Below, piece after piece: positions 1-64,000 of a stretch of 64,000 bases of DNA. The position numbers and the translations under genes were made by a program. The DNA comes from Amphirosellinia nigrospora. Taxonomy: Eukaryota; Ascomycota; Sordariomycetes; Xylariales; Xylariaceae. The first letter of the stretch is position 1. Each line of letters opens with the position of its first letter. Where the stretch lies: the NCBI GenBank assembly GCA_004123355.1, contig SCHM01000003.1, positions 2,542,001-2,606,000 of the forward strand, in the 5' to 3' direction. The notes under the pieces were generated by a model that had not been told where the DNA came from, ran no database searches, and was given only the letters and a program-made list of their open reading frames with translations.

Positions 1-1480
1 TTAAAAATATATATAAAAAATAATAATATTATTAAAACTATTAATTATATTATATAATTCGTTAATTAAAATATTTTCGCGTAATTTTTTTATATTTGTT
101 TAAATTTTAATATATAATATTATTTTTAATTTTAAAATTTAAGTTTTTTATATTTTTTATATAAATTTTAATTATAAATATAATAATAATTTAAGCTATA
201 AAATTATATTTATATTATTTACGAATAATTTATTTAAAAAATAAAAAGCTTTATATAATAAAATCGAAAAAAATAAATATAAGTTTTTTTAATAAATTAT
301 TTTTTACTATTTAATTTATTTATTTAATATTTTAATATTATATAATTATAGCTTAATAATTTAAACTATAATAATAAAATTATATATTATTTTAAATTAA
401 TATATATTATTAATATATATTTTTTAGTTTATTAAAAATATAAGCTTAAACGAATTTTTTTATATAAAAATTAATTTTAGCTAAATTTTTTAATTTAATT
501 TTTTTAAGTTATTATAATATTTTATTTATATAAAAGATTTTTTTACTATTAAATTTAAATAAATATTTAAAAAATAAAATTTTTTTTAATTTCGTACGAA
601 ATTTTATTTATTTAAATTTTTTTTTTTATATAATAAAAAATCTAGCATAATAAAATTTAATATATTATTTATTTATATTTTAATTATTTTAAAAATATTT
701 AAACTATTATATATAATTAATAAATATAAATTATATATAAATATTTATATTTAAGTTTTTTTTAATAATATTAATAATATATTTTAAACTAATATAATTT
801 AAATTTAATTAAACTATATAAAATATATAATATATAAAATAGTTTTTAAAAAGTTTTTTTTTTAGTTTTAAAATAAATAAATATAAATATTATATAATAA
901 TTTATTTTTTAATTAAATATAAACTTAAATAATATTTTTAAGCTTATATAAAACTTTAAAATTTATATAAAAATAAAATTAAATATTAAAATTAACTATT
1001 AGTTTATTTATTAAATTATTAATAATTAAATTAAAATAATATTTTTTTCGATATTATTATATTTTTATATAATAAGTTTAAACTTTTTATATAATTTTAT
1101 AGTTTTTTTTTAATTTTTATATAAATAAAACTTAAAAATATTTTTTTTATAAATATTTAAATTATATATAATAAATTTAAAAATATTTATATAATAAATT
1201 TATTAATTTTTATTATATTTAACTTTTTAAATAGTTTATTAAAAATTTAATAATTTTATTTATATTAGTTTAGTTATTAATTTAAAAGTTTATTTTTTTT
1301 TTATTAAAAAAGTTTATAATATTTAAATATTATATATAAATATATTAAACGTTATATATAATAAAGCTAAGTTTTTTTTTTTTAGCTAATTATTTTTTTT
1401 AATAATTATTAGTTATATAATTATATATTATTTTAGTTTAAATTATTTGTTTAAATATTTTTTTATAATAATATAGTTTA
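1..1480 (+). repeat. Left arm of a large inverted repeat
   Basis: Reading the reverse complement of about 5,290-6,785 reproduces this segment. For example, positions 15-60 match the complement of about 6,722-6,770, and 1,270-1,480 match the complement of about 5,290-5,520. The arm starts at or before the window edge, so its full length is unknown. Transposon copy A lies exactly between the two arms. Confidence 0.7.
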
Positions 1481-1489
1481 ATTTATTTA

Positions 1490-4400
1490 TAATTATAGTA
1501 TTATTTATATACAAAGTTAATATATTAGTATTAATTATATACGATAGTTAATTATTAATTATAATATTAATTGTTTATATAATAAAGTTAAGCTAATATA
1601 TCCGCTTAATTTATATATAATATATTATAATAAAATTTTTTTTATAAAAAAATTTTTTATATAAAAGCTTAGTTTTTATACGAATAATTAAAAAAAAAAT
1701 TAATAATATATAAATATTTTTTATTTATTATTATATATAATATTATATTTTTAGCTATTTAATATTAATTAATATTTTTAGCTAAAAAATATAAATTAAT
1801 AAAAATAAAATAAAATTTAAACTTAATTATATAAGCTATATTTTTATATTATATTTTAGTTTTTTTAATATTATATTAATAAAAAAAAATTAATTATTTT
1901 AATATATTTAATATTATTTTTTATATAAAAGTTTAATTAATAGCGCGTAATTATACTATTTTTTAATTATTATCGTATAAATTATATAAAAGTTCGTAAT
2001 ATAATTTAATAATTTTTTTATTTATAATATTTTAATATAATAAAAATAATAATTAATTATATAATAGCTAATATAAATAAACGTACGAAAATATTACGCT
2101 TTTAAAAAAATAGCTAAAGCAATTTTTTATTTTTTTAATTAATATTATTTAATAGTATAGCTAAAAAATCGCTTAAAAAATTAATATATTTTAAGTTTAT
2201 ATAAAATTATTAATTTTTATATATAAAATATTTTATAAAATTTTAAAATAATTATTATAAAATAAATTAATATAAATAGCGTATTTATATAAAATATATT
2301 ATATTTTATATAATTTAAAAAATTTTTAAAAATATTAATAAAAAATTTCGAAATAATAAAATTTAAAATATTTAAAAATATTTAAATTATTAAAAAAATT
2401 TTAATATTTTTCGTATAAAAAACGTTTTAAATTAAAAATTTATAAAACGGTTAAAAAAACTATATATATAACTTATAAAAAATAAATATATTTTAACGTA
2501 TAGATTTTAAATTTTTATATAATTATTTTAAATAATATTTATATTTTTATATTAAGTTAATAATTTTAAATTAGTAAAGTTTTTTTATATAATAAAATAA
2601 TTTTACGATTTTTTTTTTTTAAATAAAAAAACAAATAAAAAAAAAAATAAAAATAAAAATAAAAATAGCTAAAATAATTTACATATATAACTAAAAGCTA
2701 GCTTTTTAACTTTAAATAATAAAATATTATAAAAATAAAATATTAAAAATAAAGTTTTAAAACTTTTTATAATTATTAAACGTTATTTATTATTTATTTT
2801 AATTAATAATTTATTTTTTATATAAATAAAAATATATTATTTTAATATATAATAAAATATTTAGTTTTTTAAAATCTTTTTTAAACTTTAAAACAATTTA
2901 TTTATTATATAATATTAAATATAAAATATTTTTATTTAAAATTTAAATTTTTTTTATATATAATATTTAAAATAAAGCTATTTATTTATAAAATATTAAA
3001 TTTTTTAAAAACTTAGCAAAAAAAAAAAAATTATTTTAAAAAGCTATATAATTTATTTTATAAGAAAATATAATAATTTATTAATTATTATTATAAGTTT
3101 AAAATTATAAAAAATTAATTTTATATTATATTTTTTATAATATTAATTAATTATATAAAAAATTATTATATATATTATATTAGCTTTAATTATATAAAAA
3201 AAAACATATAATATTATAAACTTATATTTTAATATAATTATAAATTATAATTAATATTAAACTAATTAAACTAATATTATTTATATAAATATATAATAAA
3301 AAAAACTTATTTTTATAAAATATTAAAAGTTATAATTAATAAATGTTTAAAGCTTAAAAATATTTAAAATAAAATATTTAAAAAAATTTATTTAAATATA
3401 ATTATTATATAAATATATAAAAATATTCTAAAATTTAAAATATATTTATTTTTAAAAACTTATATACAAAAGATTTTTTTAATTTTTTTAATTTATATTT
3501 TTAAGTTAAAAAAAACCTATTAATTTAATATTTCGTATAAAAATAAAAAATTTTATATATTAATAATATAATTAAATTAATTATTATTTTATATAATATA
3601 AAAATATTATATAATATTTAAAAATTTTTAAAATAATATATTAGCTAAAATTATATAAATAATTATTTTTTAAAAAACTTATATATAAATAAAAAATATT
3701 TTATTTATTAAAAAAAAAATACTAATTAATTAATTATTTTTTAAAAAAAGTTTTATAAAAAACTAATATTTTAATATATATAAAATAATATTTAAAAATA
3801 AACGACTTTAAAAATTTTTAATTTATTTAATTAAATATAAAACTATTTAAATATATAATAAAAAAAAAAAAAAATTTAAATATAAAATAAAAAATATATA
3901 ATATATTATAAATAATATATTTATATATTATATAAAAAAAAATATTTAGTTAATAATTATAATTAATTATTTAATTTATTTATATTTAATAATTAATATT
4001 ATATAAATATTAAAATATTATTAAAATATAAAAGCTTTAAAATTTTTTATTATAAAAAAACTATAAATAAAAATTTACGTATAAAAAAAACTTAAAAGCT
4101 AAAATTATTTAAACTTTTAAAATAACTAAAATAAGCTTTAATAAAAACCGTATAATAATTTTAGTTAATATAATAAAAATTAATAATTAAATTAGCTATA
4201 TAATATTTTATGTTTTAAATATTTTTATTTTATTTTTATTTTTTTAAAAAATATAAACTACTTAAAAATATATTTTAATAATATAAAAAATATTATTATA
4301 TAAAAAATAAAAATAATATTTTTATTATATATAATAAAACTATTTATTTTTTAATATTAATTATAAAATATTAATTATTTTATAAAAATTAAACTATGCT

Positions 4401-5285
4401 ATTTATATAAACGATTTAAATATTTTTATATAAAAAAATTATATAAAATATTATTATACGTAAATATAAAATCGAATAATTTATTTTAAAAAAAATTTAA
4501 AAATTTTATATTATTATTAAACGTATAATAAAACTTTATAACAATTTAAATTTATAATTAAAAATAACTATAAATTTAACTATAAAATAATTATAAATAT
4601 ATAAAATAAGCAATTAATATATATATTATTAATATTATTATATTATTTTAAATAGCGATTTTTTTAAAATTAATATTTATATAAAATATATAAAAAATAT
4701 TATATAAATATTAAATTAATATTTACTAAAAACTTTTTAATAATATTATATATAACTTTAAAATAAATTTTTATTAAATAAATTTAAAAAATATATAAAA
4801 AATTAATATATAATATTATAAAATATTTATTAAAATATATTAAATAAATAAAATAAAATAAATATATAAACTATTTAAATATACGTATAATATTTTTTAA
4901 AAAAAAATTAATATATAAATAATAAATTAATTTTATAAATAATAATAAAATATTAAATAATATTATTAAATTTAATAGTTTTATATTAATTTTTTTATTT
5001 TTAAAGTTTATTTTTATATTAATAAAAATTCTTTTTATTTTTTTTTATTATATAAAAAGTAATAGCTATTTAAAAATAATAAAATATTATATAAAAACTG
5101 CGCGAAAATTAAAATTATTATATAATTAATAAATAAATAAACTATTTTTATATAATATATTTATATTTTTTTTCGAAACGAAGTTTTATATAAAAAAAAA
5201 AATAAAATAAAAAAAACTATATAAAATTAAAACAATTAAAAATTAAATATAATTATACTTTAATTAATAAACTAATATTTTTAAT
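1490..5285 (+). mobile_element. RIP-degraded transposon, copy A (forward)
   Basis: About 3.8 kb that can be followed, with many point differences, in the reverse complement of 8,800-12,650. Matching landmarks include the start around 1,490-1,800 (reverse complement at 12,340-12,650), the A-rich/AGCTAG zone near 2,620-2,710 (near 11,400-11,480) and the end at 4,900-5,285 (8,810-9,170). The left terminal segment is present; the right terminal segment found in copy B is missing. No reading frame survives, so the superfamily cannot be named. An internally coding DNA transposon is the likeliest identity, because copy B has inverted termini. Confidence 0.75.
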
Positions 5286-5289
5286 ATAT

Positions 5290-6785
5290 ATAAATTAAGC
5301 TATATTATTATATAAAAATATTTAAATAAATAATTTAAATTAAAATAATATATAATTTATATAGCTAATAATTATTAAAAAAAATATAATTAGCTAAAAA
5401 AAAAAACTTAGCTTTATTATTATATAACGTTTAAATATATTTATTATATAATATTTAAATATTATAAATTTTTTAATAAAAAAAAAAAAATAAACTTTTA
5501 AATTAATAATTAAACTATATATAAATAAAATTATTATAACTTTTAATAAACTATTTAAAAAGTTAAATATAATAAAAATTAATAAACTTATTATATAAAA
5601 CGTTTTTAAATTTATTATATATAACTTAAATATTTATAAAAAAAATATATTTTTAAGTTTATTTTATATAAAAAATTAAAAAAAAACTATAAAATTATAT
5701 AAAAAGTTTAAATTTATTATATAAAAATATAATAATATTAAAAAAAATATTATTTTAATTTAATTATTAACGATTTAATAAATAAATTAATAGTTAATTT
5801 TAATATTTAATTTTATTTTTATATAAAATTTCGGAGTTTTATATAAGCTTAAAAATATTATTTAAGTTTATATTTAATTAAAAAATAAACTATTATATAA
5901 TATTTATATTTGTTTATTTTTAAAACTAAAAAAAAAATATTTTTAAAAATTATTTTATATATTATATAATTTTATATAGTTTAATTAAATTTAAACTATA
6001 TTATTTAAAATATATTATTAATATTATTAAAAAAAACTTAAAATATAAATATTTATATATAATTTATATTTATTAATTATATATAATAGTTTAAATATTT
6101 TTAAAATAATTAAATATAAATAAATAATACGCTAAGTTTTATTACGTTAAATTTTTTATCGCGCAAAAAAAAAATTTAAACGAATAAAATTTCGCGCGAA
6201 GCTTAAAAAAATTTATTTTTTAAATATTTATTTAAGTTTAATAATAAAAAAATTTTTCGTATAAATAAAATATTATAATAATTTAAAAAAGCTAAACTAA
6301 AAATTTAATTAAAATTAATTTTTATATAAAAAAATTTATTTAAACTTATATTTTTTAATAAACTAAAAAAATATATATTAATAATATATTAATTTAAAAC
6401 TATATATAATTTTACTATTATAGCTTAAATTATTAAACTATAATTATATAATATTAAATATTAAATAAATAAATTAAATAATAAAAAATAATTTATTAAA
6501 AAAACTTATGTTTATTTTTTTAATTTTTATCGTATAAAATTTTTTTTTTATAAACAGATTATTTATAAATAATATTAAATAAATTTTATAGCTTTAAATT
6601 TATTATTATATTTATAATTAAAACTTATACGAAAAAATAAAATAAACTTAAACTTTAAAATCGAAAATAATATTATATACTAAAATTTAAATAAATATAA
6701 AAAATTATATAAAATATTTAGCTAACAAATTATATAATATAATTAATAGTTTTAATAATATTATTTTTTATATAATATTTTAAAA
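5290..6785 (-). repeat. Right arm of the large inverted repeat
   Basis: Inverse partner of 1-1,480, directly abutting the right end of transposon copy A. The two arms have diverged by scattered transitions only, as expected if they were identical before RIP acted on them. Confidence 0.7.
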
Positions 6786-7916
6786 AATTATAAAATATTT
6801 AATTTATTTTTAATATTTATTATTTTATATTTAGATTTTAAATCGTTATATAACTATTTAATTAAGCTAAAAATAACTTAAAAAAAAAATTAATAATAAA
6901 TATTATATTTTTTCGAAAGTTATATAAAAAAAAAAAATTTTAAAATATAATAAATTAATAATAAAAACAATTTAGCCGATATATTTATTAAGCGTATGTT
7001 AAACTAAATATTAAAAACTTTAGTTTTTATAAATAAACTATTTATATAAATTAAACATTTATTAAAAAACCGTAAAAAATACGTTTATATAATAAATAGC
7101 AGCTAAATATATATAAAAATAATATATTATATATAAACATTTAAAAAAGCGAATATTATATATAAATAATAAAAAAGTTAAAAAATTATAGTAAAAATAA
7201 TAACTAAAATTTATATTCCGAAAAACAACGTATACGATTAATTTTTTATTTTTTTTTTTTTTTTTCTTTTAAACTTAAACTATATATAGTAAAAATAACA
7301 AGCACTATACGATCGCTATATATAAGCGCTGCAAACGCTGCTTTAAAAACCTAGCATTATATAATATTAGTTAAACAAAACATTTTAATAATTAATATAA
7401 TTACTATACGGACTATTTTAATATAAAACGATAACTTAGCTATAATTTTAAATAAAAATCGTATAAAAGTATTTTTTCCAATATATAAATTTTATTTATA
7501 TATTAGCAAAATAATAATCGATAATACTTAAAAATAATATTATATAAAAAAATAAAAATAATTATATTTTTTTCGTTTTATTATATAATAAAAATAAATT
7601 AGCTAAATATATACTAAAAATTATTCGTATAAAATAAACAAATAAAAATATACGTACGTTTATATATAACGCTAATATAAAAGCTTTATAAGCTTAATTT
7701 TAATAAAAAAATAAACTTTAATAGTGCCGCTATTTTTTAAACGTACGAAGTTTTAAAATTACGTAATATTATTAAAAACAAAAAGTATAAAACGCAGGTA
7801 AAAAACCTTAATAAAATTAATAAGTTTAGCGGTAGCTATTGCTAATAATAATAGTAATTTTACTTTAATTGCTTATTAATATAATATTTAAAAAAATTTA
7901 AAAAGTTTTATATATA

Positions 7917-8068
7917 ATAATAATAATAGTAGTAATAATAATAATATTGCTACTAATACTACTATACTACTAATATTAATATTAATATTATTATTAATAT
8001 TATATTTATTATATAATAATTATTAGATTTAATATTATATAAGTTTATAAAATTAATTAAAATATACG

Positions 8069-8107
<39 letters not shown>

Positions 8108-8151
8108 AATATAAATATACGCGCGTAAAAAAAAAAAAAAAAAAAAAAAAA
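7917..8151. repeat. Microsatellite cluster: TAA/TAG-type, (TA)n, poly-A
   Basis: Trinucleotide runs of the aat/agt type at about 7,917-8,010, an uninterrupted alternating A/T run at about 8,073-8,102, and a run of about 25 A from 8,127 to 8,151. They lie between transposon copies A and B. Confidence 0.85.
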
Positions 8152-8487
8152 CAAAAAATAATACAAAAATAATTTAATTTATATATAATAGCAACAAATA
8201 TAAAAGCAAATATTATTTAATTTTTTAAAATATTTAAGCAAATTAAATAAAAGAATTATATAATAATTATATATAAGTTAGCTTTTTTTATCCGTATTTG
8301 CTAACTTTTTTTTTACGTACGGTTATATAAATATTAAATATTTTAAAAAATAACAATTTAATATATTGTCGGGTATTTTTTTATTTATATATTTGTTATA
8401 CGATATGTTTAATATTTTTTTTACGTTTAAATTTTTTATATTAAAAAAAATAATCGTATAAAAATACGCTATAGCTAAAAAAAAAAA

Positions 8488-11400
8488 CTAATATTATAAT
8501 TATAATATTATTTATATATAAAGTTAATATATTAATATTAATTATATATAATAGCTAATTATTAATTATAATATTAGTTATTTATATAATAAATTAAGCT
8601 AATATATCCGCCTAATTCGGTTATATAATATACCGCGGTAAAATTTTTTTCGTATAAAAAAATTCTTTGTATAAAAGCCCAGCTTTCGTACGAATAGTTA
8701 AAAAAATAGATCAATATATATAAATATTTATTTTATTTATTATTACGTACAATATCGTACTTTTTAGCTACCTAATAATTTATATATATTAAAAGTATAT
8801 TAATTTATTAATCGAAACTATAATTATATTTAATTTTTTAATTATTTTAATTTTATACGGTTTTTTTATTTTATTTTTTTTTTTATATTAAAACTTTATT
8901 TCGAAAAAAAATATAAATATATTATATAAAAATAGTTTATTTTATTTATTAATTATATAACTAATTTTAACTTTTATATATTTTTTATATAATATTTTTA
9001 TTATTTTTTAACTAGCTATTATTTTTATATAATAAAAAATAAACTTTAAAAATAAAAAAAATTAATAAAATTATTAAGTTTAATAATATTATTTAATACT
9101 TTTATTACTAGTTATAAAATTAATTTATTATTTATATATAATTAATTTTTTTTAAAAATATTATACGTACGTTTAAATAGTTTATATATTTGTTTTATTT
9201 TATTTATTATTTAATATATTTTAATAAATATTTTATAATATTATACGCTAATTATTTTTATATATTTTTTAAATTTATTTAAAAAAAATTTATTTTAAAA
9301 TTATATATAATATTATTAAAAAGTTTTTAATAAATATTAATTTAATATTTATATAATATTTTTATATATTTTATATAAATATTAATTTTAAAAAAATCGC
9401 TACTTAAAACAATATAATAATATTAATAATATATAATATATTTTAATTATTTATTCGTATAATATTTATAACTATTTTATAATTAAATTTATAGTTATTT
9501 TTAATTATAAATTTAAATCGTTATAAAATTTATTATATATTTAATAATAATAATAAAATTTTTAGATTTTTTTAAAATAAATTGTTCGATTTTATTTTAT
9601 ATAAAATAATATTTTATATAGTTTTTTTATATAAAAATATTTAAATTGTTTATATAAACAATATAATTTAATTTTTATAAAATAACTAGCTATTTTATAT
9701 AAACTAATATTAAAAAATAAATAGTTTTATTTATATATAAAAAATATTATTTTTATTTTTTTATACGATAATATTTTTTATATTATTAAAATATATTTTT
9801 AAATAATTTATATTTTTTAAAAAAATAAAAATAAAATAAAAATATTTAAATATAAAATATTATATAATTAATTTAATTATTAATTTTTATTATATTAATT
9901 AAAATTATTATATAGTTTTTATTAAAGTTTATTTTAATTATTTTAAAAATTTAAATAATTTTAACTTTTAAGTTTTTTATATATAAATTTTTGTTTATAG
10001 TTTTTTTATAATAAAAAATTTTAAAACTTTTATATTTTAAATAATATTTAATATTTTATATAATATTAATTATTAAATATAAATAAATTAAATAATTAAT
10101 TTATAATTATTAATTAAATATTTTTTTTATTATATAATATATAAATATATTATTTATAATATATTATATAATATTTTTATTTATATATTTAAATTTTTTT
10201 TTTTTTTATTATATATATTAAATAGTTTTTATATTTAGTTAAATAAATTAAAAATTTTTTAAAAATTAGTTTATTTTTAAATATTATTTTATATATATTA
10301 AAATATTAATTTTTTACGTAAAATTTTTTTTAAAAAATATAATTAATTAATTAATATTTTTTTTTTTAATAAATAAAATATTTTTATTTATATATAAATT
10401 TTTTAAAAAATAACTATTTATATAATTTTAGCTAATATATTATTTTTAAAATTTTTTAAAATATTATATAATATTTTTATATCGTATAAAATAATAATTA
10501 ATTTAATTATACTATCGATTTATATAATAAAAATTTTTTATTTTTTATACGAAATATTAAATTATTAGGTTTTTTTAATTTAAAAATATAAATAAAAATT
10601 TAAAAAAAATCTTTCGTATATAAATTTTTAAAAAATAAATATTGTTTTAAATTTTAAAATATTTTTATATATATATATAATAATTATATTTAAATAAATT
10701 TTTTTAAATATTTTATTTTAAATATTTTTTAAACTTTAAATAATTTATTAATTATAACTTTTAATATTTTATATAAAAATAAATTTTTTTTTATTTATAT
10801 ATTTATATAAAATAATATTAATTTAATTAGTTTAATATTAATTATAATTATAATTATATTAAAATATATATTTATAATATTATACGTTTTTTTTATATAT
10901 AATTAAAACTAATATAATATATATAATAATTTTTTATATAATTAGTTAATATTATAAAAAATATAATATAAAACTAATTTTTTATAATTTTAAATTTATA
11001 ATAATAATTAACGAATTATTATATTTTATTATAAAATAAATTATATAATTTTTTAAAATAATTTTTTTTATTATTAAGTTTTTAAAAAAATTTAATATTT
11101 TATAAATAAAATAATTTTATTTTAAATATTATATATAAAAAAATTTAAATTTTAAATAAAAATATTTTTATATTTAATATTATATAATAAATAAATTATT
11201 TTAAAGTTTAAAAAAATTTTAAAAAATTAAATATTTTATTATATATTAAAATAAATATATTTTTTATTTATATAAAAAATAAATTATTAATTAAAATAAA
11301 TAATAAATAACGTTTAATAGTTATAAAAAATTTTTAGAACTTTATTTTTAATATTTATTTTTATATAATTTTATTATTTAAAGTTAAAAAGTTAGCTTTT

Positions 11401-12655
11401 AGTTATATATATAAGTTATTTTATAGCTGTTTTTTTATTTATTTTTTTATTTTTTTTTTATTTGTTTTTTTATTTAAAAAAAAAAATTATAAAATTATTT
11501 TATCGTATAAAAAAACTTTATTAATTTTAAAATTATTAACTTAATATAAAAAATATAAATATTATTTAAAATAATTATATAAAAATTTAAAATTTATACG
11601 TTAAAATATATTTATTTTTTATAAATTATATAATATAGTTTTTTTTTAATTATTTTATAAATTTTTAATTTAAAACATTTTTTATATAAAAAATATTATA
11701 AATTTTTTTAATAATTTAAATATTAATTTTATTAAATATTTTAAGTTTTATTATTTTAAAGTTTTTTATTAATATTTTTTAAAAGTTTTTTAAATTATAT
11801 AAATATAATTATATTTTATATATAAATATATTATTTATATATTAATTTATTTTATAATATATTTTTAAAATTTTATAAAATATTTTTATATATATAAAAA
11901 TTAATAGTTTTTTATATAAAACTTAAAAATATATTAATTTTTTAAATAATTTTTTTAGCTATATTATTATATAAAATATTAGCTAAAAAAATAAAAAATT
12001 ATTTTAGTTGTTTTTTTAAAAATATAATATTTTTATATTTGTTTATATTAATATATTATAATTAATTATTATTTTTTATTATATTTAAAAATATTATAAT
12101 AAAAAAATTATTAAATTATATTATAAATTTTTATATAATTTATATAATAATAATTAAAAAATAATATAATTATACGCTATTAATTAAACTTTTATATAAA
12201 AATATAATATTAAAGTACGTTAAAATAATTAATTTTTTTTTATTAATATAATATTAAAAAACTAAAATATAATATAAAAAACATAGCTTATATAATTAAA
12301 TTTAAATTTTATTTTTATTTTTATTAATTTATATTTTTTAGTTAAAAATATTAATTAATATTAAATAGCTAAAAATATAATATATTATATATAATAATAA
12401 ATAAAATAAATATTAATATATATTAATTTATTTTTTTAATTATTTATATAAAAATTAAACTTTTATATAGAAAATTTTTTTATACGAAAAAATTTTACTA
12501 TTATATATCTAATATAACTAAATAAACGATATACTAGCTTAATTTTATTAATATAAATTAATATTATATATTAATATTAATTATTATATATAATTAATAC
12601 CGATATATTAATATTTATATATAAATAATATTATAATTATAATATTATTTATATA
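8488..12655 (-). mobile_element. RIP-degraded transposon, copy B (reverse), with inverted termini
   Basis: About 4.2 kb. The interior is the reverse complement of copy A. Its left end, 8,488-8,790, reads in the same direction as the left end of copy A (1,490-1,770). Its right end, 12,340-12,650, is the inverse of that segment. The element therefore has terminal inverted repeats of roughly 300 bp, which indicates a DNA transposon rather than an LTR element. Coding capacity has been destroyed by C-to-T and G-to-A change. End points are estimates to within about 10 bp because the flanks are also pure AT. Confidence 0.7.
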
Positions 12656-14499
12656 TTACGTATTAAAATAACTAATTTAAGTTAAATTATAAATTAATTT
12701 AAAAAATTTAAGTTTTATATTATAAAATTAAGTTTTTAAGCTATATATTAATATTAAAAAATTTAAATAAATTTATTAAAATTAATATTATATTAAATAA
12801 AAACTTTTATATTAATTAAAAATATAATTTTTATTAAGACTTTATTAATATTTAAAATTATATTATAACGTTTTAAACTAATTAATATAAAAACATACTT
12901 TTTAAATAATTTAAAAAATATAAAAAATTATTTATTAGTTTAAAAAAACTTTAATAAAATTTTTTTATTAAAATATTTTAATTATAATTTATTATAAAAT
13001 TAAAACTAATTTATTTAATAACGTTAGTTTTAATATATTATTATAATTATATAATAAAACTTAATATTTATATAATTTTTCGAAATATTTTATAATATTA
13101 AATTAAACTATAATATTTATAATAAAAAATTATTAATAATTATGCTATATTTTAAAAAATAAAAACTTAAATTTAATAATTATAATAAATTTTTTTTAAT
13201 ATTTATTAATAATTAAATATTAAAGTTTTTTAATAAAAATAATATTTTAATTTAAAATAAGCTAATAAATTAATTTTTTTTAAATATAATTTTTAATATT
13301 ATATTATTTTAATAAAAATAATATATTAATTAACGTTTTATTATAAAAATAAAAAAACTTAATAATTAAAAATAAAAAAAAAATATAATATTATTTATAA
13401 TATTTTAATTAATAAATAATATAATATAACTAATTTTTACGTAAATAAAATTATATTAAATAAGCTTTAATAAAATATATAACGAACTAAATATTTTTAT
13501 AAAATTATATATTAATTAAACAAATTTTTAAAAAAAACTATAAAAATATAAATATAAAATTTACTATTAATAAATAAAAATAATAAACTAAAAAACTTAT
13601 AAAATTAAAAAATAAATTATTATATTTATAAACGTTTAATTATTTTTTAATTTTTTATATTTAAAAATACGTTTTATTAAAAAATATATTATAAAATATT
13701 TATTATATATTTTAATAAAATAAAATATATAAATTTATTATTAAACGTTATTAATAGCTAAAACTAAATAAAAATTATAATTATTATAATAAACTATATA
13801 AAATATAAACTTATTAAAATATTTAAAATAAAATTTTTAATAAATTTATACTTTTTTAATATTTAAATATATATCGCTATTTTATTATCGATTTTAAATA
13901 AATATTTAAAAATAAATATAAATATTATAATATATTAATTATAATAAACTATTTAAATAAATAAATATAAACTATACTTTATATTATAAAAATAACTATA
14001 AAAAACGCTACTAAAATATATTATAAAAAACTTTTTTAAATTTTTAAAATATTATAATTATAACTTAAACTATAAATTTTAGTTTATTTTTGCTTTTATA
14101 AATAAATTATATAAAATAAATATAATATATATTAATTATTATAAAATATTATAAAATTATAAAACAAATAAAAATTATAATAATAAAATTTTAATTAAAA
14201 ATTATAACTATATAAACTATTATTAAAATAACTAATTTAAATATATATTTACTATAAATTATATAAAGCTTTAATTTTTTATATTTTAATAAACCTATTA
14301 TTTATAAAATAAAAATAGGTTTTTTAATATTATTTAATTTCGATTAAAAAAATCGGACTATAAATAAAAAGCTATAAAAGCTTTTTAAAAAAAAAAAAAT
14401 AATTCGAACAAATATATAACTAATTAAACTATAAAAGTTAATATAAACCCGATTTTAATATAAAAAACTATATATTAATTTTTAAAAAAAAAACAATTT

Positions 14500-15480
14500 T
14501 AAAAATAAATCGTTTATTAAATAAGCTAGATTTTTTATAATATAATAAAAGTTTAAAATATATAAAAAATAAAATATTTTATATTAAATATTTTTATAAT
14601 TTAAAAAATATTTAATCGGTATTATATAAACCGATTATAAAAATATTTAAATAATTTATTATTAGGTTAAAAAATAAAAACTTAAAAAAAAAAATAATAA
14701 AATTTAAAAACGAAAAAATTTATAATTAAAAAAATATAAACTTTTCGATTTTATTATTAAAAATTATAATATTAAATAAATTAAAAAGTTAAAATCTTAA
14801 TAATATATAATATTTTAAAAAAACTTTAAAATAGTATAAAATATTAAAAAATTTTATAATATAAACTTTAATTTAGCCGGACTTTTTATACGATTATAAA
14901 TATAGCTAAATATAGCGTAAAATAATAATTTTAATAAGCTATATTTAAATAATAATAAAGTTATAGCGTAAAAAAAAATAACGCGAAAAAAAAACGCGTA
15001 AATACTATAAAAGCTTAAATATTATTAAGCAAAAAAACTTTAAATAATATATAAAAAAACTAGTATAATAATTTAATAATATAAAAGCTTTATAAAATTA
15101 TATTAATAAAAACTTAAAGCGATTTTTTTTTTCGCTAAAAAGTATTATAATTTTAACTTTAGTTAAATTACTTTTTTTTTCGAGGGGGAGTAGTTATAAA
15201 TCTACAAGCTTTAATAGCTATGCTTTATTAGCTATAATACTTATAATTTTTACTTATAATAACTATTATTTATAATAATATAGTTATAGTAAATAAAAGC
15301 AAGCACTAGTAATAAATATAGCTGTTTTACGCGAGTATTTAAGTAGCTGTTTATAACATAAACGTAAACCTTTTTTTTTCCTACTTTATTTATAAATTTT
15401 ATATATAATAATATTATATATTAAAGCTTTGTTTTTTCGAATGTATAAAAGCGTAACTATAACTTTTTAATAAGTTAGAT
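14500..15480 (+). repeat. RIP-degraded retroelement 3' end, unit 1
   Basis: This about 1-kb unit is repeated in the same orientation immediately downstream (15,480-16,450). Near its 3' part sits a short purine-rich tract (about 15,180-15,190, cgagggggag) followed by a segment that is also repeated after the second tract. A polypurine tract followed by a repeated segment is the arrangement seen at the 3' end of LTR retrotransposons. The assignment is an inference, since no coding sequence survives. Confidence 0.5.
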
Positions 15481-16450
15481 TTTTTTAATTTAATAAAAGT
15501 TTAAAATTTTAAAAAAAAAAAATAAAACTTTTATATTAAATACCTTTTATATAAAAAGCTTTAAATCGCTTTTATATAAATTAACTATAAAAATACCTAA
15601 ATAACTTTTTTTCCGGACAAAAAATAAAAACTTTAATAAAAAATTATTAAACTAAAAAAAAAAAAAAGTTTATAATAAAAAAGTTTTAACGTTTTATATT
15701 TATTATAATAAATTATAATATTAAATTATATAAAAAAAATAAAATATATAATAATAATACTTTATAAAAAACTTTAAAATAGCGCAAAAGTATTAAAATA
15801 ATTTTATAATATAAACTTTAATTTTTAAGTTTATTAATAAAGCTAAATATATAATTAAAAGCTATAAAAAAAAAAATTTCGATAAGCCGTATTTAACAAT
15901 AATAAAGCGTAAACTAAAAAAAAAAAAAAAAGCAACATATATATAAAGCGTTTTTAGCTAATAAATTAATAATTTAACGTATAAAAAGCTTAAAAAATAA
16001 CTTAATAATATAAAAGCCTAGTAAAAAATTAATTAAATAAAAACTTAAAATAATCTTTTTTTTATTAAAAAGTAGTTAAAAAAAAAAAAACCGCAAGTTC
16101 GAACTTAGTTATAACTTAAAAACGAGCTATTTTTTTTAAAAAGGGGGTAATTATAAATTTATTAGCTTTAACGTTTATATTATTACTAGCTATAAGCTTT
16201 TATATATAATTACTTATACTTATTATTTATATTTTATTATTACTTATACGCGCATAAACTATTTATACGTACTTATAGATTATTTAGTTAGATTTTTATA
16301 GCTTAGCTATAGCTTTTGCTTTTTTCTTTCTTTATTTATAGATTTTAATACAATATAGTACTTATTATTAGAGCTTTGCTTTTATTCTTGTGCTAGGTGC
16401 AACAGGCCCGCGAAAAAACGGCTTATAGCTTAGCTATTAAACTTAATATA
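15480..16450 (+). repeat. RIP-degraded retroelement 3' end, unit 2
   Basis: Direct repeat of unit 1. It shares the stretch beginning ataaaagtttaaaat, the block around caaaagtattaaaataattt, and a purine tract (about 16,138-16,148, aaaaagggggta) followed by a TATAAAT(C/T)TA-type segment. It is less degraded towards its right end, where the AT block ends. Confidence 0.5.
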
Positions 16451-17850
16451 TAAATAAAACCTTAACTAAAAGCTTTGCTTTTATAAAAAATACTAATTAT
16501 GACATTAAGGGTGTTTTTTTCTCTTTATAGATTTAACCAACATAGTTAACCTGAGTTTTAACTTAGTTTTACCTTTTTGCTAGAAACGAAGGCATTTTTA
16601 AACAGTATTGCTTTGCCCGCCTTTAGGGAAGCAAAGAGCCAGTGGAAATCTTAGCCCTTGTTTACTGTAATCTTACCTATGCTACACATTCCCTCTTTTT
16701 ACGGCTAGTGAAGATGCTGTTTTTAAGAGGTATAAGAGGAGACGTCCTTTGATTAACAAGACAAAAAGCGGCTCTTGTTGCTATTAAGTTTATAAAGAAG
16801 AACGTACTTTAAGTGTATGTTTTTTAAAACCTAGATATATTTATGTTTCTTAAGAGGATATTAGCATAGAAGCGTAAACTAATAGGACTTCTTTCTAGGT
16901 TAAGAACTAAAGCTTGCTGCTACTTTTATGCCTTGCTAACAACTTTTTTCTTTTTACCTTTTTAAGTTTTTAAAAAAAGCCTAAACTTACTGCTGCGGGA
17001 ATCATAAAGGTTTAAAAGCCTTCTAAAATACACTAAGTTCTATAAAAGTTATTCATCTTACCTACAAAACTCTGGTAAAATCCAAGTGAAATCCAGGAGC
17101 GTAGTTGCTCTTGTAAAAGGGTTGAAAGCCTTCCGGCCCCCTCAATTTTCCAGCATAGTAAGTAGCATATAACGCATAGTGGCACACTGGCCTGCAGCAT
17201 GCCCCGGTGGGGTTCGACTGTCCCATTTCTTTCAATAATTACAGTGTTCTAGTGAGATCAGCACGCGGATAGTAAACGGAGGCCCGGCGGCCACGAGGAG
17301 AGGCCGGACTGCCGCACCGCCACGATAAGTCAGCAGACACCTCGGTACCAAGTTTTCAATATTGCTGCCATAAATCATCAGGCATACTTGCATGATTTTC
17401 CAAGTACTTATAGCCGAGGGGCTTACTAAAGATGTCGCTATTTCGTTACTAACTTATTATGACCATACAACAATAGCTCTAGTCTGCAGTCCTTTTAACC
17501 GCCAGATTAATAGGCGGGTCGGTGACTAGAAAACCCTGGCGTTGTACGTTTTTGTCTTTGGCCAACTTCCTTCTACCGTACTTCTGCATATCCAATTTCT
17601 AAATAGCAAACGCTTCCAGCTACTCGGAATGATTTTATGCAGTCCTTGTAGCGAGTGCTGTTAATAGTTACCAAGGCCGAAGAAGGTCGGCGATACCGTG
17701 CACCGTGTAATATATGGGGATACCAAGACCTAGACACTCTCAAGACAAGACAACTGACAGATAACGAACCGGGCTAGGAATTGAATCTGCTGCATAGTGG
17801 TTGCGAGCTCCATGACTAGCTCCTGTTCGGATAGGTACGATTGAACTTAT
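16400..17850. other. Transition zone, no gene seen
   Basis: Base composition climbs from RIP-like to normal across this interval. I see no convincing reading frame. Short palindromic pieces around gggaagcaaag (near 16,630) resemble modules found again near 19.7 and 56.6 kb. Confidence 0.6.
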
Positions 17851-17854
17851 CCGT

Positions 17855-19554
17855 TCAGCTAAGGTCCAGCTTAAGAGACGTCATTTGATAAAGCTCGGCG
17901 ATTGTCACGTTTTGGATTTCCGCGTCCTGAGATTTTTGCTCCTCTGTAATGCGTTTCCAAACCTCAGTTTCACGAGTGGCCGATTTGGGGAGCTCTTCAG
18001 GATCCCACCACCAGTCTTCCGTATACGGTTCGGGATTTTGACACCTCCTATCTTGCAGCAAATCTCGCGTTATATGCACTACAGTTCTCTAGGGTCAGTG
18101 ATTATTCTTTCAGGTGTGGGGGGTAGATTTGAGGAACTCTGCATTCTCTCGACACCATGTGGTCCCGAAAGCAAACTTTCGGCTCCACGAAATGCTATTG
18201 AAGAGAAATGAAGACGCATAGGATAACATACTAGTTTGAATGGCGCCATTCCCTAACCACTTTGGAAAGATTGTACGGTCGACCCATTCGGAGCTTCGTG
18301 GAGACAGCTCATCGAGTCTCCCATCTCTCTCTTCTACCCAGCCAAGCAGTCTTGCCTTTTCCCGATATTCCAATATCCATGGTGGTGATATATCGGTGAT
18401 TAAGCGGCAGAGATTCGGTCGGATGCTAAAGGCATCGACTTCGCGTTGTTCTAGGCGTAAGATGAACTTTGTAGCGACTTCTAGTGTAGTTATGATGGTT
18501 TGGTCGCCGGACATATAAGGAGCCCCTTTTGAGTATTCTCGTATTTCTTCCAATGATATTAGAGCGCTCAATCCTTCTGTAATGCCCGTTAAGATAAGTC
18601 GAACCTGTACATCAGCTATCCACTTGATGCCTCTAGGTCTGGGGATTGTGGTATCGGGGGCGTAAGCACCATAAATATCGCGCGAAACAGAGGTTGCATG
18701 AGGAGTGTATGTCTCCAGTATTCATCTTTGGCCACTCTCGCGTTTATATGGCCCCAGTGAGGACCTCGTAGTGGTCCATTCATTAGTGGGAGCAAGTCTG
18801 GGCCCGCTTCAAGGCATGCGATGTCCTTAAGCCTCTCGGACTGCTCACAGACGTTACAATGAACGCTAATGAGATCGTCTAGTTGTGCTTCTGAGCCCCT
18901 ATAACCTTTTTCGTCATATTTCGCCGCGAATATCTGCACAAAAGTCTGCTCAGCTTCGATATCCGTATTGTATGGCCTAAACCATTGTCGCCATAGCCAG
19001 GCTTCCAAGGCGAGAGCACGGGTATAGGGAAATGATTGCCTGTCATCAAGGATATATAGCCCTATTGTTGTATTAAAGCAGCTACGAGCCACTGACTCAG
19101 CGTTGCGAGATTCTACCTGCCCCGATGGAAATCCGACGTTACGAGGGGTATAAGCTGAGCGGCTATATTGTAGGCTACGAGTATCGCCTTCGGCGTCTGT
19201 TCTCATGCGCAGCAAAATTTTGTCCTTGGTTGGATGTTCGGTTCCATCATCGCATGGTTCATGGCCTTTTGCAGAATTATTTCTTCTTTGCGTGCGATAT
19301 CTCTCCATGCTTCGTTATTGCGAATACGTAGCCTCGCAAATTCAGGAGTCGCAGGACGAACCTTCGCTTCGGCGTGAGAACTCCTTTGCGAGGCCATTAG
19401 GGATTGATCCTGCTATATACTCAAACAAGAACTGTTTCAGAGGTTTCGAGACAGGCTTGGAAAGAATCAGCCAAGGCGAATACGTCGGTTGTTGTTGTCT
19501 TGAACTCGAAATAGTATAAGCTATCTCTGATCGAAATGATGGATGCACTGACAC
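17855..19554 (-). pseudogene. Hypothetical gene, frame-broken
   Basis: Protein-like reading frames follow one another down the minus strand: 19,554-19,342; 19,397-19,203; a 230-residue frame to 18,616; a frame to 18,110; and a C-terminal piece ending at 17,855. Near 18,625 the reading passes from one frame to the next with a single-base deletion and continues without a stop through RPRGIKWIADVQ into the 153-residue frame. The last piece lies in that same frame after a possible intron with acceptor cctag near 18,090. Visible features are an aromatic-rich segment (EDWWWDPEELP) and a central Trp/Arg-rich region. I recognise no domain. It could be an intact gene with sequence errors or a decayed one; the neighbourhood favours decay. 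Confidence 0.4.
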
Positions 19555-20434
19555 GGTTAGATTAATCGAGTTGTGATGGTATTTTGCTTTTCCATAAGCT
19601 CTTTCGTGGGATGGTGGGTTTCCAGGAGATGGTGGTTAAAAGTGAGACCGAGTTTGCTTACCTGTGGCCTGGTCCGAACTTTCATTGGAAAGCTTGCTTT
19701 CCCTCTTAAATTCGATTAGACGGTAGGGGTAGGGGCCCCACGGCATCACCGTGAAAAAATCTACGCTAATTTAGCGCCTACAATTTAATTGGCCCATACG
19801 GACTCTGCAACGAGCTGATTGGCCAGAGCCAAATCGAGGCATCAACCACACTTGAGCCACAATCACAATATCGAGGTGTGGCGTAATCTAATAAGAGATG
19901 AAATATGACTACCGAGGCTGCCGCAGGCAAAGGGGGTCCCAGGGGGTCTCCCCTGGTAAGGTATATACTTGACTTTAATCACTTAAATCGAAGTGCTTTA
20001 CACTTTGATTTACACCGTATTTAAAATGGAGCAGCTTCGCCGGCAAAGCTTTCCATTTTAGTGACAGGATGGCGCTACAGAGTATTTTTGAACCTTAAGA
20101 GGATCAGGTGCATTAATGCCGATGCATTTAACGTAACCTCGAAGGTACGCATTGAGGCTAATTCGTACATTATGTTACGTTCTCGTATCGACATCCTTGC
20201 CGCTCTATTTGGTTACTTTCGCCATGAATTTTAAAAAGCGTAAGTTTTCCAGAGACACCACGGGGAGGTATAGAGTCGGTCTTTGTCTCCATAACGGGTC
20301 GCCGCCCGGGTCGGTTTTGCAAGTCGCCGCTTGGTACAGTTTAAGGAGTTGTTCGCTCCTCATCGGGTAATGGTCGGGGCCAGATCGCTTTTACAAGTCG
20401 TCGCTTGGGTCGGAAAGGTCGCCGCCTACTGTCT
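19555..20434. other. Intergenic stretch carrying palindromic repeats
   Basis: No gene seen. It contains the palindromic module ggaaagcttgctttcc (about 19,685), a GC-rich palindrome-like stretch (gggtcccagggggtctcccc, about 19,934) and the double-hairpin repeat described separately. Confidence 0.6.
19980..20095 (+). repeat. Dispersed double-hairpin repeat, copy 1
   Basis: Two adjacent imperfect palindromes. The first pairs AAATCGAAGTGC with GCACTTTGATTT-like sequence. The second pairs AAAATGG-AGC with GCTTTCCATTTT around a CGCCGGC core. The unit then continues into GGCGCTACAG(A/G)GTATTTT. The same series, inverted, occurs at about 55,998-56,115, 36 kb away. The length and hairpin structure resemble a short non-autonomous (MITE-like) element; no coding capacity. 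Confidence 0.7.
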
Positions 20435-21237
20435 CTAGACAGTTTTCGGGGTGCGTTGAGCCAAACGCCTTTGCTTGGCGGCCGATAATTTGGATTTTTT
20501 CGGGGTGCTTGGCAAAGATTCGGCTTGTACAGGCGTGAGGGTAATACAAAGATGGTACGTACAACTGGGGCTATCCCTGAAGGCTCGGACCGTCCGGATG
20601 CTTCTCCATCCGAAGGCATTGGCATACTTCGTCAACATTCGAGCAATCCCCTCAACGTTAGGCGTCCCGAGTAGTGGTGCGGCCCGTGGATCTAGCAGGT
20701 CGAGCTCTATAGAGGTAGGAGCGTCACTTCCCTGGGATGTTGTCAAGCTTTGCCATAGCCAGTCCATCACAGTTTGGGTCTTATCGTTCTGGACATTAAT
20801 TCTCCAAACAACACCAAGATCCTTGATAGACTTTCGAAGCTCGCGGGACACTTCCACCAATGTCCAGGTCATCAAATCCGACCAGTATGGCTTCAATTCG
20901 CCAGGCGTATGGTCATCCCCTCTAAAGTTCCACCAGCAAAGGAGATACTGAAAGTCGACGGAGACATAGTTCTAATATGGCTCCTCTTCAGCAGGCCAGT
21001 AAGGGCAGGTTACTACTTTGTGCCAGTATGCACCACCGGTCATTGGTCGTTGGCTGCTAGCTCCTCGGCTGGGACTGCATAGCTTCTCTGGGTGACTCCT
21101 GGCCTTTGTATTTCTACATTGTAAAGAGACGCAAGATCAGGCAAGGGGGGGTCGGCGTCGCGTAAAGACAGGCGGTGTATCAACTCAGCTCGGAGCGCCT
21201 CTCCCTTTTCACGGCAGGCATCAACAACTCCAGCCAT
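20435..21237 (-). pseudogene. Hypothetical gene with frame break and stop
   Basis: The reading begins at ATG 21,237 (MAGVVDACREKGEALRAEL), leaves frame near 21,040 with a single-base offset, and continues as TGGAYWHKVVTCPYW. It meets an in-frame TAG at 20,972-20,974 and then runs open to 20,435, ending in a basic tail (AAKQRRLAQRTPK). About 250 residues in all. I do not recognise the family. The TAG sits where CAG would give an uninterrupted protein, a C-to-T change of the RIP kind. It is the nearest neighbour of the HeLo pseudogenes and on the same strand. Confidence 0.45.
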
Positions 21238-21703
21238 TTTGGAACAGAAGATAACAACAAGACGAAAATTGGACACAACGAAACCGCAACAAAAACACGA
21301 CGACCTGCGACGATTGTTGATGAAAACGTAAGACATAATATCCGAAATCAATCTCAGGGCAGCCCCTACCTACCTTATAGCGTTCCTATTGTTACTCTAT
21401 ATCCTGACACTTTGGTGCAAAGCATCATTCTTAGGAAAGGGCGACTTCGGTATATCAAGCATGAACGAGACTTACGGTATAATTTGGATACCCCGACCCC
21501 ATTCGACGTCTTAAACCAGTATCGGCACACGCAAATGTTGCAAATCTAGGTTTGGGGTGAAGCATCGTACGCCCGTACGAAGCTTATCGTGATGGAAGCG
21601 TCCATTCTGATAGGTGGGCAGGTTTATTAATTTACTTTTTTGGTTATTTACGGTGTTTGCCTAGCAATAACCCTTTGCCGTGTATAGAGAGACTTTAAAC
21701 TAG

Positions 21704-22550
21704 TCATTTAAGTTTCTTAAATTTCCCAAATACTTGTGCCCCCAAACTCATTTCCGATGAGAGCTTTGCCATTCTGCAAAACCTGCACACATTATATCTA
21801 TGAGAAACCCCTCGAGTCCCTTCCCAGTTGTCACTAAATGCGTCCCCTATTTGGGCCCTTCCATCGACGGCAAGGTTGGTATAATAATGACCGGAAGGAT
21901 TACAGCATCTGCCTGATTTGTATAGCCCGCATTGTAAGAGATATTGTCTGACGATTCGAGAGATAGCCTGATGGGATTCTGAACTATTTGCTCTTGGGCC
22001 GTTTGGAGCTGGGATTTTGGTCCAGGGAAGAGCTTTTCAAGGTTTTCAATGAGTGAGGTGATGCCGATGACTAACTCCTGAAGTTCAACTCTCTGATATA
22101 TAGCCCAGCTAATAAGTTTGAACAGGTTGCTAGTCTTCTACCTCTTGATTGATATTTGTTTCATGATGTTGTTTAGCGCAGTAATGTTTGGGTCCAATTC
22201 CTTTGCTGTGAGTTCCGGTAGATTAGCCCTATCCTTCGCTCTTAGCTTGTGTTTTTTGAGATCTTTTCCGTATTAGCGAATAGCACGAGAATTTGCAAAA
22301 GTGCTTTCTTTGCCATCTGGGTCTCTTCGGAAGACGCACCCGGCCTTTTTAGCATAGGATCCCTATTAATGTCGACGGCATCTCCCCAGCGAGCCAGTCG
22401 TATTTTAGCGCAAGCGAGGAGGAGAGTACATGTCTGAAAGTCTCGTCCGAAGTGACGCCCAAGTTGGATATAGTTGAAGCACTCAATGCAGGCATTGAAG
22501 GCAGTGGCAATACCAACGGCGCCGGCAGTAATGCTAAATGGGTCGGACAT
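21704..22550 (-). pseudogene. HeLo-domain protein (HET-s-like) with HRAM-like C-terminal motif, broken
   Basis: The N-terminus MSDPFSITAGAVGIATAFN, followed by a region with GRHFGRDF and KIRLARWGDAV, is a clear HeLo domain, the membrane-active cell-death effector domain of HET-s/HET-S. HeLo proteins normally end in a short beta-prone motif that templates amyloid and switches the domain on. Here the C-terminus carries GHYYTNLAVDGRAQIGDAF (about 21,850), and almost the same motif occurs in the second HeLo gene of this window. Lesions: a one-base frame change in an A run near 22,250, an in-frame TAG at 22,138-22,140 in a conserved basic stretch (a CAG-to-TAG type change), and a second one-base frame change near 21,885. 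The frame ends at 21,704. The stop makes it a likely pseudogene; the frame changes alone could be sequence errors. Confidence 0.8.
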
Positions 22551-24342
22551 GGTAAAATATTAAAGTGAGATAAGGGTAACAAAATTAAAGATAATAATGG
22601 AACCGAATCCTAAGGACCGAGAGATGACGCAGGATTCCAAAGAGAGGAGTAGCATTATAAGTGGTAGAGCCTCATTTAAGTTGCAACGTACCATACTACC
22701 ATACTGCCCTAGGTATTCATTGTATGTTGTTGAACAACGAACAGCTACCTGGCACACCACATACCGTTCGTTTACTTTGGGGCGGGTAAACATTGGAAAT
22801 AGTAAAGGGGAAGATTGCTTATAGAACTAAACTATTATTATGGACAAATGTATCCCTTTAAAATCCAACGTAAATAAGCTGCGTTATAGGTGCATGCAAG
22901 GACAACAGCATTGCTAGAATGTTCAAGTACCTAATTGCACTTACGTGAGATTTTAATTTTTGATCATATTTTTCTCTCTATTCGAGGCAACAGATTATGC
23001 CTTCCCAACCTCTTATGAAGTGTTACAACCTATCCATTCATGACTTGCATGCATGCACACCAAAATAGATTACAGTCCTACATGCAGGTACTTACACGCG
23101 AGAGCCAGTTACTGGCTCGTGCGTTGTCTTTGCCCCAAGCCTAGCGCGGATACTTGCCAAGCCACGTTTTCTAAGAGGGGTTGAATGCAACTTCACCTCT
23201 TGGCACTCGGTCATCATCTGGTGCCAGCTAGATCAACAACCCCCGAGCCCCCTTCAGGTTACTTTTTCAGGGATTGCGGCTAACCCTCTAATTGTGGCTC
23301 AGCTCTGAGTTATGGTTTGATTGGGTGCATCTCGCTGCGCGTGCCGCGCCTTTCCTCTTTGTGAGTCAAGGATGCAACCCCCTCCTGTCCAATAGCCTCG
23401 TATTTCTACAGAACATTAGGTAGGTAGGAGATCAATTTAGGAGCAAGGAGGCCTCTGTTTTCCTACCGAGAACTGCCTCACCCACTAGAGCCACACCGTC
23501 TTCACTCTCGTTTTAGCGTATATAAGCACCAGCTGCAGTCAGGTGGCCACGAAATGGGAGAAACAGCGACCGATTGAGAGACAAGAAACCCTTCGCCAAA
23601 ACGAAGCAGGACCAGTGTACGCTTGGGACAAAGGTGGAGTCAATCGAAGCCATCGAGAATATAGACGAAGAGTTTTAGCATATGCAGTGCTGGAGCATAC
23701 TGTTTGGTATATATGGGATACAAAGCCTGGCCCAAGATTAACTCTACCCGAGGGACCCCTTTTTGGGACAGACTGTTACTTTAAGTTTTTTTAAAGATTT
23801 TTTAGGTCACACTGTCCAAAATTGCGGCAGCGTTGTAACAAAAGGGTGGTTGCGTTCTAGTACTAAGCTTAACGGTTGCCCTACTTGCGATCGCAACTGC
23901 GTGCAAAATTCAAACTGTCTTTTTTTTTTTTTAAAAATGCTGCAACATCATTTGATCCGTAACTGAATATCCAATCGAACAGCGTACATCTTGAAAAGGT
24001 TGGAACCAAAGTGCTGGAACCAGTGTTTAAAAAACAGGGTCCTCCCCCATAAGGTAGCTGCCAACAACTTCATGGTGCCAACAGCCAAGGCAGTTTTTTG
24101 GGGTACACTAATCCCCAGACGATCCGCGCAGTGGAAATAGAGAATTGATTATCGGGCTAAGCAATTTGAATATATTGAATTTCGAAAGAACCCTGCCCCT
24201 ACGTACTGCGCTATACGCCTATGATCTGTCTTTATGACAATGTCAATCAAGGTTCATGATTTGTCAAGCCGAAGAAACAATAAGCTGTCCACCATAACTG
24301 TTTCCCACGAGGGCGATCCCATGTTCTGCTGCTACTGTCATG
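22551..24342. other. No gene supported
   Basis: About 1.8 kb with only short open frames of weak character, for example 23,543-23,794. A perfect TATATAAG lies at about 23,519 and a short palindrome (gagccagttactggctc) at about 23,102. I see no domain and no splice pattern that joins the frames. Confidence 0.5.
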
Positions 24343-24367
24343 TTATTGTACTTGTGAGAATTTCCCA

Positions 24368-24994
24368 TCAACCCCTTCCCCAAGGGACGGCGAACTGATC
24401 CCCAGTAATCGCCTTGCCTTCAATTCGTATGTTGGTGTACTGATGGCCGTTTCGAAAGGCAACCAAGCTAGAGAGTTCCGGGTCGACTTTTCTTGCAATC
24501 TCCTCAAGAACCTGCAAGTTTGACCGACTGGCTTCGGGCTGACTATTGATAAAGATCGCATCTTCGAGGCGCATGCTACCTAGTTTGTCCTTCTTGTCGT
24601 CTGCTTGGATACGATTTTCCAGTTCGTCGGCGAGGTTGGAGACGCGCACGATAAGACTGTCGAGTGCACTTTTGTCGAGACTTCTTCATTCATATTTTCT
24701 TGAGATGTCAACGTAGTGTTTCCAAGAGCGCCAATCCAATACTTTCACTATCCAACTGTCGATATTCGAGGTTTCTCTGGTTTGCGGGTCCACTTCGACT
24801 CCGCAGGGAAGGGTGATATGTAGGTCATCGTCAACCCCGCCTATCCCCAATTCAGCAACCCGACAAAGGCGGAGCTTGAGGAGTCCGATGTTCAAGCGAT
24901 AATGGAGAGCCTCATCTCCAAAACGTCCGCTCACCTCGACATTATCCAGATAAGCAATGACACCAAGGAACCCTACGGTGCCGTGATCGCCCAC
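24368..24994 (-). pseudogene. Second HeLo/HRAM-like gene, interrupted by TGA
   Basis: One frame runs from 24,994 to 24,368 with a single TGA at about 24,686. The upstream part has HeLo-like segments (VEVSGRFGDEA, LLKLRLCRVAELG). The downstream part has the amphipathic SALDSLIVRVSNLADEL region and ends in GHQYTNIRIEGKAITGDQF, which matches the C-terminal motif of the first HeLo gene at 12 of 19 positions. The codon replaced by TGA would be Arg (CGA) by a C-to-T change. The extreme N-terminus of the domain is not visible at 24,994 and may be lost or lie in an unrecognised exon. Same strand as the first HeLo pseudogene, about 1.8 kb away, so a tandem family is likely. Confidence 0.65.
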
Positions 24995-27900
24995 TTAAGA
25001 CCCGGGGGCCGACATTAACTAGGAAATTTAATGAACGAGCTAGATAATAAAGCTAAACAGAGTTCACTGTTGCAACACCGCTCCGTGCTGAAGTATTCAA
25101 TAGTTGAGGTTGGCACCACTATGCTTACAACTTTCACATAGGATCACATGTGGGATTTGGCTCCCATTATATATACACCAGAGTTCGGTTGTTCGCTTGA
25201 AAGGAATAGATAATAAAATTCAATATAGATATAATAAGGCATGTCTTCATTTTTAATTAGCAATAGAATTCTGGTGATAGTTGGCTGCGACGTAGGCCGA
25301 TTTAGGCAAAGACGTCATGTCACTTGGGGGATTCCGCCCTGCTTTGGTGTCGATGTTGTCGCCAAGAGAACGGAAGCTCCTATTCTGGTCTATCGGCTTA
25401 ATGTGCGTCACACGTCTCTCCAGACGGCTCATCGACGTGAATATTGCTATGGCATAGTATGGTCTTCGGTAGAACGCCTAGCACTTAGGGAACTTTGATG
25501 CTTATGCCTTTAATGCACCTCCGGTGCTCCGAGTTGGGAGCGTTGTCAAGGCCGCGGCCGAGAAGGGTTCCTCCGGCATTGGCATATGTCTGTTGTCGTA
25601 AGTGCTGCGAAACAGCCTGTAATATATAATATATATATCGGTACATATTTGATTCGCAAGGTTGATCTTTCGCATAGCCATGGGTCGGACGTGTTATCAT
25701 TAACACCAAGAACCACAATGAGCGGTCTAAACCTCACCCAAGCAGGGCGAATACTATACCATCACGGCATGGAATGATTGGCTGACTGTCTGTGGGTTGA
25801 CGGGCCACTAGAACGGCGGATGTCACCGCGGAGCTGAAGAGATCTAAGTTAAGAACAGAAAACTCTTTACAGCGAAAGAGATTTATTAAGTCAACCAGGA
25901 ATAATAGTTCGGTAGACGATTCACGTAGTACTGCGTAATTTATTTCTCCCAATTGAGTACCGCATTAGCACCAACAACACCAATGATCCGAAATTTTCCT
26001 AGTATGCTTCGGTTGAAGACGCAACATCATACTCCGTTCTTCTCGACTCTCTGTTGGCTGGGAAGGCAGTATCCCATACTGGGGAGTGGAGGAAAAATGA
26101 ACCTCCGAAAATACGGTGACCATTGATATACGGAAAGAAAGATCGAATACCTGGCTGCCTGGTTGGGGCCGTCGTTGCATGTACAGTAATATACGCTGTG
26201 CTCCCTGAACAGTGGTATGCCTTCGTCGAAAATAGCAAGACGACCACTGTCTACTCAAAATACTTATGCCAATTTCGACATTCTCGTTGGTGATTTCAAT
26301 CGTGCACTTGCAGATTGCCCCCCTTCCATCTGACACCTTATCGCCGACTACATATCGATGACTTTGAAAATGCTTTTCTGGCTGAACCGATGCTATTACG
26401 CTTCAGTACTAACGATCTATACCCCGTAAGCAGCCCCCAAATCGGATATACGTTTTGGAAGCCCTATATACCGGTCAGGAATGCGCCTATAACCTTAAGA
26501 TTAGGCTCTTGGTTAATCAACCGATTTCTTTTGGCGTTGCGAGGGGTATCCGTGCACGACTACAGGAGTACGTGCTAGAACACAGTACGCTCTTATGTAT
26601 CTGCATGACAGTACTACCATACCTTCGTAGATACTACTTCCCACCCCTTGAAACATTTGCCTTATCGGTAACCTCTCCGGTAAAATCCCTATGGGTAACA
26701 CAAACGAATGCCGACGCAGCCTCCCACCATAATTATCCCGCGGTGTGTTTACTCAAATAGCTAATATCTCAAACACACAATTAGTAGGCGAATTATAGTG
26801 CCATAATCTTTGATGATCGTCGAAGTCTCTGTATCAGAGTGTTCTAGAACTTCGTGAGGCGTCGCGTCTCACAAGCTAGAGCCTAATCAGCTCAGCAAGC
26901 TTATTCAGTCACAGTTAACCCCATGATATGCCTTGGTATACAAGACTGTACTTCCCTCTGTCGATACTTCAGCTGCTTTATCTATAAGAACTGTTTTTTA
27001 GGCTAAAGAGAAAAGGTGGTAGTAGTCGGTTTGGTAAATTGCCCTCGAGTCTTCACATCGGCTCAGAGAGGCCTTTGGGCAACCCTTCATCTGTCAGTCA
27101 TTGTAATATGGAACCTGAGAGATATAGCCACCTCTTTTGAGCATCAATATTCCAATTTAACCTTGGTAAAGAACTCGTCTAAATTTATACGGTGGTTTTA
27201 CTCACCACGACTCTGAGCTGTTTTGCAATAAATAGTGAGCCTAACTACACTAATTGCTGGGACCCTCTTATGATAGCAGCGTTCTCACTTACGGCACGGC
27301 GGATGACGCACCGTTCTAGCAAAGAGATATACTGAACTGTCTCGATCGACTAGAGGCAACGGGTTGGCGTATTAAGGGCCTCATTAATAGACTTCGTAAC
27401 GAATGGGGTCTTTTTGAATAAAACCGTTCCCAGCAAAAGTCTTCCATTCCTTACTTATTTATGTTCCAGCTCTTAGCAAGAGGTAGTAGCATTATAGACT
27501 AATTATATCCTAGTCCTCCCACTACTCTGGATAGGAGATGTTCCGCCTATATTCACTATTATCAAGGTTGATAATTGTGAACCATTGAGAAACACCACAA
27601 GAATTTTTCTATGAAGTTGAACAAAACAAAAGCTGCTGTGACGCCGCTTCTGTGAAAGATTTGTTGTGCACACAAAGCCGGTATAAACTTACAAACGTCG
27701 TTGAAGTACTACATCTAATTACTCAACAGTATACCTCTGTCAGGTGACAGGGTCACATGAGCCTAGCTAGTACCTCGAAGTAGGTCTAGTACATAGAGAT
27801 TGCATATATAAAGACTTAGAGCCTCTTCGAGTAATAGGAGAGGGTTCAGGAATTAATGATATTAAGCCCTTGTCCCATACTTCTACCTACCAGTGACCTA

Positions 27901-28166
27901 CCGGTGGCCCTACTTTACTCTGAAGCCAAGCCCCCTCACAACCACAGTAGCGTTCTGAATCTTTTGTTCTCGGATATTTCTCTGATTAATGCAAGTTAGC
28001 CGGTTTCGGCGACACTCCTTTGTCTTCATTTCATCTTTACCAATACTATGACTTTTCGAGAATTTGAATGAGTGTGAATAGATTCACGTTTGATACCCAC
28101 TCTACCCCCCTTAACTTGCCATTATCTTGAGTGTGAGGCCTAGATTTGAAGACCTAACTAGCCAAA
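24995..28166. other. Gene-poor stretch, nothing supported
   Basis: Only short overlapping frames occur on both strands (for example 25,734-25,952 minus and 26,315-26,760 plus). None has a recognisable domain or consistent exon phase. A TATATAAA box at 27,805-27,812 lies about 355 bp before the next putative gene. Confidence 0.5.
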
Positions 28167-31100
28167 ATGCCGCCCAAAACCGTCCACTACCTCACGAACA
28201 ACGATGACCAGCTTCTCCACGATAGCACACGCTATGGAATGTATAAGCGGAGGTGCTATGAGGAGGATTCAAGAGGCGATCCTAGCCTATTGTTACTCCT
28301 GAGGAACGCGAGACACGTTGAGGCTAAAAACACCGATTTGTTACTCGATGAGCTTAGAGCTGTAATTGGGGCAAACTGCGGGCGTCTGCGCATTGCCGGC
28401 AAGGATTTGGTTATGAACCAGGTCAGGGATATGGTATGCAACTATTTAGATCTCTTTCTTATTTCGATGAAAAATTGGGCCACAGGACTTGCCTTATAGG
28501 CTCGTGGAGTATCCAGAAACTTCCATCACCCTCGAAATCACGCTCCTAGTCACGAGAACTAACTCCAAGTGTTGTTGTGTTGTTCTAGTACTCAAATGGC
28601 GCCGGTGAAGATTTCTTGAATCAAGTCGACGCTGCTATTTTGAAAGCGATATCCCAAGCGACAAACCAAGCCACTGGGGGTCCAGCCGTTGGGGGTCCAG
28701 CCGTTGGGGTCCAGCCACTGGGGTCCAGCCACTGGGGGTCCAGCCACTGGGGGTCCAGCCACTGGGGGTCCAGCCACTGGGGGTCCAGCCACTGGGGGTC
28801 CAGCCACTGGGGTCCAGCCACTGGGGTCCAGCCACTGGGGGTCCAGCCGTCGGGGGTCCAGCCGTTGATACAGCTATTGTAAGTTAATGTTCCGTGTGCC
28901 TGTTCTCACTCACAAAGAGCTCCTTCTAAATTTACTTTTACATCCCTACTACTATCTGACTAGGATATCATTGACTCTTGTCACATAGACTAGACTCATA
29001 CAAAAACACCTCAACTATGACTACGTGGCTTTATATGGTAGTCCATTGGCCGCCCTCGACGAACTTCTGATTTGGTGCGGCGAATATTTAACATCACGTA
29101 AGTGAATCAACATCTAACTCAGTTAACATGACACATGGGACAAGGAGACAACTTCATTTGGGCGCTAATCACGCTGCCAATCGAAAATTTATGAACTGCC
29201 CTTTCCGCTTATACTACATAGCTCGTTGCTAAGTTCAGACTAGGTTACCGCTACCATTCGCAAGCATATTTCTGGGAACCACGGCGCAGAAACGGTTAGT
29301 ATTTCTTCGAGAAAAAAAAACTCGGTTTTTTAATTATATGCTGCCATATTTCAGGCATACCCCGGAATAATTCGTTTGGGTTATTTTTAGCGGGGGCATG
29401 TGGTGTGAAGCTTTAAGCTATAGTTTCTGACTTCAACTTCTCACAAGCGCAATATGAACCGGTCAGATCACAATGGCAAAACGAGGCCAATTTTGCGGTA
29501 CATTCGGCAAGCGTTATAAATGACGGCATTGCAGCTTTGTCAGGGTTGTTCCGACTTAGGGATGACCCAAAGGATCTAAACGCTTTACCTTTTAGAGTGA
29601 GAGGACAAAGAATGGCGGAGTACCAGGCAATATTTGAAAGGACATGGCTTCTGACTGTAAAGGAATTAGAGCGTTTAGGTAATATACAATAATCATGCCC
29701 TGGAAATGAAATAACTGTTGAGTTTAGCTAATGTTTATCTAGAGGCGTATGTGTTTCGAAACTATCTAATGCAGGCTCAACAAAGCCGTGCTTTTTCGTT
29801 TTGACGCCGCACTTGCAAACGATTTACAGTGGTCCGAAGCGATGAGCTAACTTTCGCCTTCATTACTGTCACTAACCTTTTTTTATTATATAGTGCTGTT
29901 TCGGAAAGGGACGGAAGGACCAATAATGCTAACTTAAGGGACGTCTTTTTGTGGATGACCGAGTATATGGATACTTTTGGTAAGCGAATTGCCCACAACG
30001 CATCTCTCTTCTCTACTAACACAATGGGTTCTAGCTTTGTGGTGGACTGGTATGCTTTATGAGTTTGTAAGGTCATTTCGAACTATTTTCATCCTAGATG
30101 CTCCATTCATTCTTGATCGGAATAGCTTTACTGAACTATGGATTACCTAAACTTCACAGAGTATTTTATTGACAGCCGTTTAGCGCCAATCACAAGTAAT
30201 CCATCGGGATGTGAGGCCCGTTGTTCTACCGTAAGACGCTTCATTCTCTCCTTGTTCGAGTGATTTGAGGCTATATAGTTTCTCCCTTTGGCCATGTGCT
30301 ATCTGGAAGCTTCAATACGCTCGCAAATGGAGCATCAGTTCTGGTGGCTGACTTCGAGTGCTACAGTGTCTTTGATCGCTTTGGGGAATTTGTTCGCAAA
30401 ATTTGCGCAGCAGTTACGGAGAGAGAGGCTCATGGCCTTCTCAGATCATCTACGTGGAACGAAATAAAATTGATGTTAGTCTCCAGGGCCTTCTACTTCC
30501 CTTTTGATCTTGTCTTGTAGAGACATGAATTACATGAACGTGTATATTCTGCTCTTGTTCCTCTGACGCATGCCTGACATTCCACATGATCCTTGCCAGA
30601 AGCGAATACTACTAATATCGGCGTTACCATTCAGGTCATATGATTTGACACAACGGGTCAGAAGCATTGCTGCCATTCGTCTCACTACAGAACCAGGCAA
30701 CAGATCTAATCGCGTTCTCGCCCAAATCTTTGATGAAGACCCTGTGGATTACGCCAATGACCCTAATCCATGGATTACGGTTGAAAACGCGCAATACCGG
30801 TACCTTGGTAAAAGTTACAGAATTGCACACTTTCACTGGGCAGTGAGTAGTCCCCTCATGTCATATATCACCCTTCCGCAGGTTTCAGGCCTGGCATGTT
30901 CTGCATACTCTCGAGTTGTTGCCTCAACTCTTACTCTTTATGGTGATTTCTAACCCCGGTGGTAAATAGGGTCGATACAACGCTATTTTGCCCACCGAGA
31001 ACTTTCCGGCCATTCGTGAGCCACCAGACTTAGCCGAAGAGTCCCAATACATTCCACCCGATGATGGTGGTGGTGGCGATGATAATGATGATGACGACAG

Positions 31101-31525
31101 CCGGCATAGTAGCAAGGGTGACTTGGCTAGTACTGACGACGACAGTGATAACAATGGCAACACGGGTAATAACAACAGCAACTTCAACAACAACAACAAT
31201 AGGTTTTCTGTTTTTTCCAGCCGAGGTAGAGCTGTAGGAAATAGCTTACCATTAGTGTCAATCTGTGCTCGATGCCCAACTGTACATGGTGAAGAGGCCT
31301 GTCCCAAATGCACTAAGGGCTATGACGACTCATTCTCTCCCTAAGCAACGATTCCTAGCAGCCCAGGAAACCGGGGCCTTCGCTAATACACTTAGCGATA
31401 AAGTAATAAAGGCTATGAAGGTCATGGCTCTAGGGGATGGATTGTCGACAGGTAAAACGGGCAACGACTTCAACGACATATTGAGTAGCATAGACCCAGA
31501 GCTCCTAGACCCTTCGACACCATAG
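28167..31525 (+). CDS. Tentative many-exon hypothetical gene
   Basis: A series of protein-like segments on the plus strand is separated by plausible short introns. Exon 1 is 28,167-28,433 (MPPKTVHYLTNN...), followed by donor gtatgc, a ctaac branch site and acceptor ttctag. Exon 2 carries the minisatellite and ends at gtaagt near 28,880. Later segments include NYDYVALYGSPLAALDELL (about 29,010), a frame with LPFRVRGQRMAEYQAIFERTW (about 29,600), 29,885-30,060, 30,296-30,480 and 30,600-30,840. Exon phases agree for the first three joins. The C-terminal part is acidic and Asn-rich with a CARCPTVHGEEACPKC cysteine cluster (31,265-31,315). An in-frame TAG at 30,967-30,969 interrupts an otherwise open frame (CAG-to-TAG type), and a frame change near 31,330 is needed to reach 31,525. 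Function unknown; it may already be a pseudogene. Confidence 0.35.
28676..28868 (+). repeat. 14/15-bp coding minisatellite
   Basis: Thirteen units of GGGGGTCCAGCCACT, with GTT/GTC variants at both ends. Nine units are 15 bp and four are 14 bp, having GGGG in place of GGGGG. A 15-bp unit encodes Gly-Gly-Pro-Ala-Thr and keeps frame; each 14-bp unit shifts it. The reading frame therefore moves from GGPAV to SSHWG and then to GVQPL across the array. Confidence 0.9.
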
Positions 31526-32505
31526 ACAATGGCAGCCTACCTAAGAACATGTTCAATGTGGACGAAGGTAGAATGGTACGGAGAAACTGTTGAGAGATAG
31601 GAACATCATACGGGAGATGTCTTATGTCTTCCAATTTCCGCTCATCTTCGATAGAAGACGAAATTAGGGAGGTTTGTTAATTATAAATTATTTTTGATCT
31701 CGTTTACCGCCTACTGTCATACTGTCCTGCTGTTGAATTTACATAGAACATTTGACATTAATTGTGTTTAATAACTTATCCGACCGAAAGGTGCACCGGC
31801 TCCTGTGCCTTACCGGATCGCCCTTAAATTAATATCCCGTCGATACTTATTACTAAGTTGAACTAAGTAACTGTGACTGCTGGTCAGTGGTAACAAGGGC
31901 TTGGGATCAAGTGCCTAGGTCGTAGGATTCTACATAGCTTATACTTACTCGGCCTAGACTGTTTGGTTTTTGTTTTATGTCATTTTATTTTCTGTAGAAC
32001 TTTCAGCTAAAGGCCTGTTTTAAAACGGTCTCTTATTATACATGTATCGAGTCGATTGCCTAACTCGTTTCAGTTCCTCTTTCGACTATTCAACACTGTA
32101 CGCCAACTGCTGAGAATTCCATATCTATAATTGATGAATATTACATATTCATACCTAGGCGATAATCTTAAGGAACGGGCTATAGTCTCCTGATACAACC
32201 TTGATAATGTCTTGTGTGAGTATATTACATGGTATTATACATGCAACTTATGACAAGTCGTTATGGCGTCTTGCATCTCTGGCTGAGGACTCCGTTGTGG
32301 GCGCGATGACTCGCATGCCATACGTCGCTGGCGTACGAAGGCGTAATATGGTTACACTTGGTTGGAATTGAGGGCGATCTTGTGCTGCTAGGCCGTGAGT
32401 GGTGGAGGAAGAGACTGAGCATTTACAAGAATGTCTCTCTGGTAGCAAGCGAGCCGTGGTGTTTGATGCCGGGCGTGAGGCGTATAGCCTGCGACCGACG
32501 GACTA
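31526..32505. other. Intergenic, no gene seen
   Basis: About 1 kb separating the accessory zone from the core genes. I see no protein-like frame, repeat or RNA gene here. Confidence 0.55.
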
Positions 32506-32823
32506 TCAGGCCTGATTTCTACCGTATTCTTTAGGGAGATTCATGCCGACCCTCCGTGCGCTCAGTCGTATCCGCTCCTCCTCCTCCATATTCATGCCAG
32601 GATTGTAGCGTTCTAATAAGGTGGTGTACTGGCGTTGCGCCTTTAGATAGTGTATCAACTGCTCGGCCAGATGAAGCGAGCTTTTTCTTGAAGCATTGTT
32701 GGAGAAGTTCTGTCGTAGTTGCTCATGGAGAGGCGACCTAGAGTTCGTCGACGTAAGAGGTCGGGGCGGCAGCTCTCTAAGTAAGGACCGGTACAAGGAG
32801 CGTAATCGTGCTGGCTGCGACAT
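32506..32823 (-). CDS. FMC1: Mitochondrial ATP synthase assembly factor FMC1 (LYR protein)
   Basis: A 105-residue single-exon frame starting at ATG 32,823. Near its start it has the LYR-type tripeptide in RSLYRSLLRELP; further on come SPLHEQLRQNF, LAEQLIHYLKAQRQYTTLLERYNPG and the closing RVGMNLPKEY. These are hallmarks of fungal Fmc1, the small matrix protein that works with Atp12 in folding and assembling the F1 sector of ATP synthase. Length is typical for the family. It is divergent from the mitochondrial GTPase gene that starts 357 bp away, so the two probably share a promoter region. No frame damage is visible, unlike most neighbours. Confidence 0.9.
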   Translation of the reverse strand: MSQPARLRSLYRSLLRELPPRPLTSTNSRSPLHEQLRQNFSNNASRKSSLHLAEQLIHYLKAQRQYTTLLERYNPGMNMEEEERIRLSARRVGMNLPKEYGRNQA

Positions 32824-33111
32824 GGTGATTCAGTTCACGTATCGAAGATTAACTTGCGTAGAGGTTGAGGTGTCGAGACTTTGGCGGCTTGCGATGCTTG
32901 GTGACAATGCGATGCGCTAATGATAGCTGCTAGGTGGGGTGGGCTAATGCAACAAGATAAGATAGGATAGATACCATGCCATCAGCTAGATCAGGTGGAC
33001 TACTAAACAGGTACTAAACATACCTATCTACAGGTTACACCCAAACAGACTCGGAGTTGCAAACCGAATAGAGCAACTCAATATTTCGTAAAGGGCCATA
33101 ACGGTTCGTGG

Positions 33112-33134
33112 CCCAAAACCCAAAACCCAAAACC
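33112..33134 (+). repeat. CCCAAAA heptamer repeat
   Basis: Three head-to-tail CCCAAAA units in the short intergenic region, about 45 bp upstream of the GTPase start codon. Too short to call a regulatory element; recorded as a simple repeat. Confidence 0.8.
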
Positions 33135-33180
33135 AAATTCCGAGGGTCCAAAATGCACACGCTATAGCACTTCTTGCACA

Positions 33181-34924
33181 ATGATGCCCGCGATATCGCA
33201 CCCGCTCAAGGCGCTTCTGGCAATGCCCGCATCCCTCCGGCCCATATTGCTGAGTGGATTCGCATCAGCATCATCATTATCATCCAGGTCCCGATCGCGC
33301 CAGCGCCGATTCTTCTCCGCCTCTGCCTTAAAACTCGCATCATCCAAGTACCCCAACGTCGCCGCCCTCCTTATACCCGAGTATCGAACGTCCGCCATCG
33401 CCGAGATCACCCCCGGCGACTTGTTCAAGACATCGTCACTGACTTCTGCGCCTGGCCAACCCCTGGAGGACGAGTTGACCAAGCTATACACAAAGAACCC
33501 CGCCGCTTTCGTCTACGCCGAGTCCGACTTCTACAAGCTGAAGAAGAACACGCGCGTGCCCGAGGTGTGTGTCCTAGGCCGCTCCAATGTAGGGAAGTCC
33601 TCCTTCGTAAATGCCCTCGCCAATCGTCCGAGCAGCCAACTGGCATACGTGAGTAAAAAGGCTGGTAAGACGAGGTCGATTAACACGTATGGCTTCGGTC
33701 TGGCCCCGACCATAAAGGAGCTCCAGGACCAGGGCCCCGCCCTCAAGGATGAGGATATCCCGACCCATACATTCCACCTAGTTGACATGCCGGGGTACGG
33801 GCACGCGTCGCTCAAAGAATGGGGAAAGAACATCTCCTTATACCTAAAAAAGAGGAGTTTTGTAAAGGGCGCCATCGTCCTGATCGACGCCGAAGTGGGC
33901 CCGAAGGACTCGGACTTCCACCTGCTTCAGGTTCTCAGTGAAGCTCAGTTGAGGACAGCCATTGTCATGACGAAAGCGGACAAGGTCAGGAAAGGATCGG
34001 AGGGGTTGCGTGAGACATGCACAAAAGTTTGGGATGGCATCCGGGCCATTGAGGCTCGGTCTGCAGACGGTAACTGGGTATGGACAAAGACGTCTATGTT
34101 ACGGCTGTAGGGGCGAAGGACTCCCGTAGTGGCCAGGTCGACACTGACTACCGCGAGGTTGGCCGTGGCTCGATTAGCGGGCCTCGTGAAAGCACGAGCG
34201 ACTTGATGTGGAGAGAAAATAAGCGGTGGTCTGGCAAGATGGTATCATTTGACGACCTGCAGTATGCCCCTAGCGAAAGCAGCGCCTCTGAAACAAATGA
34301 AGATGTCATCAAACCAAATATTCCGGTGCGAGTATGCCCTCTCTATCAAGCAACATACCCAGCGTATCCAAGGTCAACTCCGCATTCGCGGATCTTGAAC
34401 AAGCTGCGAAAACACAGCGCGGCAATCAGATCATCACACGCCCAAAGCCCCAGCTCTCGTCCCGGCGCAGCCGTATGCATGCTCGTGCATTTCACAGCAC
34501 ACCAACCCGAAGCCATGAGCAATCGTCCAAGAAGCTAACACGAGACGAGCTGCGGCCTGTCATCGATGACTTTGTAAAGACGTTGAGAACTGACACCCCG
34601 CGCGATGCGGTGCGCCGTCTTCAGCAGGAGTTTGAGGAACGGCCACCGGAGCTCTTCAAGCAATCTCGGAAAAATTGGGAGGAGCGCCAGACGCGCCGAC
34701 TACAGCGGCAGTTCCCTGAGCTGATAGACCGGACCCGCACCGTATTCGCCCAACGTTTGCAGATCGAAGAATGGAGGCACCAGGGTACGGGCGATCAAGA
34801 GACCGAGTGGCCCGTAATAAAGAACGCGAGTGGCCAGAAAGATGCCAACCAGGCCATGGACGCGAGCGAGTTCGAGACAGCCTTTGTCGAGTCTGATGGG
34901 CTTGTGGGTAAGAAGGCGAAGTGA
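33181..34924 (+). CDS. MRX8: EngB/YihA-type mitochondrial GTPase with long C-terminal extension
   Basis: The N-terminus is Ser/Arg-rich, as in a mitochondrial presequence (RSRQRRFFSAS). Then comes a complete EngB G domain: G1 GRSNVGKSS at residues 133-141, a switch-I region GKTRSIN near 162-168, G3 DMPGYG at 202-207 and G4 TKAD at 264-267. Bacterial EngB and yeast Mrx8 act in large-subunit ribosome biogenesis, here presumably mitochondrial. The frame stops at 34,110. A one-base offset near 34,081 restores the expected VYVTAVGA segment, and a second of the same sign near 34,322 joins a 196-residue C-terminal frame ending at 34,924. That frame contains RMHARAFHSTPTR and a charged helical region. 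Two explanations remain: one long protein with two sequence errors, or a GTPase followed by a separate gene starting at ATG 34,334. Confidence 0.8.
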
Positions 34925-35294
34925 AAAAGCCCAGCGAATAAAATCTAATGATCTTTCAAACATCGAGGTCTGAGGCTATGGCTCAACTTGCACGGCGCGA
35001 GGTATATGGTGGCTATTCTACGCGGATTGGCAGGTTACGATAGATGAAGAAGACGAAATTACGCGATATTGTAATATACTATATAACATTGTACATATTA
35101 AGAAGCGTAGAGCATGTGTCCCAATATTAGCTGTATCATTATACACAAAAACAAAGTACCTAAATTCCTCACAGGTAGCCATGCATAGAACCTTATATAC
35201 AAGCATGGCGTTAAAACGAGGAACCACCAGCATTACCCAGGTAAAGTACCCCCTGTCTAGAAGTTTCTAAATCTACGTAGTGGTGGCGCTCAAG
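34925..35294. other. Convergent intergenic region
   Basis: Lies between the ends of the GTPase gene (plus) and SWF1 (minus). It is AT-rich with no gene-like frame, as expected for two facing 3' untranslated regions. Confidence 0.6.
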
Positions 35295-36717
35295 CTATGC
35301 CGTGCTTGGCTTTAGTTTTCTATTTCTCCTGCCTCTCTCTACATCCGACTGAGCATCCGCCCGAAACGAGTGGTTTGGGACGAATATATCAACAAGATTG
35401 TCCCAAAACCCGATGTCGTAGATATTCTCAATATCACGCAGATGCCACACCCTCTCCCAGGGACCCTCCCCAGGGAGCGAGGTGTCGTTCGGCGGTTCCC
35501 CGTCTACCGTGCGCACTAGGATTTGGGCCGGTTCAACAGGCCACCGCGTCCAGCTTGCTTCAAGTTTGGGATGGCGTTTCCGCGGGATGGGCAGACGTCG
35601 GCGGAAAGCGAACCCGTCGTCCATCTCGGCCTGCCAGTCCTGCCACTTCATGCTCTCGTTGGTCGTTGTCCCGCAGTATATCAAGTACGCGTGATAGCCA
35701 AGCAGGCCCCATACCAAGGGTGAGGTCATGACGGCTAACAGGGTCACAGAGCCTACGCCCACGTCGAACTGGATGCCGTACGTGAGGAGGATGAAGTAAT
35801 GATGCCAAGACTGTTGCGGGTGCTTCCAAAGGGCGAAGACGCTGCTGCGCGCGCGCGCGTTCTCCGATATCATGCTGAGTCCCAATGCACCACCGTATGT
35901 CGTCAACAGGGCTGTCGAGAGCAGCAGCAGCAGGAACCAATGCTGGTTTCCGTACCCCACGCAGTTGTTGATGAAGACGCAGTGGTGATCTAGCCTTGCG
36001 ACGCAGCGCTTGCAGACTGCACAGTGCTTCGAGCGCGGCGGCTTGAGTATGTGGCAGGTCCGGCATTCCTGGCCAGGGTGAAAGAGTGTGAAATCATACG
36101 GGTAAAGCGACAGGTAACGCGGATGCGTCCCGGCTGTGACAACGCCTGGGTCACCATACGCTGCCAAGTATAAGAAGACATAGGGCAGAATAATCAGGAT
36201 GGCGCCGGCGACTTGGTGGAAGCGACCCAATCGCGGCCATGCGCCAGGCAGATACAGAAACTCGCCGACGGACAACAGTAAGATGTAAAAAACCAAGACG
36301 GTCGGGTGTCGCCCGTACCAAACATAGTGCCCAAGCGTGCCCGCAGATGCGATGATGCGACCCCCGGTGAGAGCCCGGTCAACGGCCAAGATGCCATTAG
36401 GTATGTAAACCCATATTGCTTTATGTAGCCAGGCTATGGGAGTGTGTCTGAGGAAAATGACGTCAGTGAGGTTCTTCGTATCAAGTGATTGCTCAGGCAC
36501 ATGCGGCTCAGGCGGGCTGTGTAGTGGTAGCCCCGTGACGGCCATATGGCAGCACTCCATCCATCTGAGACACAGCTCGGAGGGCAGCGAAGAGATGAGA
36601 TGAGATGAGATGAGATGAGCTTACTTACCTTAGCGCCGGAAGCCGACCGAAGAACGCTACAAATGTCATGAAGGTGATGGCCAAGACGCCCACGACCACC
36701 TTGGCGATGAGCCCCAT
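35295..36717 (-). CDS. SWF1: DHHC palmitoyltransferase SWF1
   Basis: Two exons. Exon 1 (36,717-36,629) encodes a start-proximal membrane segment ([21 protein letters not shown]). The intron 36,628-36,565 has donor GTAAGT and acceptor CTCAG. Exon 2 (36,564-35,295) continues in phase. The product is about 452 residues with further membrane spans, the cysteine-rich zinc-binding region [15 protein letters not shown], the catalytic DHHC at about residues 222-225 inside [16 protein letters not shown], and a TTxE motif (TTNES). Swf1 is an ER enzyme that S-acylates transmembrane proteins such as SNAREs next to their membrane span. No frame damage seen. It is head-to-head with RAP1, about 940 bp apart. 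Confidence 0.93.
36592..36619. repeat. GAGAT pentanucleotide repeat in SWF1 intron
   Basis: Five to six tandem gagat units occupy nearly half of the only SWF1 intron and stop within 10 bp of its GTAAGT donor (minus strand). Array length changes would alter intron length but not the splice signals. Confidence 0.85.
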
Positions 36718-37660
36718 GGCGAGAAACCAAGATATGTTCTCGGGGTTTGCGGTGAGACGATTTATGTATTTTCAGCTAAAGGTTTGCTCTTGACCAGATG
36801 TAGGCGCCGATACAAAGCAAAGCCATCTGAAGCACGGCAAACCTGTGCTGCGGACCTTAATAAAAGATAAAGCCGTACTATAGCCGCGCTATATGCTCCT
36901 ACCAAGTGTAAACTCACGACTTACAGACATACTAAATTTGCAGAGCTCGTTATTATAGACACCAAGCAAACGGGATAGTCTGCTGACTCCCGTACGTGAT
37001 TCGTGTCCTCCACAGGCTAAGTCAAATGAAATCAGCGTGTTACCTAGGTACCTCTTATTATTGATCAGCAACGGGAGGTCGCAATTTAGGTAAAGGGCAG
37101 TACTCGTTAGCAGCATTTACCTGAGAATATTCACTTAGCCGTTTTGTAAATCCTGTTTATAACATAAGTACCTGCATCCACCACGTGAAGGTTTCCCGAG
37201 TAGGCAATCGCGATCTTGCATCACGCGTCTTTATGAGGACTAGGTATATTCACGAGACACATGCAGCGACGACTGCCTTCTACACCATATTCGTCATTCT
37301 ATTTTGGGAGTACATAAAAACCGCCATGCCCAATCACGCTTCTCTCAACCGCGCCGCATGTTGAAAATCGATGACAGATTTTTAACCTCCCCAAAGTTTA
37401 TTCTACGAACTGGCATACCCCCCGGCTTGCACCCCGGGCGCCACACTGATCTAGCCCCAGGTTTTCAACAAAAAGCGAGTAAACGTACCTCTCCCATCAA
37501 AGACAACACTAGATAACAGCAAATTCGTGCGCCCGAGTCCTTTCAGCTTGTTACTAGTTGCTAGTTTACTGAATTAAAAGAGCATAGGGGCTTAACTTCA
37601 ACTAAGACCCATCACATCCTCCCATCACATCTTGGGTAGCTTGTATCCAAGTAGACTTAA
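36718..37660. other. Divergent promoter region SWF1/RAP1
   Basis: About 940 bp with no supported gene; small open frames here lack protein character. It must hold the promoters of both SWF1 and RAP1. I see no obvious TATA box close to either start, which fits housekeeping expression. Confidence 0.55.
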
Positions 37661-40399
37661 ATGTCTGCGCCGGGGATCACTTACTCCGGCGTCCTCGCCA
37701 GAGAGCATGTTAACGAGAGCGTGAATGTGGATGTGGGTGTTTTTCGAGGACTCAAATTCTGGGTATCGGCGCGGGTTCCTCTCCGCCCATTCCATATTGA
37801 CACAATACAAGTATGGGCGATGTCTGTTGTTTCCTAGCGCGATGTTGAGAACTAATGTAACCTAGGGAATGGCGGTACAGTAGTCCCGAGAGAGGGGGAC
37901 GCCGATATGCTGATATGTGATCCGGCGAAGGATCCCTTGTCCAGTTCATACTCATATGAACTCATCGCGGATGCCGTCAAGGAGGGCTCCCTTAGCATGA
38001 AGGGAGACTATGTATGCAGCCCATCGGCCTCAAGACGGCCCAAAGCCACCAGGAACATGTTTACAGAGCAGGATGACAAGGTGTTGATGAGATTCGTGAT
38101 CGAGATGGAGCGCCTGGGTGAGAATACCAGCGGCAATAACATCTTCAAGAAGCTTGCAAAAGAGGTACGTTGTTCGATGTCGCGCCATTCGGCTTAATTC
38201 TGACCTAGATGACGAAGCACCCAAACCATACCTGGCAGTCATGGCGAGATCGATGGGTAAAAAGATTGAAAAACCTTCCACGACCATCAGTCTTAGACGG
38301 AGAGAGGACTCCACAGCAAAAGGGCACATCGGTTGCTCCCCGCCAAGGAGGTTCCGCCGGAAAGAGCCCCCCTACCGGGACGAGGGCACGATTCACCGCC
38401 GAGGAAGACAATATTCTTCTAGAGACAATACGCCATGCGATTGAGAACCGTGAGCCGTGGAAAGGCTATGAACCATATAAGCAATTAGCCAGTGAAGTTG
38501 GTATAAAGATCCTCCTCATTAGATACCTCTCTCTAATAGTGCACAGTTCCCGCAACGGACCTACACCTCGTGGAGGGAACGAGCCTTGAACCACGTGGCG
38601 AAAAAGAATAAGGATCAGATCGCCCGATGGGAAATTGAAGGTAGCTTTCGTCTGAGCGACAATGAAGATGAGGCTAGTGCAGAATCATCAGTAGCGAATC
38701 AAAAAAGTAAACATGCGACAACAGCGACCGCGAACGGGTCCCCTGAGAAAGATGCCACTCTGAGGGGCACTGATGAGGATCACAGCATAAACACTGCATT
38801 GCCACCTATGCCCAGGGAGGAGTCTCCAAAAGAGTTGTCAGATTCCAAATTGCGAACCACAGGCACACCAACTTACTCATCATCTTCTCCTATTCTTAGT
38901 GCTTTTCAGGTGCCAATCACGACAAAGGAGCAATTCTATCTCGATTACAACACTTTCTTAGAAAGCAGTGATGTTGCTGATAGGCGGATTATTCCTAGTG
39001 TCGCAGGCAAAGCTATCTCTCTCTGGGACCTTTGGCAGTCGGTCAGATCAAAGAAGGTGGAGGCTGGTGAGCTTGATTGGCAACAAATCGCCGAAGACTT
39101 AGGCTTTGATTGGATTTCAATCGAGTCGGTTCCCAATGAGCTGCAACAGTGCTACGAAATGCACCTAGCGCCTTTTGCAGACGCCATGATGAGTTTTAAT
39201 GACTCCAGTGACGAAGAAGATTCGATTGAAGACAACGCTGAGGCAGAAACTGAAGTGGTCCTACCATCATCACCTCCAATCCTCCCCTCATTGAAGCGAC
39301 CACCCTCTGCCATAAACCCAGTATACAAACATCTTTTCCCAGAGCCATCACCAAAAAGGCGGCGCTTAAACCGTAGCGATGAGATTCCATCCACCCCTGA
39401 GCACACGACCAAAACATGGAATCTACGATCCTCTGATGGCCCTGAAAAGACACCAACAACCTCACCTCTTAATAATTACAAGATTGGCAGATTCGTTCCT
39501 CAAACTCGAACACGACTAAGCGCCACGGATGAGGAGGACGATGAAATGCGAGATAGATTAACTGATCCATCGGTTCAACCACTAGGGCGAAAACGGCGGT
39601 TTGAGCCGGAGATACTGGAACTTCATTTCGACCTTAACACGCAAAGCTATACTCATGATGAGACTCTAGAACATTCCAACAGTGACTCTCAGAAATTAAA
39701 TACGCCATCACAGCAATTACTACAGGAAGATGCCACATCTTCAGAAAAGCAACGTAATGCTACCTCGATTTTGTCTATGTCTCACCAGAAAGCGGTGCAG
39801 ACTACCCCAACGCCGCGTCGCAGAATTCGAGTTCCCTTTCAGTTGGACGATTCTGATGATGACAATCTACAGCAAATAAGCAAAAGTACTAGAAGTGCTC
39901 GTGTATCCCTTTCTACCCCACGGCAAAATCAGAAACGACGAACCCTACCTGCATCATGGGTAACCGACTCTCCGGTCACAGCCGGCCCGGTAACTCGACA
40001 AGATGGGCACCCATCGTCTGCCACAGTTCCTGAGACTGAGCCTCGTCGAAAACCTACTCCGCTGAAAGAAACGCCTGACGATATAATTGATTACTTTGTC
40101 TCGTTAGGATACTCAAGAGATATTGTTCTTCGTTCCCTGAAGGCCACAAGCTGGATAATCGGCAATGCAGGTCAAGTCATGGAAATGATGAAGCAAGGAG
40201 AGCCACTCCACCGAGGACTACGGGGGTTTGGACACAACGCGATGACGCGTCGCTCGCGCTAGTGTACTCCAACAACCCCCCATCCGACGCGAAGGGGGAG
40301 AAGAAGCGAGCGAAAGAGATGGATCGCTTGCAAGCGAAACATGGACCAGAGCAAATTGCTCTACGCAAACGATACCTACTGGATGAGGTGCCGGAGTAA
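37661..40399 (+). CDS. RAP1: Telomere-binding protein RAP1 (BRCT-Myb-Myb-RCT)
   Basis: Four exons: 37,661-37,810, 37,866-38,164, 38,209-38,496 and 38,547-40,399. Exons 1-2 make a BRCT domain (FRGLKFWVSARVPL, then NGGTVVPREGD and MLICDPAKD). A Rap1-type Myb follows at about residues 107-173 (FTEQDDKVLMRF ... HTWQSWRDRWVKRL), then a second Myb near 209-265 (RFTAEEDNILLETIRHA ... RTYTSWRERALNHV). After a long acidic disordered linker comes the Rap1 C-terminal domain (DDIIDYFVSLGYSRDIVLRSLKA). RAP1 sits in the telomeric shelterin-like complex and in subtelomeric silencing. Two one-base deletions are apparent: at the exon 1/intron 1 border (CAAGTATGG, where CAAG/GTATGG would keep phase) and in the G5 run 40,222-40,226. 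Adding one base there moves the end from 40,262 to the TAA at 40,397-40,399 and yields a conserved-looking tail (VYSNNPPSDAKGEKKRAKEM ... RYLLDEVPE). Confidence 0.92.
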
Positions 40400-40897
40400 T
40401 AAACACGCGGATAGGGCTTTTAGACCTTTTTTCTTGTCTGCTGGCGTGAGCTAAACAATTTACCATATTCTTTCTATTGTACGAGCATTTAAAGGCTAGG
40501 GGGAAAGGGGTGTTGGGTTGCGTTGATTCTGTGCATATTATGCGTCAAACTATTTGAGATACCCCTTGCTTATTATCTAGCCTTCTTTCCTCGTCAACAT
40601 ACGGTTGTTGTATGAGCTAATTCTATTAATCAATGCATTGTAGCCCTTTTTTAACTATTTACAAGAACACTACCGCCTATTTTCGTATTTGTTAGAGTAA
40701 CCCAAAAGTTCCAGTGGCACTTAGACGAGACACTTGAATTACACAGGGCACAACACGTATCTTGGCTCACGAATAATTGCAACAGATTCGTAGACTTTGT
40801 TTTAAATTTGATTCCTGCCAATGGTGTTTACATATTGGCAACCCATCTGAGCCGTTGCGAAGGCAAGGCTTAGTACATTTATGTAGATCGTGGTATC
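40400..40897. other. Convergent 3' region, no gene
   Basis: Between the ends of RAP1 (plus) and the CE5 esterase (minus). T-rich, with no protein-like frame. Confidence 0.6.
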
Positions 40898-41766
40898 TTA
40901 GCCGAGCTTCGACTGGATGAAAGCCAGAGCCTGGCTGCCGTACTCGGTGACGTAGCCCTGGTGCGTGTTGGCGTCGTTGCCGTTGCAGCAGTACGGGTCC
41001 GCCGCGTCGCAGTACGACTTGATGATAGTCGGGTCGGCGGGCGAGCATTGGAATCCGCTGGGGCGGGCGGCAAACTGACGTCGGGAGGGAATGTCAGCAT
41101 ATTACCATATTCTTCTTCTTCTTCGTGTCTATCTGTTCTTTGCTACGAAGGAGGAAATTAGGAGGAAGATATTACTTACTCCTCCTGCTGTGCAGGTTCC
41201 TACGTTGTAGGGTAGCCCAGCGACGTTGTGCGGGTCGCCCATGAAGATGGCGACCTTAACAGCGGCGAGTGCGTTGCCGGAGAGTGTTTGTCCTGCACCA
41301 CCGCAGAGTGCGTTATCCATGATCTGACTCCCTGGATTCAGAATCGATTAGTGATTGTCATCTATCAAAGCTGATATATCAATCCAGGGGTTATCAAGAC
41401 CGCGTCCGTCTTTCCCACACGTACTTGAGAATAGCCAATGAGCACAATCTTGGTATCCGGGCATCTGCTGTTCAGACTATTGACGGCCGATACGACAGCG
41501 GCCGTGCCCTGGGTGGCGGAGCTGTCGTAGCTGACGCCGCCGCATTGCGACTGCCCGCCACACGCCGGGTACGTAATGGCCTCGGCTTGGCTGTCGGGGT
41601 ACGCGCCCGTCACCATGTTCACGAGCCCGCCCGCCGTGCCGTATCCCGCGGGCGCCGTCGTCTCGCGCGCTCCGAAGACGTACACGCCCGGACAGGCCTG
41701 GCGCTCTTCCACGAGCTTCGCGCTCGCGACGGCGGCTAGGATGGGGAGGACGTTCGTGGACTTCAT
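40898..41766 (-). CDS. Secreted CE5 acetylxylan esterase / cutinase-like enzyme
   Basis: Three exons: 41,766-41,425, 41,331-41,180 and 41,074-40,898. A signal peptide (MKSTNVLPILAAVASA) precedes the mature start CPGVYVFGARET. Family features follow: YPACGGQSQCGGVSY, the nucleophile in GYSQ (Ser-113), IMDNALCGG, MGDPHNVAGLPYNVGTC, and the catalytic Asp and His in DPYCCNG and THQGY. CE5 acetylxylan esterases remove acetyl groups from xylan outside the cell; cutinases of the same fold cut cutin. The many Cys and the THQGY form fit acetylxylan esterase better. At intron 1 the text reads CAA/GTACGT ... CCAG/GGAGTCAG; one G is missing for phase, again a one-base deletion. Intron 2 (GTAAGT ... CAG) is in phase. 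The start at 41,766 was chosen over the upstream in-frame ATG 41,805 because the signal peptide begins there. Confidence 0.92.
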
Positions 41767-41875
41767 CTTGAGTTCGTATGGATGACTTTTCGACGAAGGT
41801 GACAATCTTGGCTCTCAGAGGCAGATCGATGTGATGAGCTCGGATGGGAAGTTAAGGCACACGACGATCGCGAGG

Positions 41876-41883
41876 TTTATATA
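41876..41883 (-). promoter_or_regulatory. TATA box of the CE5 gene
   Basis: Minus-strand TATATAAA about 110 bp upstream of the start codon, a usual spacing once a 5' untranslated leader is allowed for. A TATA promoter fits an inducible cell-wall-degrading enzyme. Confidence 0.55.
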
Positions 41884-43361
41884 CTGCTTACCCTACGCAT
41901 CTCTTCACAGGAACAACTACCCGGGCCTCGCAGATCGATCGTCTGCCACATCCTGGAGAGTCCGCCGATCACCCGTTTCCCCAGATCCCAGCTCGCAATC
42001 AGGGCCAAGCGTTTCCGGGTCGGCGCATCGTCTTTCCCAGCGACGACATCACCTATCCTGATGGAAAGCGCATTATTGGCAGACCGCCCACATCCGAAAC
42101 TGCTGTGCTGATCCTGGACATTTCGGGAACGCGAGCTTGGACTATGGTCCTTGCAGACCTGCCATGCATAAATAACATTTGTTCATGACGAAGGCAATCC
42201 CGTGAAGGAGAAGCAGGGTCCAGGCAGGGACCTGACGCGTCCGTGGAGACTGAATTGGCTATATTTCAGACTCGCTTCTTCGCGGGTAAACTGGCAACCC
42301 CCGGCCCCACGTGAACTGCCGGTTAAATAGTCCTCGCCAGGTTCACACAGCAAGCAAGACGCACGCAGCCCTGACGTTCTACACGATCATGACTTCAAAG
42401 GTTCGGGTAATGGCATCACTCGTATCTAATTTAGGGATCTTGTCGGCGCCTCGTCTCCAGACGATGGTGTTGATCTACATTCCTAGATACTCATCAGGTC
42501 CGGAGTGAGGCGTTGCGTACAAATGCTAGAGTTGCATTCCCTTTGGCCTTCGAAGATCTCCATTTCGGGCAATTGGACGGGTATGTATGGAGGCATGTAT
42601 TGAGTTGCTGGTAAGGTTTCCAACATTCCCGGTTGGGATGGCAACTTCAATGTTCCGAGAGAGCAGACGAGGCGTACGTATACAAGAACAACATGAAGGT
42701 GAGCCCTATAATGGGGTTCATATACCTAGGAAGGGTAGGCACCTACCTAGTTTCGTCGCAATCTTGAAACCAGCAGTATATGCATCTTTATGTGTATAAA
42801 GTACATTTACAAAAAGAAGCTTTGAATGAGGAGTGCTACGCCCAGCCACAACCTTGTGTGTTGTAGTGTGTGTATCTTGGCTCGAGATGGACCAGAAAAG
42901 AGGATGTATTAGAGGATGGAGAGTCCAGGCATTATTCAAGCCACCACAGCCACTTTTCCACGCCACACTCGAACGTTTTGGGAGATGTGTTCCCCTCCTT
43001 TCTTCCACCAAGGTACTCCGTACTTATCTAGTAAATAGATATCTCGCTTCTATCGTCCTGCAGTCCCTATTCTGTGTCAAAACCCCATCGCCAAGACGCC
43101 GAGGCTTCGAATCATGATGCTAAGCTTTCCCGATCCTCCGGGGCGCAGTGACCCGCCGTCAGCAGTAACCAATCAGGCAATACGATACTTGACCCTCTGT
43201 CCTCTGTTGAGGTGCATGTCGAGCTGAGCCAGCACAACGCCTTTGTTTATATCTTTGTTTATACCTTCCATCTCGGCTACGTAACGTACGAAAGAGAAAT
43301 ATCCTCACAAGTTGTACACCCATCACGCCACCGAAGCCTCCATCTCATTGCAATCACCGAT
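41884..43361. other. Divergent intergenic region, no gene seen
   Basis: About 1.5 kb between the CE5 gene (minus) and the glycine-zipper gene (plus). Open frames here are short and have no protein character. It should contain both promoters. Confidence 0.55.
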
Positions 43362-43381
43362 ATGTCCAACCAAGGGTATTA

Positions 43382-43423
<42 letters not shown>

Positions 43424-44188
43424 AGGCTATCCTCCCCAAGGCCATCAATACCCCCCTCAAGGCCAATACCCGCCTCAGGGCCAATACTCTCCTCAGGGCC
43501 AATACCCGCCTCAGGGCCAATACCCGCCTCAGGGCCAGTACCCGCCTCAAGGACAGTACCCTCCCCAGAGTCATGGTCAATACCCACCGCCCCAACAGCA
43601 ATACGGCGGTCCCTCTCCATCACATTCCCCGTACCCTCCACAGCAGTCGTACGGAGCGCCTCCACCCCAACAGCATTCGCCCTACCGCCTCACCAGCAAT
43701 CGTATGGCGGTCCGCCACAGTACGGCTCCCCATCGCCGTACCAAGGTCAGCCGCCGCATGATCCACATGCACCCCAGGGACAAGGACAGGGACAGGACAC
43801 GCCTACGCCTATCCTCCTCAAGGTCAGGCTGATCAATACACGCACGGCGGCAGTCCTTATCCTCCCCAGCAGCACGGTGCGGCCAGCAGGGAGGGTGACA
43901 GGGGTCTCGGCTCTATGCTTGCCGGGCATTAGGCGGCAAGGCTGGTCATGGTAGTAGTCCGTTGGGGCTATTGGCGCGGCAGCTGCGGCCTCATTTTCGG
44001 TGGTAAGGGGGAGCCACGGGAGTTCACACGGTGGGGCATCCGGATTCATCCCCGGTGGTGTTGCCGGCTATGTGGGCGGACATGGGGGCAAAAAACATAA
44101 GAAAGAGAAGAAGCACAAAGGCCACAAGCGAAGCAGTAGCTCTGATAGCAACAGCAGTCGGAGCAGCAAGAGCAGCAAGAGCAGCTGA
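43362..44188 (+). CDS. YPPQGQ-repeat, glycine-zipper protein with Lys/Ser-rich tail
   Basis: It starts at ATG 43,362 (MSNQGYYGG), then a run of about 12 Gly, then about seven YPPQGQ-type repeats and further Pro/Gln/Tyr-rich sequence. A segment GDRGLGSMLAG opens a Gly/Ala-rich helical region of the glycine-zipper type, and the end is KKHKKEKKHKGHKR plus a Ser-rich tail. Similar fungal proteins of unknown function combine a PQ-rich disordered N-terminus, a Gly-zipper that may insert in membranes, and a Lys-His/Ser tail. Reading straight through needs four one-base additions, near 43,684, 43,798, 43,924 and 43,975; all have the same sign, and the last frame, which closes at 44,188, agrees with four such losses. 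So it is probably one intact gene of about 275 codons seen through sequence errors. Confidence 0.7.
43437..43565 (+). repeat. 18-bp coding repeat (YPPQGQ)
   Basis: About seven head-to-tail units of the form CCGCCTCAGGGCCAATAC with synonymous variation. All stay in frame, unlike the 14/15-bp array at 28.7 kb, so this array looks maintained by selection. Confidence 0.85.
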
Positions 44189-44407
44189 ATGACATTGAGT
44201 GCTTAGTAGAACTATCACTTATGTAACAAATGGAGACAGCTTATCACAAGCTATGAATATTTCCATTTTCAAAATACATCAGATGTGCTCACAACAGTCT
44301 AACAAATGTATATGCTTCTGGCCATCCGCGAATATTAGTTTCCACGCCGGTGTCTGAAGCTGAGTGCTACCTCAAGGCCCCCATCATACCTTGATCCATT
44401 TTTTTTT

Positions 44408-45535
44408 TTATTCCTCCCTGTTTTCCATATAAGCCCAACCTTGAACGCCCTCAAGAGGAGGTATACTTAGAGCCGAAAGAACCACGTCACACTTTTCAAC
44501 CAATCCATGTTGGTCCCCCCTCATAAATGCTTCCAGTACACGTCGTACATCTTCTTTCATCCAAGGCAATCGGTCGGCGATACGGAATTGCTCAATGGAT
44601 CTCTTCAGGCCCTTGTCATCGTTGAAACCGTCCGTCTTCCAATCCAGCTCTGCTCCTGACCCTCCCTAGGGGCCCTCATGAAAAGCCAGATCAGACGAAC
44701 GAACAAGGCAGGAAGGTAGACGTCCTCCGCCCCACTGAAGACCTCGAACCTGTCTGGCACGAGATGACAAGGCGATCGGTGGTTCCTTTGGCCATGGTGC
44801 AAACCAATCGCCATAACCGACCAGAGTGTGCCTCGGCGTATTATGTCGCGCAGGCCCGCCTCGACCCTCTCGCAGGCGTGGTAGGTCAGGCGCCACCGAA
44901 TTTATGCTTCACAACACGTTTCGCTTCTTCAGGAATTCGACGTCGTCCATCTGGACAACTTCCCAAAACTTCGCGACGTCTTTTTGTCGTTCGAGACGGC
45001 CGTGGGATACATGTCGTGCCAACACATCCAATCGCACTATGAGATGGTCAGCCAGTCAGCATATTCGCGAGTGGGTGGGTTAGTACCGACCTCGCGTCCC
45101 AGATGCTGATCGTACACATCCCTGCCCGCTATACCTCGTTCAGGCGATGTCTATGGATGAAACATATGAAACGATATCTGGCTTTCGGCCCAGCCAGCTG
45201 AGGATCTTCGGGACGCATGCCCTGCCATGAGGTATTCAGGTCAGCGATCACCTCGTCGTCAAGCGATATGGTCGGTGTATCTTGGGCTGGTCATCCACAG
45301 CTGCGATATCCGTGATGTCATGGAAGTATGCCCATGTCTTCTCGTCGGATAGTGTGAGGTTGACCGCATTCAACGCGTTCGGCACTGCCTCTGGTCGTGG
45401 GTATGTGCCTCGAGCTAAGCTTTTGATAATAGAGCTGAAGTCTGCGATGTCTTTATCGACGAGGACCGGTATCGAATTCGATACCTCGGGGTTGAAATCA
45501 AATATTCGCGGGTGTGCAGCTGGAGTTCCGCTCAT
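44408..45535 (-). CDS. Hypothetical protein, frame-broken
   Basis: Protein-like segments follow down the minus strand: a first 95-residue frame from ATG 45,535 (MSGTPAAHPRIFDFNPEVSN); LDDEVIADLNTSWQGMRPED after a one-base offset near 45,258; a helical segment VRLDVLARHVSHGRLERQKD (about 45,040); VEAGLRDIIRRGTLWSVMAI (about 44,860); and a last segment ending RGDQHGLVEKCDVVLSAL ... at TAA 44,408. One intron is possible near 45,100-45,050 (acceptor tcatag). I recognise no domain. Several frame changes are needed, at least one a one-base deletion like those in neighbouring genes. Either a real gene of about 350 residues with errors or a young pseudogene. Confidence 0.5.
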
Positions 45536-46165
45536 CTTCGCACGATGCTGGGGTAATTGAGGTGATGTGTCTTCCCATCGGCTAGCAAGACTCTGGATGA
45601 GGTATTTCTCGCCTATGTCGATAATAGAGTTGCTAAGTTCTACTGATTACATAAATAGAAACAGGTATGTCGAGACTAACAAGGTACTCCGATTGTTGAC
45701 GGTTTCCAACCCCATAAAGAACCTCTCAACAAGTTGTGACCATATCGTTCAGCCAACATTGAAATGTCTATAGTGATATATCCCATGCTATGTTCATAAG
45801 AACGTAGAGGATGAACTAGGTTGTTCTCGCTGTGTCTTAACAAACACAATTAGGTCAAGACATAGAGCAGATAGCTCGAAACTTCTAGAGCTTGGGGCTA
45901 TTCTAATGGTGTTAAAGCTAAAGCTTTTTCTTTCAATAAATTTCCAAAGACGGATAGTTGTATTACAGATAAAAAATTTGAAACCTGTTTCAACGTGCGG
46001 CTCGATACCCTATTTAGAACTAGAATCTCAAAGCAGTATTCAGTGGACTGGAGAGACCCAAAGGATCCTATGTTGGAATTTATTCAGTGAATGGTAGCAC
46101 TGTGCCTATCATCTCACTCCCTCCTCATCGCTTTCGAGCAGCACCTCCCACTCGCCCCATCGTTT
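45536..46165. other. Intergenic, no gene seen
   Basis: About 630 bp between two minus-strand genes; short frames only. Confidence 0.5.
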
Positions 46166-46716
46166 TTAAGCAATCTCTTTCAGTAAAACATCACCACTAC
46201 GCTCACACCATGGATCGATCCGGTCCTTGACGAATAGCTCGAGTTTCGGCGCCAGCTTCTCGATATCAGTCACCGAGTCCAGCAGTCCCATCTTCACGAC
46301 CAGCTTTCCCCCCAATGAATCGGCTCTGACAACGACGATCGTAGGGCACATGGCGCAGAAATTGTACACGACATCCAGCCCCGAAATCCCCTTGCGCGTC
46401 CAACTTCGCAAGTCACCCGTTTGTTGGAACTATAGTTTTTCCCCTCAGTGATCGATCACGATAATATCCGAACATGTCGGGAGGGAGTGCGCGAAGAGAA
46501 CTTACGTGCTGAGGATCAACAATCAGGTTCTGCTCCCGTTCGCACCGGCGCATTTACGACATGGGACGCAGTGGCATAAAACTAGTAGGCGATTCGCAAG
46601 ATCGTCGGTCAGGTCTTCGTTTCCATCCTCTCTTATGAGCGAGCGCACTTACTGTTCCCAGCGGCTCCCGTCAGCTGGAAATTCACTGCACCGCACATAC
46701 AGCTTCCTTTTAGCAT
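46166..46716 (-). CDS. GFA-domain protein (glutathione-dependent formaldehyde-activating enzyme family)
   Basis: Three exons: 46,716-46,653, 46,581-46,506 and 46,429-46,166. They carry the three cysteine signatures of the family in order: GSCMCGAV (exon 1), CHCVPCRKCAG (exon 2) and FCAMC (exon 3). The end of the fold follows, with VVVRADSLGG, PKLELFVKDRIDPW. These small zinc proteins (CENP-V/GFA fold) bind zinc by Cys pairs. The name comes from one bacterial enzyme, and most fungal members have no proven substrate. Introns use GTAAGT donors and CTAG/CTATAG acceptors. Exon 2 needs one extra base near 46,525 to avoid TGA and to meet exon 3 in phase. Confidence 0.85.
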
Positions 46717-49700
46717 CGTGTAGTATCTGTCGATCTGCAATTTGTGAGATCGAAGCCCCTAAAAGGTTGAATGGATTTTAAACAATAATAATCACGACAA
46801 CTTATATCCTCGACGTTAGAATGAGGAGTTGGGAAAGAATGCATTCTAACATATAAACTAATATGATGTAATATTTGTCTCGGAGTATCGAGTTAATGTG
46901 GACCTGAGATATCACAAGCGATGTATACTCGGAGTCAGCGGCAACTTGAGATGCGCAGATATCTCTCTAGCTATCTGGCGACAGTGAAAATAAGCGTAGC
47001 TTCTGGATATGGGCTTACGATAACTAGATATCGAGAATTTGTCTGCGCTGTCATACGTGGATCTGCTGACAATGTCATAATAGCACTTCGAATAGAAAAC
47101 AGGGACGGCGGTGTACTTAGGACGGGTGAAATGGCTACGTGAAGCGATGGTATTTATTCATTGATTCGATTCTAAAGCATATACCTCGCATCCTACTCTC
47201 AAGTTTCCACGAGATAACTTATTCTTCTGCGCCAGTAGATACAATCTTATGTCGTCCGATAAGATCTACATTGCGATGACCGCTGAGTAAGAGTGCGTAA
47301 TGCGATGAAGAATAACGGATCACATGAGTATTGTGTAGAATAAGTGCACTTGATACTCTGAAAAAGAATATATTTTGAGATAAATTAGAGGGCGTGCTAG
47401 TTATCATCCCCGTGGAGCTTTTGTTAGGGAAATTAGGTGAATCATTATGGATGTTACTTCTCTCATACTCCGAACATCTTCGGAAGCAAGTAACGGATTG
47501 AATTTATACCCATAAAACTACAGACATCACTGGCACTTTTCAAAGATGCAATAACTATCGCTTAACCGTGTAAACCCGTTTGCTAACATAGTTTGAAGGT
47601 CTTTTAGAAAATTTAAGAATTCAATTAGTATCACCCAAACATCAGGGAAATCATCCTAGTTGTCTAGAAGCCCGCGATTCTATGCAATCATGTGGACAGA
47701 TATTGTTAGGTTGCATACCTATCTTAAGCATGGAGACCTTACCTTACCATCTCCAAAACAAGTTGCACATACCTAATAAAGAATTCACAACCGCAGCCGA
47801 GTATCCGCTGGCCGTTATCAACCTAACTCCTAATCCGAACCATGATATTAACTAACTTTCGCAACGCCATGGCGTGTGAAAGACAGCCTTGGAAAAGGGA
47901 TGGATCTCAGCACATATATCATGTTGAGGTATTTATTAATAAGCCCAGCGACAAATGCTGTCTTTTCTTACTGTGATGGAGGGTAGATACGGTATATGAC
48001 GGAATGCCATATGGGCTCTCTTTTTTCCCTTTTTCCTTTTAGAAATAGAGAATATGGATGCCTAAAGTCCGTCCTGTTAGATGATACCCAGTAATTCGGA
48101 CCCTGCCCTTTAGGTAAACAATAGACGCTTGTTATTATGGGAAGGTCTCTAAATCACTTCCGTGAGCTAGTCTAATACAGAAACCTTTTGTTTACCTTAT
48201 CACAACTAGTTTAATGATGGCTCCTGCCTGCGTGTTACAGAGTAAGGTGAACAGCGAAGAGCGAAAAAGAATTTTCAAACTTGTTTACAGTTAGATTAGC
48301 CCACAAATGGAGTTTTGGAGATTTTTACACTAAAATTATACATGATTATGGTCTGCCTCACGTATCATAGGGTATCTGACACGAAATTACATACTTTACG
48401 CGCGGGGAACAGAAGGTCGAAATATTGCTGAGCCATTGGCCTCGTTTAAACCCTTCATCTCGAAAAGATCACCCCGCCCTTGGACACGGTGCTTATTGTC
48501 CTATTGCGTCTTTAATCTCGCGTTACGGTCGCTCTAACGACCGTGTCACGCTCATTTCTGGGCTTGAGGAGGCGATCATTTTCGTGGGCTGAGACATACG
48601 CATACTGACGCAATGGTATTGGTTAGAATGTAGAATTAAGGAAATTACCGCGACAGTATATACCTATAGGCTCAAGATCTTGGTGTCTGCATAGCCATAT
48701 AAAGGAGGTAGTACTACGGCAAGAAAGAGTGAGATTTGGTTATTCAGAAACCTACAACCGACTAGATGGGGATCACTAGGTACGTGTATAGTCACTCTCT
48801 TTGTCACCAGGTATCAATGATGAAATAGGCGAGGGAGTATTTGCTACGATCACGATTCGATACTTGAGCTTCTACGCTCGTGTCAATTCACTTATACTAA
48901 CCTAAGCGGAGAATTATGCTGTTTATGCCTTATTGTCCTCATTTTAAGATACGGAGGGTCTATGCTGGTACACTACAAGGCTTCCGAGCTGAGACGGATG
49001 GTCGGTCTTTGTAAATTTGTTTCAGCCTCCTTATATAATTTAGTGGAACTTATTATCCTGCTGTTAATTAGTAGCTTATTTTCATGCTTCGTGGCTATAG
49101 TGTAGAGTGCAAACCACTCACTGGACCTCGGCGGCTGGCTACCTTGCTGGCATGAAGTATCGTAGACTTATCGAGGTGCCGTCAGTGTTCACGATTGTGA
49201 CACTAAAACATTTGGGTAGAACTGGCTGGCAAAAACTTGGATTGGTGTTTTCGATCGCCTATCTTATCCAAGATTTGATGTACTTACCCCTCTCGTTCAG
49301 GGTACAAGCAATGTAAGTGGATGGTCACGCTCTCGCCGCTGTCGTGTGATGTGTGACGTTCAATTTCAATCGTTGGGGGATAGGCCCACTTTAGACTACG
49401 CTATGAACAGTATGGATGTTGTACTTATAACCTCCTGTCTCCAATAACACGCTACCTACTACTGCATGCAGTTCCATATAAGGCGAGAATAGCGAGGTAC
49501 GAGATAGTTACTTATTCGCGTTTTACTGCAAACGAAGAAGAGAATTGATCAGGATCACGTATTGGTTGGCGGTGAAAGGGCGCCATGTGTATAAGTATAG
49601 CCAAGAATACAGCAGGATGGATGACACGTGCTTATTTTCCAATTCCCAATTTTCAACCGCCAGGCACCAACTTAAGTAAAGATATACAGTATAAAAATAC

Positions 49701-51666
49701 TGTACGGACTGTGTCTGCCAATGCGGGCAGTTTTTGGCATGAAATTGGCCAAGCAACAATGTGGATATTACCTGATGGGTTGTACCCCACAATTTTGTAC
49801 CAAATCTACCAAACTTGAACTTTTGTGTGCAGCTACCTATTTGCTGCGCCCGCATCAATTGCTTGGTCAATTGACTCGGCGAAGAGTAGCATTGTTACCA
49901 ACTCCTTGTCCGTCCTATGTTGAGATTTAGATTTTGCTCATGTGTTTAGTGACGCGCCTAGCCCCCTGGCTTGCACGTGCAATGTATTGAGAAACACTTG
50001 TGACGTAATGCAAAGACTCAGCTTTCGAGACCCACACCTACTAGATCTAAGTACCTATGTACCTACAGAGCTATAATTATACATATGTATATGTATAGTA
50101 CTAGCTGAAAGTCTCGGTATGCTGTATTCCTCCAAGTGTGTGCCACTATGATCGTCATGAACTTGTTAGCCCAAGTTAGACCCAAGCATGTGGGCTAGCA
50201 TGATCCAAGTTCCAAGTACTGCTTAGAGCAAACACTAGGAGGTTACTTTGAGGCGTGTAGGGCGTAGGTCTGGGCAGCGGCCTGACCGCCAATGAGAAAT
50301 GGCGGATGAAGTAATGGAAATGCGGTGGGTTTCATCTTGGTAAGATCTAACTTTAAGTCACAGCGCATTTACATAGTACCAGGCATTTACAAGTACGGCT
50401 TCTACTAGTGTGCCGGTACATTGACGCTAAAATACCTCGCGGAGCAGGGGCAGAACAGCAAAATCTGAGCAAAATCTAAGCAGAACAGGGACAGGACAGG
50501 GGCACCGCAGGAAGACCCACTTTCTATTTGCATCATCGTGACTTGTTGCTTAATTGAGTAATCTAAACTTGCAGAATCTTTTCTGCGCAGCGAAAAACCC
50601 AAACCCCCTTTTACAAGTACGGCGCGTGGCTGACACTACACACCTACAAGACAGGTACGAGAGGTACTTTGATGAGACGATGGACGATGACCGCATACTG
50701 CCAGCCCGCAGCATTGACCGGCAGTGGCTGTGCGTGTTGCGGGAGGAAGGCATGTGAAGATCAAACACGCAAAGTGGTAAAGATGCGACTTCTGAGGTGA
50801 GCGGCGGATGTGAAGCTGGATGCTGGATGAGAAGGATTCATCCGCCAACGTCACTATTCTCTCTACTGTGAGTATGAGTAGTGTACAAGTGCGCTGTGTA
50901 ATGAATGTATCATGCTGTTAAGTAGCTGTGACGCCCAAGACGGAGCCAAGAGGCGCGGCAGGTTAACCTGATCGGGTCTGCGCCCTATGTTTCCTGCCAT
51001 GTTGTTGATTCGAGGCCGTTCCTCGTACAGGCCCTGTAACGTATCCCGCACATATACGGCAATTGCCAGGCAGCCATATAACGTTTGGCTAGCTGCATTA
51101 GTTCAGGCGCAGGCAGCCGTTTAGCAAACAACACCTGAACAACACCCAGTCAAAGCACGCTACTTGCAATATACCCACCGGCGAACAGAGCTTAGGTCTG
51201 CTTGGGTTGACATTGCACTGGAAATAGGGCTAGCGAGCTAGCTCAGCGGAGGCTGTCAAGTACCTACCTACTACCTACCTACCTAGTAAGTACGGCGTCC
51301 GCCTTCACTTGCCCCCAATTCAAAACGATCGGCAGTGCGACATGCTGGTCATTGGTACCACTAGCTTCGCCTGGGGTCCCTAGCCACATCAGCCAAGCTA
51401 GAGCGCGTTATTACCGTAGTGTACCTGCTACGGCTGTCATCATATAACAACTCCTATTTTCTTTACATGACCTCAACCAACATCCACATCACAAATACAA
51501 CACCTAGAAACACACAGGAATACAGGAACACAGGAACACAGGAACGCGGTCACACGCCCGAACACATCGCAAGAGGGGGAAAACGCCCCAGAATCATGGA
51601 AGCTGCCTCATGTGTGGCCATACCAGCTTTTCATGACGTCTCCCGCAAGGAATAACGATAACCAGC
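46717..51666. other. Five-kilobase gene desert
   Basis: I see no convincing gene. Open frames are short, overlap on both strands and lack domains. Small structures only: a palindrome acggtcg-ctcta-acgaccgt near 48,525, TACC-type microsatellite sequence near 51,265-51,290, and an imperfect acaggaacac repeat near 51,517-51,545. Composition is normal, so this is not a RIP block. Confidence 0.5.
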
Positions 51667-53525
51667 ATGTCTCTTTCTTCACAACCGCTGCAATGCCACC
51701 ATGTCGTTCGTGTTGTTGCCGTTGCGACTAGCATTGTGACGGCCCGGCACCTCTTCACGAACGGCTTTCACTACCCATTGCTCATGTTACTGGGCCATGT
51801 CTCGATCGCCCTCATAATAGAAGGTCTAAACGCCCGCCGTGATGTAACCACCGATGCAACTACCGTCCAGAGACGCCCGCAAAGCTGGACTTCGCGGTTC
51901 TGGCAAGCCTTGTTCGCTGCTGCAATTGCAGTCGGCCTTATCTTTACCTATCACAGCTTTCTTCATAATAGGAACACCACGTTAGGTGTTATGTTGCTGG
52001 GGCTCGATTGGGCAACCGTCGTGGGCCGAACATGGAGATGGCTGCAAGGCAAGCAGCGTTCAGCTGACGCTCTTTTATCAACCACCACATTTCTACTATG
52101 CGTTGTGCTCTTGATATGGAAAGAGAACTGGCTGGTTGGCAAAGGCATCGAGGTACGATTCGTCGCTACGCACTCGGGTGGAGGCGCATTGACTGACCAA
52201 ATTCTTTAGTTTCTTCTTGTAGCCGTCGTGTGTATAGCGATTGCGAGGTACCTTTGGGTTCATGATTTAGTGGAAACCCCTTTCAATATCGGTACTTTCG
52301 ACGTGGACGCCTACAGTACCGGACTTGTTATTTGCCTACCCCTGGCAGCCTTCCTACTAGTCGTGACGGGCTGGTACAACCGACGAGACTTCCACATGGA
52401 CGGCCGAGTGTTGGGTGTGCTAATTAGCACGATAGCTGGTCCCTTGTCACTAATGAGTGAAGCGAGGATGAAGAAGCTCACTTTCTGGCTGCAAGAGAAA
52501 GTCACATTTCACACTAGGATGAGCTTGAACTTTGGTAGCCCCATATTCCCTTTGCTAATCCTAGCAATTGTTGAACTCGATAATTGGCTGATACAGCACC
52601 GACCATCAACGACCTCGGGCGCCCAGTGGTTGAGTTTCGCAATCGCATATCTAACCACGATCGACATGGCTTGGATGACCTCGGCGGATGCATGGGCGAG
52701 TGAGGAAGGCTCTTATGTGCCTATACCTAGTTTAAAAGCCCAAGATGAGCCGGGAGACCAGATTAAGAATCCAACTCCCGATGATACGGAAGCTTTGTGG
52801 CCGCCCAGCTCCACATACGCCGGTGGATTCTCATCGCTACGGCATATTTCCCTAGCATGGCATGCTATCCTAGGTAGCCTCGCATTATTGCTAGTATTTT
52901 ATTGCGCGATCGCTGCGCCATATACAGAGCCCGGAAGGAGGTCCTGGGATTTGGATATCGTTATTGCTTGGTACGACGAGCCTGTCGAACAGGTAGTCAG
53001 TACTGTGCAACTAGCTCTCGAACTTCCTAACATCGCTGGACGCAAAGTTAGGACAATTGTGTATAACAAAGGGTCCTTAAACGAAACAGAGCTTGAGTTG
53101 AATTTCCCGATTCAGAGCGGCCTCGTCATTAGAAGACTGGAAAATGTCGGAAGAGAAGGAGATACCTATCTATCACACGTACTAGAGAGCGAACAAGATT
53201 GGGCGAGCCACACTATGTTCATACAAGCGGAACCACATGAGCCGGGTTATATCCAGGCTCGCCTGGAGGACTACTTCGTCGACAAGACAGGTTTCTTATC
53301 ACTATCGTATGTGCGAAACTTCTGTCCTAACTGCAATACGTGCAACGACCATTCCGGCTGGACTGAGGATGGTGCAGTCCTGCGAGACATTTTTGAGCGC
53401 GCGAACCCCAACAAACCTGTCAAAACCTCAGCTTGACCTACAGAGGCCAGTTCGTAGTTTCATCACGCAGGATGAAGAGGCCAACCAAGACTACTTCGCG
53501 ATATGCGGAGTCGAGTAATAAATGA
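51667..53525 (+). CDS. Polytopic membrane protein with C-terminal DUF3431 domain
   Basis: Exon 1 is 51,667-52,152; intron 52,153-52,209 (GTACGA ... TTTAG, phase 0); exon 2 runs from 52,210. The first about 400 residues form some eight to ten hydrophobic spans (for example FWQALFAAAIAVGLIFTY, LLSTTTFLLCVVLLIW, LVICLPLAAFLLVVTGWY). The C-terminal domain begins DLDIVIAWYDEPVEQV and contains VRTIVYNKGS, LENVGREGDTYLSHV and MFIQAEPHEP, which mark it as DUF3431, a fungal domain that looks like a divergent glycosyltransferase. The frame stops at 53,436, but a one-base addition near 53,432 continues into LTYRGQFVVSSRRMKRP and ends at 53,525, as the family does. A role in surface-glycan synthesis is a guess. 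Confidence 0.82.
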
Positions 53526-54191
53526 TGACCACTTCGGCTACACCTTGGAGCGATCGTGGGGGACCTTATTCCAGTGTCCCACGATATCCGAGCGGTGTCC
53601 GACATTATTGTCCGGGTGGATCGGTAATCGAGTGGCAGTAGAGGACTGCCAGTGTATTGACGCATAAACAGTTTATTAGTATTAGATACCCCAAATATCA
53701 TTCGTTCAGAACTTTAAGCGCTTTCTTTGTGCTCAAATAGTAGAATGTGGAAGACGAGGAAAGGAATGCTATGTGCCGGCGAAGCCGGGAGTTCATTGCG
53801 TCCGCGGATTATCCGCGGAGATAAGATCTGCCAAGATTTTGCCCCTCTCTTTGGAGAGGTTTCCCAGATGAGCTATCGATTGATTGCCAAGAGATAGACA
53901 GGTTTTGGCCTACATTCATCTACGTCAATACTTCTCTCTCGGGGCTATACAGTATCAAAACCTTGGTACCAAGGCTAGAAACCCCCAAGCAGGGCCCGGG
54001 CATCCGATCTGCAACTACAAACATAAATAACTTTTGCCAATATGCGTCATAATCGAACAAAATGTGCGATTTCTAAAGCGTTTTACTCAGGCTATATAGA
54101 GGACTGAAGGTAATTACAGATAAGAAGAAAAAGCAAGGAAAACAGACACAACAAAATTTACATACAAGCAATCACCACAGGTTTGCCTTCC
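53526..54191. other. Convergent intergenic region
   Basis: No gene. Contains GC-rich palindromic pieces (gccggcgaagccgg near 53,774; gtccgcggattatccgcgga near 53,799) that resemble the hairpin modules at 20.0 and 56.0 kb. Confidence 0.5.
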
Positions 54192-55348
54192 TCAGATGCC
54201 ATCATTTACAGAGCTCGGCCCCTGCGGCGTTCCGAGCCTGCTCTCAAAGAAGAACCGCAACCTCTCCACACGGGCGCGGTCGGCTAGGAAGCGCTGAAAC
54301 TCGGTCGGATCCGTCGACGGGATATCGACAAGCTCCGGGAAACCGGCGGGAGCGGGAACATCTCTGCGCACGCTCCAGACGCCCGTGTTACGCTGGTACT
54401 CCTTGCTCAGGATGAAGTTGTGCAGCAGCTTCGCGCCCTCGGGGTGTGGTGCGTCCTTCAGAATCGCCCCCGCTGCGGCCATGTGTTGAAGTGGCCCTTG
54501 GTCGGGATCGAGATGTTGAGCGGCGCTGCGGGACTCAACCCCACGATCGATGTGAAGGTCGCTGCTGCGGTGCTGTTGGGCGAGAATAAGAGGGTCGCTG
54601 CCGTCTGCGTGCCCCGTACCCAGAGCGGGTTCTGTGCGAGGAGGGCGTCGAACCATTTTATTCCGAACTCTTGGAGGCTTTGGTACTGGTAAGTTGAGTT
54701 GCTTTTTTTGTTCTGGCCGGTGTCCCGGCGGCGAGACGGTACTTACATCAGGTCAAAGGCGTAGAGGCTCGCGTCGTCGTCGGTTGGGTATGTGAGAACC
54801 AACTTGCCCTTGAACTCGGGCTTTAGAAAGTCGGTAAACTCCATCGGCCCATCGGCGACGCGGTCCATGTTCCAAGTGAACGTCCAAGGGTAAACGGCAG
54901 TGGCGTGCCAGGCTCCGCGGATGTCCCTGAATGCCGGGTACAACTTGTAAAAGTCGAGAGGCTGGTAATGCAGAAGAGCCCCTTCCTGGTCCCAGCGAGG
55001 ATAGTCTTGTAATGTCTGCAGGATGATGCTGTCGACGTAGAGATCGTCGGCGGCGAGTTGACGGTCTATGTCGCCATCTTGGTACTTGGATAGGTCGACG
55101 GTAAGGTTGAGAGTCATTTTGGGGAAACGTGCTTCGAAGGCGGCCTTGAGGCCGTCCTGTTGCATCGCCTCATCGCCGCCGTGCCAGCAGGTCACGATGC
55201 CGCCTTCGGCTATCGCGGCCTCGTAGATCTCGTCAATGGTTCTTGTCTCGACTTCGGGTGCACCATTAAATCCCAAGATACTATCGTACGCTGCAACGCA
55301 GGTACTTAATAAGAGGGTGCCGGCAACGAAGGGTTGGATGCGAAACAT
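54192..55348 (-). CDS. Secreted bacterial-type solute-binding protein (SBP family, Fe3+-transport-like)
   Basis: Exon 1 is 55,348-54,747 and exon 2 is 54,685-54,192. A signal peptide (MFRIQPFVAGTLLLSTCVAAYD) is followed by a type 2 periplasmic-binding-protein fold: IYEAAIAEGGIVTCWHGGDE, LKAAFEARFPKMTLNLTVD, DSIILQTLQDYPRWDQEG, YPWTFTWNMDRV, FKGKLVLTYPTDDDASLYAF, then WVRGTQTAATLL and ILKDAPHPEGAKLLHNFILS. In bacteria such proteins feed ABC importers; fungi have no matching importer, so an extracellular binding role is likely. The closest bacterial group binds ferric iron or thiamine-like ligands. Two one-base deletions are apparent: at the exon 1 border (CTGAT/GTAAGT, one G short) and near 54,470 (CAGCGGGGGCG). 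Length after repair is about 365 residues, normal for the family. Confidence 0.85.
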
Positions 55349-57103
55349 GATACTAGAGAATGGGATTCTTAGATGCGGCTGGAGGGTTTCTTCTTGTCTG
55401 TCGGGAATCCTTGGGTTGTCAGTCCTTAAGTAGTCGAGCACACCTTGTGAGCATTCTCGTCCAGCATACTTAATCACCCTATCATAAATCACCCTATCAT
55501 ATCTACCCAATACTTTTGCAAAGAATCTCGTTTTTATTACTACACATATCTCGTATAACAGCTTCGTCTTCCAAAATTTATTCAAGGTTCTTACGCCAAC
55601 TCGAGATATAATTAGACTCCTTAATACATTATACGGAATAAAATTAGACTACGATTTCAACATCGAAGATGTTCAAGTCATAGAGGCAGTGTAGAAGGTG
55701 CAGCCAAAAGCTTTACAGCTTCGGTAAGTGGAGATCGAAATGTTGCATTAGCTTTCGGAGATGCAGTGTCAGCTTCGGGGCTAGACGTTGAAGGGTTGTT
55801 CTAATTCCGATGCACGACAGATACCTACCATGGCACTTGAAGGAAAGAAGGTGTGACAAGTGAACAATTTAGGTAGTCTCTGGGATCTCTTTAAAGTGGC
55901 TGTAGATATCCAACGTTGAATATTAGGGATGTTCAGCTGATGATAAGGGGACTTCAGAACCCGAAGCATGAATATATAAACCCCCCACCCCGCCCTTAAC
56001 ACTATTAAAATACCCTGTAGCGCCGAGCAAGTCGTCACTAAAATAGAAAGCTTTGCCGGCGAAGTTCTATTTTAATACGTTGTAAATCAAAGTGCTAAAG
56101 CACTTCGATTTAAGTAACGGGAATACTCGCTCCCAGACCTCCTACTTCTTAGACCTTTTACTCCCCAGACCTCTACCCCCTACGTAAATTTATATATCTA
56201 GAGGGGCTCCGCCCGGGAGGGTTGGACTTCTGGGAACTCGGCCGCCGTTCTTCACGGTCCGGCCTTCGCCCTAGCCGGCCCTTTTGCAACGCGTATTGTT
56301 AACCGTGTTGGTGGTGTAGTGCTGGTTTCGTATTCGTATTTGAATATAGTGGTTGTTAGCGGCCATTTTCACTATTGTAGTGCGTAAGCTATACAGTCCA
56401 TATGAGTGTAAATACGTTGTGGTTGATTACTTAATTAAGGTTTGACCAATCAAAGGCTTGCAGAGTCCCTTCTAGCTAATTAGAGGCCTGCAGAATCTAT
56501 TTAGAGTTTTAGGGTTACGGCTTAACTTCTCAAGCTTCGCTTTCCTTTTTATACTTAATTTACTTCGTAAATACCTATTCGAGGGAAGCAAAGCTTTCCA
56601 ATAATTGTGTCTTCTTCTATTCAATTTTCAGGAATTATACTTTATTAAACGCTTATCGAATACTAAGTCCCACAGGCTCCCATGTCAAGCCTTTAACATT
56701 TGGATGCATCGTTAGTAAACGCACTTAGGCTAGGCTTTGCCTTTTGCGGCGTGCTTTTTCATTTTCCCAACGATAGCGAAGATATCTAGCAAAGATATCC
56801 ATCCTGAAAACTAATATATATGTAAATCGCTAAAAATGGCATTGCAGCCCGCCTGGATAACTTCACACTTTCGGTAATATACGGTATATTCTATAGGTCT
56901 ACATGTATTCCATGACTCTTTTCCCCTTCCTGGCCAAGTGCGATTCTATATATTTATGCCTAAAATAGCTTTGCTCCTTGTGGCTAACATCTCCTCCTCT
57001 TTCCTCCTGCCTTTTCAGGAGCCGAGATCGTACACGAATAAATTAACAGTAGGAGCCACTGCTCGACATCTCACATTTATATAACTATTATGTTATGCGG
57101 AAT
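55349..57103. other. Gene-free stretch with decayed repeats
   Basis: About 1.75 kb without a supported gene. It holds the inverted copy of the double-hairpin repeat and a stretch (56,450-56,850) of moderately AT-rich sequence with gggaagcaaagctttcc-type palindromes like those in the 16-20 kb zone, suggesting transposon remnants. Confidence 0.55.
55998..56115 (-). repeat. Dispersed double-hairpin repeat, copy 2 (inverted)
   Basis: The reverse complement reads ACTTAAATCGAAGTGCTTTA, then a TTTGATTTAC...GTATT arm, the CTTCGCCGGCAAAGCTTTC palindrome and GGCGCTACAGGGTATTTT, matching 19,980-20,095 in the same order with a few differences. Confidence 0.7.
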
Positions 57104-59850
57104 CTAGATCTTGCAAACGAGTGACATTATTAACGTGAAAGCTTCAATATCCACGAGTACCTTAGCACTTTCCACAGTATTTGTAGGACTACCTATAATA
57201 CACTTAGGTTCTTTTTCTATACTAGCCCATCCACTATGAAGATAGCACAAAGCTCGTACCACCACTGCCGGTATGGCTGTCTGCCATATCAACTTAAGAA
57301 TTCGGTGAACCAATCACTTCGGAATTGGAATGAATCCAGAATGTTCGTGAGCTCAGCTCTATTGTTCCCCAGTTGAGACCGCGCATCTTGTTCAGAATAT
57401 TACGCAAATTGCCCACACTATGGGCCTGTAAAAGCTTCGCATGGATTGAGATAACGGATGGCTGCAGTAACTCTTGGTAGCTTTCTCTTCTATTGCTTGC
57501 CACCAATCCTCACTACCTTGTATCACTATATGAAGCAGAAAATTAGACATCTCCGGTCATGATGAAGAGTGAAAACTCTACTTTAGGTAGTTTGAGGGCC
57601 ATGGAGGGGAAAATCTGGCCAAAAAAAGGAATAATAAAAATAGGGAGAAAAGGGGGCGAGGGGGCGAGGGAAGAAAAGAAGAAGAGGAGAGCATACTATT
57701 GGTGAAACCATCCTCGCTTGGCGTTATATAGCCATTTGCCATTGCATTTTCTACCCAGGGCACCTTACCACCCAACGCATATCTGTTGTCCTTCAGTCCG
57801 TTATATTGTGATTTAGTAGGCATGCCTAACTGAGCGGCAACGGACTGTTTCCACTGTGCCACAGTCGTTGGACGGCCGTTGGGATATAGTTGTTTTTCGA
57901 ATCGATTACAGAATTGGGATATACCACGTAGATCTGTGACCTTATCCAAGCGTTTTAGTATCACGCTGGCCTCGAAGATATGCGCCATTGCCCTCAGCGG
58001 TTGTGCTCTCAAGAGGAGAAAGTTTATCGCCTCGAAAATACTATCTATCCACGTATGAGCAACAGCTATGGAATGGACGTTCGACTGATTTATAATCCAA
58101 TTGGCCACTACATTGCTTATAGTTAGCTATCATCATTCTAGCTTGGCTGGGAGATGTCTGGAGAGCCGTGGAGAGCCTTTTGGTGGTTTGGGTTCTAAAT
58201 GAGCTGTTGTGCTCCGGGTTTCCCTCGACAACAAGGGAATACCTAAAGCTCCTAAGATTTTACTCACCTATTATCCCCAGATTATCATGCAATTTGTCGT
58301 CGAGATAGTCTAAAAGCTGTGCATCGACTACATTCTGTAATTGCTTAGGAATCAATATCAGTTGGTGTAGCCGCCTGATCGAGGCCGTTTGTAGCCTCTT
58401 TAGCTGAGCTTCTGTAATATTTAACGAATCTTGTATCAACATGGCACTGACAAGCACCTGTGGACTGTTAGTATGGGTTATTTGCGGTTGAGCATTTGAT
58501 AGATTGGTTGTCCATTCGACGAGTGGGTTCCAATGGAATTTCCCCGTAGCCAGTATCCAAGACCACGTCCCAGCGAGTAGAAAGGCAGGCATGTTGTGCG
58601 TTTCCGCGGAAAGCCTACACCATTCAAATTAGTATCGAAGCTATCAACAGTTGTTCTAGTTTGTTTTCGACTACGCACCTTTGTGCGAGCCTTTCTGGTA
58701 GTTCCTGCTCAAACAATCTGCTCATCTCAGCCCCAACCCCTTCCGGTGCCTCGGTTAGTAGGTATATAAAAATCCCTGGTTTGAGCCCGCCTGAAGCCTG
58801 GTCATACCACTCTGGATAAAACAACTTCATCGCATCCAACTCGCTTCTCATGTGTCGGATCGCACACCCAAGCACTATAGTCACCCCGGCCAGCGTCAGC
58901 TCCTTATGCGCTACCCAGCTGCTCAATTTCCAGGTAAAAATTGCTTACTGATGTCTGCTACACTCAACTTCCTGGGGTCTTCCAAAGCCATGTCCCGTAT
59001 TTGTTTTATCTTGGCCCGCCAATGGGCTAGTTGCCGGAAGAAAATTTCCAAGTCCGTGCGTGTCCACGGTTTCTCCTCGGGATTCATCTCGGGAGTCTCC
59101 TCGGGATCCTCCTCGGGATCCTCCTCGGGATCCTCCTCGGGATCCTCCCCGGGCTTCTCCTCGGGCTTCTCCTCGGGCTTTTTGCCCGACTTATCACCAG
59201 ACTTTTCCTCTTTGGGCTGCTTCTTGGGTTGCTTCTTGGGCTGCTTCTTGGGCTGCTTCTTGGGCTGCTTCTTTCTTGCCCTTCGGGTCTGCAGCGTGAG
59301 ACAGCTGTTCAATAGACCCCTCGTCACTGTAGATGGCGACGTCTTCTATAGAATCCTCGCTGTCATCGATGTCGCCTAGGTCAACAATCTCCTCCAGCAA
59401 TTTGATGACCGCTTTGAGGGTATTAATCCATTTCCGATGACATCTTGCCGCCTCCGTACCAGCCGGCCACAAAGTCACTGCAAAGTTATCCGTTAGAAAT
59501 GTCTGTTCATGCTAATAATTTCACTTGTTGTTCGGTAGGTAGGGCCTACACAGACATGTAGGAGGTAAAATGTATTAAAACCAATAATAATAAGCTTCAG
59601 AATGCGTACTGCTCTCATTCCGCCTTCGCACTGCTTCATTGAGCTTCACCACCACTTGTGCTCTGACCCCTGCTGATAAGCTGGGTGCATCTGCTTTCAC
59701 CCGCGCTACCAATTCCGACAAGGTCCAGTGTTGACAGTTGTTAGACTTGCCAAACAGAAGCCTCATCGCCTGTGCCTCGAGCTTTTTGTATTCTCTGGAC
59801 AAAGTGTGCCTCCGTCTTATGGGGTTTCTAATATATTGAGAGTTCGCCAT
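57104..59850 (-). CDS. Many-exon hypothetical gene with KKQP/DPEE repeats
   Basis: Start near ATG 59,850 (MANSQYIRNPIRRRHTLSREYKK). Then come VTLWPAGTEAARCHRKWIN (from 59,478); the charged repeats; WTRTDLEIFFRQLAHWRAKIKQ; a frame at 58,926-58,624 (LTEAPEGVGAEMSRLFEQELPE); one at 58,592-58,260 (ITEAQLKRLQTASIRRLHQL); one at 58,108-57,578 (WIDSIFEAINFLLLRAQPLRAM); and possible last exons at 57,506-57,104. The pieces are separated by gaps of about 50-150 bp with plausible introns, for example a ctaac branch and ttgcag acceptor before 59,478. I recognise no domain; helical, charged, probably intracellular. The repeats are read in two frames (AAQE and KKQP), so one frame change lies there. Likely a lineage-specific gene; exon borders are not settled. 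Confidence 0.45.
59095..59275. repeat. Two 12-bp coding repeats
   Basis: A GGATCCTCCTCG-type unit is repeated about four times (59,098-59,147) and a GGCTGCTTCTTG-type unit about five times (59,214-59,273). On the minus strand they encode alternating acidic (DPEE) and basic (KKQP) tetrapeptides, giving a block of opposite charges next to each other. Confidence 0.85.
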
Positions 59851-60278
59851 TCTGATTTTGGGCGCTATTGTTGTCTGTTGAGAATGAGGTGTGAGGAAAC
59901 TACTGACATCCCACGACGTGGCCCGCCGAGTTATTACTTCCTCCCGTTTTCCCTTGAAGCAGCCAGGGAGAAGCATGTAAATTTTTCATATAGACTGCAT
60001 CTCTTTGTTCCTCACCGTTTCCAGAGGACTACAATCCGTCTCTCGAGCGCTGTTTATGTCAGCCTCCAGCAGTCCATTGTTACCCGCTTAGTTCGCTCTC
60101 TGTTTCGTCTTTACATGTATCTCATTTAATTTTGTCTCCTTTGTCGAGATCATTCTCGGCCGTGGCTTTGTTCCTTACTGCCCCTCCATATAGGAGTATT
60201 GCAGACCATGCACCTCGACAACTATGAAATACATTATTCTGGCGACTAGATGCTATTACCATTAGTATAGAAGAGAGT

Positions 60279-61027
60279 ATGAGTTTACCTCAATTGAACC
60301 CCAAGCCGCAGACATGGCCCAGACCGGGTGGCCCTCTATCACCGGAATATCTCGTGAACCTCAACGAGCGCCTCATTCTCCAAAAGTCCCGCCTACGACA
60401 CTTCATAGAAACCGCGAATCTGCAGGTGGGATTTGATCTCGATTTTTTGCTCACGCAAATAAGTTACCGCGCCTTTACAATCATACGAGTCATTGCGATG
60501 CAGGCGCCTCCTACTGTCCCGCCCGACCAAGAACTCATCGAGGCCACGAATGCCCTAGCCTCCGAGTTACAGACCCTAACCGGCGATGCAAAGAAGCCTG
60601 AACTTATACCCGACATCGTAGATTTACCAGACCAAGGATGGGATGATTGCCTTAAAGGCTTCTGCACAGTTTTTGAAGCCAGCGTGGATACTTACCTTAT
60701 CGGAGACCTTCCTGGCTACCAAGCCAGATTCTCTGGTAATTCGCCGCCCGACAAGATCTATCGGATTTACAGCCGCTTGGTTGACGGCCTTGGGGAGTAC
60801 TCCTGCCTTTGGGTTACCAGAACAGGCTTAAGAAGAAATTAGAAAGTTCGCGGTCGGGCGTTCTCCACACTGACCTGTGGATGAAGGAGACGAAAAACGC
60901 CGGCGCTGCACCGAAGCGCAAGCTGGACACACTTGGTTTGGACGAGCCGGCGAAGAAGCGTTTGCTGAATGAAATGAAGGATTGGCCTAGGTTGGATAGG
61001 CTGCTGTCCACCCCTGTCGAAGAATGA
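60279..61027 (+). CDS. Small hypothetical protein
   Basis: Single-exon frame from ATG 60,279 (MSLPQLNPKPQTWPRPGG), open to the TTTGGG run near 60,808. A one-base addition there continues it as LGYQNRLKKKLESSRSG ... LDTLGLDEPAKKRLLNEMK and closes at 61,027, about 249 residues. The first half has a helical region (YLVNLNERLILQKSRLRHFI) and FTIIRVIAMQAPP; the end is basic. No domain recognised. The gene next to it on the minus strand is also unrecognised. Confidence 0.6.
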
Positions 61028-62713
61028 TGAAAACGCCTTAGGGATGGAGGAGTATTCCGCATGATGGATAGCCGCATGTAGTTGATAAGCATTTAAGCTC
61101 GTGGTTCATCATAGCACCAATACATAAACCAGCCCTATCGACTTGCGTCCCAGTGATGATGTTGTGACCTGTTCATACTTGCCCTAGATATTGATTTGCC
61201 CCCCCCGCATACCCTCGCCATGCCTTCCATAGCATCGCGTCTATCATGGGCTGTCATAGGCCATCATAGGCCGTCACTCAATATCCTACTTGTACTAGAC
61301 ATAATTGCTTGTGTGGTTACTAAGCAAGGCTTAAATCGGCAAAGAAATAACGAGAGCTTTGGGTTACTGTAGTCCGGAATTCCATGCATATACTTGCAGG
61401 GTATTGTTATAGGCAGGTGCCTAGGTGGTATGAGGTAATCAGGAGACTTGAATGTGGTTGTGCTGACTCGGCATGGAACCTCCGAGTTTCCTTCCGGGGA
61501 CCGGAATATGTACCCACAGTGATCACCAACTTTTGTCTGTATTGGACACCCTCCCCATTCTTCCTTGAAAAAAAAAAAAAAAAAACCAAAAAAAAACCTA
61601 CAACCATGACAATCGCCTATGAAAATCGCCTTATAACTCATTTTCTTACTACCTCAGGACATCCCGTTGATAGGCCATCATACAGTATGCACCACGTACG
61701 AGGTCGTTAGCTGTGATTGGTGGTGCATTCAACGAGACGACCAAGATTCCGGGGTCGTAAGCCGATAACCTAAGACTTCTTCGAGCACCGATTCTCAAGC
61801 TTCAGCCTCTATCTTAGTCCGAAGATATATATGCTAATGGACGTCCGTGGCGCCGCCCGTTTCATCTGGATTGGCTCGAGATCCGAAATCGCAATCGACT
61901 GCGCATCTTCTGCTCGAATGACAAGCTTGCAGCAGCCAGATCAATGGCTCGAACGGTTCTGGCAACTAATGGTTTTTTATAATGGCCATGGGTGTACTGC
62001 ACTTGAATGACCTGTTACGATATGCTGTCTTGTGATTGCCGACGCCGGTAACCAAACCGGCGGGGTTCACGATAACCAGAGATGCACCACCCACCGCCGA
62101 CAATTCATGCTCCGGCGCCCGTGGCAACGGTTACTAATGGCTAGGTACGTTTTGATGCGTGCTTGATAGCTTAATAAAGTTTAATCACATTTTGTTCGAT
62201 GGAATAATGTGGGTGGCGAGTTGCGCCTTTTGTGCGTGATGGAGACTTCCAATGCGTTCTTTCCGCCGTGGCACGCGTCCGAAGCTGTTCTGTCGATGGT
62301 CTCACCGATCGATTTCAGCAGTAAACTCTCAACTATAAGAATCAACCACGAGCAGCGAAGAAAGGCTGCCACCTGCACCTCCCTTACATTCCACAGCCCA
62401 GTATCCTAGTCTTTACGTCACACATCACATCCCCGACGTCTGCCACGAACCTTACTCCCTTCAGCCTATATCCTCCATCTCGTGTGCGTCTGCAATACCA
62501 CCCGGCTTTTAATATCCTTACCTGCGCGGTTGAATGTGCATCGCTACAGGTGGACAATACCGTCGTTCCCACCACTCTGGTATTCCGAGACCTGCTGGGC
62601 CCCCAATCGTCTCAGCTCGTTGCTATTCGGCCATTGAGCGTTTGCGACCCACTAGTCAATATACTCAATATACTCAATATACATTTCGCGGGTGACAGCA
62701 CGGCTCGTGCGCC
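61028..62713. other. Intergenic, with poly-A tract
   Basis: No gene seen in about 1.7 kb. Contains A18 (61,568-61,585), CC, then A9 (61,588-61,596); a threefold caatatact repeat at about 62,657-62,683 just before the ATPase gene; and short aggccgtca/aggccatca repeats near 61,250. Confidence 0.5.
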
Positions 62714-64000
62714 ATGGCTCCGTCAATGCCGTCACACCCGTTTGTCACCATCTTTCTGGTGGACAATATACATTGTCCGACCTGTGTATCCAGTATTAAA
62801 GATGCCCTGCAAAATCTGGACGGCGTCAGATGGGTGTCGCCCAATATCATCACATCTTGCGTCGCTGTCGACCACGACCCTGCCATCTCCATCACGCAGA
62901 TGGCCTCCAAGTTGGAAGAAGCCGGGTTCAAGGTCTCCAGCGTGTCTTCGGAGAATGGCGTTGACCGCCTGGATGACCCATTCGTGGAGATGCTCAGTTA
63001 TCGAATGACTCTGATGGTGCGGGGACGACTTTTCTAAGTTAAGGAGGCTTAGGCATCCGCGAGAAGCTATAACTGAAGAAGTGAGAGTGAAGGCACACCT
63101 CAACCACTGCGAACAGTGTCGTGTAGAAGAAGCAAATGAAACGCCTGCTGGAGCGAGTGCCACGTTAAATATACCTCGTCAATTATCAGACCGCGTTGCT
63201 CGCAAACACGATTCGGCGCAGACTGCTGCCACGTCATCTACTGCTGTTGATGATGGTACCAGCGCCTCTACATCATGGAGGGCCTCATTAGCGATCAGTG
63301 GGATGACTTGTGCGGCTTGTTCCAACGGAATCACACGTGAGTTAGAAAAAAAGGATTGGGTCATCAAGGCCATTGTCAATCTAGTAACCAATAGCGCCGT
63401 CGTGGAATATCTCGGCGATAAGAAAGATGTTACTAAAGTGGTCGAGAGCATTGAAGATCTTGGATATGATGCCCATATCGACCAAGTCAATGCTATCAGC
63501 AGCGAGAGCGAGAAGAAAACTACGCATCAGCGCACAGTGCAGATACGTATCGACGGTTTCTATTGCCCGCATTGTGGTGACCGTGTGGCATCTAGTGCTG
63601 CCGGCTTCCAGTATGAACTACGAATCAACCGCCGTCCTACGTTCCAATCTCCTATCCTAGAACTCACATATGTTCCTCAGGTGCCAAAATTCACAATTCG
63701 CCATATTCTAGCCGCGATTGAGGCAAGCGATCCAGCTTTCAAAGCATCCATCTACCACCCACCTACTCTCGAGGAACGGGCAAGACAAATACAGGCTCAA
63801 CACCAAAAGAAAATCTTTGTTCGAGCATTCCTGACGCTCACCATCGCAATTCCTACTTTTATAATTGGCATTGTCTACATGAGTCTACTTCCAGACAGCA
63901 ACCTGGGAAAAAATACCTGATGACGCCTTGGGCATCGGGCATTAACCGTGCCCAGATTGCGCTCTTCATCCTCGCAACACCAGTCTACTTCTGTGCCGCC
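62714..64000 (+). CDS. Copper-transporting P1B-type ATPase, N-terminal part
   Basis: From ATG 62,714 the reading gives a heavy-metal-associated domain (VDNIHCPTCVSSIKDAL, Cys-21/Cys-24), a linker with HCEQC, a second such domain (ISGMTCAACSNGITRELE ... VVESIEDLGYDA), a third more divergent one (IDGFYCPHCGDRV) and the first membrane span (VRAFLTLTIAIPTFIIGIVYM). Three Cys-x-x-Cys domains ahead of the transmembrane core mark a Cu(I) export ATPase; the core lies beyond the window. Two frame breaks: the G run at 63,021-63,024 (one base too many, or two too few) and the A6 run at 63,908-63,913 (one too few), after which YLMTPWASGINRAQIALFIL continues to the edge. A short intron near 63,010 cannot be excluded for the first break. 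Confidence 0.88.

What the first reader, a model, noticed from the sequence alone, without database searches (positions are those of the whole stretch)
32500..64000. Recurrent one-base deletions break nearly every conserved gene
Frame comparison shows the same sign of error, a missing base, in the GTPase gene (2), RAP1 (2), the CE5 esterase (1), the glycine-zipper protein (4), the GFA protein (1), the DUF3431 protein (1), the solute-binding protein (2), the 60.3-kb gene (1) and the copper ATPase (1). Only one break has the opposite sign (63,021). Most fall in or next to short base runs (G5 at 40,222, A6 at 63,908). Three fall exactly at an exon/intron border, where AG/GT would need a second G. 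RAP1 and a copper ATPase are unlikely to be dead, so uncorrected long-read sequence is the best explanation. Standard gene calls here would be truncated or split.
Basis: partly seen in the sequence, partly recalled or inferred. Interest (0 to 1): 0.8.

Follow-up and report, generated by a model that had tools for sequence, protein, structure and literature searches.

The report
Assembly-wide missing bases, not gene decay
Many genes in this stretch of fungal DNA look broken because the genome assembly appears to have dropped single bases, also in tRNA and 5S rRNA genes, so this is most likely a sequencing artefact and not biology.

Summary
The window lies in a 48.1 Mb, 11-contig assembly. Chaperonin, HSP70 and kinase genes on six contigs break the same way: of 63 collinear neighbouring hit pairs, 25 have fewer than 40 surplus bases; 17 of these are in the frame class 'one base short', 8 in 'one long or two short'. 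The strongest evidence is in untranslated RNA genes. Of 50 tRNA genes inspected, 7 lack one or two bases, six of them otherwise identical to sister copies; I saw no extra base. Thirteen main-type 5S copies show 11 missing, 0 extra and 3 substituted bases. This speaks against ribosomal frameshifting, RNA editing and real decay. Technology and organism were not identified. Low biological interest; a useful annotation warning.

The parts
33100..34921 (+). GTPase gene (MMR_HSR1) followed by open pieces in other frames; first frame change likely, second may be an intron or a new gene start
   Evidence: Pfam PF01926 in piece 33100-34107; pieces 34074-34535 and 34301-34921 without Pfam match; frame class and intron options
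37661..40396 (+). RAP1 gene: frame one base short across its first intron and again within the Rap1_C domain
   Evidence: Myb_Rap1, ARID and Rap1_C matches on separate pieces; frame test
40901..41799 (-). CE5 (cutinase-family) gene in three collinear pieces; the frame change at the first intron has an in-frame splice alternative
   Evidence: PF01083 positions 1-88, 89-125 (below its curated cut-off) and 124-173 on the three pieces, searched apart
43341..44185 (+). Glycine/proline-rich (glycine-zipper) gene whose open pieces run through several frames
   Evidence: Open frames only; last piece has no Pfam match above cut-off; not in the intron test
46169..46758 (-). GFA gene in separate pieces
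   Evidence: PF04828 positions 53-115 (above cut-off) and 1-19 (below cut-off, E 0.01) on two pieces
51637..53522 (+).
   Evidence: Open frames; only GC-donor intron options; no Pfam family
54195..55399 (-). Solute-binding protein gene: frame one base short across the apparent 61-base intron (alternatives exist) and again near the 3' end (no intron option)
   Evidence: PF13343 on piece 54746-55399
60228..61024 (+). Gene at 60.3 kb, frame change near 60.8 kb; intron options exist
   Evidence: Open frames; no Pfam family
62696..64000 (+). Copper-ATPase gene start: frame change near 63,021 (intron options exist) and near 63.9 kb (none)
   Evidence: One complete HMA domain on each of the pieces 62696-63034 and 63015-63917

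Best explanation
The recurrent breaks are consensus errors of the assembly, mostly the loss of a single base, spread over the genome. A consensus was written from noisy, probably long, reads and not fully corrected, and bases were dropped both in base runs and outside them. In protein genes each loss shifts the frame; in tRNA and 5S genes it shows as a copy shorter than its twins. Shown here: the breaks, their sizes, their presence on other contigs and in untranslated RNAs. Inferred: that reads and polishing are the cause, and that the reads were long.
For: Conserved genes elsewhere break the same way: 25 of 63 collinear hit pairs have under 40 surplus bases, 23 of them within 4 bases of zero, while the other 38 have 47 or more, as introns would. 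13 of the 25 are short by exactly one base. tRNA: 7 of 50 inspected lack one or two bases, six otherwise identical to sisters, no extra base seen. 5S: 11 missing, 0 extra, 3 substituted in 1456 bases of 13 copies. Control: HSP70 in 25 bacterial genomes gives one single-frame hit of at least 588 of 599 positions in 21 of 25, and the 13 same-contig neighbour pairs I checked in that table are all in one frame. Runs of 5 or more are over-represented at breaks: 4 of 14 against 0.54 expected, P 0.0014. The same problem is described for nanopore-only assemblies of a fungus (PMC7500977, passages read).
Against: No reads were seen. The deletion sign is only 17 of 25 in protein genes outside the window, about P 0.05 by my arithmetic. 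Rates differ: 16 short pairs in 25,914 aligned bases of TCP1 and HSP70, but 9 in 63,741 of kinases; tRNAs look worse, 8 missing bases in 50 genes. I have not explained this. 10 of 14 chaperone breaks are not near runs of 5 or more, unlike the homopolymer picture in PMC7500977, and run lengths show no sharp cut-off. Six of the 11 missing 5S bases are in one C run and could be natural length variation.
Confidence: 0.96

Rival explanations
1. Real gene decay: the bases are as written and the genes are dying in this strain, through relaxed selection near the AT-rich block or a mutator state.
For: The window adjoins a block of 5-8% GC; a mismatch-repair mutator would make one-base losses in runs (established knowledge), and runs of 5 or more are over-represented.
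Against: Breaks are on six contigs and in chaperonin and HSP70 genes, which are essential (established knowledge). tRNA copies lack a base but are otherwise identical to sisters; decay would bring substitutions too. Most chaperone breaks are not in long runs. RIP makes substitutions, not deletions (established knowledge).
Confidence: 0.02
2. Recoding: the ribosome slips, or the RNAs are edited by insertion, so the DNA is right and the genes work.
For: One sign of shift dominates (17 of 25).
Against: tRNA and 5S genes, which are not translated, also lack bases. Sister copies keep the base, so it is not a fixed feature of the gene as editing would need. The contexts at 14 chaperone breaks look diverse to me; no motif search was run.
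Confidence: 0.01
3. For some listed sites (CE5, the solute-binding intron, the second GTPase change, 63,021) there is no break: a different intron or gene start keeps the frame.
For: In-frame GT/GC-AG options at 8 of 11 junctions.
Against: 8 of 14 chaperone breaks also have such options by chance. For CE5 the option with donor GTGTGG would alter the motif GYSQG that I recall as conserved in the family.
Confidence: 0.5

Closest known systems
Residual indels in nanopore-only assemblies of the fungus Drechmeria coniospora (PMC7500977; passages read)
   Same: Highly contiguous fungal assemblies in which conserved genes are frame-broken by small indels; complete BUSCO genes rose from 62-66% in the curated Canu assemblies to 98.5-98.6% after short-read polishing.
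   Different: There most errors were in homopolymers, and polishing introduced more insertions than deletions. Here deletions predominate and 10 of 14 chaperone breaks are not near runs of 5 or more. The technology of the present assembly is unknown.
Gene-fragmenting errors in long-read assemblies (Kastor, PMC12007338; abstract start in a listing only)
   Same: The abstract start says higher error rates introduce frameshifts and premature stops that pseudogenize genes.
   Different: Made for small genomes; not read further and not run here.

Membership tests
Assembly consensus (indel) error | Hits genes regardless of function and across contigs | tested here: met
   Short-residual pairs on C1, C4, C5, C6, C7 and C8
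Assembly consensus (indel) error | Hits untranslated sequence as well | tested here: met
   tRNA and 5S copies
Assembly consensus (indel) error | Indels in excess over substitutions between near-identical copies | tested here: met
   5S main type 11 missing against 3 substituted; six tRNAs differ from sisters by missing bases alone
Assembly consensus (indel) error | Enriched in homopolymers (typical of nanopore) | tested here: inconclusive
   Runs of 5 or more over-represented but a minority, 4 of 14; no run-length cut-off
Assembly consensus (indel) error | Reads disagree with the consensus | not testable with these tools
   No reads are held
Gene decay | Limited to dispensable genes, with substitutions and indels mixed | tested here: not met
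   Chaperonin, HSP70, tRNA and 5S genes hit
Programmed ribosomal frameshifting | Affects only translated sequence | tested here: not met
   tRNA and 5S genes also affected
Insertional RNA editing | The base is missing from the gene as a rule | tested here: not met
   Sister tRNA copies keep the base

The most novel reading that the evidence does not exclude
The bases are right: this strain carries a genome-wide, recent one-base-deletion mutator state, so that tRNA, 5S and chaperone genes hold fresh losses beside intact copies, tolerated perhaps in a multinucleate mycelium where other nuclei keep working copies.
Probability: 0.01. Interest if true: 0.75.

Novelty: not a real feature. Interest (0 to 1): 0.07.

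Why it matters
Not a biological finding. It matters for anyone who uses this assembly: gene calls, protein sets, pseudogene counts and claims of gene loss would be unreliable until the consensus is checked. Comparing multicopy tRNA and 5S genes with each other is a quick test for such errors that needs neither reads nor relatives.

Tried and rejected
Tried without result: SSU rRNA search in the own genome (no usable answer). Naming the organism or finding its genome paper by size and contig number (searches found 0 papers; the 15 of 341 papers listed show no occurrence of the size). HSP70 relatives in genome contigs as a control (one locus; its genome then served as centre). Run-length truncation (not conclusive). 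Rfam on window 16000-64000 (0 matches).

Considered and rejected: introns as the general cause (the surplus lengths form two groups with nothing between 38 and 47); RIP (substitutions, not deletions); ribosomal slippage and RNA editing (tRNA and 5S evidence).

Recount and rows dropped: my first count (56 pairs, 23 short, 17 against 6) left out two TCP1 pairs and used kinase pairs picked by eye. One search recounts by rule (same strand, gap up to 500, collinear): 63 pairs, 25 short, 17 against 8; it replaces. Doubtful rows kept in the 25: HSP70 on C4 with residual 38; TCP1 on C4 with residual -31; TCP1 on C1 with an overlap of 96 profile positions; and three pairs with DNA gaps of 52, 70 and 151 bases (all in the minority class) where an intron plus unmatched residues is possible. 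20 of 33 5S copies were left out of the 13-copy count as divergent types, by eye; the 13 are compared with their own majority. 8 of 58 tRNA hits were not fetched, and 6 of the 50 inspected have no sister copy. The run test used 14 of the 16 short TCP1 and HSP70 pairs.

Full report
Setting. The window is bases 2,542,001-2,606,000 of contig C5 in an assembly of 48,114,038 bases in 11 contigs. Introns, RAP1 and the other genes point to a filamentous fungus (inference); the species was not found. Bases 1 to 16,000 have 5-8% GC, the rest 42-53%.

The observation. Open pieces of the claimed genes lie in changing frames. For RAP1, Rap1_C positions 2-45 lie in the piece 38523-40259 and 37-83 in 40091-40396, overlapping on the DNA, so no intron fits. 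PF01083 is divided over three collinear pieces of the CE5 gene (the middle one below its cut-off) and PF04828 over two pieces of the GFA gene (the short one below its cut-off). The two copper-ATPase pieces carry one complete HMA domain each. I tested 11 junctions for in-frame introns of 40-159 bases. Three have none (RAP1 3', solute-binding 3', copper ATPase near 63.9 kb). The DUF3431 gene has only GC donors. RAP1 intron 1 has options only with acceptors at 37890 or 37894, past a stretch NGGTV that I recall as BRCT-like; Pfam gave no hit to the first RAP1 piece. The other six have further options, among them the one of opposite sign near 63,021. As a yardstick, 8 of 14 breaks in chaperone genes also have such an option under a similar GT-only test, so an option alone does not decide. 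The DHHC gene is open across its domain.

Is it local? No. I searched the assembly for TCP1 chaperonins, HSP70 and protein kinases and asked how many bases lie between collinear neighbouring hits beyond what the profile accounts for. The 63 pairs fall into two groups: 38 with 47 or more surplus bases and 25 with 38 or fewer, 23 of these within 4 bases of zero. Of the 25, 17 are in the class 'one base short' (13 by exactly one base) and 8 in 'one long or two short' (six of the eight read as two short). By my arithmetic a split of 17 or more in 25 has a one-sided chance of about 0.05, so the sign alone is weak evidence here. TCP1 and HSP70 give 16 short pairs in 25,914 aligned bases, about 0.6 per kb; kinases give 9 in 63,741, about 0.14 per kb. 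Both are lower bounds, since small pieces are missed and only part of the kinase candidates were scored. As a control, the same HSP70 search in 25 bacterial genomes gave one single-frame hit of at least 588 of 599 positions in 21 of 25; in the other four the matches are shorter or lie on different contigs; the 13 neighbour pairs on one contig that I checked all keep one frame. Bacteria have no introns in these genes, so this controls for the profile method, not for fungal gene structure.

Is it translation? No. Dispersed tRNA and 5S rRNA genes were compared with each other. Of 58 tRNA hits I inspected 50, 30 cut out by the search and 20 fetched later; 44 have a sister copy. Seven lack bases: L070, L110, L113, L114 and L115 lack one and are otherwise identical to a sister; L116 lacks two and is otherwise identical; L111 lacks one and also differs at its ends. 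I saw no tRNA with an extra base. Of 33 5S copies, 13 belong to the main type; in 1456 bases they show 11 missing, 0 extra and 3 substituted bases, the three being the same change at one column. Six of the 11 are in one C run and may in part be natural length variation. These genes are not translated, so ribosomal slippage cannot be the general cause; sister copies keep the bases, so insertional editing is not one either. Decay would bring substitutions along and would not be expected in essential chaperone genes.

Where do the losses fall? At 14 of the 16 short TCP1 and HSP70 pairs, the longest nearby run is 5 or 6 in 4 cases against 0.54 expected from the same genes (P 0.0014); for runs of 4 or more it is 4 against 2.4 (P 0.19). 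Run-length counts in 219,044 bases show no sharp cut-off. The three intron-border cases need no special mechanism: CE5 and the solute-binding intron have other in-frame introns, and the missing base cannot be placed to the letter.

Explanation. The simplest cause is an incompletely corrected consensus from noisy reads; long reads fit the contiguity. The same problem is described for nanopore-only fungal assemblies: in PMC7500977 (passages read) complete BUSCO genes rose from 62-66% to 98.5-98.6% after short-read polishing. That study saw mainly homopolymer errors and more insertions than deletions after polishing, so the technology here stays open. Reads could not be inspected; that is the decisive test.

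Verdict. This is most likely an assembly artefact of low biological interest and a warning for annotation. The recount weakens the sign argument but not the RNA-gene evidence, so I leave the odds as they were.

Noticed in passing
window 1-16300: A block of 5-8% GC, full of short AT-rich repeats, passing over into ordinary sequence at about 16.3-17.2 kb. It looks like very heavy RIP, and the surviving C and G seem (by eye) to sit mostly in CG or GC pairs.
   Followed up: no
window 38523-40259: The RAP1 gene also carries an ARID domain (PF01388, E 2.3e-11) between its Myb and C-terminal domains.
   Followed up: no
window 58795-59379: A short in-frame repeat of serine-glycine type on the plus strand; the real gene is probably on the minus strand. 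No Pfam match above cut-off.
   Followed up: no
window 18110-20971: Overlapping open pieces, mostly on the minus strand, outside the finding's coordinates; not examined for breaks.
   Followed up: no
L085-L088, L092-L094, L096 and other 5S loci: The 5S rRNA genes fall into several distinct sequence types dispersed over the genome.
   Followed up: partly
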